Of a stretch of 64,000 bases of DNA, positions 1-64,000 are shown one piece after another. This DNA is from Hericium rajendrae. Taxonomy: Eukaryota > Basidiomycota > Agaricomycetes > Russulales > Hericiaceae. The DNA lies in assembly GCA_033439255.1 (NCBI GenBank), contig CM065889.1, positions 620,001 through 684,000 of the forward strand. The letters run 5' to 3'. The notes beneath the pieces were generated by a model. That model was not told where the DNA came from. It saw nothing but the letters and a program-made list of their open reading frames with translations, and made no database searches. Made by a program: the position numbers and the translations under genes. The number at the start of each line of letters is the position of its first letter. Position 1 is the stretch's first letter.

Positions 1-621
1 AATCGGCTTTTTCAGCAGGCGCGAGACCCACCAGTCATTATCCGGGTCGAACGAGCAGATCGCGATCGCCCTGCAACACACCACCATCAGCACCACCCAC
101 AACACAAGCACAAAATGGAGGGAGATACGCACCGCGCACCGCTGGCGACGGCAAACTTGTCCTCGAGCGGGCTCCAGCGCACGAACGTCGCCGCGCGGTT
201 GATGCGCAGCAGCACGAGCGTCGGCTTCCACACCGCGCGGCCCGTCTGCGCGTCGGGCGCCTGCGTCCACACGTACGCGTTGCGGTCCTGCGACGCCGTC
301 ACGATGCGGTTCGAGTGCGGCGCCCAGTCGATGGACGTGATCAGCTTGTCGTGCTGTGTGGGGTGAGTTAGTATGGGCGTGAGCGACGGGCGAATGGGTG
401 GGCGGGGCGCACCTCGGAGAGCGTCTCGGTGGGCGTCCAGTCGTGCCCAGTGCGCGAGAGGATCGTCACGTCGTTGGAGTTCAGGCTCACAGCGACCTCT
501 GCAATCGGGTTCAGCATGGTCTCCTGTCGCCGCAGAGCATAAACGTACGGCTACGATCGGCGTTGAATGCATGGCCCGTGATGGGCACCTGGGCGATGTT
601 GTGTACTTCTGGGGCGGCCAT
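1..621 (-). CDS. ARC40: Arp2/3 complex subunit 1 (ARPC1), 5' part, runs off the window
   Basis: WD40 subunit of the Arp2/3 complex, which nucleates branched actin at cortical patches. The start is the ATG at 619-621 ([20 protein letters not shown]). Reading minus, exon 1 is 621-549, then a short intron, an exon giving [13 protein letters not shown], a second intron, then the first WD blades with [25 protein letters not shown], and [16 protein letters not shown], followed by a third intron near 70-130 and an exon with [20 protein letters not shown]. These strings are characteristic of ARPC1 rather than other WD40 proteins. The remaining blades lie to the left of base 1. No frame breaks are seen in the part present. 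Confidence 0.93.
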
Positions 622-1027
622 TGGTATTGACTGATTATTACGCAGAGGACGAGCAGTCTACTACTGCGATTTAAGTGCCGGGATGGTGGTGGTTAGAGTC
701 GAGGAGGTGTGCGGCGCGGTGGTCCGGCCCGGCCGGATGCGGGGACGCCACATTTCCTCCGACCTGGGCGGCGGCAGCATGCAACAGCGTAGACAGACAA
801 TCTCTCTCTTTTCACAATGGATTTGTTTCGGCGACGGATATTATTCCGACAGGACCGGAGGCATGATACAATAATGATTATATGTGGTCGATGATACTCT
901 ACTCGTGTATAGTCCGCGATCCCCGAGATACAGAAGACAACTCGAAAGCAAAACGTTAATGATGCGACAGCAAATCGAAACCATGAAAAAACAGATGCGA
1001 GACATTGTCCACATATTCAGCTCACAC
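622..1027. other. Intergenic: ARPC1 upstream region and wc-2 3' region
   Basis: Both flanking genes read to the left, so this holds the ARPC1 promoter and the 3' untranslated part of wc-2. I see no supported gene or repeat here. Confidence 0.6.
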
Positions 1028-2180
1028 TCAAGGCGGAACGGTGCTGTCCAGGACATTCCCCGGATCGACGCCGCCCGCCGCCTCATTCGCCTCCTCGAAC
1101 TTGCGCACCTTCTTGGCCCAGCGGAGACCGCACGCATTGCACAGCGTCTTCGGCCCTTTGGGACCCTAACGACCAAAGGGGACAACGGTGAGCGCTGCGT
1201 ACCGAAAGAAGAGAAGCAAAGCCGATCGTCGCACCTTCCTCCACTCAGGCGAGTCGGTGCGCCCACACGTATTGCACACATGCTGCTCCACCGCATACAG
1301 CTTCCTCTGTACGGCAGTGAACACACGCCCCACATCTCCAGGGACGGAACTCGACGCACCTTCTTTCCCACCCGCGTGTCATCCACATCCTCGGCGTCCG
1401 CAACCGACGCATACGACCCATTCGCAGTCGCATACGCCAGCGAATAATACGAGTCCCCGCTCGCCGACAGCTCCCCGCCCGCCGCTGCGCTGCCCCCGGA
1501 CGCCCCGAACGCCGACAGACCCTTCAGCTCCTGCACGCGCTGCCTGAGCCTTGCATTCTCCATCTTGAGCTCCAAAAACGTATTCAGCCTGCAGCATCGG
1601 CAGCATCAGCACCCGCCCCTATGCGCCAGGCCGGGACTCACATCGCGGTGTTGCGGCTCGGGTACGGCTTCGCGACCGCAAAGACGCACTGCGCAGGCAC
1701 GCCGTGCGCGTATCCCGCAAGCTCGAAGAGCACCTCCTTCGGCGCTTGCGGCGCGGCGTACTCCGCGCCGCCAAAGTACTCAAGCTTGCACCGCAGGCGC
1801 GCATACGTCCGTAGCGGCGCGCGCTGCGCAAGCGCGGCCGCAAACATCGCGCGGAAGCTCTCCCGGTCGTTCGCTGCGCCGCATGGGCACGTCAGCCGGC
1901 GTGGGCGGAGGGAGGGGGCGCACCGTTCATGAGCTCGACGAGCTCGCCGTCGACGAGCTCCTCGTCTTTCCACCCGAGCAGCTCCTGCACGGCGCGCCCG
2001 CAGAAGAGCACGCGGCACGTGGGGGAGAGCACGAGCAGGATCGCCTCGCTGAGCTCCGTGACTAGGAGGTCGGCCCAGCGCTTGCGCTTCATGAACTCGA
2101 AGATGGGCGGCTGGCGCGGGACCTGCGCGAGCGCGGCGACGCTGGGGGACGTCGGTGGACGAGGACGCGGACGCTGACAT
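1028..2180 (-). CDS. wc-2: White collar 2 homologue: PAS domain and GATA zinc finger, blue-light transcription factor
   Basis: Partner of the WC-1 flavin photoreceptor; the complex binds GATA-type light-response elements in the nucleus. After a short Ser-rich N terminus comes the PAS core ([40 protein letters not shown]), an intron, then [10 protein letters not shown] and a conserved mid region ending [11 protein letters not shown] coiled segment ([18 protein letters not shown]) leads to a Gly/Ser linker and the GATA finger, C-x2-C-x18-C-x2-C ([14 protein letters not shown] joined across an intron to [13 protein letters not shown]), close to the C terminus at 1028, as in other WC-2 proteins. 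The only sensible ATG is 2178-2180, but its frame joins the PAS frame only if one base is dropped from the G5 run at 2144-2148. Either this is a sequence error or the first exon is misread. Identity is secure, the start less so. Confidence 0.88.
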
Positions 2181-2618
2181 GGTGGATGGGCTAGAAGACG
2201 GTATTCATGTGACGGAGGGATTATATACAATGGCGGGACATGACCACAGAGGACCGGCTACATCGGGCAGGCCTACATAGTCAGCCTTGCCTTTTCGGGG
2301 TGACTCCGCCTTCCATTCAAGTCCTCGACGTCAACTGCAGAGAAGGAGAAATTCATTAAATTTGATTTGTTACATCAAAAGTGTAGTAAGGCCCATAATA
2401 CACCGATGAACAGAGTCTGAGACTAAGCAAGCAAGATAGAAGGAGACCAGGCAGAAGCCGGGGGTAAAAGGGTATTATCGAAATAAAAATCGTTCGGAAA
2501 GTTTTGTGCTGCTCACGCCGCCAGAGCACGCGTGTATCGGATGCGCAACACAGTAAGTTACTCTATGTTCTCTATGCCGATATGTGATATGTCCATGGTG
2601 TGCAGGATCGCGCGTCCA
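2181..2618. other. Intergenic: wc-2 promoter and dehydrogenase 3' region
   Basis: Contains the wc-2 upstream region and the 3' end of the next minus-strand gene. A TATA-like motif (GTATATAAT on the minus strand) lies at 2220-2228. No gene is seen. Confidence 0.55.
2220..2228 (-). promoter_or_regulatory. TATA-like box upstream of wc-2
   Basis: Minus-strand GTATATAAT, about 40-48 bases before the proposed wc-2 ATG. Position fits a core promoter if the transcript leader is short; inferred only from motif and spacing. Confidence 0.35.
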
Positions 2619-4247
2619 TTAGATGATGCAGTAGCCGCCGTCGACGCGAATTTCAGAGCCAGTCATGAATCGCGACGCGTCACTGGATAAGAAGACGATG
2701 GCACCCTGTCACACGAAGCATGCGGTCAGCGCGGCCAAAATAGGATATGCAGAAGGTTACATACAGCCAAGTCCTCAGGTTCACCCATCTGTGACGGGAA
2801 TGTCAGCGAAGCGTTTACGGAAACAAGTCGGAGGTACTCACCCTGCCCATAGGCGTCAGGCTCTCCCAAGTTTTCTGATGGGACGGGAATGTCAGCACCA
2901 CTCCCGATGGAGAGCACACAGGAACATACCTTCAGCTCCTGATCGTGCGTCAGGATCGTCCTCGTGAGCTTGGTCAACATATAACCGGGGCTGCGTGAAA
3001 CAGCCTCAACACATGAACGATGAGCAACAGACGTCACAAACACACCTGAGAGTGTTGACGCGGACGCCCTTCTTCGCCCATTCGACAGCCAAACTGGCCG
3101 CCATGTGCTTGACGGCTACACATGATACGTCACAACGCAGCAAAGAGGCGAGAGATGGAAGCGAACGCACCAGCCTTCGAAGCATTGTAAGGGGTTTGTG
3201 GCTAAATGCGGAAAGAGTGAGCAACCGCCGCGGAGTCTGAAATATGACGGAAGCAAACCTGGGGGATGTTGATGATCTGTGGAGATAAGATAAGATTGAT
3301 CAGTCCGGGATGGAGTGTGGGGTAGGACGAGGTATCAACATACGTTTGCGCTCATGCTGGAAACGAGGACGATACTGCCTCCGCCTTGCGGGATCATGTT
3401 GCGGGCAGCCTCGCGGGCGGTGAAGAACGCGCCGTGCACGTTGATGTCATACAGACGCTTGATGCGGTCAAAGGGGTAGCTGCCAAGGCGATACGTTAAC
3501 TATGTGGGGTGATCAAACCCGTAGCCCACTTACTCGAAAGCGGAGTAGTTCTCCACAATGCCTGTGCGGGGGAAGGTCCGATCAGCATCAGGCGTCACAA
3601 GAGGAGGGCGGCGGCGGGACGCACCTGCAGAAGCGACGACGGAATCTACGCGCCCGAAGGTGTCCATCGTCTCCGCGAACGCCTTCTGGACGGACCGCTC
3701 AGAAGACACGTCACAGCCGAGACCGATGATGTTGAAATCCGTCGGGGCCAGGTCGCTGTTCACTTGAATCTCTTCAGTAACATGTTGCCAGCAAGAGGAG
3801 CAGCAAGCGACACTGACAGCATGCAGTCGCAACGAGCTCGTCCGCCGCGTCCTTCGCCTCCTCCTCCTTCAGATCAAGAATCGCCAGTTGCGTGCATCCT
3901 CTGGATATGGGAAAAGAGTGACGTTAGCATCACGATGACGGACAGCGAACATGGTGACGCACGAGCGCACAAAAGCGCGACAGAACTCGTTTCCTAGACC
4001 CCGCGCACCGCCGGTGATCATGCAGACCTGGCACGTAGAAAGGCATCGTGAGCTGGCGGAAGTGACGGCAGCGAAAATTGCGACGCACCTTGTTTTCCAT
4101 GGAAAAGTCAGGCAGCACCCGCGGCGCCTTCGCGGGAGCCTCGGTGCTCTGCAGACGGACCTGCGCGAGACCGCGGCCGGCGGGGGCGACAGCGCGCGAC
4201 AAGCGAAGAGCGACGGGGAGCGAGCGAGCGAAGAGGGACGACGACAT
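2619..4247 (-). CDS. Short-chain dehydrogenase/reductase with mitochondrial-type presequence (polyol/sugar dehydrogenase type)
   Basis: Classical SDR, NAD(P)-dependent, interconverting an alcohol and a ketone. The start is ATG 4245-4247. Residues 1-35 (MSSSLFARSLPVALRLSRAV..., many Arg/Ser, no acids) look like a mitochondrial import signal. The Rossmann motif follows an intron: ITGGARGLGNEF (TGxxxGxG). Later exons show the DVSSERSVQKAF region, NVHGAFFTAREAARNMIP, the catalytic Ser in VLVSSMSAN, PYNASKAAVKHMAASLAVEW with the catalytic Tyr and Lys, SPGYMLTKLTRTIL, and the C-terminal MTGSEIRVDGGYCII before the TAA at 2619-2621. The gene is split by about nine short introns; the exon carrying the catalytic Tyr/Lys is only 31 nt. 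Family members close to this are D-arabinitol, sorbose or L-xylulose reductases; the exact substrate cannot be told from sequence. Confidence 0.88.
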
Positions 4248-5357
4248 GGGGGTGAGCGGGATGGTGGGAGAGAGAGAGCGAGGGGATGTTGGGGAATTTA
4301 AAGGACGGGGGCAGCAGGAGCCTGGGCTCATAGCACCGCTCGCGTCCTCCGGGGGTCTCCCTCGCTCAGATGACTTCGGTCCGGTGTCCAGCGTGGGATC
4401 GAAACGCGGGGTAAATTCACGCCAATAATCTCAGCTTTTCGGCTCGTTCGTCCTCATCCCTCGCCCGCATTATTTCTGAATGCTTTCTGCTCATTGTTGG
4501 CTCGTATCGAGGACGGACACGGGACCATTGGAGTCGCAGCGGGATGCTGCCCTGGCTGGTGGAGCTCGCCTGGCCTTCGCGAAGTTTGTTTTCACCCCGC
4601 GCTTCGATTGGCAGGTGCAACACATGTTTACTCTGTTTAGACGCGAGAACGCTGGCCACGTCTAATGCCGCCGCCAGCCGACTGCCGTCAGCGAACCCCA
4701 CGCTGATCCGTCCCCAGCTATTCAAATACCCGGCGGGCCTGTGCGGGGAAGCAATGCAGCCGTGAAACGTTGACGCTGCAGCCTGTCGGAATCCAGACAG
4801 CCGAGCGTCCCGCATCGCGACCTCTCATCGCAATGATGGACCGGTCGCAAGCTTACTCACTCCGCGGGACCGACGGAATACGTGTCACCGTGCACTACCT
4901 GACCTCACGTACAATCCTAAGCATACACTGTAGAAGTAGAGGAAGCGAGCTTCGAATGTATTGTATAGCATAGGTTACTGTGGACACAGCGGCGCGACAT
5001 AGGACAAGACGAGGTATAAGAAATCATACGGGGAAACGAATGAATGGATGTGGGGTATCGACGAGTACTTAGCGCAACAATATCCTATAATAAGAGACGA
5101 ATCAACAGCGAGCGAACCTGTTCGCTGACGCCGGGGACGGATCAACATAACACCCCCGCCAGCGACGACAGAAGCATCTGCAGACCGTGCTGCAAAGGAA
5201 CGGACGTGCAGGATCACATCGGAGGAGATGGGAGGGAAGAGGTGACACAACGCAATGTAGTAGAGTAGGCACAGACCAGGAAGAGACAGAGACGAAGGAA
5301 GGGGGTAGAAACAGCGAATGAAACAAGATCCACAGAGCGCCGATAGAATGAACAGAC
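4248..5357. other. Intergenic: dehydrogenase promoter and kinesin 3' region
   Basis: The dehydrogenase promoter lies at the left end (an AT-rich TTTAAA near 4297), the kinesin 3' untranslated region at the right. A 132-codon minus-strand open frame (4417-4815) has no recognisable domain and I do not call it. Confidence 0.5.
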
Positions 5358-8300
5358 TTATAAACATACGAACTTGGACTTCCGCTTCTGCAGCTCGTCC
5401 ATGCGGGTGTCCAGCTGCTGGCGCACCCGCTCCTTGGCTCGTCGTTCCTCGTTGAGTCTGTCCTCCAACGACTGCTTCTCCTCAACGATGGAGCGCCGGA
5501 CAGTGGCAACTTCCCGCTTGGACTCGTGGAGCTCACGCCGAAGAGCTTCGATCTGCACGTTGAGCGTATCGCGCTCCCGCGCTATCTCAGTCGCCTGCAT
5601 GCGAGCCTTGCGCACTAGACACGGCAATCGATTATCAGATACAGCGTCATGAGGCTTTAACTTAATGGCAGATACGTACGATTCTTCTCCGAATCACCCA
5701 GTGAGGTCTCGAGCGTCGCCACCAGATCAATGTGGGTCTGAGATCACCCTCGCAATGCGTCAGCTGCTTGTTGAGCGTCTTGATCATCGTCTCCTGTTCT
5801 TCCATATGCCGCGTCTGCTCTTCGAGCTGCTGGATAAGCTTAGGATCAACCGCGGGCGCGATCGTATGTCCGTTCGCAAGCGATGGCGTGACAGACGTCG
5901 CCGGAGAGTCGAGCTGCGAATCGCGTGATGACGACGTCGAGATCGGAGCCGACGACGGCGCGGACGTAAACGCGTTGTCGTTGCTGAACGAGGACGTCAT
6001 CCTAGGCGCAGGCGGTGCGGGGAACGGATGGCGGGGGCGTAGGAGGCGGCAATTTGGCCGACGAGAGGCCGTTCACGGTGCGATAAGTCATGCTGCGCTC
6101 TGGGATCGGTCGTAATGGCGGGGGCACAGGAGACACATCGTGTGCGGGCGGAGCAGACGCAAGCTGAGCCTGTAGGTCGCGGACAGCGAGCTCCTGCTTG
6201 GTCTTCTCCTCCTGGATCGCGTCTTTCTCGTCCTTGACGCGTTGCAAGGCGTCCTGCATCTCCGCCAGAACGGAGCGGTGCTTTTCGAGCTCGTCGACGA
6301 GCGATTCGCGCTTGGAGGCCTCCCTAACAAGCTTGTCTTGTTCATTGCGCTTTGAATCAAGCTCAGCCCTGAGAGCAGCAACTTGTTCAGCCAGTTCGGC
6401 GCGGTCATTGTGAGCATCTGACAGCTCCTGCTGCAGCAAGGAAATGGCGCCAGACTGCTTGGAAAGAACAGTGACCTGTTCAGCGAGCTCGGCACGCTCG
6501 TGCTGCGTGTCGGCCAACTCTTCCTGCAAGGAAGTAACAGCGGCGGACTGCTTAGAAAGAACTGCGACCTGCTCGGTGAGCTCTGCGCGTCGTTGGTGCG
6601 CGTCAGCCAACTCTTGCTGCAGAGAAGAAACGGCCTCGGACTGCTTGGCAAGGACAGCGACTCGCTCAGCGAGCTCTGCACGTTGCTGCTGTGCACCGGC
6701 CAACTCTTGCTCCAAGGAAGTGATGGTGGCAGAGAGTTTTGACGAGGTGGCCACCTGCTCAGCAAGTTCCGTGCGTTCCTGGTGCGCGTCAGACAGCTGC
6801 TGCTGCAGAGAAGATACTGCGTCAGACTGTTTAGACAAGGTGGTCACCTGCTCAACAAGTGCCGCGCGCTCGTGCTGCGCCTCCGAGAGCTGCTGCTGCA
6901 GAGAATTGACGGCATCGGACTGCGACGACAACGCAGTCACCCGCTCAGCAAGTTCCATGCGCTCTTGTTGCGCGGCGGCCAGCTGCTGCTGCAAGGAACA
7001 AATGGCCTCGGTTTGTTTCGCCAGAGCATCTTCGTGCGATGAATGGTCCTGGTCCCGAGCCTGGGTCTGTTCCTCGATCGCGGCCTTGTGAGACGCCAGT
7101 TCCCGCGCAACGAGCTGATAGTCCTTGCGGAGAGTCTCACGTTCCTGGGAATGCTGGTCCTTCATCTCGGCTAAGGCGGCCGCAAGTTGCTCCTTCTCCG
7201 CGTCCAAGACCTGCGCGCTCTGCTCTCGTGCCGCCTCCAGCGCCAGACGGTGCTCTTCCTCAATCGCAACAAGGCTGGCGTTGAGTTCAGCCATCGCCTT
7301 TTCATGCTCCGCGCGTAATTTAGCATTCTCCTCGGCATGACTCTGCGCCAGGGCAGATCGCTCCTGCTCAGCGCGCGGCGGCCTCTTGCAGCTCAGCCTC
7401 GTGGGAAGACTTGAGCTTAGCGATGTCTTCCTTGTGAACCTCTTCGATGCCTTCCAGAATGACAGCTTGTTGCTCTTTGACCGCAAGTAGCGATGCTTCA
7501 GCCTCTTCGCGTGCCTTGGCAGCCTGGTTCGATGACGTCCCGAACTCATCTTGCACCTTTGCCAAGGAAGTCATCAGCTTTTCGATTTCATGTCCGGCTT
7601 CCGCCTGTGCCTTCGACAGCGCAGCCGCGTGCTCCGACCGAAGTTTCTCCACCGCGACTTTGTGTTCTTCGGTGACGGAGGCCAATGCCTGGATATGGTC
7701 TGCCTTTGTCCTTTCCAAGTCCTGGGCGAAGTCGGCTTCCTTCTTGGCAATGGCGGCGGTGTGCTCGTCCTGCAAGTTCTTCATGGCGAGAGCCTGCGAT
7801 GATTGCGACTCCGAGAGCGAGCCCTCCCGCGAGATCTCTGCCATGCGCAGCTCACCGGCATGCTCATCGCGCAGGCGTTGCAAAATGGTAGCGGCCTCCG
7901 ATGCCTGACGCTCAAGTGCCTCGGCATGTTCACTCCGGAGTTTGGTGAGCCTGTTGTAGTACTCTTCCTCCGTCTTGGCCAAAGTAGCAGCGGCCTCATC
8001 CTCTTTCTGCTTCTGCGCTTCTTCATGTTTCGCCGTAGCCTCTTTAAGAGTGGCCGCATGTTCTTGGCAAAGGTGTTCAAGAATTGCGTTTGCCTCATTC
8101 AGACGGCTCTGGAGTTCCTCTTCATGATCAACCTTGAGCCGGCCGAATGCCTCAGCGTGGTCCTGGTGAGACTTTTCCAGAGCGGTGGATGCATCTGCGA
8201 GCTGTTGAGTTAACTTGTCCAGCGAGGCCGAATGTTCCTCCTTCAGCTTGGCGATAAGCTCGTCAACCTCTTGGCCTTTAACGCGGAGGGCATCTTCATG

Positions 8301-11300
8301 CTCTGACCGTAGCTGTTCAATAGTGGCGGCGTGCTCGGTCTCGGCGTCTTTCAGGGAGGCTTGAAGCTCGGCTTCACGGTTCTCGACTTTCTCGAGCTTG
8401 ATGAGGTTCTGTTCGTGGTTACGACGCAGGCTATCCAGCTCATTGGACATGTTGAGAGTCTGCCGAGCTATATAAGCTTGAGAAAAGAAAATCACAGCAA
8501 TTGTGACTGACCTGGTTCTGTGAAATCGCAGTGAGCTCATCGTGCTGGCGACGGAGCTGCAGGAGATCATCGTTAAGGCTCTCGACGATCTGCCGATGCT
8601 GAGATTCTTTCTGAGCCATAGCCCTGATGAACGCAGTGAATACTAGTTACGCAAGCTATCACGAACAACATACCTCATGAGCTCGTTCAGTCGGTCAAGC
8701 GACTCATCAGGATCAGAGCTCGTCACACTGTCCGTCCGCCCGTGGCCGTTCTGCAGCGCCGACTTGACCTCGTCAAACCGCCCCATCGTCTTCGGGGTCA
8801 GGTATACGCCCGGGCTGGCCATGCCGTTCGTCGGTCCAGCCTCAATCTCTGGAGTAGTCGGCAGCAGGAAGCCATTGCCAGGGCTGCCACTATCCTTGTC
8901 TCTGAGAGTAATTTCGAGATGCGCAATCTCCTGCTCCCGCTCCTTGAGGACGTCCTGCAGGCGCATAATCTCTTTCTCCAAACTGGTGACAGAGCGCTCG
9001 CTTGGGTTGATGTTGACCGAAGGAAGAGAGATGGAGAGGTTGGGCCTCGAGTGATTCGGGGACTGGGAAAGGGTTGGACTATTCGTCCCATGACTAGAGA
9101 TAGAAGATGTCTTTCGCGACCTTGCCAAGGATAGCTCCTGAGATAGCGATTGCGATTGCGAGAGCGACCTGCGAGTATAATGGTTAGCATCAGCTATAAA
9201 TCATGGAAAATGAAAAATGAAAACGCATTACCTCGAATGCAGAGACTCCGTCGAGGCCGCCTGTCGGAAAAAAAGCCGTTTCCCAGTACCATTAAATTGT
9301 GCGTCGCTACCTTCCCTGTGCCTGCCGCCCGTCATCCTGCGCCTCGGCGGAGTCTCGATACTCCCCCTCTCAGGGGAATCCGTGTTCGTCGAAGTAGTCG
9401 CATTGCTGAGCTTCATCTCCTGGATTTGTGCGGCCAGGTCGGAGATCTCACGCAATGCATCACGGTACTTCGCAGTGACCGACGACAGATCCGCGAGCGT
9501 TGCCGTGTGCGTCTGCTGCAGCGCGATGAGCTGGTTCTCGAGCACCGTGTCTGCGTTGTTAGGCGTGGTCGCGCCGGAGACGGGAGTGTGGCCACCGCTG
9601 ACCTTCGCGAATTCGGCCATGTTGGCTTCGAGCTTCTTCTGCGCCTGAGCGACCTCGTCTGCAACCCCTCCGAGACGCTCACGAGCATCCTGCGCTTCCT
9701 TCCGTTTTGCTTCCCATTCCGCCATCTTGACCTCTAGATCACGCACATGCTGCTCGCGCTGCTCGAGATCTGTCCTCCAGCTCTCACCATCTCTTTTCAG
9801 GTTATCGAGACGCTCCTGCAGAATCTCTGCCTCTTGTCTGCGACGGTCGCACTCATGCTCGAGCTTCTCGACAGTGTGGCGGAGAGCAAGGACTGATTCG
9901 TCTGATCGTGCTAGGCGGGCCTCCAGATCTGCAATGTACTGGGAAGAGTGAGACTCCGTATCCTTGAATTTACCGAGTTCGCGCTTGAGTTCACCCATTG
10001 ACTCGCTGGAGCTGGTATGTGTCTCGTCGTACATCTTGATCTTCTCCTCAAGATCGTGAACGTATGCCTGAAAGATGAGCATATAGTGAGCCAAATTCAG
10101 CCTGAGAGCGGCAGAAGACGTACTTCAGTTGACGCTTCGCGCTCGGACAATTTGGCAACTCGCGCCCTCAGTTCCTCGACATAGAGCTCTGTCGCACCCT
10201 TTCGGTCCAGAAGCTGGCTGAGCTCCTCCTCTTTCTCTTCAACTAACTCGTTCGTATGTCTCAAAGCAGCGCGGTTCAAGCTAAGTTCCGCCTCCATCGC
10301 GCTGATCGTCTTCTCATACTCCTCGATGACAGGGCCGACAATCTCTTCGTACTTGCTCATACCAGGGATGGCGCCCGTCTGCGATGAGCGGTGCGACTCG
10401 CCATGCTCCCGGCGAAGGCGGTTGAGTTCCTCGTTACGGGCGACGTACTTCTCGCGGAGATCTTCATAGCTGGTCTTGAGGTCGTTGAAGCTCGCCAGCA
10501 TCTTCTTCGATGCAGGTCCCTCGACCTCTCGCACCTCGATCGGCTGGCCCTGAGGAGGTAAGACGCCACCCTCTTTGATGACCTTCACCTCCTTCCTCAA
10601 TCTCGTCACCATTCCCTGCAGCCACTCAACATCATCCCAGCCCTCTTCTTTCTCCGTGATCAGAGCCCGATTCTTGATGTTACGCGCCCGGTTGGCATAT
10701 TTCAGCGTATTGACAGTCTCCGCGGCGTTCCATTCCGCCGGACTCACACACGCGACCATGAGAGTATGCGCGTTACCTCCGAGCGAATCCTGAAGGAGTC
10801 GGGTGAGTTTCGAGTCGCGGTAAGGCACGTATGATGCAGTGTGTGATTTGATGCGTGCGGGATCTCCAAGAGCAGAGATGACATTGCCTAGGGCAAGGAG
10901 ACCACTGTTGATGGAAATGCCCTCCTTGATACGTTCGCCCGCGGCAGCTGTGCGCTTCAACTACATAAAGGGCATTTGTCAGGACGACACAAAAGGCTGA
11001 CGTATGAGATAGACACATACGCGCTCGGAGCCAGCGAGGTCGACAAAATGGAACTTCGACACAACCGTGATCCATTCGCCGGAGTCATCATCCACGCTCG
11101 CACGCCCTTCAGCACCATGCGTGCCGAGTGCGCTAGCTGGACGGAGACCGCCCCTACCCATCGCTGATGCGAAACTGGGCGTTCCGGGACGGCCGAACGT
11201 AGGCGATGAGATTCTGCTGCCTGATGGCCCGGCGATCATGGAACCTGGTCGAACGAGGCGTGATGGCGAGCGACCGGTCGGTGGAAGAGGCGAGGAGGAG

Positions 11301-12234
11301 CGTGGAGAAGCTCCGCTGCCGGTGAATTTCCTCTGAGTAAGAGTCAAAGAAAAGATAGCATGCGAACGGGAGGACTGAGCATTCATGTCCGTCTCGTTCG
11401 TCCGTCGAATCGCAGTCCCTTGACGAATAAGGCTGCATTGAGCGGTTAGCAGTGTATGCGGCAGGATACGTGATCAGAAGACTTACTGCATGACTTCCGC
11501 TGGATTCTTCACAGCAACCTCACGAAGACCACCCCAGATTATTGAACCATCCTTGCCCTCACGAATCTGTACTTCGCGCTTAGCACCGGTTTTCTCGTCG
11601 ACAGTTAATAGGTCAAGCAGATCCTCGTTATAGACTTCAAGGAAAGAACCCTTCAGACTGTAGTTCCAAGTACTACCGCGATCTTGTTTAAGCTCCTTTG
11701 CACCCTCGAAGATAGTGGATACAGCACGGGGGATGATGCCCATACCGTTGTCAGGGTCAGACGGGTCCTGGTCAAGGTCAATACCCGTCATAGTGAAGGT
11801 CTTCCCCGAGCTGGTCTGCCCGTAGGCCAGGATGGTGCAATTGAAACCCTCCAAGAAACGCGAAATGAGCGGCTTCGCGGTCGACGTGAAGATAGCATGT
11901 TGGGTCGAGTCTTGGCCGTGAACCTGATCGAAAGTGAACAGTTGCTTTTTGGTGTTGGCAGCATTAGACGCTGCCTGATTGACAGCTGACCCAGCACCGG
12001 TGGATGAAGGAGTGGAAGACGTTGCGTCTACTGAGACTGACGTTGCGGAGGTGGCGTGAATGACGGTGCGCTGAAAACGAGCGGGAATGTTGACGGCATC
12101 CTGTGGTGTTGTAGGCCGTATACGAAGTGCTAGAGATGCCTTAGCAACGCTGGACGCGAGGAATGAAGAGAGGCGCGAGACTCACCAACTTGCACGGACG
12201 TGGTCGCCGCACTCGACGACGACGGCGGCGCCAT
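5358..12234 (-). CDS. Large kinesin-4-type motor protein with extended coiled coil
   Basis: Plus-end-directed microtubule motor, N-terminal motor head and a very long rod (about 2,000 residues in all). Start ATG 12232-12234 ([16 protein letters not shown], then an intron and [11 protein letters not shown]). Motor motifs: P-loop [13 protein letters not shown]; switch [14 protein letters not shown]; switch [46 protein letters not shown]; neck-proximal [14 protein letters not shown]. The last three resemble kinesin-4 (KIF4/KIF21). A Ser/Pro-rich insert of about 85 residues sits between switch I and switch II. The rod has EH-rich repeats and a seven-copy 93-base array. It ends [15 protein letters not shown] at 5358. 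Conserved frame is lost and regained near 7371-7380, 6019-6022 and 5740, each by one base, so the printed sequence does not encode one uninterrupted chain. Kinesin-7 is a less likely alternative class. Confidence 0.87.
6388..7038 (-). repeat. Seven tandem 93-bp units encoding a 31-residue coiled-coil repeat
   Basis: On the plus strand, related blocks begin at 6388, 6481, 6574, 6667, 6760, 6853 and 6946, exactly 93 bases apart (examples CAGCGAGCTCGGCACGCTCG and CAGCAAGTTCCGTGCGTTCC). On the coding strand each encodes a 31-residue unit of the type [16 protein letters not shown] followed by [14 protein letters not shown]. Lengths are conserved while bases have diverged. The array lies inside the kinesin rod. 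Confidence 0.9.
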
Positions 12235-12819
12235 GGCGAGACTAATGTACAAGCAGCTTCGGGGAGGAAGGGGCGTGTGTTCAGGACGGCGGCAGGTGCC
12301 GGCGGCTGTTTTGCCCTCAAGCGGTGGCGGCTTCGTATTTGGCTGCCCCGCAACAAAGATCATATTCTTTCTCATCATGCGCCCTTTTAAAATCATATTC
12401 TCATGCAAGTGACCCTTCCATCAAACGTCGTCCCTGTTCGCACTGAATCTCTCACCCCCAGATGCAAGCTAACCAATCCCCGAAGAGCCCCGTGCTCAGC
12501 GACGAGGATAACTCGCGGAGGAGACCGTTCCAGCACAACCCCCCTTCATCCCCTTACAGCGACGGAATTGCGCTGCTGCTCTAGCCACCGGCAACAGACA
12601 AGGGATGTGGAAAAAACTGTTTTTTTTTTTGCGAAAGTATTTTGCTCGCGATATTCTTCAACGACGCCACCGGTGCCGACACTCGCGTAAGCGCCCGCGC
12701 CTTTGTGCGGGCGCTTGCACCAATTCGGGATAACGGTGAGCAAACGGTGAGTCAGAGCATCACTTCTTTTCTACTCAGTTAACGTGGACGTTCACCTTCC
12801 GGGACGTTTTGTCTCAGCC
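12235..12819. promoter_or_regulatory. Shared divergent promoter region, kinesin (-) / IPK1 (+)
   Basis: The kinesin starts leftwards at 12234 and IPK1 rightwards at 12820, so both promoters must lie in this 585-base interval. It includes a T-run (12612-12622) and AT-rich patches near 12380-12400. No gene is seen inside it. Confidence 0.55.
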
Positions 12820-14300
12820 ATGGATGGGAAACCTCCTTCCATACCTCTTTGCGCATCAGCCACGTCGCCTTCGGACTGGAAGTACATCTCCGAAGGAGGT
12901 GCTACCATTGTGTTCTCCTACCAAGGATATACGGATCCCAGATTCGATGGAACTGTCCTCAGATTGCGGAAATTTTCGGGCAGTACACAACATTTCGCAC
13001 CATCATCAGGGTCAACTACTCCCGGTGCCGATGAGGAGCCAGACGATCCAATGATCGAGTTTCAGCAAAAAATCATCGCTCGACTCATCCCCGAGGAATA
13101 TCTCGTCCGCATGCATGTCATTCATCTGGAGCGTCTTTGGCTGGAAGAATTTGCTCAGCTCCACGAGTCCGAGCGTCCCTCGGAACGGAGATTGGCAGAC
13201 TCCATTGATCTTACTAGACGCAAAGGCGTGGTCGCGACCGATCTTGTCGGGAGCGGAGGTTGTGTGGTAGAGATCAAGGTATGCATCAGCCTCTGTCACC
13301 TCGCGGAACGGTGCTGATGTATGACTGCCTCGGAAACATGATCCTCTTCTGCACAGCCGAAGTGGGGCTTCTTACCATTCCCGACGCACCTGTCGCGCGC
13401 CAGTCTCCCGATCAAAATGCAGACGTGTCGGACGTGCATGCATATGCATCTTCGACAGAGCAAGGGCGATGCCGCAGCTGTGGACTACTGCCCATTGGAC
13501 CTGTTCTCAGGCACCCCGGAACGCGTGACGAAAGCGATACATGGGCTGTGGGATTCATGGATGCAGAGCGGAGGTGCTGTCAATAATCTCCGTATCTTTT
13601 CTCACGGCAAGATGCTGAAGCCTTCAGATGTGAGTCGCCTCGAAACGAAACCGATTTGCACTCAGACCCATCTTGTTAGGATGATGACGTAGCTAAGTGG
13701 GCACGGACAACGTTTGGCTGCAGAGACGCCTCCGAGCTTCGACTGCGAGACAAGTTCACAGCTGCGCTGCTTCCTATACTCCTCGATACACCAGTTTTTC
13801 GGCGTCTGGGGACACTGCAGCGTACCTTAGATATTCTTGATCGCGAGGGCATCTCCAAGCTCCGAGAGCGAGCCCAAGCGCTTCATCTCGGTGTCTCCGC
13901 GGACTCTGCTTCACCGCCTCCCTTTGATGCAGACCCACTTGAACCTGTGCTCAAGGAATGGTCGTCTTTCATCGACAGCTACGTATCATCTCATGACACA
14001 CGAAATCACGATACCCCAGAACCATCAGACTTGCGCTACTACTTGCTCGCATACCTGCTCTCCGCCACATTTAAGGACTGCTCTGTCATGATTCGTTTAT
14101 CTCCCAATTCAACACAGCATGCCGTGAAGGTGATCGACTTGGACATGAAGAGCGTTAGGAAGATACGCTACTGGGAGAAACTCGACCAACAGATCCTTGA
14201 TGCGTACGCAAAGGTGGATGTTGACGCTAGGAAGAGATGTGTGGATGGCTGGTCGAGATTGGCCGCCGACGCGTCCCAGGACGCAGACGTACTACGATGA
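12820..14300 (+). CDS. IPK1: Inositol-pentakisphosphate 2-kinase
   Basis: Phosphorylates inositol pentakisphosphate at the 2-position to give phytate (IP6), used in mRNA export and signalling. Three exons: 12820-13278, 13357-13629, 13680-14300, giving 450 residues, with both introns at codon borders. Family signatures: N-lobe WKYISEGGATIVFSYQG and VLRLRK (nucleotide-binding lobe); EIKPKWGFLP, which spans the first intron; MQTCRTCMHMHLRQSKG with Cys/His of the zinc site; and near the C terminus DCSVMIRL and VKVIDLDMKSVRKIRYW, matching the conserved metal/ATP region of Ipk1. The ATG at 12820-12822 is chosen because it is the first in frame before the conserved W-x-Y-x-x-E-G-G block. No frame breaks. 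Confidence 0.92.
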
Positions 14301-14758
14301 CTTGCAGCCTACTGCTCACAAAATTCCTCATCTCCATCTTTCAAGGTAGTGACCACCACTGTTTCTGGACACCCAGGACATACAATAGAAACTAGGAAGC
14401 GAGGAATTAGGAAGCGGGCGTAGTAGCGGTGTGTGATGCCCTCTACCATAGCCCTTTTATAAGGGCACTCTTTGATCCTTACTGCCCCCAGTGCTTCCAT
14501 GCCAGTCAGCGGGACTTTTCGCCCGGATGTCATGCACATGTTGTCAAACCGCCGCCCCCCACTATAGTCTACTATAGTGTCCTGCAGGCGTGCAGGAGTT
14601 ATTTAAGAGGCAAGACCTGGCGGGACGCGCGTCGAACGGCACGTTCACATGTATTGTACGTAAATTAGCGCCCACAGGTCCGATAGACGGCCATCTTATC
14701 AGATAAAAGCAGCCCACGTCCCTGCCTAATATTGCACCCCCGCATCACATCACTCCTC
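14301..14758. other. Intergenic: upstream region of the AIF-like gene
   Basis: Tandem genes on the plus strand flank this 458-base interval. It holds a pair of 8-base palindromes (14561-14578) and an inverted repeat GCCCTT...AAGGGC with a 4-base loop at 14451-14466. No gene is seen. Confidence 0.5.
14561..14578. promoter_or_regulatory. Two copies of the palindrome ACTATAGT, 10 bp apart
   Basis: ACTATAGT reads the same on both strands and occurs at 14561-14568 and 14571-14578, one helical turn apart, 181 bases before the AIF-like ATG. Such spacing suits two dimers of one DNA-binding protein on the same face, but no factor is known to me for this site. Confidence 0.3.
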
Positions 14759-16117
14759 ATGCCTCCATCCAGCTCAGACGCGAAGAGGCACGTCGTCGTG
14801 GTCGGCGGCGGCGGCGCCGGGAACGAGGTCGCTGCGCTGCTATCGAAGAAGCTCGACCCGGCCCGGCACGCGCTGACGCTGCTGACCGCGCGCCCGTTCA
14901 ACGTCTGGCTGCCGTCGACGCCACGCATGGCGGTGACGAGCGAGGGCGCGTTCGAGGAGAAGGTGTTCACGCCGTACGACCGGCTGTTGAAGGGGATTGG
15001 GGAGGTGCGGATTGGACGCGCGGTTGCGGTTGAGGAGAAGATGCCGGGCGCGGGTGGGCACGTCGTCTTGGAGGATGGCGAGCGCGTGCCCTATGACGTG
15101 CTGGTATTAGCGCCTGGTATGCGGTGGGATGGCCCGTTGGCATATCCGATTACGAAGGAGGCTGCGCTACGGCATGTACGCGAATGGCGCGAGAAGTTCG
15201 CGGAGGCAAAGACGATCGTGATGGCAGGAGGTGGACCTGTGAACATCGGTGAGTGCAGATAATATCTTGCGTGATGCTATCATCTGATTGATGCCTGCAG
15301 AGATTGCGGGGGAGATCAAGTATTATTATCCTGTAAGTCAGTGTTTATAGCATTGCAAGGCACAAGGTTCACAGTTCTATAGGAGACGAGCGTTACTATT
15401 GTCCAAAGTGGCAACTTCCCATTGAACAAAGTCTACCCGGATCGTTTCAGAAGTACAGTTGAGTCGAGGATTCGACAACGCGGCGTGGAGTTTGTCTTCG
15501 ACGATTATCTTGATGAGACAGAAACAAAGGACGGTTTCGTCATGACGCGGAAGGGCAAAGTTTTACCTGCAGACCTTGTCGTAAGTAAAACGACCTCATG
15601 AATCCTCATCTTCAGCGTGCTTATCGTCCCGACAGGTCTCGTCCACCGGCGGCACACCAAATACCGAATTCATTAAAACGCTCGACAGTGATATTGTCAC
15701 CTCTTACGGACGCGTCCGCGTGGACGCTAAGCTGCAGGTCCTCGGCCACCCGGGCGTGTTCTGCGTCGGTGACATAGTAGACAATACCGAACGGTTGGGC
15801 TTGAACAAGTATGTGCGCCACGCGAAAGCGGTCTCCGCAAACATCCTCGAGTATCTGCAAGACGAAGCGCCGAGCCACGAATATGGGGGCACGATGGAGA
15901 CGATCGTCATATCTATGGGCAAGGTGCGTCAGTTACACGTCGTAGACAGACCCGCCTTGACTTTGCTATTTAGACTGGTGGAGCGGCGTATGCAGCTATA
16001 CTGTGGGGGTTGATCGCCCCCAACTGGTTGGTCCGGATAGGAAAATCGCGGACGATGGGTGTGAACCAGGCGAGGTGGAGGATGGGGTATAGATTGTTTG
16101 AGTCGCTGTTTGCTTAA
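14759..16117 (+). CDS. AIF/AMID (FSP1)-like FAD/NAD(P)H oxidoreductase
   Basis: Pyridine nucleotide-disulphide-type flavoprotein, resembling AIFM2/FSP1 and fungal AMID proteins that pass electrons from NAD(P)H to quinones or other acceptors. Start ATG 14759-14761 (MPPSSSDAKRHVVVVGGGGA). FAD-binding GGGGAGNE near residue 15; FNVWLPSTPRMAV; LAPGMRWDGPL; second dinucleotide fold IVMAGGGPVNI joined over an intron to EIAGEIKYYYP; LPLNKVYPDRFR; FAD-closing VFCVGDIVDNTERLG. The C terminus is hydrophobic (AAYAAILWGLIAPNWLVRIG), compatible with membrane-surface contact. Four or five introns. It lacks a clear mitochondrial presequence. No frame breaks. The electron acceptor is inferred only from the family. 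Confidence 0.85.
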
Positions 16118-16693
16118 CTGGTGTGCTCTGCTCTGCGTGATCGTTGGTAGATTTGGATAAGATTTGGACCGGCTTACTTTGCCGTTTATATGGTACCTTC
16201 GACATCGCCTTAGTCTCTCACCTCTTGTCTCTTGTTCGAGTGTCGATGTGTAAGAGCACAGCACACCATATGTGCTGCGAAAAGTTCATACCGTATTCGC
16301 CAAAACGTCACCTTACGGCGTATTCTCCATGTGAGTGCCCACTTCCCGTCGGCGAGAAACCTTCTGGATTGCCTCTAATAGTTTTTGCCTGATTCGACTG
16401 CTGACCTGATGGCGAGTTGTAAGAGTGTTGGCAAGGTCAACGATGTCCAAACGTGTTCCTTACAGAGGTCAGCAACGAAGAGTAATCATGGTCCAGATGA
16501 CCACTGCTCTGTTGACTTCCTAAAAAATCAAACAGTCGCGTTGACACGACCGTGACAGCTGTCCTGATGATGATCCGTGCGGGGTATCCCAATCGCCCCA
16601 CCCCCGCATCTCACTCCTGCTCTTTCGTTATTTATTCACGTCGTTAGCAGCTTTTTACTTCCTTCTCCTTTTCACGAAATACCAGGCGCAATC
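16118..16693. other. Intergenic: IVD upstream region
   Basis: Between two plus-strand genes; presumably the AIF-like 3' end and the isovaleryl-CoA dehydrogenase promoter. Pyrimidine-rich stretch just before the ATG (16640-16690), common for fungal leaders. No gene seen. Confidence 0.5.
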
Positions 16694-18475
16694 ATGCTTT
16701 CGGCTTTCTCTGCGCGTTCACGACTTATCTCGGGCGCCTTCAACCGGCGTCTCACCAATACCATCCCCGCAGTGTCTAGAGCCCACGTTCAGCAGCGATG
16801 GGCATCATTCTACAACACGGATATAGCAGGTCTTACGGACGAGCAAGCGGAGGTTCGTGTAATCAAGCGTTCATGTTATGCTGAGCGTGTGCTGATCGCG
16901 TCGCGTTTGCTGTTCGTGCCATCATTACCAGTTCCGAGAGGCCGTCACCGAGTTCGCTCAGCGTGAAGTCGCTCCGAGAGCAGCAGAGATTGACAAGTCG
17001 AATAACTTTCCGACGGTGCGTTCACATGTACACCGTCAGTGCAATGTCTCTCACACCTACTTGTATACAGGATCTCTGGGAGAAACTAGGAGACATGGGT
17101 CTCCTCGGCGTCACCGTTTCCTCGAAATACGGAGGACTCGAGCAGGGCTATTTCGAGCACACGCTCGCCATGGAAGAGCTCTCACGCGCGTCGGGCTCAG
17201 TCGCGCTCTCGTATGGCGCGCACTCTAATTTGTGCGTGAACCAGATCCACAGACACGGCACCGACGCGCAGAAGGCGAAGTATCTCCCGGACCTCATTTC
17301 TGGGAAGAAGGTGGGCAGTCTGGCCATGAGCGAGCCTGAATCTGGGAGCGACGTGGTCAGCATGAAGCTCAAGGCTGACAAGGTGGACGGCGGGTATCTG
17401 CTGAACGGAAACAAGTTCTGGTATGTCCATTCGGCATCATATGTATGCGACGCCGAGATGATGGAATGCCTTATAGGATCACTAATGGACCTACAGCATC
17501 GACACTAGTGGTCTATGCGAAGACCTCCCCGGACAAAGGCTCGAAAGGCATCACAGCCTTTCTAGTCGAGAAAGGATTTGAAGGGTTCTCAACACATCAG
17601 AAGCTCGACAAGTTTGGTATGCGAGGCAGTGACACTTGCGAGCTGGTATTCGAGAATTGCTTTGTGCCAGAAGGTTTGTAAAAACAACAATACCTCAAAC
17701 TATGTACTCCTCGTTTCTTATGATTCCCCACAGAGAACGTTCTTGGGAAGGTCGACAAAGGTGCCTCAGTGCTGATGTCTGGTTTGGATTTGGAGCGTCT
17801 TGTCCTCAGTGGTGGGCCGTTGGGGTACGATCTAATGGCCTTGTTCCTGAGCCCATCAGTCTACTGACCTGGTCCACCTGCAGTCTGATGCAAGCTGCGT
17901 TCGACTATGCAATAGAGTATGTTCATGACCGCAAACAATTTGGACGGCCAGTCGGGGAATTCCAGCTCATGCAAGGTCCGTATATGCCGAGTTCTTCGGA
18001 AAACGGAGGTTGATCGGCATTGATGTAGGAAAAATTGCCGATATGTACACGAAGCTGAACGCGAGTCGCTCGTATGTCTATGCTGTTGCAAGAGCATGCG
18101 ATAAAGGCAGAGTCAGCCGGAGAGTGAGTTGTTCCAAAAAATGTCGATTTGAATCGTAGTCATCGCGGTCTGGGTACCCCTCGGCAGGACTGCGCTGGCG
18201 CCATCCTTTATTCGACGGAGAAGGCGGTGGAAGTCGCCCTGGAGAGCATGCAGTGCCTGGGAGGGAATGGATACATCAATGGTAGGCCTGATCTCTTAAT
18301 CCATCCAATAATTCATCTGTTGATTCAAGCACAAACACAAACCCATACAACATCAGACTACCCAGTTGGTAGAATCCTCCGAGACTCGCGCCTTTATACA
18401 GTTGGTGCTGGGACGCAAGAAATCCGCCGTATGCTCATCGGCCGAGAGTTCAACGAGGAGTTTGCAGCGCAATAG
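16694..18475 (+). CDS. IVD: Isovaleryl-CoA dehydrogenase, mitochondrial
   Basis: FAD enzyme oxidising isovaleryl-CoA to 3-methylcrotonyl-CoA in leucine breakdown in the mitochondrial matrix. Start ATG 16694; residues 1-36 are Arg/Ser-rich without acids, a good import signal. Acyl-CoA dehydrogenase blocks in order: [106 protein letters not shown], whose Glu is at the position of the IVD-specific catalytic base (unlike other family members, where it lies near the C terminus); [27 protein letters not shown]. At least eight short introns split it. Frames join without breaks. This Glu position and the GGPLG string make IVD the best call among acyl-CoA dehydrogenases. Confidence 0.93.
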
Positions 18476-20008
18476 AGACATCGGTCGGGCATGTCCGGCA
18501 CCCCGAGGGTGCTTCGGCTCAGATCTAGCGGGTCTGGAAAATACTGATTCGCTGAGTTTGTACAGGGGTTGTTGATGGATCATTTGTCACCCATACCAAT
18601 ACGAATGATCAATGGTGCCACTGATGTTTCATGTAGCGGATGCGGATGACTATCCTCAACAGATGTTATGTTGGACGGAATTCTGCGTGGCATCGTTCCC
18701 GTAAGGCGTCGATCCATCGGGCCGCTCCTTCGTCCTTGTTTTGACGTCCCTCCTCCCAAAGATTTGACACTTACCATGAAACAGTCCTCAGGAAAGCCAG
18801 TTTTCAGGATATGAACAAGAACGCTAGACCTGACGGAGGTTAGCCCCCGTTCGCGACATCGTTCCGAGAGTGATCGATCTCGGCCTGTAGACCGATGAAG
18901 ACGTTCAGTTGTCTTATTAGTCATCATTGGGCCATCCTCCGGGATTGTCCTGCAGTGGATCGCCTCGTCACGCGTCACGACTCGGACGTCCTGAGGTCAA
19001 GTTGAGGCGCCATTCAAACAAACTTGCGTAGCCAATTCTGATTGGCCCCACGTGTATCATCTCCGTGGATCGGTATCTCGCGCAAGTCATCTCATTTTCG
19101 ATGAGCAAAGAAAACATCAAAGCAGTGCACCGCACACAGTGGGCAACGGACAATATGGAAAGGCTGTCGGTGGAACAGGAATCCCTTGTCCGACTTCCCT
19201 ACTGCAGAGGGGTGCCCACTGCCGCCCTAGTAGGAGGTCCGACTTCGACGCATTTTGCTACCGCTAAAAACGTTGAGTGGGCGGTAAAAATAATCTGAGG
19301 ACTACGAAATATCAACCAACGGCGGCAAATATGAGGACCCTGAGTGAGCCTTTCTGAAAAAGGCACGAAGATACGAAGGCGTTGGGAATATGCTGACGTA
19401 GGTCCATGAGCAATCACAACTGTGCAGTTCTGAATGGACCTGAATCCGCCATTTTAGAAATGCATCCGCCCTCGCAGTCCTGACAAAAAAATAACAGGCT
19501 CCGGACGAAGCCACTGTGGAGTGCGGAGTGAAGTAGCCGGCGGCTTGTGTTTGCCTGTGCAGTTGCCAGGTGAGGTCGTGTTTGCGGCCCATTTGCGATT
19601 CGGAGAAGCGAAGCGCTGTATTGAACACGCTTTATTCATCGATAACGCACACGGGGCCGGGCGGAGACCGCATATCGACAGCTGCTCGTCGGAGGAACCA
19701 GCAACGCTGACGATATCACGCGGTCGCCACGAAGTTTGTTGATTGAGTGCCGATTCCCGGAGGCCGAGCACAGATTTTAGATAACGTAGGATCCCCCCCT
19801 GCTGAAGCACCGATCGACTGGGGCTCTGCACGCAGTGTGGTCCTTGCGGCTGCAGGGCCACCATGGAGACGATTCAACGGCGCGGAGTGTGTACAGTTCA
19901 AGCTCATCCGTTGATTCGCATACCTCTTATGTCCATTTCCTGCGAGGCCCTCGCTTTTTGCCCTTTTCTTCTTCCATCATCCTGACATCTTCACTACCAG
20001 TAGGTGTC
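18476..20008. other. Long gene-free region upstream of the Zn2Cys6 regulator
   Basis: About 1.5 kb with no recognisable protein or RNA. A minus-strand open frame (19454-19864, 136 codons, ATG start) and another (18580-18978, no ATG) show no domain and unconvincing composition. The length suits a large regulatory leader for the downstream regulator, or an unrecognised non-coding transcript; neither can be shown here. Confidence 0.45.
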
Positions 20009-21293
20009 ATGGATTCCCCGTTCTTCTCGACTTCTTCGACGCAACCCATTATGCCCATGGAAGCACAAGCACCATCGTCCAATGTCATTGACCGAAACGA
20101 CGGGCAAGATCCTCACTCCATGGAACACGACCCTTACCCATCACAATCCGAGCCATTCCCTTTCGTAAATAGTTGGGATGCCAGCTACATCGATGCTACG
20201 TCACTGCCAATGTCCAGTAATGCCTGGACTCATCCGATGGCCAGCATGGACTCGACATCCTACTACGACGCCTCTGGTGCGGCCCCCACGTACAACCCAT
20301 ATCAGTCCAACGACACGGGGATTATCTCCCCCCAGACCGAAGAACCGACCGCTAGCCTCGCACCCATCGCTTCGACCACCAGCGCCACGACTCTCAGCGC
20401 CACGACCGCCGCCCGTAATCCCACGTCTGCTACATCACGCCAGCGCACTTTCCAGGCCTGCGATAAGTGCCGCGATAGGAAGACGAAAGTATGTCTCTCT
20501 CGCGAACCAAAGTCGACGGGTTGTGGTGTCTGACCGTGTTCGTCCGCTACAGTGTTCAGGCGCAAAGCCCGTCTGCGAGAGATGCGCGGCGCGCGGCCTC
20601 ATTTGCCACTACACCGTGTCCAAGGCATCGAGCAGCCGTATACGGTCGAAATCGTATTCCTCGGTCGAGGACGCCGGCCTGCAGCAATATAGTCGCCCCA
20701 GAGCGGTCGCTCGGCCGCCTATTCCATATAGCTCCTCACCGCTTGCACTCAAAGCGAGCATACCAAGTGTCATAGCGGCCGGCGCTTCGCCTTTCGACGC
20801 GGACATCAACACGAACAGCCATCAGGCCCATACCTTCGACTCTTATTTCCGCCCGCCGAATTCCTCGTTACATGAACCCCAGAGCTTCGCGTGCGTACCG
20901 CAGCTCCCCATCACAATACATCGAGCTGACCGTCGGCGCAATTCCTATAGCCCAAATCTGAACATCAGCCCGTCCAGCCTATCCCACCACGATGCCGCAG
21001 ACGCGACCTTCCACCCCCCACTGCACTCCCCCGACACCGGCGCGTCCGAGCCCGCATATGCCCCCGGGCCCGAGATGTGGCCCCCCTCGCCGCCCCTCGC
21101 GCACCGCCCGCCAGCCGAGCGCGGCATGCTCGCGCTCCTCACGGACGACCTCACACTGCGCGGTGGTGGCGAGCACGGCGGCTACGTGGGGTATGGCATG
21201 CCTGCATCCGCGCCGCCCCTGCAATTGGAGTTTGTGAGCCCGAGCCCGTTCTACGAGGAAATGAACGACGCCCAGCACTGCCACACACCATAG
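20009..21293 (+). CDS. Zn2Cys6 (Gal4-type) fungal transcription factor
   Basis: Two exons, 20009-20488 and 20553-21293, giving 406 residues. The binuclear zinc cluster, C-x2-C-x6-C-x6-C-x2-C-x6-C, spans the intron (ACDKCRDRKTK then CSGAKPVCERCAARGLICHY), so splicing is well supported. It sits unusually far in, after about 150 residues rich in Ser, Thr, Pro and Ala, and is followed by a further low-complexity region; no fungal-specific mid homology domain is visible. Such small proteins with only the DNA-binding module are common in Agaricomycetes. Target genes are unknown. The start is the ATG at 20009 in the first frame-open methionine (MDSPFFSTSSTQP). Confidence 0.85.
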
Positions 21294-21915
21294 GTCTGCA
21301 TGCGCCTCCCGGGACTTGCAATCAGACCAGTGCTGCACGCCGTCGCTTATATTACACACTCACCGATACTTGGATAGATGCTGTAGTAATTAGATTCGGA
21401 CGGGCCCGGCCTGTTCTCTAGGTCGGTGCTCGCTTCGTGCTTGCACGGAGGGGGGCATATATGGGGCAGAACACTCATCATGGCGGATGCTTCAAGTATC
21501 ACGACTCTCTTCTTTCGGCACTTTTCACTCGTGGGCGGGCGACGGAAGGAGGGGGCGTACATGATTGTCATGCTACATCGCGCAACAGCGCTGAAGCGAT
21601 ATGGAACCAAAAGAAAAAGAAAATATCCGGACGGATGGCGGGCTATGCTTTCAGCCAATATGCCAACCAGGACTGAACAGTACTAGAGGCGTGTTCTAGT
21701 CTTGAGGGCAGTCTACAGGCTGTTTAAATTGGCGCACAAGCTCAAGGTCGCGTGGACCGGGCTCAATGCGCTGTAACATTCCAAGTCATACACATAACAC
21801 ATGCTAATGTAGATAGAAAGAGAACAAGTAAAGTATAGTCCGTAATGGCTAATGCTACAACACCAAACCAAACCAATAACAATAATTTAAGCGAACCCAT
21901 CTACACACCCTCTCA
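21294..21915. other. Intergenic between convergent genes
   Basis: The Zn2Cys6 gene ends at 21293 and the next gene ends at 21916 on the other strand, so this holds two 3' regions. AT-rich stretch at 21780-21900. No gene seen. Confidence 0.5.
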
Positions 21916-24303
21916 CTACGACGCAGGCACCCCCTTGCGCACCTCGCGTATCACGCGGAGCGCCTCCTGCTGGTCACACCGCAGCGCGCCCATAATCTGC
22001 GCAACCTGCGCCCGCAGCGCCTCCAGCTGCTCGACGCGCGCTGTCGCACTCAGGCCCGTGAGGTCGAGGCTCGGCGGCTTCACCGCGCGGCTCTGCCCGA
22101 AGCTCGCGCGGCCCGGGCGGGGGACGTGGTGCTGCGTCGAGGGCGGGGGCGGAGGCTGCTGCGCGAGGGGCGGGAAGGCGGAGAGAGACGAGGGCTGGGC
22201 TGAGGGGGACGCGTGGGCGTTAGAGTACGCCTGCAGATCGCGGTATGTCTGGGGATGATGCCTCTTCGCAAGGCCATTCTGCACGGCTGCTGGTGGTTGA
22301 GCAGCCCGGCTCTGCTGAGTGATGGCCGCGACCTGCTGTCCCGCGCCCGATGATCCGGCAATGGGTACCGGCGAGGGAGACAGACTACCGTAGGGCTGCG
22401 GTGTTCTGGAAGGGCCAGGCTGGTTGCTTGCAGACAGCATTGGCTGGGCGGCGCGGCTCTGGGCACGGGGAATGCCCGCTGAGACCTGCGTCATGTTCTG
22501 CGGAGCCACCCATGTAGCATGCCTGCCCAACGCAGACGCCGCCCGTTGCCCCTGATTGTGCACACCCTGTGCGCCAGGCGTCGTCCGCGCCGCGTTCGTC
22601 GAGCGCGCGATGCGCACCGGCGCTGCCGCCGGCGAACACGCACGCTGCGCGCCTTCCTGCGCCGTCCACGTCGCATATCGGCCCAACGCTGGCAGCGTCT
22701 GCTGTCTTTGGTTCTGGCTCGGCGCAGGCGGCGTCGCGCTCGACGAGCCCGCGAGGGGATGCCGGGGGAGACAAATCATCTTGGCCGGCGAGGGCGCCTC
22801 CTGCGTTGTCCATGTCGCATAGCGGCGTAACGGCTGCACATGTCGCAGCAGGTTCTGGTTCTGCTGAGGCACCGGCGGCGTTGCACTTGATGGACCTGCA
22901 ATGGGTGCTTGTCCATATCCCTATTCGAAGGCACTTGCGCTTGAGCGGCACTACTCTTGGACGAGGGTGCTTGACGGAACATCGGGAGTCAGGGTCTGCG
23001 CTGCCCATGTGGTCTGCGGACTCGCGTCTTGCATCTGGTCCAGCAGATGACTGGTATCCTGCGAGCACTTCGGATGGAGAAGTATAGTCGTAGGTTGATA
23101 TGTGTCCGCGAATTGCAGTTGCGGCTGTGCGGCTTGGTTCTGCTGGTGGGGAGTACTCGAAGGGACCTCTGGTGTTGGGGCCTGTCCCGTCCATGTAACA
23201 TGCGGACTCGCGTGCTGCGCCTGGTCCGGCAAATGCTGAGGGACAGATGCCTGCAACGAAGATTCGGCGAACGCTTCCTGTACAAATGGTGATGGAGATA
23301 AGCCGCCTGAGGCCTGAGGTGCATTCGAAGGCTGCATGCTCGAAGCCGGCCGCGGCTGCGCGAAGTGATCCTGTTGAGCATAAGCAGCCCATACGGCTTG
23401 CTGTTCCTGTTGTTCGTGCGCTGCCTTTGTCGCATATTCGTCCATCGCAGCGAACATCATCTGTTCTAGCTCTTCCTGTTGAGCCTCGTTCAGCTGATGC
23501 TGATGCTGAGGAACAGGCGCGGCAGGCATTGCGACGCGGGGCGCCTGTATGTGTGCCGCGTTCGATGGTCCTGCCACAGGCGCCGGCGACGGAGAAGGGT
23601 TCCAGCCGACTGGCGATAAGCCCCGCGCAACCGCAGGAGTCAGTCGAGCTGCGGGGGTCTGTTGCGGCGAGACGTGCGGAGCCTGTGCATTGGCAGTGAG
23701 GCGCGCGGGAATAGGTGTGGCGGCGGGTGCAGCTTTCATACGATTGCGAAGACGGGCTTGTACCCATGGCGGCATAGGCCCCCCAAAATATGCCCATTTG
23801 AGGTACTCCAGATGTTGTGCAGCTACGATCGGATGAGCATGGGCTCTGTTGGACGTCAGCGAACGCAACCTTTGTAGGATAGAAGAGAACGCACCCAAAG
23901 TCTTGGTTGCGGTTGAAGTCCTTGCAACACCACATCTCGTGGAACTTTTTCTCTCGATCAAGATAAAAGCATGTGTGCTGAATTTCGCTGGCTTTGGGGA
24001 TGTACTCGTGACATTCGAAGCAGTATACGACAGTCTGGGACGCGGTCAGTCAGTACGCCACACAGACGCGCGGACGCGACTTACCTCGCTGCCGGTGCAC
24101 TTGCACTCTCCGGTACCCTCCTTGGACGCATTCGATTCATTAGCCACTGGACGCATCGCGAGGACGGTGCGTCCGCGTGGAGATATAGCGAAATCGTTCG
24201 GGTGCAGCAGCAGCTGCGCGTTCGCGGTGTCCAGCTTCGACACCGGCGGGTAACGGTAGGGGGCAGGCTTAGGTTGGTGGGGGAGGGTAGGGATTTTAGG
24301 CAT
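21916..24303 (-). CDS. Hypothetical protein: N-terminal Cys/His cluster and Gln/Pro-rich 'ATW' repeats
   Basis: Not recognised. The start is ATG 24301-24303 (MPKIPTLPHQPKPAPYRYPP). Around residues 65-115, across an intron, is a dense Cys/His cluster: CKCTG, YCFECHEYIP, IQHTCFYL, KFHEMWCCKDFN, i.e. C-x-C-x8-C-x2-C-x11-(H)-x-C-x9-H-x3-C-C, suggesting bound zinc. A short helical stretch follows (HPIVAAQHLEYLKWAYFGGP), then about 600 residues rich in Gln, Pro, Ala, Ser with recurring motifs HVTWTGQ, QTTWAAQ, YATWTTQE, YATWTAQE, HATWVAPQ, and a final helix (ARVEQLEALRAQVAQIMGAL) near the C terminus. Three single-base frame breaks at short homopolymers (23894-23896, 22984-22986, 22919-22921) separate these parts; two in-frame stops lie between the last two. 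Likely nuclear or scaffold-like, but function is unknown. Confidence 0.6.
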
Positions 24304-24353
24304 CTCGACGGGAAGAAAGAAGGTAAAGGCAGACAACAAGGGCGGACGATACC

Positions 24354-24361
24354 TTATATAA
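24354..24361 (-). promoter_or_regulatory. TATA box of the Cys/His-ATW repeat gene
   Basis: TTATATAA, about 51-58 bases before the minus-strand ATG at 24303; motif and spacing fit a core promoter. Confidence 0.45.
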
Positions 24362-24901
24362 CAGTATCAAGGTCAAAGCGGTCGACAATAAGCTATCAGT
24401 GTGGCCATCTTGTCAGGGTTTGCGGTCATTGTATTTGACCAAGGGCGGGTTGCTGTGCACGAGACAAGCGTGTTGTGGCGTGCAGAATGCTGGTATTTTG
24501 GTGAGAGACAAAGATATGCTAGTGTCTACGATGAGTGGGAGGTTGTGGCACCAAGCAAAGCGGTGACCATGCTACAAGACAAAAGTAAGTTGGCAGAAAG
24601 ACATGATCACCTTGTTCGATATTCCCCTTCATAGTTCGAAGATAATTATGGGCCACTGCGCAGCACAATTGTTCGAGAAAGACGCATGGCATGATGAGCG
24701 TGGACGAAATGGCGACGAAAAGAAAGCAAGGAGGCCATCGGCGCTAATACAACGCGCTGCTCGGGCTATGATTGGTTGCCGGCGCGTTACGCCAAGCGCC
24801 GACACGTCCGGTAACCCCGACAGTCTGCCATCGCAAAACCACTAGTGTGACCCAAATGCATCCATCATACGTCCAACACGGATCTTGAGCACCGCCCGCA
24901 G

Positions 24902-24910
24902 TATATATAA
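24902..24910 (+). promoter_or_regulatory. TATA box of arginase
   Basis: TATATATAA-type motif 51-59 bases upstream of the arginase ATG at 24961, with a Ser-free AC-rich leader between. Typical of a strongly regulated fungal gene. Confidence 0.5.
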
Positions 24911-24960
24911 GTCCTCGTCGCTGAGCGTTAATATCACACTTAAACCGACCCGATTCCACA

Positions 24961-26487
24961 ATGGCTGCACCCGCAAAGACCCAGTTTATTGCCGAGCCGA
25001 AGACCGTTTCTGTAAGAGATCTCCTTGTCCTAAGTAGTGCAAGCGCTCATTCGTATCTGATATAGATTGTAGGATGTCCGTTCAGGTGCGCTTCCTTGTG
25101 TCTCTCCCGAGGCGTCGTGCTGATGCGTATACCTATCATATAGTGGTGGACAGGTGAGCAGCAGCGAACCCTTCGTTTGCCTTGTATGAAACCCCGGAAT
25201 AGCACCAGCTCGGTGTCGACAAGGGCCCCATCCACCTCGTGGATGCTGGTCTTGCGCAGCAGCTCACTGACCTGGGTTGGAACGTCCTATTCGATGGCCA
25301 TCACCAGTTCGAGGAGATCTGTACTGAATCGGACCCCCCGATCGGAAAGATGAAGAACCCGCGGTTGGTGTCGAATGTCACAGAGGCCGTGGCGAAGGTG
25401 GTCGGCGAGCATGCCAGGAAGGGCCAGCTGCCTCTGACCCTTGGTGGAGATCACTCCCTGGCGATGGGCACCATCGCCGGCACTTTGTCGTGAGTTCGTC
25501 CGCAGAATAACGATGTGCACGATAATGACATGATGTGATAGCCAACACCCTAACGCCTGTGTGATTTGGGTTGATGCGCACGCCGATCTCAATACCCCAG
25601 AGACAACGGACTCAGGTACGTACTCTTCTGGCTTATATCCCTCGATCACCGGACGACTTTCCATGGCCTTCTTGCTCGGGCTGATTGGGTGCGGTGCCAT
25701 TTTGAACGTCATTGAGGCGTTCAAAATGATATCCGGATACTACGTCATGGATGAGGCCGCGGAAGGTCGTCCACTTCTTTGCACCATACATCTGCGCGTA
25801 CTCAATTATCGAAGGACGCGTACTAATGTCGGCGATTATGCACAGGAAACATCCACGGCATGCCGCTCTCGTTCCTTCTCTCGCTCGCGAGCTCCGCGGA
25901 CCTGAACTACACGTCCGCCTCGGAGCCGACGCCCTTCGCGTGGCTCGACAACGTGCACCTGTCGCCGTCGCGCCTGGCATACATTGGGCTGCGCGACGTC
26001 GACCCAGGCGAGAAGGCGCTGCTGCGCGAGCACGACATCGCGGCGTTCTCGATGCACGAGGTCGACCGGTACGGTATCGGGAAGGTCGTCGAGATGGCGC
26101 TCGACCGGGTGAACCCCGCGCGCGACAGGCCCGTGCACCTGAGCTTCGACGTGGACGCCCTCGACCCTACAGTCGCGCCGAGCACGGGCACGCCGGTGCG
26201 TGGCGGGCTGACGTTCCGCGAGGGGCACTACATTTGCGAACGGCTGTTCGAGACGGGGCTGATTGCAGCTGTCGATCTGATGGTGCGTGGTTTGGACGTG
26301 GTGCTGGCGAGTGCTTATCCGAATCGACGATCGTAGGAGGTGAATCCGTCGCTGAGGGACCCAGCGAGTGTGAAGCAGACCGTTGCGGTCGGCTGCTCAC
26401 TCGTGCGCGCCGCTCTCGGTACGACTCGATCCGATGCGTCCTCATTCGTCTTGGCTCACCTTTTTTGCAGGAGAGTCGCTACTGTGA
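24961..26487 (+). CDS. CAR1: Arginase
   Basis: Mn-dependent hydrolysis of arginine to ornithine and urea, the first step of arginine use as nitrogen source. Start ATG 24961. Exons 1-3 are tiny: 24961-25011, then micro-exons 25066-25085 (20 nt) and 25144-25153 (10 nt), which together give IVGCPFSGGQ; exon 4 opens HQLGVDKGPIHLVDAGL at 25203. Metal ligands: His in LTLGGDHSLAMG, the WVDAHADLNTP block, and LSFDVDALDPTVAPSTGTP. Substrate-side residues NIHGMPLSFLL follow. The last exon encodes GESLL before TGA 26485-26487. All frames join cleanly. Expected induction by arginine or nitrogen limitation is family knowledge, not visible here. Confidence 0.95.
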
Positions 26488-27002
26488 TCTGCATCCTTCG
26501 GCATAGTCGCTTCGTAGAGTTGGCCCGTCCGTCCAGGCTTGTCTATACCGGCATGTGAATGTATCCATAGAAGCACCCTTTTCTCGTCATGAAACAGTCA
26601 TGAACCTCTCTATAGCATTATACCGTTGACTGCTGCCAAAGTTATGCTAATGCCTCTGCTACGGAGAGTGCTTGAGGCGCACTGTAACTGTATACATTGC
26701 CAATTGCATTTGTCGGGGACACACCTACTGCGACAGGCCGCATGCAGCACCATGTGACGCCTGTGAGGGAGCTGATTGGTCTCTATTGAAAGCGAAATAC
26801 GCCGGCGGCAGTGGTGGAACAAAATTAGAACGGTCTGGCAACGAGGCAGGAGGGCAACCGTAACGCCAGTCATCACACGTACAGTATCTGATGCCTGATG
26901 TTCTCAACAGCAGCCCCGGTCCTATAAAGCGTGAGTTGCATTGGCTGAATGGGCCATCGAGCCCGTTACCCAAAATATCTGCCCTTATAGCACTCCAAAT
27001 CC
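26488..27002. other. Intergenic: aminotransferase upstream region
   Basis: Between two plus-strand genes. A TATAAAG at 26923-26929 lies 74-80 bases before the next ATG. No gene seen. Confidence 0.5.
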
Positions 27003-29330
27003 ATGTCCAAGCCGTCTAGCGCCACTCCTTCCGCCAACCCATCTCGGTCGGCCACCCCTTCGCTGCACTTCAAAGACGTCGTACGTCCCAGTACTTGGTT
27101 ACATACAGTAAAACCAGACGAAGCTCACCATTCGAGACCGCGTATCGGTTTTGATTCGTGTCTCTTCCCCGCTAGGTGCACGACATGATGTCAAAACTGC
27201 GACATGAGAAGGAGTCCGAGGCCCACCAGGTGCGTCGCTCATGCCCGCGCCGCAAGCCCTAGCCGCTCATGCCCCGCGCCCCGCCAGATCTTCCGCGAGG
27301 CAGCGGGCCACCAGTCGAAGGCCCTCCCGCAGACGATCAACCCGGTATGCCTTTTCGCTATGGGCCCGCCGCTGTTGCTCATGACGCGCGCAGGACGAGG
27401 AGACCGTCCCGGGCATCAAGCACCCGGGCTCCACAGGCGTCATCTACTGCTCCGACCGCGCAATGGCAAACGGCTTCAACTACGCCAACTCGCACGAATG
27501 GGCGAACCTCGGGCAGGGCGCGCCCGAGGTCGGGCCCATCCCGGACTCCGCGCCGCGCCCGACGTGCGTGCACTACCCGCTCGACGCGCTCGAGTACGCG
27601 CCGACGACCGGCGTCAAGGGTGCGTCGCGACATGTGCTGTGGGCGGCGGCGGCGCTGACGCGGGGTGCAGATCTGCGGCAGGCGGTCGCGGAGCTGTATA
27701 ACGACCAGTACCGCCAGGGCAAGGAGTCGCAGTACACGTACGAGAACGTGTGCATCGTGCCGGGCGGGCGCGCGGGGCTCTCGCGCGTCGCGGCCGTCAT
27801 CGGCGACGTCTACTGCGTACGACCTGCTCTCTTTCCGTGCTGTGTCTGGGCTGACGGGTGTCGGCTTGCAGTCATACCAAATCCCGGATTACACGGCGTA
27901 CGACCAGGTGCTGTCGGCATTCAGGCGGCTTGTGCCCGTGCCCACTGCGTGCGTCCCGCTTGTCCCATCCTTTGACGCAGCCTGACCGTTTTCCGTGCAC
28001 TAGGCTCGAGCCTGAGGTATGTTGGTGATGACATCATCACGATGGGGATCTGACTTGGCATCGAAGAACTTCTACCAGCTCGACATCAACCAAGTCAAGG
28101 TACGCTTGCTGCCAAGACGGGCGCGGCGGTTCGCTGACGGCTCGCTTCGCTTGTGCAGAAAGACATTCGCACGCAGGGCCTCGCTGTGCTTATCGCTTCA
28201 AATCCGAGGAATCCCACCGGGCAGGTCATTGCGTGCGTTGGCTGTTCCTAGTTGCAAGAGATACATCTGACTTCTCTGCCATCAGAGGGAATGAACTGAA
28301 GGAGCTCGTCGCTCTCAGCAGAGACAGCACAACGACCTTGATTCTCGATGAGGTGAGTCCGCTCGGGATCCTATCCATATATGCGCTGATGCACCGGCGA
28401 CCAGTTCTACTCTTGGTACATCTACCACGAAAAGGAGAAGGACTTTGGCAAGGCCGTCTCGTCAGCCGAGTACATCCACGACGTGAACCAGGTAAGAATT
28501 CAATTGGGGTTTTCCGCTAACACTTCCTTATGCCAACTCTTTGCTTGCTGTTAGGATTCGGTCGTCATCATCGATGGCCTTACGAAGGTATGTTTGTACC
28601 CGTACACTACGCGGAGCCTTGCGAACTGAACTGTTTTTGACGCATGCAGAACTGGCGTCTCCCCGGCTGGCGTATCTGCTGGGTCCTCGGCCCCAAAAAC
28701 CTGATCACAGCCCTGTCCCAGTCAGGATCCTTCCTCGACGGCGGTGCGAACCACCCGTACGTACCTTCCACACAGCACCGACGCCCTCTCTGACCCGCCC
28801 ACAGCCTGCAACTCGCCGCCATCCCGCTCCTCCGCCCGGAGTTCGTGCGGCAAGAGCGCCTCGCGCTGCAAAAGCACTTCAAGGCGAAGCGCGACCACGT
28901 GCTGAAGCGCCTGCACGAGCTCAAGCTCGACGTGGAGATCCCGCCCGTCAGCACGTTCTACATCTGGCTCAACCTTGAGAAGCTGCCCGACCCGCTCAAC
29001 AACGGCCTGGTGCGTCTCTCGTTCGTCTGCAGTGTGCTTATGTGGCTCATGTGCGCACAGACGTTCTTCGAGGAGCTGCTGAAGGAGAAGACGATCGTTA
29101 TTCCTGGTATCTTCTTTGACATCAACCCTGCGCATCGCCGCAACCTGTTCAGCTCGCCGTGTCACCATTTCGTGCGACTCTCGTTCGGCCCGCCGCTCGA
29201 GGACCTCGACAAGGGTCTCGACGCGATGGGGCGCGTACTGCGCAGGGCGCGCAAGGAGGGCATGCGCGCGTTCGGGCATAGCTACAAGAAGAGCATCGAG
29301 AGCATCGCGAGCCTGGACGAGCACGTATAG
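27003..29330 (+). CDS. PLP-dependent class I/II aminotransferase
   Basis: Fold-type I aminotransferase. Start ATG 27003 after a Ser/Pro-rich first exon. Signposts: NLGQGAPEVGPIP; YAPTTGVKDLRQAVAELYND; CIVPGGRAGLSRVAAVIGDV; SYQIPDYTAYDQVL; VLIASNPRNPTGQVIA; LILDE then FYSWYIYHEKE; the catalytic-lysine block VVIIDGLTK-NWRLPGWRICW split by an intron right after the Lys; and the C-terminal HHFVRLSFGPPLEDLDKGL. At least eleven short introns, including a 13-nt micro-exon at 28004-28016 (LEPE). Length and motifs fit large-domain class I/II enzymes related to aromatic/2-aminoadipate aminotransferases; substrate is not determined by sequence. It lies directly downstream of arginase, which may be coincidence. 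Confidence 0.87.
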
Positions 29331-29990
29331 ACTCGGGCGATTGCCCATGATCTCACGATCCTTGACGATACATGGCGTTAGTGGACCTCAGAACTGTGGT
29401 CAAACCTTTCTTGTATGTAGCATATCCGCTGTGGAACCCGTTATACCAGATGACTTAGAGTCTTATACATGGCGTCGGGATTGTAAGGATGAGCAGAAGG
29501 GACTGACGTTCGAAAGTTGAACGACAGGTCGTAGACTAACAAATTGATCGTCAGGCCCCTCCAAATCTAGTCTCCAAAGCGACCGTATCACACGCCTTCC
29601 TTCTGAGGTGGGAGGAGATGGATACTCCAAATCGTTGTCTTGATCCCCTTCCCGATGATTTATGCACTGGAAGTGACGAACGACGGTTGGAAAACAATTC
29701 GGAAAGGATGGGATCTGATTGCAGTCGATAATCGATACAAGTACATAGGCTCCTTATGTGCTCCCACGACGAGTATGAGTATACCGTATAATGGTTGCCT
29801 CGTTGCATCTCAACCTTACAAGACTCGAGTCTTGCCCCTCCATCGCATCTATCCCTCAGTGTCTTGGATCGTAAGTGCATGCTGGCAATAGTCCAGTTCA
29901 TTTCAAAATGCTGATCTGATATTCAGTGCTCAGTGGGACATCGTGGCTGAATTGATAGTGGCATCGTGGCCATGAAGATAGGATCACAAT
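29331..29990. other. Intergenic, no gene seen
   Basis: About 660 bases between the aminotransferase and the F-box gene. AT-richer than the flanks. Open frames on both strands here have no domain. Confidence 0.45.
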
Positions 29991-31834
29991 ATGAACTTGA
30001 GCGGGACGCTTCGTACGTCTTATATTAACCAGAGTCATTCTAGCAATATCACTCACGCGTTGCAACTTTCCACCTTAACAGGGCCGAGGATTACTGGCTC
30101 GCCGCCCTCCGTTCCTCGACTGGCTCGCACCGATACAATCAAAGGCCATCTGCGTCTTCAAAAGACACTGTGGCGGGAGGTAGAGGCCATGCAAAAGGCG
30201 ATCTGCATTCTACGCACGCGCTGCAATGCTGTTTCTGCAACCTGTCGTCTTCCACCGGAAGTTCTGTGCCTGATTTTTTCGTCCTGCGCTCTTCAAGAGC
30301 ATCCCGTGTCGGAAGCTTCGCCGAGCCTCAGCATTACAAGCTCTGCTCTTGGATGGATTAAAGTCACGCACGTCTGCAGTCATTGGCGTGAAACGGCGTT
30401 GCATGAGCCGAATCTTTGGGCGAATGTGACCTATTGCCTGGGATTACGCTGGAACAGGTTGATGCTCACTCGTTCAAAGAAAGACCGTCCCAATCTCTGT
30501 CTCAAGCTTCGATTGCGAACACTTTGACAGGATGTTGTCTGAGCATTTTTTCCACCTTGCTCAGCTCGATTTACAGTTTTCCGACAAGTTACTCACTCAT
30601 CGAGTCACAATTTTGGAATACGCCTGCACCGCTGCTTGAATCGCTACATCTGTGGAAGCGCTCGCATCTCGTCTCTCTTCCAAATGATGCGTTTGGAGAC
30701 TACACACCCTTGCTGCATCGGGTCGTTCATTTGCGACGTTTATCTGCCATGATTCACCTGTATTTGCCGGTCTCATTCATTTAAAGCTCAGATGGTACCC
30801 CGATTATTCTAGAAGCGGGAATTTATCGGCTTTCTTCCATGCAAATCAGAATAGCTTTCAAATGGAATCTCTTCTAGGCTCCCTTACAAGGATGCCTGCG
30901 CTCCGGACATTAATCCTTGATACATGTATTCCATCTCCTGTCCAAGACTTGCGCTCGATACCCGTCGTGAAGCTAATTCACCTGGAGACGATGACGTTGA
31001 TGGGCACTGCGGCACAGTGTGCCGGGATCATGGACCATCTTTACTTCCCCCAAGTCTGCACGTTCTATCTGAAGCTACTTCGCTGCAATGAAGGGCTTCA
31101 GGGCAGCGTACTTCCGGCGCTGCGCGCCCACTTCGGAAAAGTAGCCACGGCATCTCATCAACACGTCCCCATCTCCGTCCTAGATATCTCGACTGAATAC
31201 CATATCAGGGCGTGGAGATATGACGATCCGACGCATGGATCGACCCAAGATGCGCATGTTTCTATCCCTAAAACGCAACCTACCCTTGAGATCGTACAGG
31301 CCAGCGGGCGACCTATACACTCCCTTCAAGATCTATGCAGTGTGTTTCCTCCGGACGAATTGCGAGTGCTGCACAAGGATGGCGATTGGCGCCCACACGG
31401 CGCGAGTCCATATGAGTGGTTGACATTATTCGGTGGTTGTAACGCTGTCGAGCATGTGTCTGTCTGCGGCAGCCATATTCCTCCCTTTCAGCATAGCCTT
31501 CTTCAATCTAGCCCCCAAAGCCGAGTCCGACGCCGTAGAGACAGCAGCAGATCTACAAGAAGCTCCCAGGCGGGATCAGATTTTCTTCCCAAATTTGCAA
31601 TCATTGAGCTTGTGCAATGTCGATTTTCGTCGATTCAGAGAAGAGCGATTGCACCGTGCCCTTGTCAACTGGCTTCATAATCGTCAGGCCATGGCGACTT
31701 TACCCCAGCTGCATATCATTCATTGCCATATCACTCACCATCAGGTGAAGATTCTCAGGAACATGGCTAAAGTCGACACATCTATGGCTTATATTTATGA
31801 GGGATTCGGATATGGAGACAATGGAAGAGCATAG
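29991..31834 (+). CDS. F-box protein of the Agaricomycete family, reading frame broken
   Basis: Substrate-recruiting subunit of SCF ubiquitin ligases. Start ATG 29991. A short coiled lead (TLWREVEAMQKAICILRTRC) precedes the F-box (LPPEVLCLIFSSCA) and the usual WIKVTHVCSHWRETALHEPN-LWANV string. Then come the leucine-rich-type body motifs: RMLSEHFFHLAQLDLQF, FWNTPAPLLESLHLW, LPNDAFGD, FAGLIHLKLRW, LLGSLTRMPALRTLIL, FPNLQSLSLCNVDF. No intron is needed, but frame changes at about 30489-30491 (C3), 30600, 30739-30741 (T3) and 31512-31516 (C5) are needed to follow the family pattern. It is either a decayed member of this fast-expanding family or an intact gene with sequencing errors. Target unknown. 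Confidence 0.7.
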
Positions 31835-32324
31835 CAATCAAGAGTTTGGAGAGGACGACGGGGTAGATGGCAGTGGAAGACGATGAATAAAATGAAACTG
31901 GTAATGAACGCGTCCGCTAAGACACGACAGCGACTCATGATTACAGACATATGTGGCAGAGATGCTCATTGCAGGTTTCTTGCAGGCGGAGAGGAGAGAT
32001 GAATAATTACTGACCAGGTAGATTCACGAGGACACATGTAGTAGTTCATATAAACCTGTCAGAAGCAAGATTGATTCTGATGAGGTGAAAAGTTGGGCAA
32101 CAAAAAAATGTTTAGCATTGCAGCGTTCTTCGTATGTCAAATGATATCCGGAGCACAAACTTGATGAACAGATGCGAACAGAAAGCGAACCAGAACCAGC
32201 ACAGGATTGACTGACGAGTTTAACTGACAAAAGAGCAACAGCAAGCCAGAAAACACAGAGCAAGAGGAGCCAAGACATCGCCAAAGAACCACAGCAGAAG
32301 ACCAGAGCCGACGGAGGACACAGA
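31835..32324. other. Intergenic between convergent genes
   Basis: Holds the 3' regions of the F-box gene (+) and HOP1 (-). No gene seen. Confidence 0.5.
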
Positions 32325-35300
32325 TCAGTCATACAGGTCGACAGCAGGAACCATCGAGATCTTGACTTTCTTGGTCGCGTGCACCTTTTGGATCGTAGGC
32401 TTCACTCGGCTTGCGCTTGCCAGGTGGGGTGATCGGCGCCGCGAAGGCGGCCTGCGTTTCTTCCTGGGTTTGGCTTTGCTGCGTCTCCGCTGCGGGAGGA
32501 ATGACGGCGTGGTTCGATCTGGGGAAATTTGGCGTTCGTGTCGGAGGAGCGAGGTATTGAGGAGGGTGTAGGTGCATGATGAGTGATCAAGAAGTCCCAT
32601 AAAAAGACGGAAAAGAATGGGAGACGTACTTCTTAATCTTCTCTACGGTGGAAGAGCCCTCCATGCCGTGACGTTTGGTCTGAGCTGTGCGAGCCTTCGA
32701 AGACATGATATCAACGTTAGTGTCAATCAAAGAAACAAGGGCAGACAGAGGAGGTGAGACTGGTTCCGCGAGTGCTCACCAACTGTTCCTCAAGTCCCAT
32801 GACTTTCATCTCCACTTTCCTATCGGGATTGAAATAATCCTGGTACAGTTCTGTGCGCTTTGATGCTTTGACGAACGCATACACCGCCTTCTTGATGTTC
32901 TTGCGCTGCTTAGCCTTCCCTTTCTTACCTTTTTTGTGATTATTGGCAGCCACGACATCGAGATCGCAATTGGAGGGTGCGATGAAACCTGGAGGCGAAA
33001 TTTGATATGTTCTAGATTAAAAAAAGTCGCACGAAATCGTTACCTTCAGTTTCAAGTCTCTTGAATAACTGTGCAGAGACGATAGCCTCGCACCCTGCGT
33101 AAATAGTATTAGCCATAACTAGCGCGTAGAGATCCATGTACTGACCAATAATCTTCGTAAACTCTTTAGAATTGGCAGGTTCCTCAGTCTCAGCAATTTT
33201 TATGGCTTTTCTGCAAAGATGATATTATCAGGAAGCCCTGGGTCGGAAAACTAGACCGATCGTACCGGAACAATGCGAGCTGGCTGTATTTGACGAGCAT
33301 GTCCTCGTACCATGGCTGAAGAACGATCATCTCCCAGTTCTGGTCATTGCGCAGACTGCAATGGAAGCAAACAAAATTCTCGGGAATCGCTTGTCCTGAG
33401 TGGAATGGTAGCTTTAGCAATCTCGTCAATTTGGAGTCTCGCCCTGTAACCTGCCGCATCTGCACGTACCCCATGCACCTGCGATAGAAAAGTGGGTTCT
33501 GAATTATGACTAAAGGGAGACTTGGTGATATGGGCCCACCATGTATGAGACCATTTTCCACATCCTCCATCGCAGAAGACCATTTCCCCATCCTCCTTCT
33601 GCAGGGGTAGAAAGCGAAGGTTTTTATCAGAAGGGTTCGAAATGCAAGCACGCAACATTTCCATACCAAGATGCCACAGTCGCAATCGAGTCCATTATCG
33701 ATAGTTTTTGCCCTTTGCTTCGTAGCGGCAGAATAGCTTTGTTGGACATTAGGCCGAGGTTCTTCAGCGAGCGATTGAGGGTCAGCTTCGTAAATGATGC
33801 CGACTGCCTGTGTTTCCATGTCTACCCGCACGTGAGACGGATTCTGAGGAGGATGTTATGATTCTCACTGAGCATCTCTTCCTCCATGGGCACTGGCGTC
33901 GCATCCCGAGCCCTCGACTTCTCAAAGGCAGCAATAACCATCTGCGTGTCGAGACCGCGGCTCGTTGATACGAAAGAACAGCCAATGGTATCAGATGGCG
34001 GAAGTGGGCTACTCGTAATCGGCGACTCTGACGGGTGAGGTAACCGATGCAGAACGCTCGAGGAGGCCGAGATTGGCGATGTAGGGAACGGCGCACGAGG
34101 CGTATCTTCAATCTGCGTGGCTCCAAGCTGTTGCGTCTGCGCCATGTCTTGATCATGGCAATCCTTCTGATTCTGTACGCCAACCATCAGCGATGCCGGT
34201 GGTCCAAATCGAGGAACAGTGCATGTCGTACCAGTTGTTTGACGCAGCTAGGCACGGTCTCCGAAGCACCTCCGAACAGTAGCTCTTGGGTACAACCATC
34301 ATCTACATCCATCGCCGACCTCAAGCTCTGCATCCTTCCGATCCTATCCAGCTCCTTTTGGTCCGCCGAAAGGGGAAGAATTTCACGATTCTCGCCCCTT
34401 GTACCCAGCGGCACCCAAACGTCGAGTCCAACACCCGAATCATTGGCGTAATCAGGGTCCTCCTCGCCCTCCGCATCTACATCGCGCGAGTCCATCCTAC
34501 CAGCGACTTCCGCGTCCCAGATGGTGGTGCGCTCCTGCGCGTCGCTCCTTTGTATTTCGATCTCGGCTCTGCGTGAGGCCGCGCCGTCTGCATAATTCAC
34601 GGCGGGAGGGGCCGAGTCAGTGGTCCCAGAGAAGGGTGCATCATTGTCTTCAGAGGGCGGGATGAATCCAGCTACGGAGACGACGTGAACGTCGACGCTG
34701 TGCGCCAAACGCTAAGGATACTAGTGAACGAGTACAACAGCTGAGCTTACCCATGCCACCCGGTCTGGAGCTTCCCGATGCTCCATTTCTCTGGCACTTC
34801 CTTTCTACCGTGAGTAGTGAAATACCACTGATCTTTCTCTGCGTCCCCAGCAACAAAGTTTGGCGGTTCATAGTCCGCAGGTGTATGAGGATAGTAATGG
34901 ACTTTGAATGTAGCGAAACGGCGCTCTGAAATCAACAGACTCTCAATGGCGCGCACCATGGAGTGACAAGTCCTGCATACTTGGTAGTCTGTCCATGCTC
35001 GTCATAGCTTGTATAAGTGTCTTGATTAACGACTGGAGGCAAACGTAGGTCAGCGCGTGGAAGTTACGGCATAATGTTCATAGACATACTTTCAGACTGG
35101 ATTTTACCTCTCCTATTGTTGGCACTTTTCCTCGCGCCGTAGCCTCTACAACAGGGTCTCTGGAGGCTTCTCCACCATTTAGAGACATGCGCATCAAATC
35201 TTCACCGAGCGACATGATTGGTACTGTGGTATTCGTTCCTGGTAGGGTGCAGTACTGAAAAATAAGAACCGGTGTCTAGTTAGCACTGTCAGAGGATTGT

Positions 35301-36178
35301 GACGATAAGTGTGGACGTCACCTTGAAGTTGAAGGTGTAAGCCTCAACGATACTATAATATCGATCAACGAGCGATCGCAAAGTGGAATATATGCGCACG
35401 TACTTGTTTGGATCCTGATCGTCCTGTCGATTATATAGTTTGGTCTGACTTGCCGGACGGGAGCAAGCAAGCCACTCACCAAGTATATGGCAAATATGAA
35501 GCTTCGGAGATATTGCTTCTCGATTGCGTCAAAAATCCCGTGTTCCTTCAATAACGTGTCAGAAAGGTACGCATATGGTTTTCTTATCTGTAGTGGAAGA
35601 ACTCACCAGATAATCCAGGAGTTTATCTGCTTCAGCTGACCATCCTCGACTAACAGTCATCACTCTAAAACCACTGGCGTTACGCCTCCTACCACTTTCG
35701 TCAGCAGGAGTCATCATGCCAGCATCGGATGCTTGGGATGAGATGGTGCCATCAGAAGAAGACGTTAGAAGACCTATGCAATCGTGTGTTGATCAGCTAG
35801 GCTATGGCTCAAGGGCAGGAATGGGAGCTACGAACTTTCGGAAAAGTTTTCTTGTGGCAACAAGTCCCTAATCCATAAGACGAGTAAATAAACCGCATAT
35901 ATGGATATTTCTATTATGATGAGGTCCACAGAGGTACTGATCAATAGTTACCTTAGATACGTTATGCAGCCTAGACCTGCCCGAAGCAGCGTTTGGACGG
36001 TAGCTAAGCTCTGTTTCGCTGAAAGGGTTTCCTGTATCACAGAGTCAATTATAAGGATATTATCCCCAAAAATGGTGCGCACTTGGGATTGGTTTCGAGC
36101 TTGAGCTTGCATGATGATGATGGTGGAAAGACGAAGGAGGTCGACGTCAAACGCGGCGCGTTTACGCGTCTCGGTCAT
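32325..36178 (-). CDS. HOP1: Hop1-like meiotic chromosome-axis protein: HORMA domain plus PHD finger
   Basis: Axis protein that promotes inter-homologue recombination and checkpoint signalling in meiotic prophase. Start ATG 36178 (MTETRKRAAFDV). HORMA domain: SLATVQTLLRAGLGCITYLR; VMTVSRGWSAEADKLLDYL; EHGIFDAIEKQYLRSFIFAI; DDQDPNNIVEAYTFNFK; FATFKVHYYPHTPADYEPP; WHG then VDVHVVSVAGFIPPSED. An acidic, Ser/Pro-rich middle follows, then a PHD-type finger split by introns: LDCDCGIL, MVFCDGGCGKWSHTW, CMGYVQMRQ, FVCFHCSLRNDQNWEM. Next a winged-helix-like stretch (IGCEAIVSAQLFKRLETEG) and a Lys-rich tail (GKKGKAKQRKNIKK). The C terminus reads KVKISMVPAVDLYD, reached only by a one-base frame change near 32404-32410. 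More than a dozen short introns. No closure motif is obvious to me, though the short conserved C terminus is a candidate. Confidence 0.9.
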
Positions 36179-36915
36179 GTGATGGAGACTTGACACTGAC
36201 ACTGACAGGTCCGTGAGCCGTAGGTCCATATAGACCTGATGGCGGTGATGGCCGTGTGATTACTCTTCCCGCACCATGCTCTCCACCGTCAACGTTGTGG
36301 ACGACGTCGGTACTCTTCTGTCCACCATCTACAGACCTTATGGTCTGCAAAACGTACCTTCATCATCGTTCTGTGTCTAATGAGTTTAATTGAGAAAGGG
36401 ATGTTCAATGTACCTTTCGTTTTCGGAAGTATTCCGGAAACCTCTGCAGCTGCAGGCACCGCGCTCTGCAGCATGCGAGACGGCACACGAGGGCAGCTTC
36501 CTTTTTATGAAACAATTAGGAGCACTTCTCCCTCGGCTTTTAAGATGAGAGATGGCTGATAAGGGTCGTAATCTATGCTGAATATGTGCTGCTCGGTGGC
36601 GACGATATGGTGGTTGGAGATGTCGTTGGTTTTTGCGGCTTGAGGCCAGCTGGGACCACAATATCTTCATCTTGAAATAAGATACTCGTGGCCACATCTG
36701 AAAAATTATAGTCAGAGCTCTGACATTGAGCAAGAATAAAGGAGGATAAAATTCGTGCGAAATGGCACGCGACGAAAGCGAGGGTGCATCCGGTGGCTAA
36801 TTAGTTGCGTTGAGCCTACGTCTGCCTCAAGCCCAACCTCGTTTCGACCACCGCGCACCCTACTGGAGGACGACATCAACTGATATTTAGATCTTTATCG
36901 TCTTCTTGTTCGTGT
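36179..36915. promoter_or_regulatory. Divergent promoter region, HOP1 (-) / GID7 (+)
   Basis: The two genes start away from each other across 737 bases. No additional gene. AT-rich patch near 36700-36760. Confidence 0.5.
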
Positions 36916-39900
36916 ATGCCCCTTCTCAACAGTCCCAGCATCGCACGTTGTCACCATTGATCCTCTACCTCCACCCACAACCCCCTCTCGGGACATCGTC
37001 CCAAACGTTCACCAGCCCCATTCGCACTCATCTCCTCAAGGCGCAGGAAACCAGACAATATCTAGCCCGATTTTGTCGACCTTGGCTTCGCCGAGAGCTG
37101 CGTATACTGGTCCGGGATCGAGCCCCCTCATCCCAGCCACTCGCACAAGGTCTCAACTCGAGAGTGACAACCGGAGCGAACCTCTTTCGTATCACTTATC
37201 GCAGCCCGATTCAGGTATGACATCCATTCTTTCTCACCAAGAAGCGCGGACGAAATTCGATGCCTTTGTTCTTTTCTAGCAACCGTCCTTGATTCAGACC
37301 GAGAACGAGCGCGCAAGAGACAGCGAGTAGACAGCGCAAGTACAGCAGCTTCCGTATCCACCTCACTTTCTGCCATCGACCGTAGCTTGTTCTCTGACGA
37401 CTACGCCCATTCGACCGCCATGCGCGTCCCCGAGAACGATTCTCTATCCGTTTCTCCGGACTTCGCTTCCGAAGCCGGCCCATCCTCACTCCCAAGTCAT
37501 CCTGCTAAGGTCCGAACGAACGGCACTAGCAATGGATTCGCCACTCAGCCTGTGACTAATGGTGTCTCCAAACATGCGAAGCCCCCAATATCTAGAGTGA
37601 CTTTGCCTGGGACAACGTTGTACGACGACTCGAGTGTTGACAGGGAGGAATTCGTTAGGCTTGTCATACAGAGCTTGCGTGATGTCGGCTACATGTATGT
37701 AATGTCCAATTGTTTCCTAGCATCATATGGCTTACAGGCGCCATCTACAGCGAATCCGCCGCTACGCTTGAGGCAGAGTCGGGTTATGTCATGGAATCGC
37801 CTGAAGTCTCCGAGTTCCGACAATGCATCTTAGATGGTGCTTGGAGCGATGCAGATGCTGCATTAACGCGTCTGGGAGTGTCGGAAGACGACGGCTTGTG
37901 GGCAAGTAGTGCAATCCTTAATTTGCATACATTTGTTGATCCTATGAAGCAGGAAGCGAAATTCCTAATTAGCCAGCAGAAGTACCTAGAGTACCTCGAA
38001 GCTGGTAGGATTACTGCGGCCTTGCATGTTCTCCGAGACGAACTGGCCCCAGTCCACATGGAGCCAGAACAGTTGCACCCGTTATCTAGGTCCGTGCACG
38101 ATTGACAATGACGCGTTGGCATTATTGATTCCTTATCATTCCTCTGCAGTTTGGTAATGTGCACAGATGCTGCAGATCTGAAGCAGCGTGCAGGATGGGA
38201 CGGTGCTCATGGTTCTTCGCGGCGAACGCTTCTCGTTAATTTGCAGCGTACGCAATCTCATTTTCATTTTGGTGCTGCTTGCTCATATGCTTGTGCCAGG
38301 CTATATTCCTTCCTCGATCATGATTCCTCCACGTCGATTTGCTACTCTCCTTGATCAGGCACAGCAGCATCAACGTGAACAATGTCTCTATCACAATGCC
38401 CCAGCGACATCCCAGAACTTTTCATTATATAACGATCATCGGTGCGACCGAGACATGTTTCCTCGAACGACAACAACTATCATCGCCGTTCACACCGACG
38501 AAGTATGGAATTTGGAGTGGAGTCATAACGGGAAGTGGCTAGCGAGTGCGAGCAAGGACAGAAGTGTCATTATTTGGTCTATCGGGGTACGATGTCTTCT
38601 TATCTGGGTCTACGCGTTTTGTTGTGTGTTGTCCCAAACCAAAAGAACGGAACTGACAGCGTGTGTTATGTTGCAGAGCGAGGCCGATCCTTCGATACGA
38701 CAATATACTCAGGAGCTTGTACTGAGGGATCACCAATATCCAGTCGGATGTTTGGCATGGTCATTAGATGATACGATACTGCTGTCATCTTCCGATCAAC
38801 TCATCAAGATGTGGAATACCAAGGTAAGCTCACTCGTCGTGTAATGTCCAGCCACGCGCTTCAATTTGACAACATAAATTAGACTGGACTATGCCTCCGA
38901 ACGCTTGATGCACATACGGAGACTGTTTCAGCGCTTGCTTGGGTGCCCGATGGTTCGGGTTTTATCTCTGGCTCCCAAGACCGGCGAATCATCCTATGGG
39001 TAAGTTTTCCACCAACTGAGATATTTTCCAAGCTCACGGTTTGCTGATGTCTTCCGTCCGTCTCTGAATCGTATCATACACTTCAGGGTGCCGATGGAAA
39101 GCAGCGCGACTCGTGGGGGATCACGGCCATTCGGATAACAGATCTTGCCGTGACTCCAGACTTCACACGCCTGGTAGCCGTGGGCGAGTCTGCGATGGGC
39201 ACACCCACAAACCACCCTTCACCTCCAGGAAGAGGCGACACGGCTACACCACCCGTTGGTGGTGCAAGCGGACGGAATGCGGCCTCTGCGAGCGCAAATG
39301 GATCGCGAAGCACAGAGTACCTTATGATCGTATACGATTTGGCGACGAAGCAGCAGGAAGTGTAAGCATCGTCGATCTCGACTCTTCGTCTCTCACCGGA
39401 TGTTTGTGCCCGCGGATAATTGTTAACCCCTTTGTGTTTGCGTTTTCAGGGCTGTCGTGTTGGAAGGCCAACTTACAAGCGTCAAGATATCAGAAGATTC
39501 TCAATACGCTCTCATCAACCACGCACCGGATGTGAGAGCATCTCTATTGACTGCAATGTCTGTTTCTCATAACGTGCTTTTTCCATACAGGAGGTCCACT
39601 TATGGAATATTTCGACTGGTCAGATGGTGCGCAAGTATACGGGCCAGCGGCAAGGACGCCATATCATTCGTAGCTGCTTCGGCGGCGTCGACGGCAACTT
39701 CGTCGTGAGCGGAAGTGAAGGTGCGTAGGCTGCTGCCAAGCCTTTCTTGTTGCGCCGCAAGCCATTCTGACCCTGTGCCTTCTCTTCTCGTCCCAACCTG
39801 CCATCCGTTCTCGCCCACGCGCACACAGACGGCAAGGTGTACGTCTGGCACCGCGATCGCGGGATCTTGCTTGAGGTGCTCGAGGGCCACGGCCCTGGGA

Positions 39901-40130
39901 GTGTGAACTCGGTCGCATGGAACCCCCGGAACAAACGGATGTTCGCGTCCTGTTCCGACGACTGCACGATCCGGATTTGGGAGGCGCCCGCGGCACCTCC
40001 TGGGCAGGCCTCGTCGTCGCATGCAACTCGGCTGCTGGGCGAGGCTGGGCCGGAAGCGAGTGGGAAAGGCAAGGGAAAGAGAAGGGAGCCTTGGGACGAG
40101 GACGGCGCTGGGGCACCAGGCGTCCTGTAG
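36916..40130 (+). CDS. GID7: GID7/WDR26 homologue: LisH-CTLH and WD40 subunit of the GID/CTLH ubiquitin ligase
   Basis: Scaffold/substrate subunit of the GID (CTLH) E3 ligase, which degrades gluconeogenic enzymes on glucose addition in yeast. After a disordered N terminus and an RKRQRVDS basic patch comes LisH ([19 protein letters not shown]) and CTLH ([52 protein letters not shown]). WD40 blades begin [20 protein letters not shown], followed by [75 protein letters not shown] and [25 protein letters not shown]. It ends in a Gly/Lys tail at 40130. About ten introns. The first ATG (36916-36918) connects to the long open frame only if the C4 run at 36919-36922 is one base shorter; otherwise an unannotated start exists. 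Confidence 0.88.
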
Positions 40131-40918
40131 CGACGTCCCGCTTCACCGGATGCGCGGCCACACGATTTTTCACGCTGGATAACTGCACGCACGCCTCATG
40201 TCGCTGTTCCACATATCCACTGGACGGTTTCGGTCACAGTCCACTCATTGCTGCATCATGATACTTCCCACATCTATACTCACCCTTGCTTTCACTCACG
40301 CATCATCGTTTGCATGTAGACTTTTGTTACAATAGCAACTCTATTAGGAATACGTACAACTTCTTTGCTTGTTTGTAAAGTATATTAAATGAGGTAGACA
40401 TGTCCACTGAACGCAGCCCACGAGATATGCAGATGCACGGTGTCGACGACCTCCCCAGTCATTCACACCTTCACCTATGACTTAGGCATTCGAATTCAAC
40501 ACGATACGGTCTACATACCGCCAGTGAAAGTTTCGGGAGCAATGCTAGAAACGAGGACAGTGGTCCTCGACCCGACGCCGGTAGAAACGGAAGCTGCCAA
40601 CTCGGAACGTCGTTCCAGTGCTCGGCACGGTATCTATTGCGATGTCACCCTCTCGGCCTGAACCATGGCAAGCTCCACGTTGGTCTACGTAGTGGTACAA
40701 CGATACAGATCGAGCTCGCGGAGAAAACCACGACGCAGGCGTAGTTGAGGAGGATGGTTCGGTAGGCTAATACATGGGGTAGAGTGACGCATCGAGATAT
40801 GAGATATGCTCGGAAGAATTTCTAAGTACAACACTGGCCCGACGCAGGTAAGATACAATAAATAGATATGCGGTGTATGGAACAAAATGCGAGTGAAATG
40901 ACGACTGATGCGGTAAGA
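40131..40918. other. Intergenic between convergent genes
   Basis: GID7 (+) ends at 40130 and Elongin A (-) ends at 40919. The 788 bases hold 3' regions; open frames here lack domains. Confidence 0.5.
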
Positions 40919-42129
40919 CTACCCACGTGCGCGTGCGCGGGGAGGTGAGGTTTGGCTGGGGAGCTGAGAGTGGGCACGATGCTTCGGCATGAATAGGGAG
41001 GAAGTGGCAGTCTTCTTTCCCGAAGGAAGGGGCTTTATCGGTCGCTCCTGCGGCGGCGCAGTCCGTTGTGGCGTAACCGGTTTCGTAACCGTGGGGGAAG
41101 AAAAAGCTGGCGAAGAGTGGGTAGGCGATTCCTTCGGCCTTTGATGATGGATGGTGACAGGCCTGACGACAACTGGGGTGGTGGAAGACGGCGTGGTCGG
41201 AGGTGGCGGTTTGGCGCTGACGGTGTTCTGGACGCGATACGACTTTGCAGCAAGCATAGCAGGCCGCATCTTCGGTCCGAACATAGTCTTCTGAACCTTC
41301 ACCGCGTCGGAACGCGTCCTTTCGAATAAAGATTTCCGGGGCGCAGGCGTACCAGTCCCTGCAGCCAATGGAAGTGAGTGATTGGCTGAATTCAAGGGAT
41401 GAGCAATACCTACATCCACGTGTACGCTTTGAAGGTGGTACTTTATTGGTGAATTTGATCTCTTTCTCTTTCTTGCGTTCCTCCAGCTCAAGACGCTGGC
41501 GCTTTATCCGGGAGCTCATGGCCTCAAAGCGCTTCGCCTCCTCGTCCTTCAAGAACTAGAGAACAATTTATGTAAGAGAAATGAAGGATCCGGCGCTTGC
41601 TACCCACAAAGAATACCTCTCGCCATGACGATGGAGGTTCACTCAGGGATGCGCAATACTGTTCTGTTGGTAGGGAATGGAACCGCCGACACTGCGCCTC
41701 CCACAAATCTAAGAAGCAGCTGAGACATGAATCTTGCATAGTACAGAACAAATGCTCACCATTCGTCTCGCTTTTCAAACGCTAATACGTGGCAATCATC
41801 AGCTTCCTATTCCGGGCCGTGGGTCGGAAGCGCCCTCACCGGAGTATTATCTTCAATTCGTAGGAGAGTTTCCGGCGAACAGAATTCGAGAATGGGCCGG
41901 GCTAACTCATAGGACATGTCCTCGCCTAAGCCAACGATTACTGCACCGACAAACATTAGTCGCAGCGTCGACGCAAAGCTGCCATGAAAGCTCACGGTCA
42001 ACATGTGAAGATGCCACTGTTTCGGAAGATCAGCTGAAACCTATGCCCTGCAGAAGGAAACAGACCTCGTTGACATAGCTGGACCAGTGTCGGAACACGT
42101 CTTGTAGATGATTCGCTGTCTGAAGCCAT
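40919..42129 (-). CDS. ELA1: Elongin A (RNA polymerase II elongation factor / ubiquitin-ligase subunit)
   Basis: With Elongin C and a cullin it ubiquitylates stalled Rpb1; also an elongation factor subunit. Start ATG 42127-42129 (MASDSESSTRRVPTLVQLCQ), then a short exon VASSHVD and LGEDMSYELARPILEFCSPE-TLLRIEDNTP, the BC-box/cullin-box-like region of Elongin A. After introns: LWEAQCRRFHSLP, EPPSSWREVFF, LKDEEAKRFEAMSSRIKRQR, LELEERKKEKEIKFTNKVPP, all diagnostic of the family. The C-terminal half (TPAPRKSLFERTRSDAVKVQ onward) is Pro/Ser-rich and basic, ending ARARG at 40919. About five introns, no frame breaks. It is short for a metazoan Elongin A because the N-terminal TFIIS-like domain is absent, as usual in fungi. 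Confidence 0.87.
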
Positions 42130-43738
42130 TGCAACGCAGAGATAGAGAAGTGGAAATGAGAGGAGAAATGAATGATCTTTGGTCAAGGTGCTGTGGTCCG
42201 GGCGCTAGAGCTAATCATATTCGGCTATTTAAATATTCTGAAAAGGAAGGTCGCTCTCAGGGTCTGAAATTCAATTTTCGGAAGCATTCGGAAAACGTGG
42301 CATGGTCGGCAATCTCCGAGTCGTACCGTCCTGGCACCACAGGTCCACACCGATGTCGATGACGAGCCTGGCAAGCTGGTGGCACATGAACGCGCGGACT
42401 ATGAGACGTCTGGTCATTATAGGGCCTCCGACCTCGTAAATGAGACTAACATCGCTCTCCCGCGGATGCGATCTATATTCAACACCCCACGGCAGAAACG
42501 TGCCTGAACTGATGCCTCTACAAGGCAATTGCACCTTATAGCTGTCTAAGCTTATACCCATCGACTGGTCTCGGCAAAGTCAGTGTGAATATCAGAGATG
42601 CAGCCAATGTCGTACCAAAGCCGCGGTGAGAGTTGCCGAAGCTCCTGTTCCACGTAAACTACGCACCGAGAATGGGCCATTTCGCATCAGCTACTCCCGT
42701 TCGCTGCAGGTCAATGTCGTACGCGCGGCATGTGATGACGCGCCTTCATTTGGATTCCCCGCTCTCCCAAGCAAATCGTGACGAATGATCCTAGCGCTTG
42801 AAAAGGCGCAAGGTACTATTCGGCTCGCACGGGCAGTGCATGGATGCAGCCCATTTTCTCATGCTCTGGCCATCCCGACGCGCGCATACTTGAGACCGGC
42901 TGCGAAGCCAATCACCGTGGCAAAAATCACCAAGCCACTTTCATTTGACGAAGGTTTGATTGCATCCAGCGTTCAAACCAACCACTCAGCGATTCGGAAG
43001 CGGTGGATATCTCACCTACAAATATAGCACAGGACATTTATGGGCAAATCGCGCAATGCTATGTAGTACTTGATGCCCGGGCGGAAGAACCTAGAAGAAC
43101 AGAGCATTCAGACTCGTGCCTTCTGGTGTGAAGCAAAATGAAGCAGCTTATGTATATCCTTCGCACACCGCCAAGCGATGTATAATCATCTACTCATTGT
43201 TAGCTTTTCCCATTGAGGCACAAAATAGACATGGGTCTTCCCATATTGTGGGAGCTTCTTCTGGGAGACTGGCCCGGGCACGCAAGTCGAAGAGGCCGCG
43301 TGCTGAGAAGAAACTCGTGCCCGATCCATCTTCGCCTGGCACGCTTTCGGGATGCCCTCGAAAGAGGTGCGCCCCCCTTCTGTTCCCGCCCGTGATCATG
43401 TCATAATAGTCCAAGAAAAGTAGGTGGCACTTACTTCCTGAGTTCGCTTCTCTACAACGTTGCTCGGTAAGATCCCATAGGACGGCCCTCAAATTTTCGA
43501 TGTGAACGAACCTTGTGTCGACCTCGGCGGTCCTGGGCCGAAGATTCCTACTTCGTCAACCCATGGATTCGATGGCCCTTCTCTCGCGGACAAGCTCACT
43601 GGAGCACCATACCTTATCTTGTCTCCGCGAGCTGTCAACGTTCCGTATCACTAGAAAAGCTGCTTCACGAAGTTTCTCAAGCCTGATCATCTTCACAGGT
43701 ATAAAAAGGCTGAGGAGCTGATACCAAGAACCATACTC
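42130..43738. other. Long gene-poor region between Elongin A and the WOPR regulator
   Basis: Divergent genes flank 1.6 kb with no recognisable gene. Several open frames of 80-100 codons on both strands have no domain, and most lack a convincing start. Part must be the WOPR gene's promoter (TATA at 43700). A non-coding transcript or decayed element cannot be excluded. Confidence 0.45.
43700..43707 (+). promoter_or_regulatory. TATA box of the WOPR gene
   Basis: TATAAAAA 32-39 bases before the ATG at 43739; a near-consensus fungal TATA box. Confidence 0.55.
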
Positions 43739-44720
43739 ATGTTTTACGCTCCCGCCCAGGACATGCAGCGTCCCACTCATCCCCGTCTTCATGTGCGTGA
43801 TATTCGAGATGCACATACCGTTTTCGAGGCCGTTCGTCAAGGTATCCTTCGACCCGTTGAACGGCGCCTGAACGAGATCGAGCGGTCCATGTTTATTCGG
43901 TCCGGGGCGATATTTGTCTGGGAAGAAAGCGAGGACGACTTGGGCCTCAAAAGATGGACAGATGGGCGTGTCTGGAGTCAATCTCGTATGCGCGAGGTAA
44001 GTATGTGTCACAAATGAGGTTAGGAAAATGACTCACCGTTGAATCTCTTGTTTTCAGCCGTATCTGTTCTACGATGAAAAATTGCCGTCAGACGAGGACA
44101 AGGGACCCAGTGAGCAGCCTCGGTATGACGCCCCACCGTCCATCAATTGGACATTAATCTGACTGCTGTTTGACAGCTCCACGGGGAACTTCAGATTCGT
44201 CGACGGCATCGCGCGCAGCGGAGCGACATCACCAGCCCTGTCACATTATGACCGTAGTGAGCAGCATCCCACGGGTCTGGTGAAGCAGGCGTACTCCGCC
44301 TGGGTACTCGGCCAAGCCAGCACGAAGCCCCGCAAATGGCATCTGACCGCATACTTCACCTATGCAGATCTGCCGGGCATACCTATCATCGACAAAGATG
44401 CCGCTCTGTGCAATGTGACGGTGCCGGCGGGAATGTACAAGAGCGGGAAGGCGAGGTCGCGAAATTCAGATGCGGGGACTTCGCATCACCCCAATCCTGC
44501 CAGCGCCATCGCGCGATCCCTGTCCCCGCCGCCTAGAACGGGTTCTTCGCTAGGACATCATCATACGCGGGTGGGTGAAGGCTCTTCAGCGCTCCCATTT
44601 TTGCATATGGCGATTGCATCCCCGCAAAACGATACTCAATCCAGTAGAAGAGCGCATGACGCCAGGTCGGCGGAGGATCAGCGTATGATTCAGATGTTGA
44701 ATTCGCGTCCTATTTTGTAG
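43739..44720 (+). CDS. WOPR-domain (Gti1/Pac2 family) transcription factor
   Basis: Member of the fungal-specific family that includes Wor1, Ryp1 and Gti1/Pac2, regulators of morphological switching and sexual development. Start ATG 43739. WOPRa near residues 18-85: LHVRDIRDAHTVFEAVRQGI, NEIERSMFIRSGAIFVWEES, GLKRWTDGRVWSQSRM, then PYLFYDE after an intron. WOPRb: STGNFRFVDG, GLVKQAYSAWV, KWHLTAYFTYADLPGIPIID. The C-terminal third (from about residue 180) is Ser/Pro/His-rich and disordered. Two short introns. At roughly 270 residues it is compact for the family, lacking the long Gln-rich tail of Wor1. No frame breaks. Confidence 0.92.
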
Positions 44721-44937
44721 AATTTTGCACTACGAATTAGCCATTAATGGACTCACACTTCACAAGAATTCGATCTTTTGGTGTCGTTTGCATGGAAGCG
44801 AGGCGAAAATGGAGCATGGGGTAGCCTGGTCACGGTCCTCGTCAGCCGGTGGTCTACATCATGCAAGCAAACGAGGACATTACTAGGGATACAATAGGAC
44901 AAAAAGGATCGGGTATGGTACATTACATAGAAAATGT

Positions 44938-45563
44938 TTAGTCCTCATCTGACCCGGGCTCGTCCTCGCCAGGCCCCGCTTGCGACTGCATTGCGCCCAA
45001 AAGGTCATCGGATTCGCCTTTTGAGCAGCAAGCCTTTGACCTGATAGCAGTTATAAGCCGCAGCGAAGTAAAAGCGTACAAAAACGCACGAATAAGTGTA
45101 TGAATTGCCTGCTGAGTTTCCCTCTCGAGTCTGGAAAGCTTCTTCTCCATCTCTCGCTTGAGATCCCAGTTGGGTCTTTGGGAGCAATATTCAATAAGTC
45201 CTGCAGAATTCGTGAGTAAACAGTGCCACCATGAGACAGAATATCAAACGCACAAGTTCCTGTGCTCTCCTCTCCTCATCTTCAGCGATGATACGCTCTG
45301 CCAGGCCTTCCACCTCCCTCTCAACAGTGTCATCCATCTCAACGTCCTCAACAGTTCGTTTGCGGAGCGTTCGCGTCTCAGGATCGAAGTTTCTCGTGGC
45401 CAGAATCGGCTCTGGGGTTGCCGTACTGTGGAACGTGAATATGTGTTGTCAGCAAGACCATGACTATCTCGTACCTCTCCTCATCAATAGCCTCGCCAGC
45501 CCTCCTCTTCTTCAGTGCAATGAGACGCGCTTTTCGTGCTTCGGACGCTTCAGTCAGAGACAT
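44938..45563 (-). CDS. cwf18: Cwf18/CCDC12 spliceosome-associated protein
   Basis: Small component of the Prp19/NTC-associated active spliceosome. Start ATG 45563 (MSLTEASEARKARLIALKKR). Further exons: ILATRNFDPETRTLRKRTVE, REVEGLAERIIAEDEERRAQ, EL-DLLNIAPK, then RPNWDLKREMEKKLSRLERE, TQQAIHTLIRQRLAAQK and GESDDLLGAMQSQAGPGEDE ending in GSDED. The match to the family is end to end. Two one-base frame breaks lie at A-runs (coding strand): 45177-45179 and 45019-45022; each needs one extra A. Three introns. Such a short essential gene being doubly broken favours sequence error. Confidence 0.87.
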
Positions 45564-45762
45564 AGCGAAATATGATATTTTGAGAGGAGAAAATGAAGGG
45601 AAGCTGGGACTGAATGGACGAGGATGAAGTGCAGGTTCAAGAACGCGTGCCGTAAAAAAGCGTCTCGTGACAGCGTGTCACGATCACCTTTTGAGCGCGT
45701 CCGCTGCTTGCCTTTCGCGTCTACTTCCTGGTCCGAAGGTTTGTTTCTAATTCATCGCCCAT
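45564..45762. promoter_or_regulatory. Compact divergent promoter, cwf18 (-) / GUF1 (+)
   Basis: Only 199 bases separate the two start codons, so regulation is likely shared. Contains the inverted-repeat-like CGTGACAGCGTGTCACG at 45665-45681, with arms CGTGACA and TGTCACG around a 3-base centre. Confidence 0.5.
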
Positions 45763-48579
45763 ATGCTTCAGGCATGGCGTAGTGCATGCCTTCAGGTTAT
45801 CCTCAAGAAGAACAAGTCACCGGTTCTGCTTAATGTTGTGCGACATGCGTCGACCACGGCGAGTGGGAAGGCCGCTGTGCGCACGGAGGATTTCCCTTGC
45901 GAGGTCATTCGGTATGTCGTTCGCGTGCGCATGGGGAATATACTTTTTGATGAACTTGCTTTCTACAGAAACTTTTCGATAATCGCACACATCGGTATGT
46001 GCTTGAGATCCTGGGTCGCGCGTAAGCTAATCCCCGCTCCGTTAAGACCACGGGAAGTCGACATTGGCAGACCGACTTCTAGAGGTAGGAGTCTCTCGGA
46101 GCCGTATCTTCCTCGGTCACTCATACTCTGGCAGATGACTGGTACTATTACCAAGGGACTCAAGGGATCTAATCCGCAGTTCTTGGATAAATTGAAGGTT
46201 GAGCGAGAGCGGGGAATCACCGGTGTGTCATGTCTCAATTTGCATGCAGTCCTATACCGATGATATCATTTTCTAGTCAAGGCGCAGACCGCGAGGTGCG
46301 TCGATAGACTGCAGCGGTGAATAGGCATTGACTACTGTGCAGCATGATTCACAATTACGATGGCGTGAAATACCTTCTCAATCTCATCGACACTCCAGTG
46401 AGTAAATGCGCGACTTTGACATGCTGATTGCCAGGACTCAAATGTGGCTCCTTAGGGTCATGTAGACTTTTCTTGGGAGGTATCACGCTCAATGGCAGCA
46501 TGCCAAGGTGCTCTTCTCTTGGTGGACGCCACGCAGGGTGTGCAGGCGCAGTCCCTGTCCGTTTATCACTCCGCCCGCGAACGCGGCCTAACAATTATAC
46601 CCGTCTTGAATAAGGTGAGTTATATATTGTCAAACATCTTGGCGTAATGTAACTGACAACAAAATAGATTGATCTCCCTGCAGCTCAACCGGAGCGCATT
46701 GCAGCGCAGATTCAAGCTACTTTTGGCATAGATCCCAACGATGTCTTGCCAATATCTGCCAAGACCGGCAAAGGTGTCGATGCCGTTCTACGGGCCATAA
46801 TTGAGCGAATACCAGCGCCTTCTGGTGCACCTGAAGAGAAGCTGAAAGCCTTCCTTTTCGACTCTTCGTGAGTTGTGTGAAAAATAATCCATGCATATAT
46901 TGACGGGTCATCCATAGGTACGATAGATATCGAGGAGTTATTTCATTGGTCAGTGTACAGGATGGTGTTCTACGGAAGGGTGCGTTATATTCCCACATTT
47001 GTGTTCGTCAAGGCGCATGTTTAAAGGCCCCGCAATTGCAGGCGACAAAGTTGCCTCGTATCATACCCGGAAAAAATACGAGGTCACGGATGTCGGAATC
47101 ATGTATCCCGAAGAGGTTTCCACGGCCAAGTTGATGGCTGGCCAGGTTGGCTTCATCGCTTGCAATATGAAACAATCTTCTGAAGGTGTGTGACGTTAGC
47201 ACTGTCCTTGAATCAGGATCCTTACGATGAAAACCAAAGCGCACATCGGCGATACTGTCCATCGGGTTGGCGAGACAGTTGAACCTATGCCTGGTTTCCA
47301 ACTGGCGAAAGCCATGGTGCGCCTATCGCTGTTGAGGTGAAGGATTATTGTTCTTATTTTACTCAGGTTTACGCAGGCATATTCCCTGTTGATAGCAACG
47401 ACTTCGTCAAGCTGGAGGAATCCATCAAACGAGTAAGCGTCAGGTCACGATCTTAACATAGCGACATTCTGACATTTAGCGGTAGCTCACTCTGACAGAT
47501 CGCAGCGTGACTGTGCAACGAGAATCCTCTACGGCTCTAGGTCAAGGCTGTCGGCTGGGCTTCCTAGGGACTTTACACATGGACGTATTCAGACAGCGAT
47601 TGGAAGACGAATACGATGCAAACATCATCATAACTGCGCCCACCGTGCCCTACAAAGGTATGCTGATGTTATCCGTTACATGTGGCAATAATCGTTTAAC
47701 TTGGACGCCAGTCGTGTACAGGGACAGAACAGTGCTCGTCAGCAATCCGACGGAGTTCCCTGACGTGGTAGATACTTCGTCGAGAGTAAAAGAAGTCCAG
47801 GAACCTACAGTCAAGGCCACTATCATCGTGCCAGAAGGTAATTCACACAGTCCTCACTGCAAGCCCGCGGACTAATAACAGCATTGCGTAGAATATCTGG
47901 GTGAGATGATGGATCTCTGCTTCTCTCACAGAGCGGAGGACGTGGATCATCGTTATCTGGATACGTCAGGTGCCGCCAACTCTGCACGCGCCATCCTCAC
48001 ATGCACCATACCGTTGAGCGAGGTCGTCACAGATTTCTTCGATAAACTGAAGAGTCGCAGTTCCGGGTTCGCAAGCTTCGAGTAAGTACGCGTTCCATTC
48101 TATTGTGACGGGCCTGGCTTACCCGCTTCGGCATCTAGCTATGAAGATGCCGGGTACAAAAAAAGCAATCTCGCCAAGGTAAGCAGCTGGCTGGTTGTGA
48201 CATATGCCACGGCTGACAAGTTTCGTGTGAAGATGGTATTTTTACTCAACAACAAGCCCGTCGATGCCTTAGCCTTGATCGTGCACCGCTCTTCCGAACA
48301 GCAGATCGGCAGGGCGTGGGTCAAGAAGCTCCGTGCGTACCAGAGTTCGCACGCGCGTGCTCCTGAAATGGATGACTGATCCTTTGGTGTCATCTTGCAG
48401 ATAAGGTCATCCCTCGGCAGCTGTTCGAGGTCCCCATTCAGGCTGTCATCGGCAAGAAGGTCGTTGCTCGAGAGACACTGTCGGCTAATCGTGCCGATGT
48501 CACTGCGGGTTTGTACGGAGGCCATGTTGAGCGCAAGATGAAGCATTTGGAGAATCAAAGGAAGGAAAACGGCGGATGA
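45763..48579 (+). CDS. GUF1: GUF1/LepA (EF4) translation GTPase, mitochondrial
   Basis: Ribosome-dependent GTPase of mitochondria, thought to back-translocate or ease stalled ribosomes. Start ATG 45763; basic presequence [21 protein letters not shown]1: FSIIAHI joined across an intron to [14 protein letters not shown]2 zone [13 protein letters not shown]3 [15 protein letters not shown]4 [28 protein letters not shown] closes the G domain. Domain II begins [16 protein letters not shown]; then [45 protein letters not shown]4-specific C-terminal region: [40 protein letters not shown]-like block, [20 protein letters not shown] and a Lys-rich end. More than ten introns, all joining in frame. Confidence 0.94.
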
Positions 48580-48976
48580 AGCGGATAGGAAGCGTAGACC
48601 TTCCGCAAGAGGCGTTCTTCGATATATTGAGCACGAAGACTTAATCGACAGCAGTCATTAAGTCATTACTGGAAACCAGACTTTCCATTTACAACCTAGC
48701 ATTCCTAATTGGCTGGCTAGCCTGGAGTTCCATCAATCACAATGATGCAGACCGGCCCGCTATCTGATATCCTCGTAAAGACCATACGGACAGGTCTCGT
48801 CGACGCCGAGGTATGGACGGCTGCCTAGTGTTCTCGGACAACTGAATGGAAGAATCTGAATAGCTGGTTGACAAACGGTGAGATTGAATCACAATGCTGG
48901 TAACTTAATAGATGGTAACACGTATCGCTACAATGTGGAAAAATGGGACAAACTCTAGCAAGATTCTAAGATACAG
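48580..48976. other. Intergenic between convergent genes
   Basis: 3' regions of GUF1 (+) and eIF2B-beta (-). No gene seen. Confidence 0.5.
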
Positions 48977-50444
48977 CTACAGATCGTTGACCTCATCGCC
49001 ATAGGATTCCTTGACCAGTCTACAAAATGTAGATGTCAGCATCCCAAATAATATGCAAGCCATTTCTCGCAGCAAGCTCACCTGTAGACAGAAGCTGGTG
49101 GATGATCGCCACTGAAAGCAAGTCAGTCACTAAATTAAATACGTCATGAACTAAAGCTGGCCGAGACTTACTCATTCGTGATGTATACATCGACCAACTC
49201 TGGTCTGACATAGTCGTAGTAGGGGCTGATAACGTCCACTTTGTCCACCAGTTCACCCTCTTCAAACCCAAGCACGCTGCTTGGGTCGGTAAAATCCAAT
49301 GCCGCATAGTCGTGATATAAATTCCATAGCGGGGTCAGCTTGAATTGCCCTGCGCACACCACGACCGGCGTGCTGTGCGCTTTGGCAGCATTTGCGGCGA
49401 GGAGTGAGCCGCTCAGGGCGTACATGCCTCCGTTCGCGAGGATGGTATGCGCGCCGAGGATGACTTTGTTGACGCGGGACATAAGGGCATAAATTGAAGA
49501 GTCAGGGACGAGGAAAGTTGAGATTCCTGATGAGGATAGCGATGCAGCGATGTCATGGCCGCCATAGCTTTATGCGACACGGATGCATTAGCAACAACGC
49601 GATGACGATACGGAGTGAGGAGCCTTACGTAGGTCCGCTTTCGGCCACGATGACGGTAAAATTGCGGTAATGAGCTGCAGACTTCAGAAACGCTTCCACT
49701 GTTCTTGACTTGCCAATGGTCAGTATGATTTCACTGAATATGTCGATGAGCAAGAGTGGTCAAGGACGCCAGATCATGAAAAGCGCACTCGGAATGTATG
49801 TGATCCTTCGCACTTTTTGAAATGTTATCGTATACCGTCTCGAGTTCGTCAAGGACGTCTTGAATTGCCTCCATCAGCACCGGCTTCAACGTCCTCGCGA
49901 ATGAATCCGGATCATCCGGATCGTTCTCCTTGAGAACCAAAGCCGACTCATTCTTCTGCGTCGTGACCTGCTTTCGGGGCTGGCCCTGCAGCATAAATGT
50001 CGCGATAGAAAAGTTGGCTGTGGAGGTAGAAGCAGAACCCTTGGACGCATTGTTGTACTCTTCGCGCAGAAGATGAGTAGTTTGCGGACAGTGTTTCCAA
50101 CGGAGTGTTCTGATATTATTCTGATGAGATACGTCTGTACATGAACGTGTATCCAGGAATGATGAACACCTTTCGGCTGAGCTTCACTGAGCTTCCTGCC
50201 TACGCTCCGAATGATCTCCACCAACTGGTCGATGTTTTGGAAGCGCGCTCTTGAGATGACCTGTCGCAACACAGCGACTGTCTCCAAAGCTGCGGTTCGC
50301 GAGCCCAGGACTTGCCTGTAGAAATCATCTTATTGATTACGGTGCATATCTACTGAATGAATCCCTGACTCACCGTCTCCGGAGTTTCGCTGCTAGCGCC
50401 TCTATCGCGCGCTGACTGGCTGGGTTTGGGACATCAAGAGGCAT
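48977..50444 (-). CDS. GCD7: eIF2B subunit beta (translation initiation guanine-exchange factor)
   Basis: Regulatory subunit of the decameric exchange factor for eIF2, sensing eIF2-alpha phosphorylation. Start ATG 50442-50444 ([20 protein letters not shown]). N-terminal helices: [37 protein letters not shown]-like block, [23 protein letters not shown]-terminal Rossmann-like half: [75 protein letters not shown] and the closing SYGDEVNDL before TAG at 48977-48979. About six introns. One frame break near 50075 (a missing base in [15 protein letters not shown]) interrupts an otherwise perfect match. Confidence 0.92.
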
Positions 50445-50756
50445 TGTGAGGATAGGACGCCTTAGGTCGAGAAAATGATGAGATAAAGGCCCTAGTCGTG
50501 TTGTTGGAATTTCGAGATCTTGACTTCAGTGGGTAAGGGGAAAGCGTGACAAGTGCATTAGTAGAGTCACACAGTAGTCACATTAGCCGCTCGACACTGC
50601 TCCGGGGTCAGAAATTCAACTTGCATGGACTTCACGGAAATGCTATGCAACATCCAAGTGTGATTGTAACGGATCTCTAGTTCAACATATCATTTTTTAC
50701 ATTTTGAGTACATTCCATCTAAATTGACTCAGTAAATCGCCCGAGGATAAGTAGCC
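50445..50756. other. Intergenic: eIF2B-beta upstream, tryptophan synthase 3' region
   Basis: 312 bases between two minus-strand genes; no gene seen. Confidence 0.5.
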
Positions 50757-53454
50757 TCAGTTCGTGGTATCCTCCACGTGTGTGGAAACATGCCAATCGA
50801 GGATGTCCGCCCATTTTCCAGGGAGCAGCTGGGAGATTTGCTCCACATCCTTGTCACCTCTACCCGACAGACACTATATAATAGATTAGATTGAGCTGGG
50901 ATCGACGGGGAAACAGGCACGCACGATGACAATGTCCTTGTCCGCAGGCAATGTTCCAGCCAGCCGGACACCTTCCCAGATTGCGTGTGAGGACTCGAGG
51001 GCTGTGTCCCATGTCAGCTAGTGCCGACCAGCAATTGTAAGTCCTACTTACCGGGAATGATGCCCTCCAACTGAGTCAGCATCCTGAATCCCCGCAGAGC
51101 CTCCTCGTCCGTCGCAACTACATATTCCGCTCTGCCGGAGTCCTTCAACCAAGCATGCTCGGGGCCGACGCCGGGATAATCCAAACCGGCGCTGATGGAG
51201 TGCGTCTCGATGATCTGACCAACCGGAGATTGCAGGATGTATGTCCGCACACCGTGCAATACTCCCGGCTGGCCCATCGACAAAGTGGCACTATGCCGAT
51301 CTCCATTGAGACCTATTCACAAAATATCAATAGGGCAGTCGCTGGCGTTTAAACCACAGGGTACTTACCTTCGCCACCAGCCTCGACTCCAATGAGTCGT
51401 ACGCTTTTGTCCGGAATGAAATCGAAGAAGCTACCGATTGCGTTGCTGCCGCCGCCGACGCAGGCTACCACGACATCTGGAAGCTTTCCTGCGGCCTCCC
51501 GCAGTTGTGACTTCATCTCCTTCCCGATCACACGCTGGAAGTCGCGAACGATGGTTGGGAAAGGATGGGGTCCGATGGCAGAACCAACGAGGTAATGTGT
51601 CGTGGAAAGGTTCGTCACCCAGTCACGCATCGCCTCATTGACAGCGTCTTTCAAGGTGCAAGAACCAGAATGTACAGGGATCACCTTGATAACAAGTCAG
51701 TCGAACGTCTCCATGTCATGTCAGATAGTTTGCCACCTTTGCGCCAAGCATCTGAATACGGAAGACGTTCAAGGCCTGCCGCCGGACATCTTCCGCGCCC
51801 ATATAGATAACGCATTCCAGGCCAAATTTGGCGCAAACGGTCGCAGTCGCTACGCCGTGCTGGCCAGCACCGGTCTCTGCGATAATGCGTGTTTTGCCGA
51901 TTCTCCGAGCCAGCAGGATCTAAGACGATGTCAAGAATCGAATAGCACCGAGTAGCGGACTACACACCTGTCCAATTGCGTTATTGATTTTATGTGAACC
52001 GGTGTGGTTCCTAGAAGTCGATTGTCAAAGGGAAGCCCCCAGAATGAAAGATGACAGCTACGTACAAATCTTCACGCTTCAACCAGATTTTAGCACCGCC
52101 AGCATGCTTGGTCAATTTATCTGCGTAGTAAAGGTTTGATGGTCGGTTCATGTACCCAAAGAGACCTTCCCATTCTTTCCAGAACTCCGGATCCGCCATT
52201 GCCGACTTGTGAGCCTCCTCCAGCTCGATGAGACAATCCCAGAGTGCCTCCGGAACATATTGTCCACCATACTGACCAAAGCGAGCGGGAAGCACGTTGT
52301 GGTCAGCGGGGGCTCCATTAGCTTTTGCCTCGGCTGAAGGGGTGGTAGGCTGGGATGGGGCGTACGTCCGCTTTTTGAAAGGCTGGCCCTTGAGGGTCAG
52401 CTTACGGACATATGCCTCGACATGTTCTGCAACCTTGTCGGGCGGTGCTTGTTTCATAATTGACACGAGTCTGCTTCCAACGACAACGCCTTCTGCGCCG
52501 GCATCTGCGACTGTGTCAACGTGTTCGCGGGTGGAGATGCCAAAACCGACGGCAAGAGGAACGGAAGCGTACTCCTTGACACGTGAGATGATGGCCGGGA
52601 GTGCTGTGTTCATGGCTACTTTGTCCGATGATCCAGTCGTTCCCATCTGCTCGGACAGCAGATGTGATGAGAGTCATTCGGAAACAGGTTGAACGCATCT
52701 TACCTTCGAGACGACGTAGATGAAAGAGTCGGCGATGGAGGAAAGGAATTTAATGCGGTTAAGGGTTGTTGAGGGGGCGATGAGAGGTACATAGGAGATG
52801 CTGCGCTCAGATGTTGAGATGAAGCTGCGAGTGATGGACGGTCTACTATCTTACCTAGCTTTAGTGCATTTTTCGCGGAATGTAAGAGCTTCCTCTGGTG
52901 GAAGATCAACCACGATGAATCCATTCGCACCAGCTTCAGCAGCGTCTTGGATAGCCTTGTCCTCGCCATAAGCAAGGATGGGGTTATAGTAACCTACAAG
53001 GAGTTATAGACCAACGTTTTAGTGCGTAGGGAGAAACGACACACCCATAAGGAGAACAGGGGAAGCCAGGCCCTTGGAACGCGCCTCTCGAAGTATGCCC
53101 AGACAGGTAGCATAGTCGACATTGTTTTTCAGGGCAACCTGAGTGACAAAGCGGGATGAATAACAGTACCCGATCCTGAGCAGCCGTACACACATTGTTG
53201 GTCTGCTGAATCGCGGGCCCATCTGCCATGGGATCGGAGAAAGGTACTCCGAGCTCAATAATATCTGCACCTCCCTCCTGCATAGCAAGCAGAATAGGTA
53301 TGGTATCCTGGACTGTTGGATAGCCGGCAGTCACGAAAGTGACCAAAGCGGGCGCACCCTACAGCCGTAGTACTTGAGCATACAAACACATTTCTGCAAA
53401 ATGGCTACGAACCTCTTTTGCTTTCTGTGCGAAAACCCGTTTGATAGCGTCCAT
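50757..53454 (-). CDS. TRP5: Bifunctional tryptophan synthase (alpha-beta fusion)
   Basis: Converts indole-3-glycerol phosphate and serine to tryptophan. Start ATG 53452-53454 ([14 protein letters not shown]). Alpha domain: [30 protein letters not shown] (catalytic Glu/Asp), [79 protein letters not shown]. Linker [12 protein letters not shown]. Beta domain: [45 protein letters not shown] then [14 protein letters not shown] with the PLP lysine, [48 protein letters not shown]-type block, [13 protein letters not shown]. Order alpha then beta in one chain is the fungal arrangement. More than ten introns; no frame breaks. Confidence 0.95.
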
Positions 53455-53684
53455 GGCGAGGTGTGGTTGCTGGCAAGACGTACGGTGCTCAGTGACTCGA
53501 GACGGAAGACTTTATAACTGAGATCTGCCGCCTGCGCGAGTCAATTATGGCGTCGGTTAGATAACCACGTGGTTATCTCGCATCAGATCTTAGCGCCAAG
53601 TTGACAGCCTGGCATCTGAAACCGAGTGTTCTCCTTCTCAGTTACGACCTTGCGACCTTTGTCTCGCTGGCACTTTGCGACAGG
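53455..53684. promoter_or_regulatory. Compact divergent promoter, TRP5 (-) / asparaginase (+)
   Basis: 230 bases separate the two ATGs. Both genes act in amino-acid metabolism, so shared control is possible. A near-palindrome AACCACGTGGTT (53562-53573) contains an E-box CACGTG, a bHLH-type site. Confidence 0.55.
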
Positions 53685-56170
53685 ATGGATTTTGCCCAAG
53701 CATCTGATGAATCAAAGGTACTGATCATCTACACAGGCGGGACCATCGGAATGCTGGTCGGACCACAAGGCTATGTCCCCGAGCCCTACTTCCTCACTGA
53801 GACGCTCCGTAGTCAAGCGCGTTTTCACGACCCACTACAAGATTCTTTGTTCTCGAATGCAGCATCCGTGGATGGATTTCGTCAATGGAATAGCCGGTCT
53901 ACCAGCGGAAGGTCCAGCCCGCTCGACGGACAGTTCCCTGCGGCACCCGTATCTGCACATTCAACTCTCCTTGTCAGATCAGCTCACCCCATTGGCGTGC
54001 CTGTGGGACTTTCTTTGCCTGAGCAGCATCATTTATCAAAATACTCGGCGTGTCGAAAGGTGTCTGATGATCTCTACGAATCATATGTTCCCGCGCTCGT
54101 CACACCTCGCAGTGCAGCGCCAGACGGAGACGGGAAACGTATTCGATATGCAGTCTTGGAGGTGATATGCTACCGCAGTTCTTCGTATTGCACATACTGA
54201 GGTGACCCATCCTGTCGATTGCAGTGGAACCCATTGCTAGATAGCAGCAACATTGATATAGACGGTAATCAAAGAGGCGTTGTCCATTTAAGACAATCAC
54301 TAACTCTGCACATGTTCAGCTCAGATTGGATCCGCATTGCGACAGAGATAGAGCTGAATTACTATCTTTTCGACGCGTTCGTGATCCTGCACGGCACAGA
54401 CACGATGGCATACACATCCAGTGCCTTGAGCTTCCTGCTTGAAGATCTTGGAAAGACCGTGGTATGCTCGATCTTTGCTCCGTACAAGCGAGGTCATTGC
54501 TCACCTCGTACAGATAGTGACGGCGCCCAGATACCCCTTTCTCAACTGAGGAACGATGCTGTAGACAATTTCCTCGGTGCTTTAGTGATTGCCGGCTATT
54601 ATATTATTCCAGGTATCACCACTGCTCATCTGTGTCTCTACATTTCTGACACGCATCAAAGAATGCTCTTTGTTTTTCAACCATACCCTGTTTCGAGGAA
54701 ACAGAGTGTCGAAAGTATCATCTCATGATTTGAATGCTTTCACCAGTCCCAACTTTCCTCCTTTGGTTAATGGTAATGTCTGATACACAACATGTGGATG
54801 GACTCGATTGATTGGGTTTACATAGTTGGCATCGACATCGTCCTGAATCGGAATGAGATGATCAGGCAAACTAGCTTACGAAGGTTCAGAGCCCACAAAG
54901 GTGTGTCTCATCAACGCGTGGAATTGATTTTAGTTCTAATTCAGGTTGATGAAGAAATGAGTCCTCATGTCGGTCAGTCTCACAGGATGCGATAAATATT
55001 GAAACCGCATCTCAATCAGCCGAACAGCGACCTTGCGACTTTTCCCGGGCATCACAGCAGCAACCGTGCGCGCCTTCGTAGCACCTCCCGTGAAAGGTGT
55101 CGTGCTTGAAACATTCGGTGCGGGAAACGCACCACAGCGCAAAGATCTGATGGACACGCTGCGTGAAGCGTGCGACCGCGGCGTGGTCATTGTCGCCATC
55201 AGCCAGTGTGCAAAGGGATCTGTTTCAGATGCATATGAGACGGGGAGGACGCTCCTGCAGGCGGGAGTTGTTCCGGGCGGTGATATGACACCTGAGGTTG
55301 GTTTCATCTGATATTTATTCTCACAGACAATTGATCACTGACTCCGTGTTTCCGTCGTCTACAGAGCGCGCTGACCAAACTGGGTTATCTCCTCTCGAAG
55401 CCCGAGCTGAGCCCCGCCGAAGTGCGCAGCCTCATAGGGATGTCCCTGCGGGGCGAGCTCACGCGCCCGTCCGGCTTCGAGCCGCGGAAAGACAAGTTAG
55501 AAGAAAACTTGCAAAACATCGAAGGCGTGCTCTCCCGCGTAGTCCGTCTCTCCCAGTCCGCGCCATCGCAGACACCGCAAATCATCGTGTCGGAAGCCGT
55601 AGATGAGTCCGCGAAGGATGCCGCGGCGTCTTGGTCCTGGACCGCAGCGGACGCAACGTCAACCGAGGGCGCGCTGTTCGCGTTCCTGATCCACCTCGCG
55701 GCGGCAGCCGACAATCTCGAAGGGCTGATGTTCTGTCTAAACTCTGACAGCTCCGAAATCGTAAATTGTATGAATCCGGCATCTGGCCGTGCGCCCCTGC
55801 ATGTCGCTGCGCTGAACGGGAGCGTGAAATGTGTGGAAGCTTTGCTCGCAGTTGGCGCGCTGGTTCACCTGCGCGATAGCCTTGGACATACGGCACTCTA
55901 CTATGTGCGTGCCGCTTGTTTTTGCTGGCTAGAAGTCGTGGAGTGACGCTGTTGTAGGCTGCTCGCCAGCGCCATGAAGCTGCGGTATCGATGCTCATCA
56001 AGGCAGGTGCAAGTCTGGGAGGCGTCGATGTAGAGGGAGGGTATGCTTCATTGGCTGTCAAGAAGGCGGTTCTCAACGGAGACGAGAGGGCATTGAAGAT
56101 TTGGGAGAGTGCAGGCATTGATACACACAGTAGACAGCCACCTGCAGGTCAGACTGGTCAAAATACATGA
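53685..56170 (+). CDS. Cytosolic type L-asparaginase with C-terminal ankyrin repeats
   Basis: Hydrolyses asparagine to aspartate and ammonia. Start ATG 53685 (MDFAQASDESK). Active-site strings: VLIIYTGGTIGM (first catalytic Thr) and FVILHGTDTMAYTSSALSF (second Thr with Asp). Then IVTGAQIPLSQLRNDAVDNF, split by an intron; ALVIAGYYIIPECSLFFNHT; FRGNRVSKVSSHDLNAFTSP; C-terminal asparaginase half TFPGITAATVRAFVAPPVKG, VVLETFGAGNAP, GVVIVAISQCAKGSVS. After LTKLGYLLSKPELSPAEVRS come ankyrin repeats: GRAPLHVAALNGSVKCVEAL, VHLRDSLGHTALYY, RQRHEAAVSMLIKAGASLGG. This type I asparaginase-ankyrin layout is also known in animals and other fungi. A Ser/Pro-rich insert (residues 65-115) follows the first catalytic region. 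About ten introns, frames intact. Confidence 0.92.
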
Positions 56171-56309
56171 ACGTTCAGCCCTCCAAAGGTATACAACATA
56201 TGATAAAAAAATTCTCTCAGATCAAGGCAATTAAGTTAAAAGACCCAACGCAGCGGAAGAGATGAAGCATTGAAGCGCAAGATGAGATAAATTGATCCGC
56301 TCATCAGGA
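56171..56309. other. Short intergenic between convergent genes
   Basis: 139 bases holding both 3' ends; TAA-rich. No gene. Confidence 0.5.
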
Positions 56310-57920
56310 CTAATCGCCGTCATCGTCGACGACTATCGGTTTGTCTTTGCTGTTATCCTGGCCGCATTTTTCTAGGTAATCCCGGATAGAATTGAAAAAT
56401 ACGTCCATCTGATCCTCGGAGAACGTGAACACGTCGCCGAGAAATTCAATCGTCTCCTTGAACTCGGCCGGCTCCTTATCGAGGTTCAGCGGCGTGTAGC
56501 GCACCATTATGGAAAGCTGGTCTCTTGATTTGATGGGCGGGGGAGGGGATGATAAGTTGTCTTGACTAGCCGTTGGCACCCATTGTCGCTCCAGGATGAA
56601 GCTTAGACCTGTGTGCCAACAACATGAGATTGGTCTTCTATGATAAGTCCAGGAAAGACTCACTAGCTTTGGTCTCATTATGTGTGAAGACGCAAGAAAA
56701 TGTCTGGTCCTCTAGATCGAAGTACGCGCTCTTCTCGATCCTGATGTTGGTGACAAGGATGTTCGTCATGTCCTCGTAGAGTCGGATGACAGCGCCGTTC
56801 TTAGGGTCATTGTGAGCAGCATCTGGCGCGGCGCGCGAGCGTGCTGCGGCTGGTGGTTCGCGGCCTACTTTGGCCTGAAGCTCACTGCACCGGTCAATCT
56901 CGAGTTTCAGCTCCACGTCCTTCTCGGACACTACCCAATGGTTAATACGACGCGCTGTGGACTTGCGATTTAGAGCCCACCTGTCTGCTCGAGCTCTGCG
57001 ATCCGCGCATCTCTCTGCGAAATAAGGGTATCTTTGTCGTTGATGACGCCTCGCAATCTCTCGACCTCTTTCTCGACGGTGTGCTTCGCCTGGTTTGCGG
57101 CGTCTTGTGTGAGGAAATGCAACGTCGATGTCCGTCCAGATTCAACCATAGGCTCGATGCGTGCCATCTGGGATGTTATCTCTTGTATTAAGTCATCCTT
57201 CGCTGTGAATTGTGTTCATCATCTGCATATTAACAAGTGACGTGTCCCGTACGCACCTCGATTCACCGATTCCGACTGAGCCTTCTCGAACTCGAGCGCA
57301 ACCTCCGCCTCCGTCTGCCTGATGGTTATCCATTCTTTCACCTGCTCGGAGAGTTTGTCTCGCTGTGTTGTCACCTATGTAGAGGCGATCGGAAAACTCA
57401 ATGGTAAATCAAGAAATGAACAATACCTCGCGAAGCTGCTTCCGCAACCGCTCCACTCTCGCGCTGTCGGGCCCTCACTCGACCGCGACGAAGACGCGCC
57501 ATTGATCTTCGCCGGCGCAGCCTCAGGCTTCTTCCCCTTCGCCTGTGCCCTCGACGGTGGCGCTTTTGCAGGTGCTGGCTTGCCTGCCTTCGCTGGCGGT
57601 GCTTCGGGTTCGACGCGTACAGCGCCTCTATGCCATCCTCGTCGTCCGTCCCAGGCAGCGTCTCCGGGGACAGTCGCGTGGCCTTGCGCGCTTTAGACGT
57701 CGTGGCCGTGGCATTCACCTTTGAAGCAGGCTTGGAGGGCGCGTTGGAGGGTGCGCCGCTGCTGTCGGGCAGCTTCCGCTTCTTGTTGGCCGCGACGGGT
57801 TTGTAGGGGTGGTGGGGTCATAGCCGTCTGTAGATGTGGAGTCGCTGACGTCTAGCAGAGCGTGTGGGATATGGGGTAGAAACGTTTCGCACCTATTTCG
57901 TCTATGTCCGACATCGACAT
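56310..57920 (-). CDS. PCS1: Csm1/Pcs1 monopolin-type kinetochore protein
   Basis: Coiled-coil protein with a C-terminal globular Csm1 domain; in yeasts it crosslinks kinetochore microtubule-binding sites and tethers rDNA. Start ATG 57918-57920 (MSMSDIDEI). A basic, Ala/Pro/Lys-rich N terminus leads to helices RVERLRKQLREV, EWITIRQTEAEVALEFEKAQ, HTVEKEVERLRGVINDKDTL, ISQRDARIAELEQT, VELKLEIDRCSELQAKVG. The globular part reads AVIRLYEDMTNILVTNIRIE, YFDLEDQTFSCVFTHNETKA, LSFILERQWVPT, VRYTPLNLDKEPAEFKETIE, FTFSEDQMDVFFNSIRDYLE, ending in an acidic tail. Six introns. Frame breaks in the N-terminal low-complexity part at 57814-57817 (G4), about 57605, and about 57469-57473; the C-terminal half is clean. 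Confidence 0.87.
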
Positions 57921-58486
57921 AGGCTAAGGCCAATGTTGTTCAAATCAAATCAAGGGCGGACGCGCCGCCGCGTTTGATGGACGCGTCTTGACGGTCTCGG
58001 TTTTCCACGCGACGCGATCGTGTTGACCGAGACAATCCGTCCTGAGAATGATCTTAGTCCGAGGTTTGCCAAAGTATAATTGTGCGATGGTATAAAGGAT
58101 GGTAGAGAGAGAGACAAGGTGATGGCGAATTATTTAATTTCGCGGCTAGTATCTCACGGCTAGTATTTCACCGCGGTGGCAATCTTGTCGAGTTCTCCGT
58201 CGCGTCTTAGCGCCCGCCATGATCCCCGCGCACCCGGCCACTTCGCCGTTCTGACCGTATGGCGTCTCATGTCTTTTCCTCTATACATTCATTTCACGAT
58301 ACCTTCAAGAGTTGGGCATAGCATGCTTCTTTGAAGAGGCATCCATTCGATAAGCACTACACGGCGTCAGCGAGAAAGATCAGCACGGGGCCGTCGATAT
58401 CTCAGTCAGTCCGGTACATGAGCCCCAGCCATATCTTAACAGACGCATTCCAGGATTTACATAAACCCTCCAGAACCTACCTGGGC
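57921..58486. promoter_or_regulatory. Divergent promoter region, PCS1 (-) / ADGF (+)
   Basis: 566 bases between start codons. A tandem near-repeat TCTCACGGCTAGTATTTCAC (58151-58170) partly repeats the preceding CGGCTAGTATCTCACGG, and TATAAAGG lies at 58091-58098. In-frame codons extend upstream of 58487 to an ATG at 58418, so the ADGF start may be earlier. Confidence 0.5.
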
Positions 58487-60688
58487 ATGTCTTCCATGGA
58501 GGCAGCACTTCAGGATTACTACGCCCGCCGCTCTGCCTTCATTCAAGAAGACAGATCTCTCCGTCGGGAGAACGGGCGCCTCGCTGTCTTGACCGAGAAC
58601 GAGAGGCTCGCGGATAAAATCGTGCGCGACATTCGCGCCGAAGAGGAACTGTCGATATGGGGCGCGAAGCACGAGGACGTCGTCCATCCGTTTCCCGGGA
58701 TGGAGTTCCTCACAGGTAAGGCATGGTGGAATGACCGCTGTTGCCATCGTGTGACTGCTTGCATCCAGGCAAGAAGCTCATCGACAAGACGAAGCTGTTC
58801 CGGATTGTCTCCAAGGTTGGTGGTCTGTCGAGTTTTACAACGGTTGCAGTGAATCAACGGTGCGGTAGATGCCAAAAGGTGCCGTCCTGCACGCGCACTT
58901 TGATGCGACCGTGGACGTGAAGATCCTCCTCGAGCTCGCGTACAAGCATGCCGATCGTATACACGTCCGCACGCCGCATGTCCTGAACGCGTTGAATATC
59001 GTCGACACAGTTCCCGACTGCATGCCGCTGCCCGACGAACATGAGAGTACTACGCATAGCGTGACGCACGCGGACTACGTGCCGGGTTCATGGGTGTCGC
59101 TGGCGAATGCCCGAAAGACATTTGAAAAACCCTGGGTGGCCCAGAAGGTTTCGACAAATGGCTTAAGGATTCGCTGATGATCAATCCGAGCGAGGCCTAC
59201 GGGACGCACAATACCCTACATAAGGTCTGGACTCTACGCTGACTGTAGCCTCGGAACGCAGGGCGCTGACGTTGTCGCAGATCTGGCGCAAGTTTCTGAC
59301 AACCTTCCAAGTAGCTAGGGTGCGTCCGCCGATCACCAGAGGGATGCATGTTCACGGTCTCGAAGGGCCTGATTTTTTATCGACCACTTTGGGTCGAGTA
59401 TATCCGCAAGTTCTTCATGACGTTCATAGACGACGGCGTATGGTATCTTGAACCTCGAATTCCTTTTTATCACAAGTAAGTCCGTTGACATCCTTTGTTC
59501 TAAAGCGCACGAAACTAGCTCGATGCTTGCAGGATGATGCATGACGCGGACGGACATCTGACTGTGCCGCATCGGGAGTGGATGCTCGACTTCGAACGCG
59601 TCATGAATGAAGTCAAGGAGGAACTCAAGGCCGAAGGCCGAGAAGACGACTTCGTTGGCGCGAGGGTGAGCCGTTCCAGAGGCATGGTCATTATGGTTCT
59701 CTGAAATGTTCTGCGCAGATCATTTATACCTCGCTGCGAAATCTTTCGCCGGAAGATTTGCAGTGGTATATGGACGACTGTATCGCACTGAAGCAAGAAT
59801 TCCCACATCTCATTGCAGGTTGGTACTTCTCGAATCTTACAAGCTCTTGAATTAATATGTGGAAGGCTTTGACCTCGTCGGGGACGAAAATGTCTTCAAC
59901 CCGCTCGCATACTACTTGCCCCAGCTCTTAGCGTTCAAGGAGCGAGTGGAATCGCTCGGTCTGGATCTTCCACTCATCCTACATGCGGGCGAGACCTGTA
60001 GCGATGGAGGGAAAGCCGATGTCAATCTTTACGACGCCATCTTGCTAGGCACAAAGAGAATTGGACATGGGTAGTCATTTACTCACCAAATGGTAGTTTG
60101 TCTGCTGACGACGTCATGCAGATACTCAATTGTAAAGCACCCAAAACTCATCCAGATCTGTAGAGAGAACGGCATATTACTCGAAGTCTGCCCCATCTCG
60201 TAAGCTCATCCTTTTTTTCTCAGGTCCCCGGACTTATCAGAAGCTGACAGCAACGAAGTGCTGGTAAGCACATGCCCGATGTGCTGTAAGATATGCTGGT
60301 GCCTAATACGCCTCACAGCGTCTGACATCATCCATGCCCACACATCATCTGCCTATCATGCTCAGCCAAGGAGTGCCCATTGCCCTGTGCCCCGATGACC
60401 CGTCGGTGTTCGGAAGCATGGGGCTTTCGTACGACTTTTTCCAGGTGCTCGTGGCGAGCGAGCTTACAGGCATCATCACGCTGGCAGAGATTGCTCGGGA
60501 CAGTCTCACGGTGAGTTTGCCAGCGTTTGACTGCGACTTATGGACCCGATGATGACGGCTCTGTTCAGTATTCGACACTAGAATCCGCCGAGAAAGACCG
60601 TGCGCTTGCTATTTGGGAAAAGCGCTGGGCAAAGTTCGTCGATGAGATCGTAGCCCTAGATCGCACTGGCGATGGGCTTCAGAACTAG
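58487..60688 (+). CDS. Adenosine deaminase-like protein, ADGF/CECR1 (ADA2) type
   Basis: Zn-dependent deamination of adenosine to inosine. Start taken as ATG 58487 (MSSMEAALQDYYARRSAFIQ), with an alternative at 58418; neither begins with a signal peptide. N-terminal PRB-like helices (RLAVLTENERLADKIVRDIR), then MPKGAVLHAHFDATVDV with the metal His-x-His, FYRPLWVEYIRKFFMTFIDD, GVWYLEPRIPFY, MNEVKEELKAEGREDDFVGA, IIYTSLRNLSPEDLQWYMDD, GFDLVGDENVFNPLAYYLPQ, LILHAGETCSDGGKADVNLY (metal His, catalytic Glu), LGTKRIGHGYSI, GILLEVCPIS, PIALCPDDPSVFG (metal/catalytic Asp). More than ten introns. In the stretch 59125-59136 two nearby homopolymers (A5, G3) each seem one base too long, interrupting the match to ...NPGGPEGFDKWL. 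Confidence 0.88.
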
Positions 60689-61228
60689 ATAGAGAAGTCC
60701 GACTTCATTGTCGACGATCTGATAGAGTGCTTCGACAGCGCGATGTGGTGGGGGGATGGGAGGAAGTTGCGTTTGGGTCATTTTAGCACGTAATTGTATT
60801 TGTGATGGATGTGGACAAATATTTGGAAGGGCGCGACGCCACCTGGAAAGACTATTTGCGCGTATTTCGGCTTTAAGGGCGACGAAGTGCGATGCAAAGG
60901 GGCGGTGCCATTGCTTGCTGAACACGCTCGCCTTGATCCCGACATCGCGCGCCCACCACCCAGCCAAGTCCTCCCGTCGACTGTAGCGTCGTCGTCGTCA
61001 CCGTTGCTGTTGTCGCGCTCTCATCAATCAAGGTATGTTGTTCATCGCACCGGTCGTCGTCCGCACCCCATCACACTCCCCTCACCACCATCGACTGCCC
61101 CTGCCGCAGACCATACCCACCGCATCATCTGACGTCCCGCATCCGCCCCACCTCCTACTTTCCGTGTCCTTTCCTTTCCCACAAGACCCACCCGTGTTTG
61201 CACTAAAAAAAGAGAAACTAAAGCGACG
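60689..61228. other. Intergenic: KH-protein promoter and leader
   Basis: Between two plus-strand genes; CT-rich leader with A-run (61204-61221) just before the ATG. No supported gene. Confidence 0.5.
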
Positions 61229-62718
61229 ATGCCAGAGTCCGATTCGAACCGCAAGCGGTCGCGGTCGCCTTCTGACAGTGAACACGAAAAACACCACAAG
61301 CGTGCCAACACCGGCGCTACGTCGATTTCGGATGACTCAACGGCCCCGACCTCGAGTGCTCAGCCTCAGACCTCGTCTTCCTCGCTTTCCTCCGCTCCCC
61401 CGGCCGTGATGAATGACGTAACCATGGTCGATTCCGCTGCTGCAAACAAACGCTCTGCTTCTCCCTCTGACCAGCAACCAGCCCAGAAGCAGGCCTCCCT
61501 GCTGCCGCCGATTCCGCCCCCGACTCCATGGCAGCGGCCCCCGATGACTCTGCAGCCACAACCTCTGCGCCGCCCTCGTCGTCGTCGTCGGGCCCTCCGC
61601 CCCCACCCCCGTCGGCGCATATCCACATGCGATGCCTCATCGTCACCCAGGACGCGTCCATCATCATCGGTAAGGGCGGCTCGCACGTCAACGAGATTCG
61701 GGAGAAAAGCGGCGCACGCGTCATGGTCTCGGAGAGCATCCCCGGAAACCCCGAGCGCATCCTGAACGTCAGCGGCCCCCTCGACGCCGTCTCGAAGGTC
61801 AGCATGCCGTGTGGCCCACTCATACACCGTTATCTGACTCTCGCTCGCAGGCGTTTGGACTCATCGTTCGTCGCATCAACGATGAGCCCTTCGACGTTCC
61901 CTCGGTACCCGGCAGTCGCGCGGTCACGATCAAGTTCATGATCCCGAACTCCCGCATGGGTTCCGTCATCGGGAAGCAAGGCTCCAAGATCAAGGAGATC
62001 CAAGACGCCAGCGGCGCGCGCCTCAACGCCAGCGAGGGAATGTTGCCTGGCTCGACAGAGGTCCGTCTGACTCATTTCTTCTGCCGACTTGCCCCTTATA
62101 GCCGCCTCTTCCCTGATGCAGCGTGTGCTCAGCGTCGCGGGAGTCGCTGATGCTATTCACATTGCCACGTACTACATTGGCAATATTCTCATAGAGGCGC
62201 AGGAGCGCATGCCGTCGCACGCGAGCGCCAACTCGTCGTACCGGCCATCGAACAGGCGTCCTGCCGGCGCGGCGTACGTCGGCTCGTCGTACGTGCCGGG
62301 TTACTCAAACCCGTACGTGCAGGGAGGTGCGCCGGGCCCCGGCGCGCCTGTGGGAAATCCCCCGCAGCAGCTGCAGACGCAGCAGATTTACATCCCGAAC
62401 GATCTCGTCGGGTGTATCATTGGCAAGGGCGGCAGCAAGATCAACGAAATCAGGCATATGAGTGCGAGCCAGATCAAGATCATGGAGCCTGGCGCAACCA
62501 GCAATAGTGCGAATGGTGCGCCTGCTGGCGGCGAGGGCGAGCGTCTTGTTGTCATCACGGGCCCGCCTGCCAACATTCAGATGGCGGTGCAATTATTGTA
62601 TCACGTCAGTCTTTCGTCGCTTTGCCCTGGTTTCAGTTCATTGAATGATCTGTCACAGCGTCTCGAGCAGGAGAAGCAAAAGCAGCTCCGTGCGCAACAG
62701 ACCGGGGGATCAGCATGA
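61229..62718 (+). CDS. Triple KH-domain RNA-binding protein (poly(rC)-binding / Rnc1-Hek2 type)
   Basis: Binds C/U-rich RNA and controls mRNA stability or localisation; S. pombe Rnc1 and yeast Hek2 have the same layout. Start ATG 61229 (MPESDSNRKRSRSPSDSEHE), with an N-terminal SR/RS-like and Ser/Pro region. KH1: CLIVTQDASIIIGKGGSHVN and EIREKSGARV; KH2: FMIPNSRMGSVIGKQGSKIK and EIQDASGARL; KH3: IYIPNDLVGCIIGKGGSKIN, EIRHMSASQIKIM. All three keep the GxxG loop (GKGG, GKQG, GKGG). KH2 and KH3 are joined by a Gly/Pro/Tyr-rich linker. Three introns. The N-terminal frame meets the KH frame only after one base is added in the C3 run at 61497-61499. Confidence 0.9.
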
Positions 62719-63291
62719 TCCTGATCCATCAACAAATGCATGCGGACATTCTGCCTCAGGTCTTCAGTTTCATCCCAATGCGAATATTTCTTGTTCTTGC
62801 TCTGCTTTTACAGACCTTCTTGCGTTTCTGATCTGCTACCGTCTCATTTACTTATACACCTCCTCTAAGTCACACCACCACGCTCGGCTCGGCTCACATC
62901 CCCACCCTGCATCCCCTCCACTCATCACCCTCACGTATCCTTACCCCAACCCTACCATCTGTCCCATGCATACAGTAAGCCCCATTGCCCAAACCCACTG
63001 CTCCGTTTCTGTTGTTTCCGCGAAGTACCTTGCTGCTTGTTACGTCCGTAGCTGTCATTCGTATGTCGTGTATATACGTCCGTACTATCGTCGGTGTGGT
63101 TCTGAATGCGATATCTGAAATAAGAACCGTTTTACTCGGTATTTCCTCTTGCTCTGCCTCGAGACTTGCTGTCAGGCAGTCCCATTTCGGCCATTTACGT
63201 AAGCGAAAAGTCAAGATCAGAGCAGCTTGCACTTGGTCCGCTCTATCCAGTCTTCAGCTCACCCCATATCTTTCTTCCTCTCATTGTTTCA
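62719..63291. other. Intergenic: KH-gene 3' region and BRX1 leader
   Basis: Pyrimidine-rich throughout, consistent with 3' and 5' untranslated sequence. No supported gene; a 157-codon plus-strand frame across the KH-gene end has no domain. Confidence 0.5.
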
Positions 63292-64000
63292 ATGGCGTCC
63301 GTTCTGAAGGCACAAAAGGCGAACGCGCTGACGGCAGAGGCAAAGGGCAAAGGCAAGCGCAAGGTAGACGACATGGACGTGGATGAAGAGGAGGGGCCAG
63401 CGCACCCGTGCCGAAAAAGAAGAAAAACAAGCAGCGGGTGCTCCTGCTCTCCTCGCGCGGCGTAACGCACCGCATGCGACACCTCATGAACGATCTCGAG
63501 GCGCTGCTTCCCCACGTGAAGAAAGGTGCGTTTCGATCCCTCTCACAAGAATGACGGAAGGCTCACGGGCCCGCAGACTCGAAGCTGGACTCGAAGAACC
63601 ACCTGCACCTGCTCCCGGAGCTCGCGGACCTGCACAACTGCAACAACGCGCTGTACTTCGAGGCGCGGCGGCACGAGGACCTGTATCTCTGGGCGGCGAA
63701 GACGCCGAACGGGCCGAGCGTGAAGATGCACGTCCAGAACGTGCACACGATGGACGAGCTCAAAATGACGGGCAACTGCCTCAAGGGCAGCCGCGGCATC
63801 CTCAGCTTCGACGCCGCGTTCGACGCGACGGAGTGGGGCCGTCTCGTGAAGGAGCTGTTTACGCATGTGCGTTGAATGTGCGCTGGTGGACGGCTTGGGG
63901 TTGACCATTTTGCAGATATTTGGTGTTCCGCCGCAGGCGCGCAAGGCGAAGCCGTTCATTGATCATGTCCTGACGTTTTCGTTGTTGGACGATAAAATTT
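63292..64000 (+). CDS. BRX1: BRX1 ribosome-biogenesis factor (Brix domain), 5' part, runs off the window
   Basis: Nucleolar factor for 60S subunit assembly, binding pre-25S rRNA. Start ATG 63292 (MASVLKAQKANALTAEAKGK). A Lys/Asp-rich lead is followed by the Brix domain: NKQRVLLLSSRGVTHRMRHL, NDLEALLPHVKK, an intron, DSKLDSKNHLHLLPELADLH, NCNNALYFEARRHEDLYLWA, MHVQNVHTMDELKMTGNCLK, GSRGILSFDAAFD, an intron, IFGVPPQARKAKPFIDHVLT. The start frame and the Brix frame differ by one base near 63400-63410 (expected Ala-Pro-Val-Pro before the Lys run). The remainder lies beyond base 64000. Confidence 0.92.

Follow-up and report, generated by a model that had tools for sequence, protein, structure and literature searches.

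A 64,000-nucleotide stretch of the assembly of the edible mushroom Hericium rajendrae, strain NPCB A08 (C12:620001-684000; here, the window), contains conserved genes whose reading frames appear to be interrupted by single bases. Are these breaks a feature of the organism, or were they left by the assembly? A preliminary description listed about 20 of them, many in homopolymers, and took assembly error as the simplest reading, arguing that so many essential genes cannot all be nonfunctional.

Frame breaks listed in the window

We examined all 20 listed sites, using three-frame views for the conserved genes and open-frame lists for the hypothetical gene, the F-box gene, and the gene at 32.4 kb, and scored introns across every site. 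We also applied a codon test, expressed as the gain in bits from allowing one free frame shift; its codon model was trained on the very sequences tested, and regions read as intact reach 9.5 bits. Eight of the 20 one-base breaks were supported and four were probable, while two were rejected and the other six could be neither accepted nor rejected (Table 1).

Table 1. Genes and features bearing the 20 listed sites, with the outcome for each site.
Feature	Coordinates	Strand	Frame changes and notes	Listed sites and outcome
WC-2 gene	1028..2356	-	Probable N-terminal frame change at 2141-2148	2144, probable
Kinesin gene	5358..12099	-	Motor half unbroken; breaks in coiled-coil half	7371 and 5740, supported; 6019, neither accepted nor rejected
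Hypothetical gene			See next row for site 23894	22919 and 22984, neither accepted nor rejected
Ordinary intron in hypothetical gene	23846..23894	-	49 nt, GTGCGT...CAACAG, branch site, score 4.5	23894, rejected (intron)
F-box-like gene	29972..31834	+	Frame changes near 30489, 30620, 30740, 31512	30489, 30739, and 31512, neither accepted nor rejected
Gene with weak PHD-like match	32325..33855	-	Borderline frame change near 32404	32404, probable
GID7 (WDR26-like) gene	37217..39728	+	Model without frame shift	36919, rejected (upstream of gene model)
cwf18 gene	44938..45563	-	Net -1 near 45178; net -1 near 45020	~45178 and ~45020, supported
GCD7 (eIF2B beta) gene	48977..50444	-	Net -1 near 50075	~50075, supported
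Gene called PCS1 in the preliminary description	56310..57920	-	Frame changes near 57815, 57605, 57475	~57815 and ~57605, supported
ADGF-type adenosine deaminase gene	58496..60688	+	Net -1 between 59127 and 59135	~59127-59135, supported
KH-domain gene	61229..62718	+	Probable frame change	Within 61334-61510, probable
BRX1 gene	63292..64000 (runs off window)	+	Probable net -1	~63395-63405, probable

Breaks flanked by conserved protein

A net shift of one base with conserved protein on both sides was found in cwf18 (at 45178), GCD7, and the ADGF gene. In cwf18, the first break falls between DLLNIAPK and PNWDLKR, and the PDB alignment runs across it without a gap, with homologues of solved structure anchoring both sides; at the second break, a homologue anchors the upstream side only. 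The GCD7 break lies between VGNTVRKL and HLLREEYNN, and the alignment to eIF2B beta chains is likewise gapless and anchored on both sides. In the ADGF gene, both flanks align to CECR1 (3lgd_A), and the break region matched no Pfam family with either the read-through or the spliced model. The run at 59134-59136 had been described as one base too long, which is the wrong direction for the net -1 change found here. Codon-test gains for these three genes were only 6.2 to 7.6 bits, not above those of intact genes, so it is homology, and not codon usage, on which their breaks rest.

Could intron-exon borders have been mistaken for frame breaks? Nearly all of the genes have splice models free of breaks, and misreading is what happened at 23894 and possibly at kinesin 6019, KH, and BRX1. 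However, splicing across the breaks in cwf18 and GCD7 drops conserved residues: the Pfam score was 126.2 bits when cwf18 was read through both breaks and 103.1 bits when it was spliced (a cost of 23 bits), and the corresponding values for GCD7 were 203.1 and 186.2 bits (a cost of 17 bits). The rise on reading through appears to be more than chance would give in both genes. A well-formed intron that joins the frames without loss of residues is present at 23894, and none was found at cwf18 45178 or in GCD7. Kinesin 5740 and 7371 also have no well-scoring intron across them, and we consider misread introns an extremely unlikely explanation of the breaks.

Breaks indicated by codon usage and frame continuity

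The kinesin, PCS1, KH, WC-2, and BRX1 breaks were judged on evidence other than two-sided homology. In the kinesin gene, whose motor exon matches Pfam PF00225, the shift at 7371 is net +1 and the one near 5740 is net -1, with codon-test gains of 17.2 and 14.8 bits, respectively, and intron scoring found no fitting, well-scoring intron spanning either site. In the gene called PCS1, the gain was 14.9 bits, with the shifts placed at 57816-57818, 57619, and 57455. The kinesin breaks and the two listed in PCS1 are supported on codon usage and frame continuity; the name PCS1 is unconfirmed, as a Pfam search of the C-terminal part yielded no kinetochore family. The three-frame view of this gene also contains a frame change near 57475 that was absent from the list.

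The shift at kinesin 7371 adjoins a TGA, as do some known +1 frameshift sites, which would fit programmed ribosomal frameshifting across many genes of H. rajendrae. Against this, the shifts run in both directions, and comparison of the sites by eye revealed no common motif; the probability of this explanation is vanishingly small.

Among the probable sites, BRX1 gave a codon-test gain of 12.3 bits, and its homology picks up again at KNKQR. The best intron across this break scored -2.0, and by eye a 59-nt intron with poor signals (63364-63422) could also join the frames. A frame change is also probable in the KH gene (gain of 12.6 bits), whose downstream KH_1 domain is intact, though the codon test places it at 61334 and not at 61497, where it had been described. 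The WC-2 gene (10.6 bits) and the gene at 32404 (9.5 bits) are at the edge of the test, because intact regions reach 9.5 bits. In WC-2, the PAS and GATA parts are unbroken, and the break-free model has Pfam GATA and PAS_3 matches; in the gene at 32404, the PHD match scored 16.9 bits, under the cutoff of 24.

Listed sites with other explanations

The break claimed at 23894 is an ordinary intron, the top-scoring one among all 20 sites. That claimed in GID7 lies upstream of an unbroken model which starts at ATG 37217 and contains LisH_WDR26 (65.5 bits) and WD40 matches, and models built with frame shifts allowed agree with those built without them.

The F-box gene has scant codon signal, with an F-box-like match on one piece (E = 1.9e-6), and may be a true pseudogene. 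With at least four frame changes, it fits an account in which the broken genes have genuinely decayed. As a general explanation, decay is very unlikely: core genes are affected on C6, C7, and C12, and cwf18 has a single matching locus in the whole assembly.

Breaks elsewhere in the assembly

Breaks in unrelated core genes were also found outside the window. On C7 these affect a kinase and a chaperonin subunit, and on C6 a glutaminyl-tRNA synthetase; two genes on C12 outside the window, one with a DUF1776 match and the other for a choline transporter, match their families near full length only if read through. At exon junctions of four Pfam families, a one-base offset was seen at 2 of 106 (43 of them kinase junctions), in a test that overlooks breaks close to introns; this is below the rate suggested by the window and counts against the error reading. 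So does a C7/C12 duplicate, in which isolated one-base gaps number only 2, compared to 229 substitutions, over 9.3 kb of alignment, and which is therefore well polished.

Codon-model counts did not set the window apart from controls. The gene finder, run with a 14-bit penalty on frame shifts, called 2 of them in the window (10,432 codons) and 9 in the controls (40,262 codons). With one free shift, gains of at least 12 bits occurred in 2 of the 15 regions from the window and in 13 of the 41 from the controls; the codon model has low sensitivity and merges genes. We inspected 16 control regions, most of which look spurious; the glutaminyl-tRNA synthetase break was confirmed among them, and L022 4579 is a possible further case. 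Nor was C12 distinguishable from other contigs, with accepted breaks at 2 of 4 C12 loci and 2 of 21 others (p about 0.11), the latter being L008 and L012, of which L012 was accepted by reading only. The L012 break, at 6435 in a nucleoside-hydrolase gene, gave a Pfam gain of only 1.1 bits. Short gene pieces searched singly against Pfam were uninformative, and a ribosomal estimate of the error rate yielded nothing, with no match to 5.8S in the assembly.

The homopolymer link appears weak against its baseline. When BRX1 is added to the eight supported sites, eight of the nine have a run of at least 3 no more than 9 bases away, compared to 51% of gene positions drawn at random (p about 0.02, with site positions partly set by the preliminary description), and three of nine lie near runs of at least 4, compared to a background of 13% (p about 0.11). 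Global truncation of homopolymers was also considered and is not supported, as run lengths in the window resemble those in a first-order simulation and in 25 control loci. This lack of overall truncation, together with the weak link, counts against residual error.

Origin of the breaks

The assembly was produced from an indel-prone read type: nanopore reads from R9.4 flow cells were assembled with NECAT and polished twice with Racon and twice with Pilon, after which haplotigs were purged (PMC10608310, section 2.2.2). The strain is a dikaryon with a heterozygosity of 3.61%, and its BUSCO score is 91.6%, compared to 96.4% and 97.5% in two relatives (PMC10608310). We count the low BUSCO score in favor of residual error, and the Illumina polishing and 118x depth (PMC10608310) against it.

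On balance, the frame breaks are, in our judgment from the sequence, highly likely to be errors of long-read assembly, single bases wrongly inserted or deleted and left uncorrected, and not biology. We favor this reading because conserved protein continues across the cwf18, GCD7, and ADGF breaks and because core genes on other contigs are broken likewise. Reads from two diverged nuclei, combined with nanopore indel errors, could leave places that polishing does not settle, and those within exons would appear as frame breaks in genes that are indispensable to the cell. A smaller part of the list would have other causes: 23894 belongs to an intron, GID7 36919 lies upstream of its gene model, and the F-box gene may have decayed. 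Assembly error stands as the best reading of the window, with an error-prone route on record, although only 8 of the 20 sites are well backed.

The argument from essentiality was less secure. The frameshifts could be real in one nucleus while the partner nucleus supplies a working gene, and in a dikaryon this heterozygous, the fact that a gene is essential is not enough to exclude dead copies. This would resemble recessive load in dikaryons, where a dead copy can survive alongside a functional one in the partner nucleus, and it would require the break to be present in roughly half of the reads. However, each nucleus of a dikaryon derives from a viable haploid, so many dead core genes in one genome (for splicing, initiation, a chaperonin, and a tRNA synthetase) are unlikely, and protein beside the breaks is conserved without sign of decay. 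We give sheltered null alleles very little chance of being correct, and hold it just as improbable that each nucleus carries dead core genes (cwf18, GCD7, the chaperonin subunit, and glutaminyl-tRNA synthetase) supplied by its partner, which would make the two mutually dependent.

Residual error of this kind has precedents. The Kastor paper (PMC12007338), as excerpted, describes one-base consensus indels that likewise split genes and are left after polishing, and excerpts of three further papers on long-read indel errors (PMC8812927, PMC9262707, and PMC9985148) show the same likeness. As excerpted, these four deal mainly with bacteria or with insect/CLR workflows, whereas H. rajendrae is a heterozygous dikaryon, and unlike the cases in those excerpts, several H. 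rajendrae sites lie outside long runs. For NPCB A08, gene models, gene-loss calls, and predicted proteins will, on this reading, hold false splits and false introns, and the essential-gene argument against dead copies needs care in dikaryons.

Frame breaks in the window

The preliminary description listed 20 one-base frame breaks in conserved genes of the window. All 20 sites were inspected as three-frame views or open-frame lists, and introns spanning each site were scored. We also measured the gain in bits from one free frame shift in 22 gene regions (codon test), and compared break-free models, spliced around the break, with read-throughs carrying an X at the break in PDB and Pfam searches. 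The splice-aware gene finder was written for this analysis; its training set was the window plus 25 loci of 10 kb each. On homology or codon gain, eight of the 20 sites stand, while two fall.

In cwf18, a few bases separate DLLNIAPK from PNWDLKR, which is read in a different frame, and PDB chains of CCDC12 and cwf18 have the two stretches side by side; the Pfam score is 126.2 bits with both breaks read through versus 103.1 bits for the break-free model, and the second break is anchored on its upstream side only. For GCD7 (eIF2B beta), the eIF2B beta chains shown by the PDB search join VGNTVRKL directly to HLLREEYNN, and the read-through scores 203.1 bits compared to 186.2 bits for the break-free model. 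For ADGF (adenosine deaminase), CECR1 chain 3lgd_A aligns to both flanks of the break and 9nti_A also to the downstream flank; no Pfam family was found for the part around the break with either translation. The run described there as one base too long holds no extra base, the net shift being -1. These three genes rest on homology, since their codon-test gains are only 6.2 to 7.6 bits; regions read as intact gain up to 9.5 (asparaginase) and 9.1 bits (kinesin motor half). The kinesin and PCS1 breaks stand on codon gain.

The breaks in BRX1, KH, WC-2, and the 32.4-kb gene are less well backed than these eight; their gains, given in the table, are likewise to be set against the 9.5 and 9.1 bits of the intact regions. 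In BRX1, homology picks up again at KNKQR in the alignments shown and the top-scoring spanning intron reaches -2.0; by eye, a 59-nt intron would likewise join the frames. The F-box-like gene, which holds the three F-box sites, changes frame four or more times and shows little codon signal; amid the assembly errors, it may be truly decaying.

Positions in the window (or on named contigs) of claimed breaks and other features
Feature	Position	Codon-test gain (bits)	Reading
cwf18, first break	~45178		supported
cwf18, second break	~45020		supported
GCD7	~50075		supported
ADGF	~59127-59135		supported
Kinesin	7371	17.2	supported
Kinesin	5740	14.8	supported
PCS1	~57815, ~57605	14.9	supported; additional frame change ~57475
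BRX1	candidate intron 63364-63422	12.3	weaker
KH	61497	12.6	weaker; codon model puts shift at 61334 instead
WC-2		10.6	weaker
32.4-kb gene		9.5	weaker
Kinesin	6019		possible
Hypothetical	22919, 22984		possible
F-box, three sites			possible
Hypothetical	23894-23896		falls; donor of normal 49-nt intron (intron scoring)
GID7	36919		falls; upstream of ATG 37217 model with LisH and WD40, no frame shift needed
F-box-like gene	29972-31834, plus strand		
93-base tandem repeats	6420-6993		within kinesin coiled-coil region
Inverted duplicate	C7:2657701-2669200 (L029, L032); C12:1406501-1418500 (L028, L033)		holds kinase-like gene
SNF2-helicase matches	C2:655-1164; C5:4540-5049; C8:55094-55603; C4:4250-4762		weak, near-equal

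A run of at least three bases lies within 9 bases of 8 of 9 sites (the supported eight plus BRX1) versus 51% of random gene positions, and runs of at least four at 3 of 9 versus 13%. Among all claimed sites, 18 of 20 are near runs, these sites having been partly picked for their runs. No truncation was found in homopolymer run lengths overall.

Breaks beyond the window

A genome-wide test of exon junctions in four Pfam families used 253 of 261 listed matches (98,952 bp) and compared neighbouring matches at 106 junctions (43 kinase, 26 SNF2, 20 TCP1, and 17 HSP70). Among the matches listed, single-intron offsets were mainly 49 to 71 bases, and a one-base offset with a frame change occurred in 2 of 106 junctions, one in a kinase gene and one in a chaperonin-subunit gene of C7; the test is blind to breaks near introns, and the first cwf18 break would escape it, its matches resembling an intron. 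In both C7 genes the sequence looks like a one-base frame break. Three of the four SNF2-helicase matches in the table lie within 5 kb of a contig start, and they resemble subtelomeric helicase families.

On C6, a glutaminyl-tRNA synthetase has its frame interrupted: PRLYTL lies before the break and GALISF after it. On C12, a DUF1776 gene (~688 kb; Pfam 33.9 to 47.6 bits) gives a near-whole-family match, and a choline-transporter gene (~308 kb; 53.6 to 113.9 bits) matches its family almost entirely, only as read-throughs. Codon-model counts give no evidence that the window is worse than the control loci, and no excess of breaks on C12 over other contigs was established (p ~0.11).

Sequencing route and interpretation

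The available text of the genome description (PMC10608310) gives strain NPCB A08 as a dikaryon with 3.61% heterozygosity, assembled by NECAT using R9.4 nanopore data, polished with Racon and Pilon (two rounds each) and then passed through purge_haplotigs, and with a BUSCO score of 91.6% versus 96.4% and 97.5% for two relatives. The assembly holds 46,767,965 bases in 19 contigs (largest 5,307,752, sixth 3,238,877), and the window corresponds to C12:620001-684000. The C7/C12 inverted duplicate is 98.8% identical across 6.2 kb and then 93.8% across 3.2 kb, extends to the left edge of the fetched C7 stretch, and may be a mobile element, a segmental duplication, or a leftover second haplotype. Its two aligned pieces (9.3 kb in total) differ by 229 substitutions, whereas isolated one-base gaps number just 2 and one complex gap contains 2 more; so few one-base gaps indicate that polishing worked well in parts of the assembly. 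Why polishing failed at the frame-break sites is something that we infer.

The claim that essential genes cannot all be dead is weaker than it was put, because dead copies in a dikaryon can be sheltered by the other nucleus. However, many dead core genes are unlikely, since both nuclei derive from viable haploids. Residual assembly error is the most likely reading and accounts for the core-gene breaks on several contigs, the shifts in both directions, and the sequencing route.
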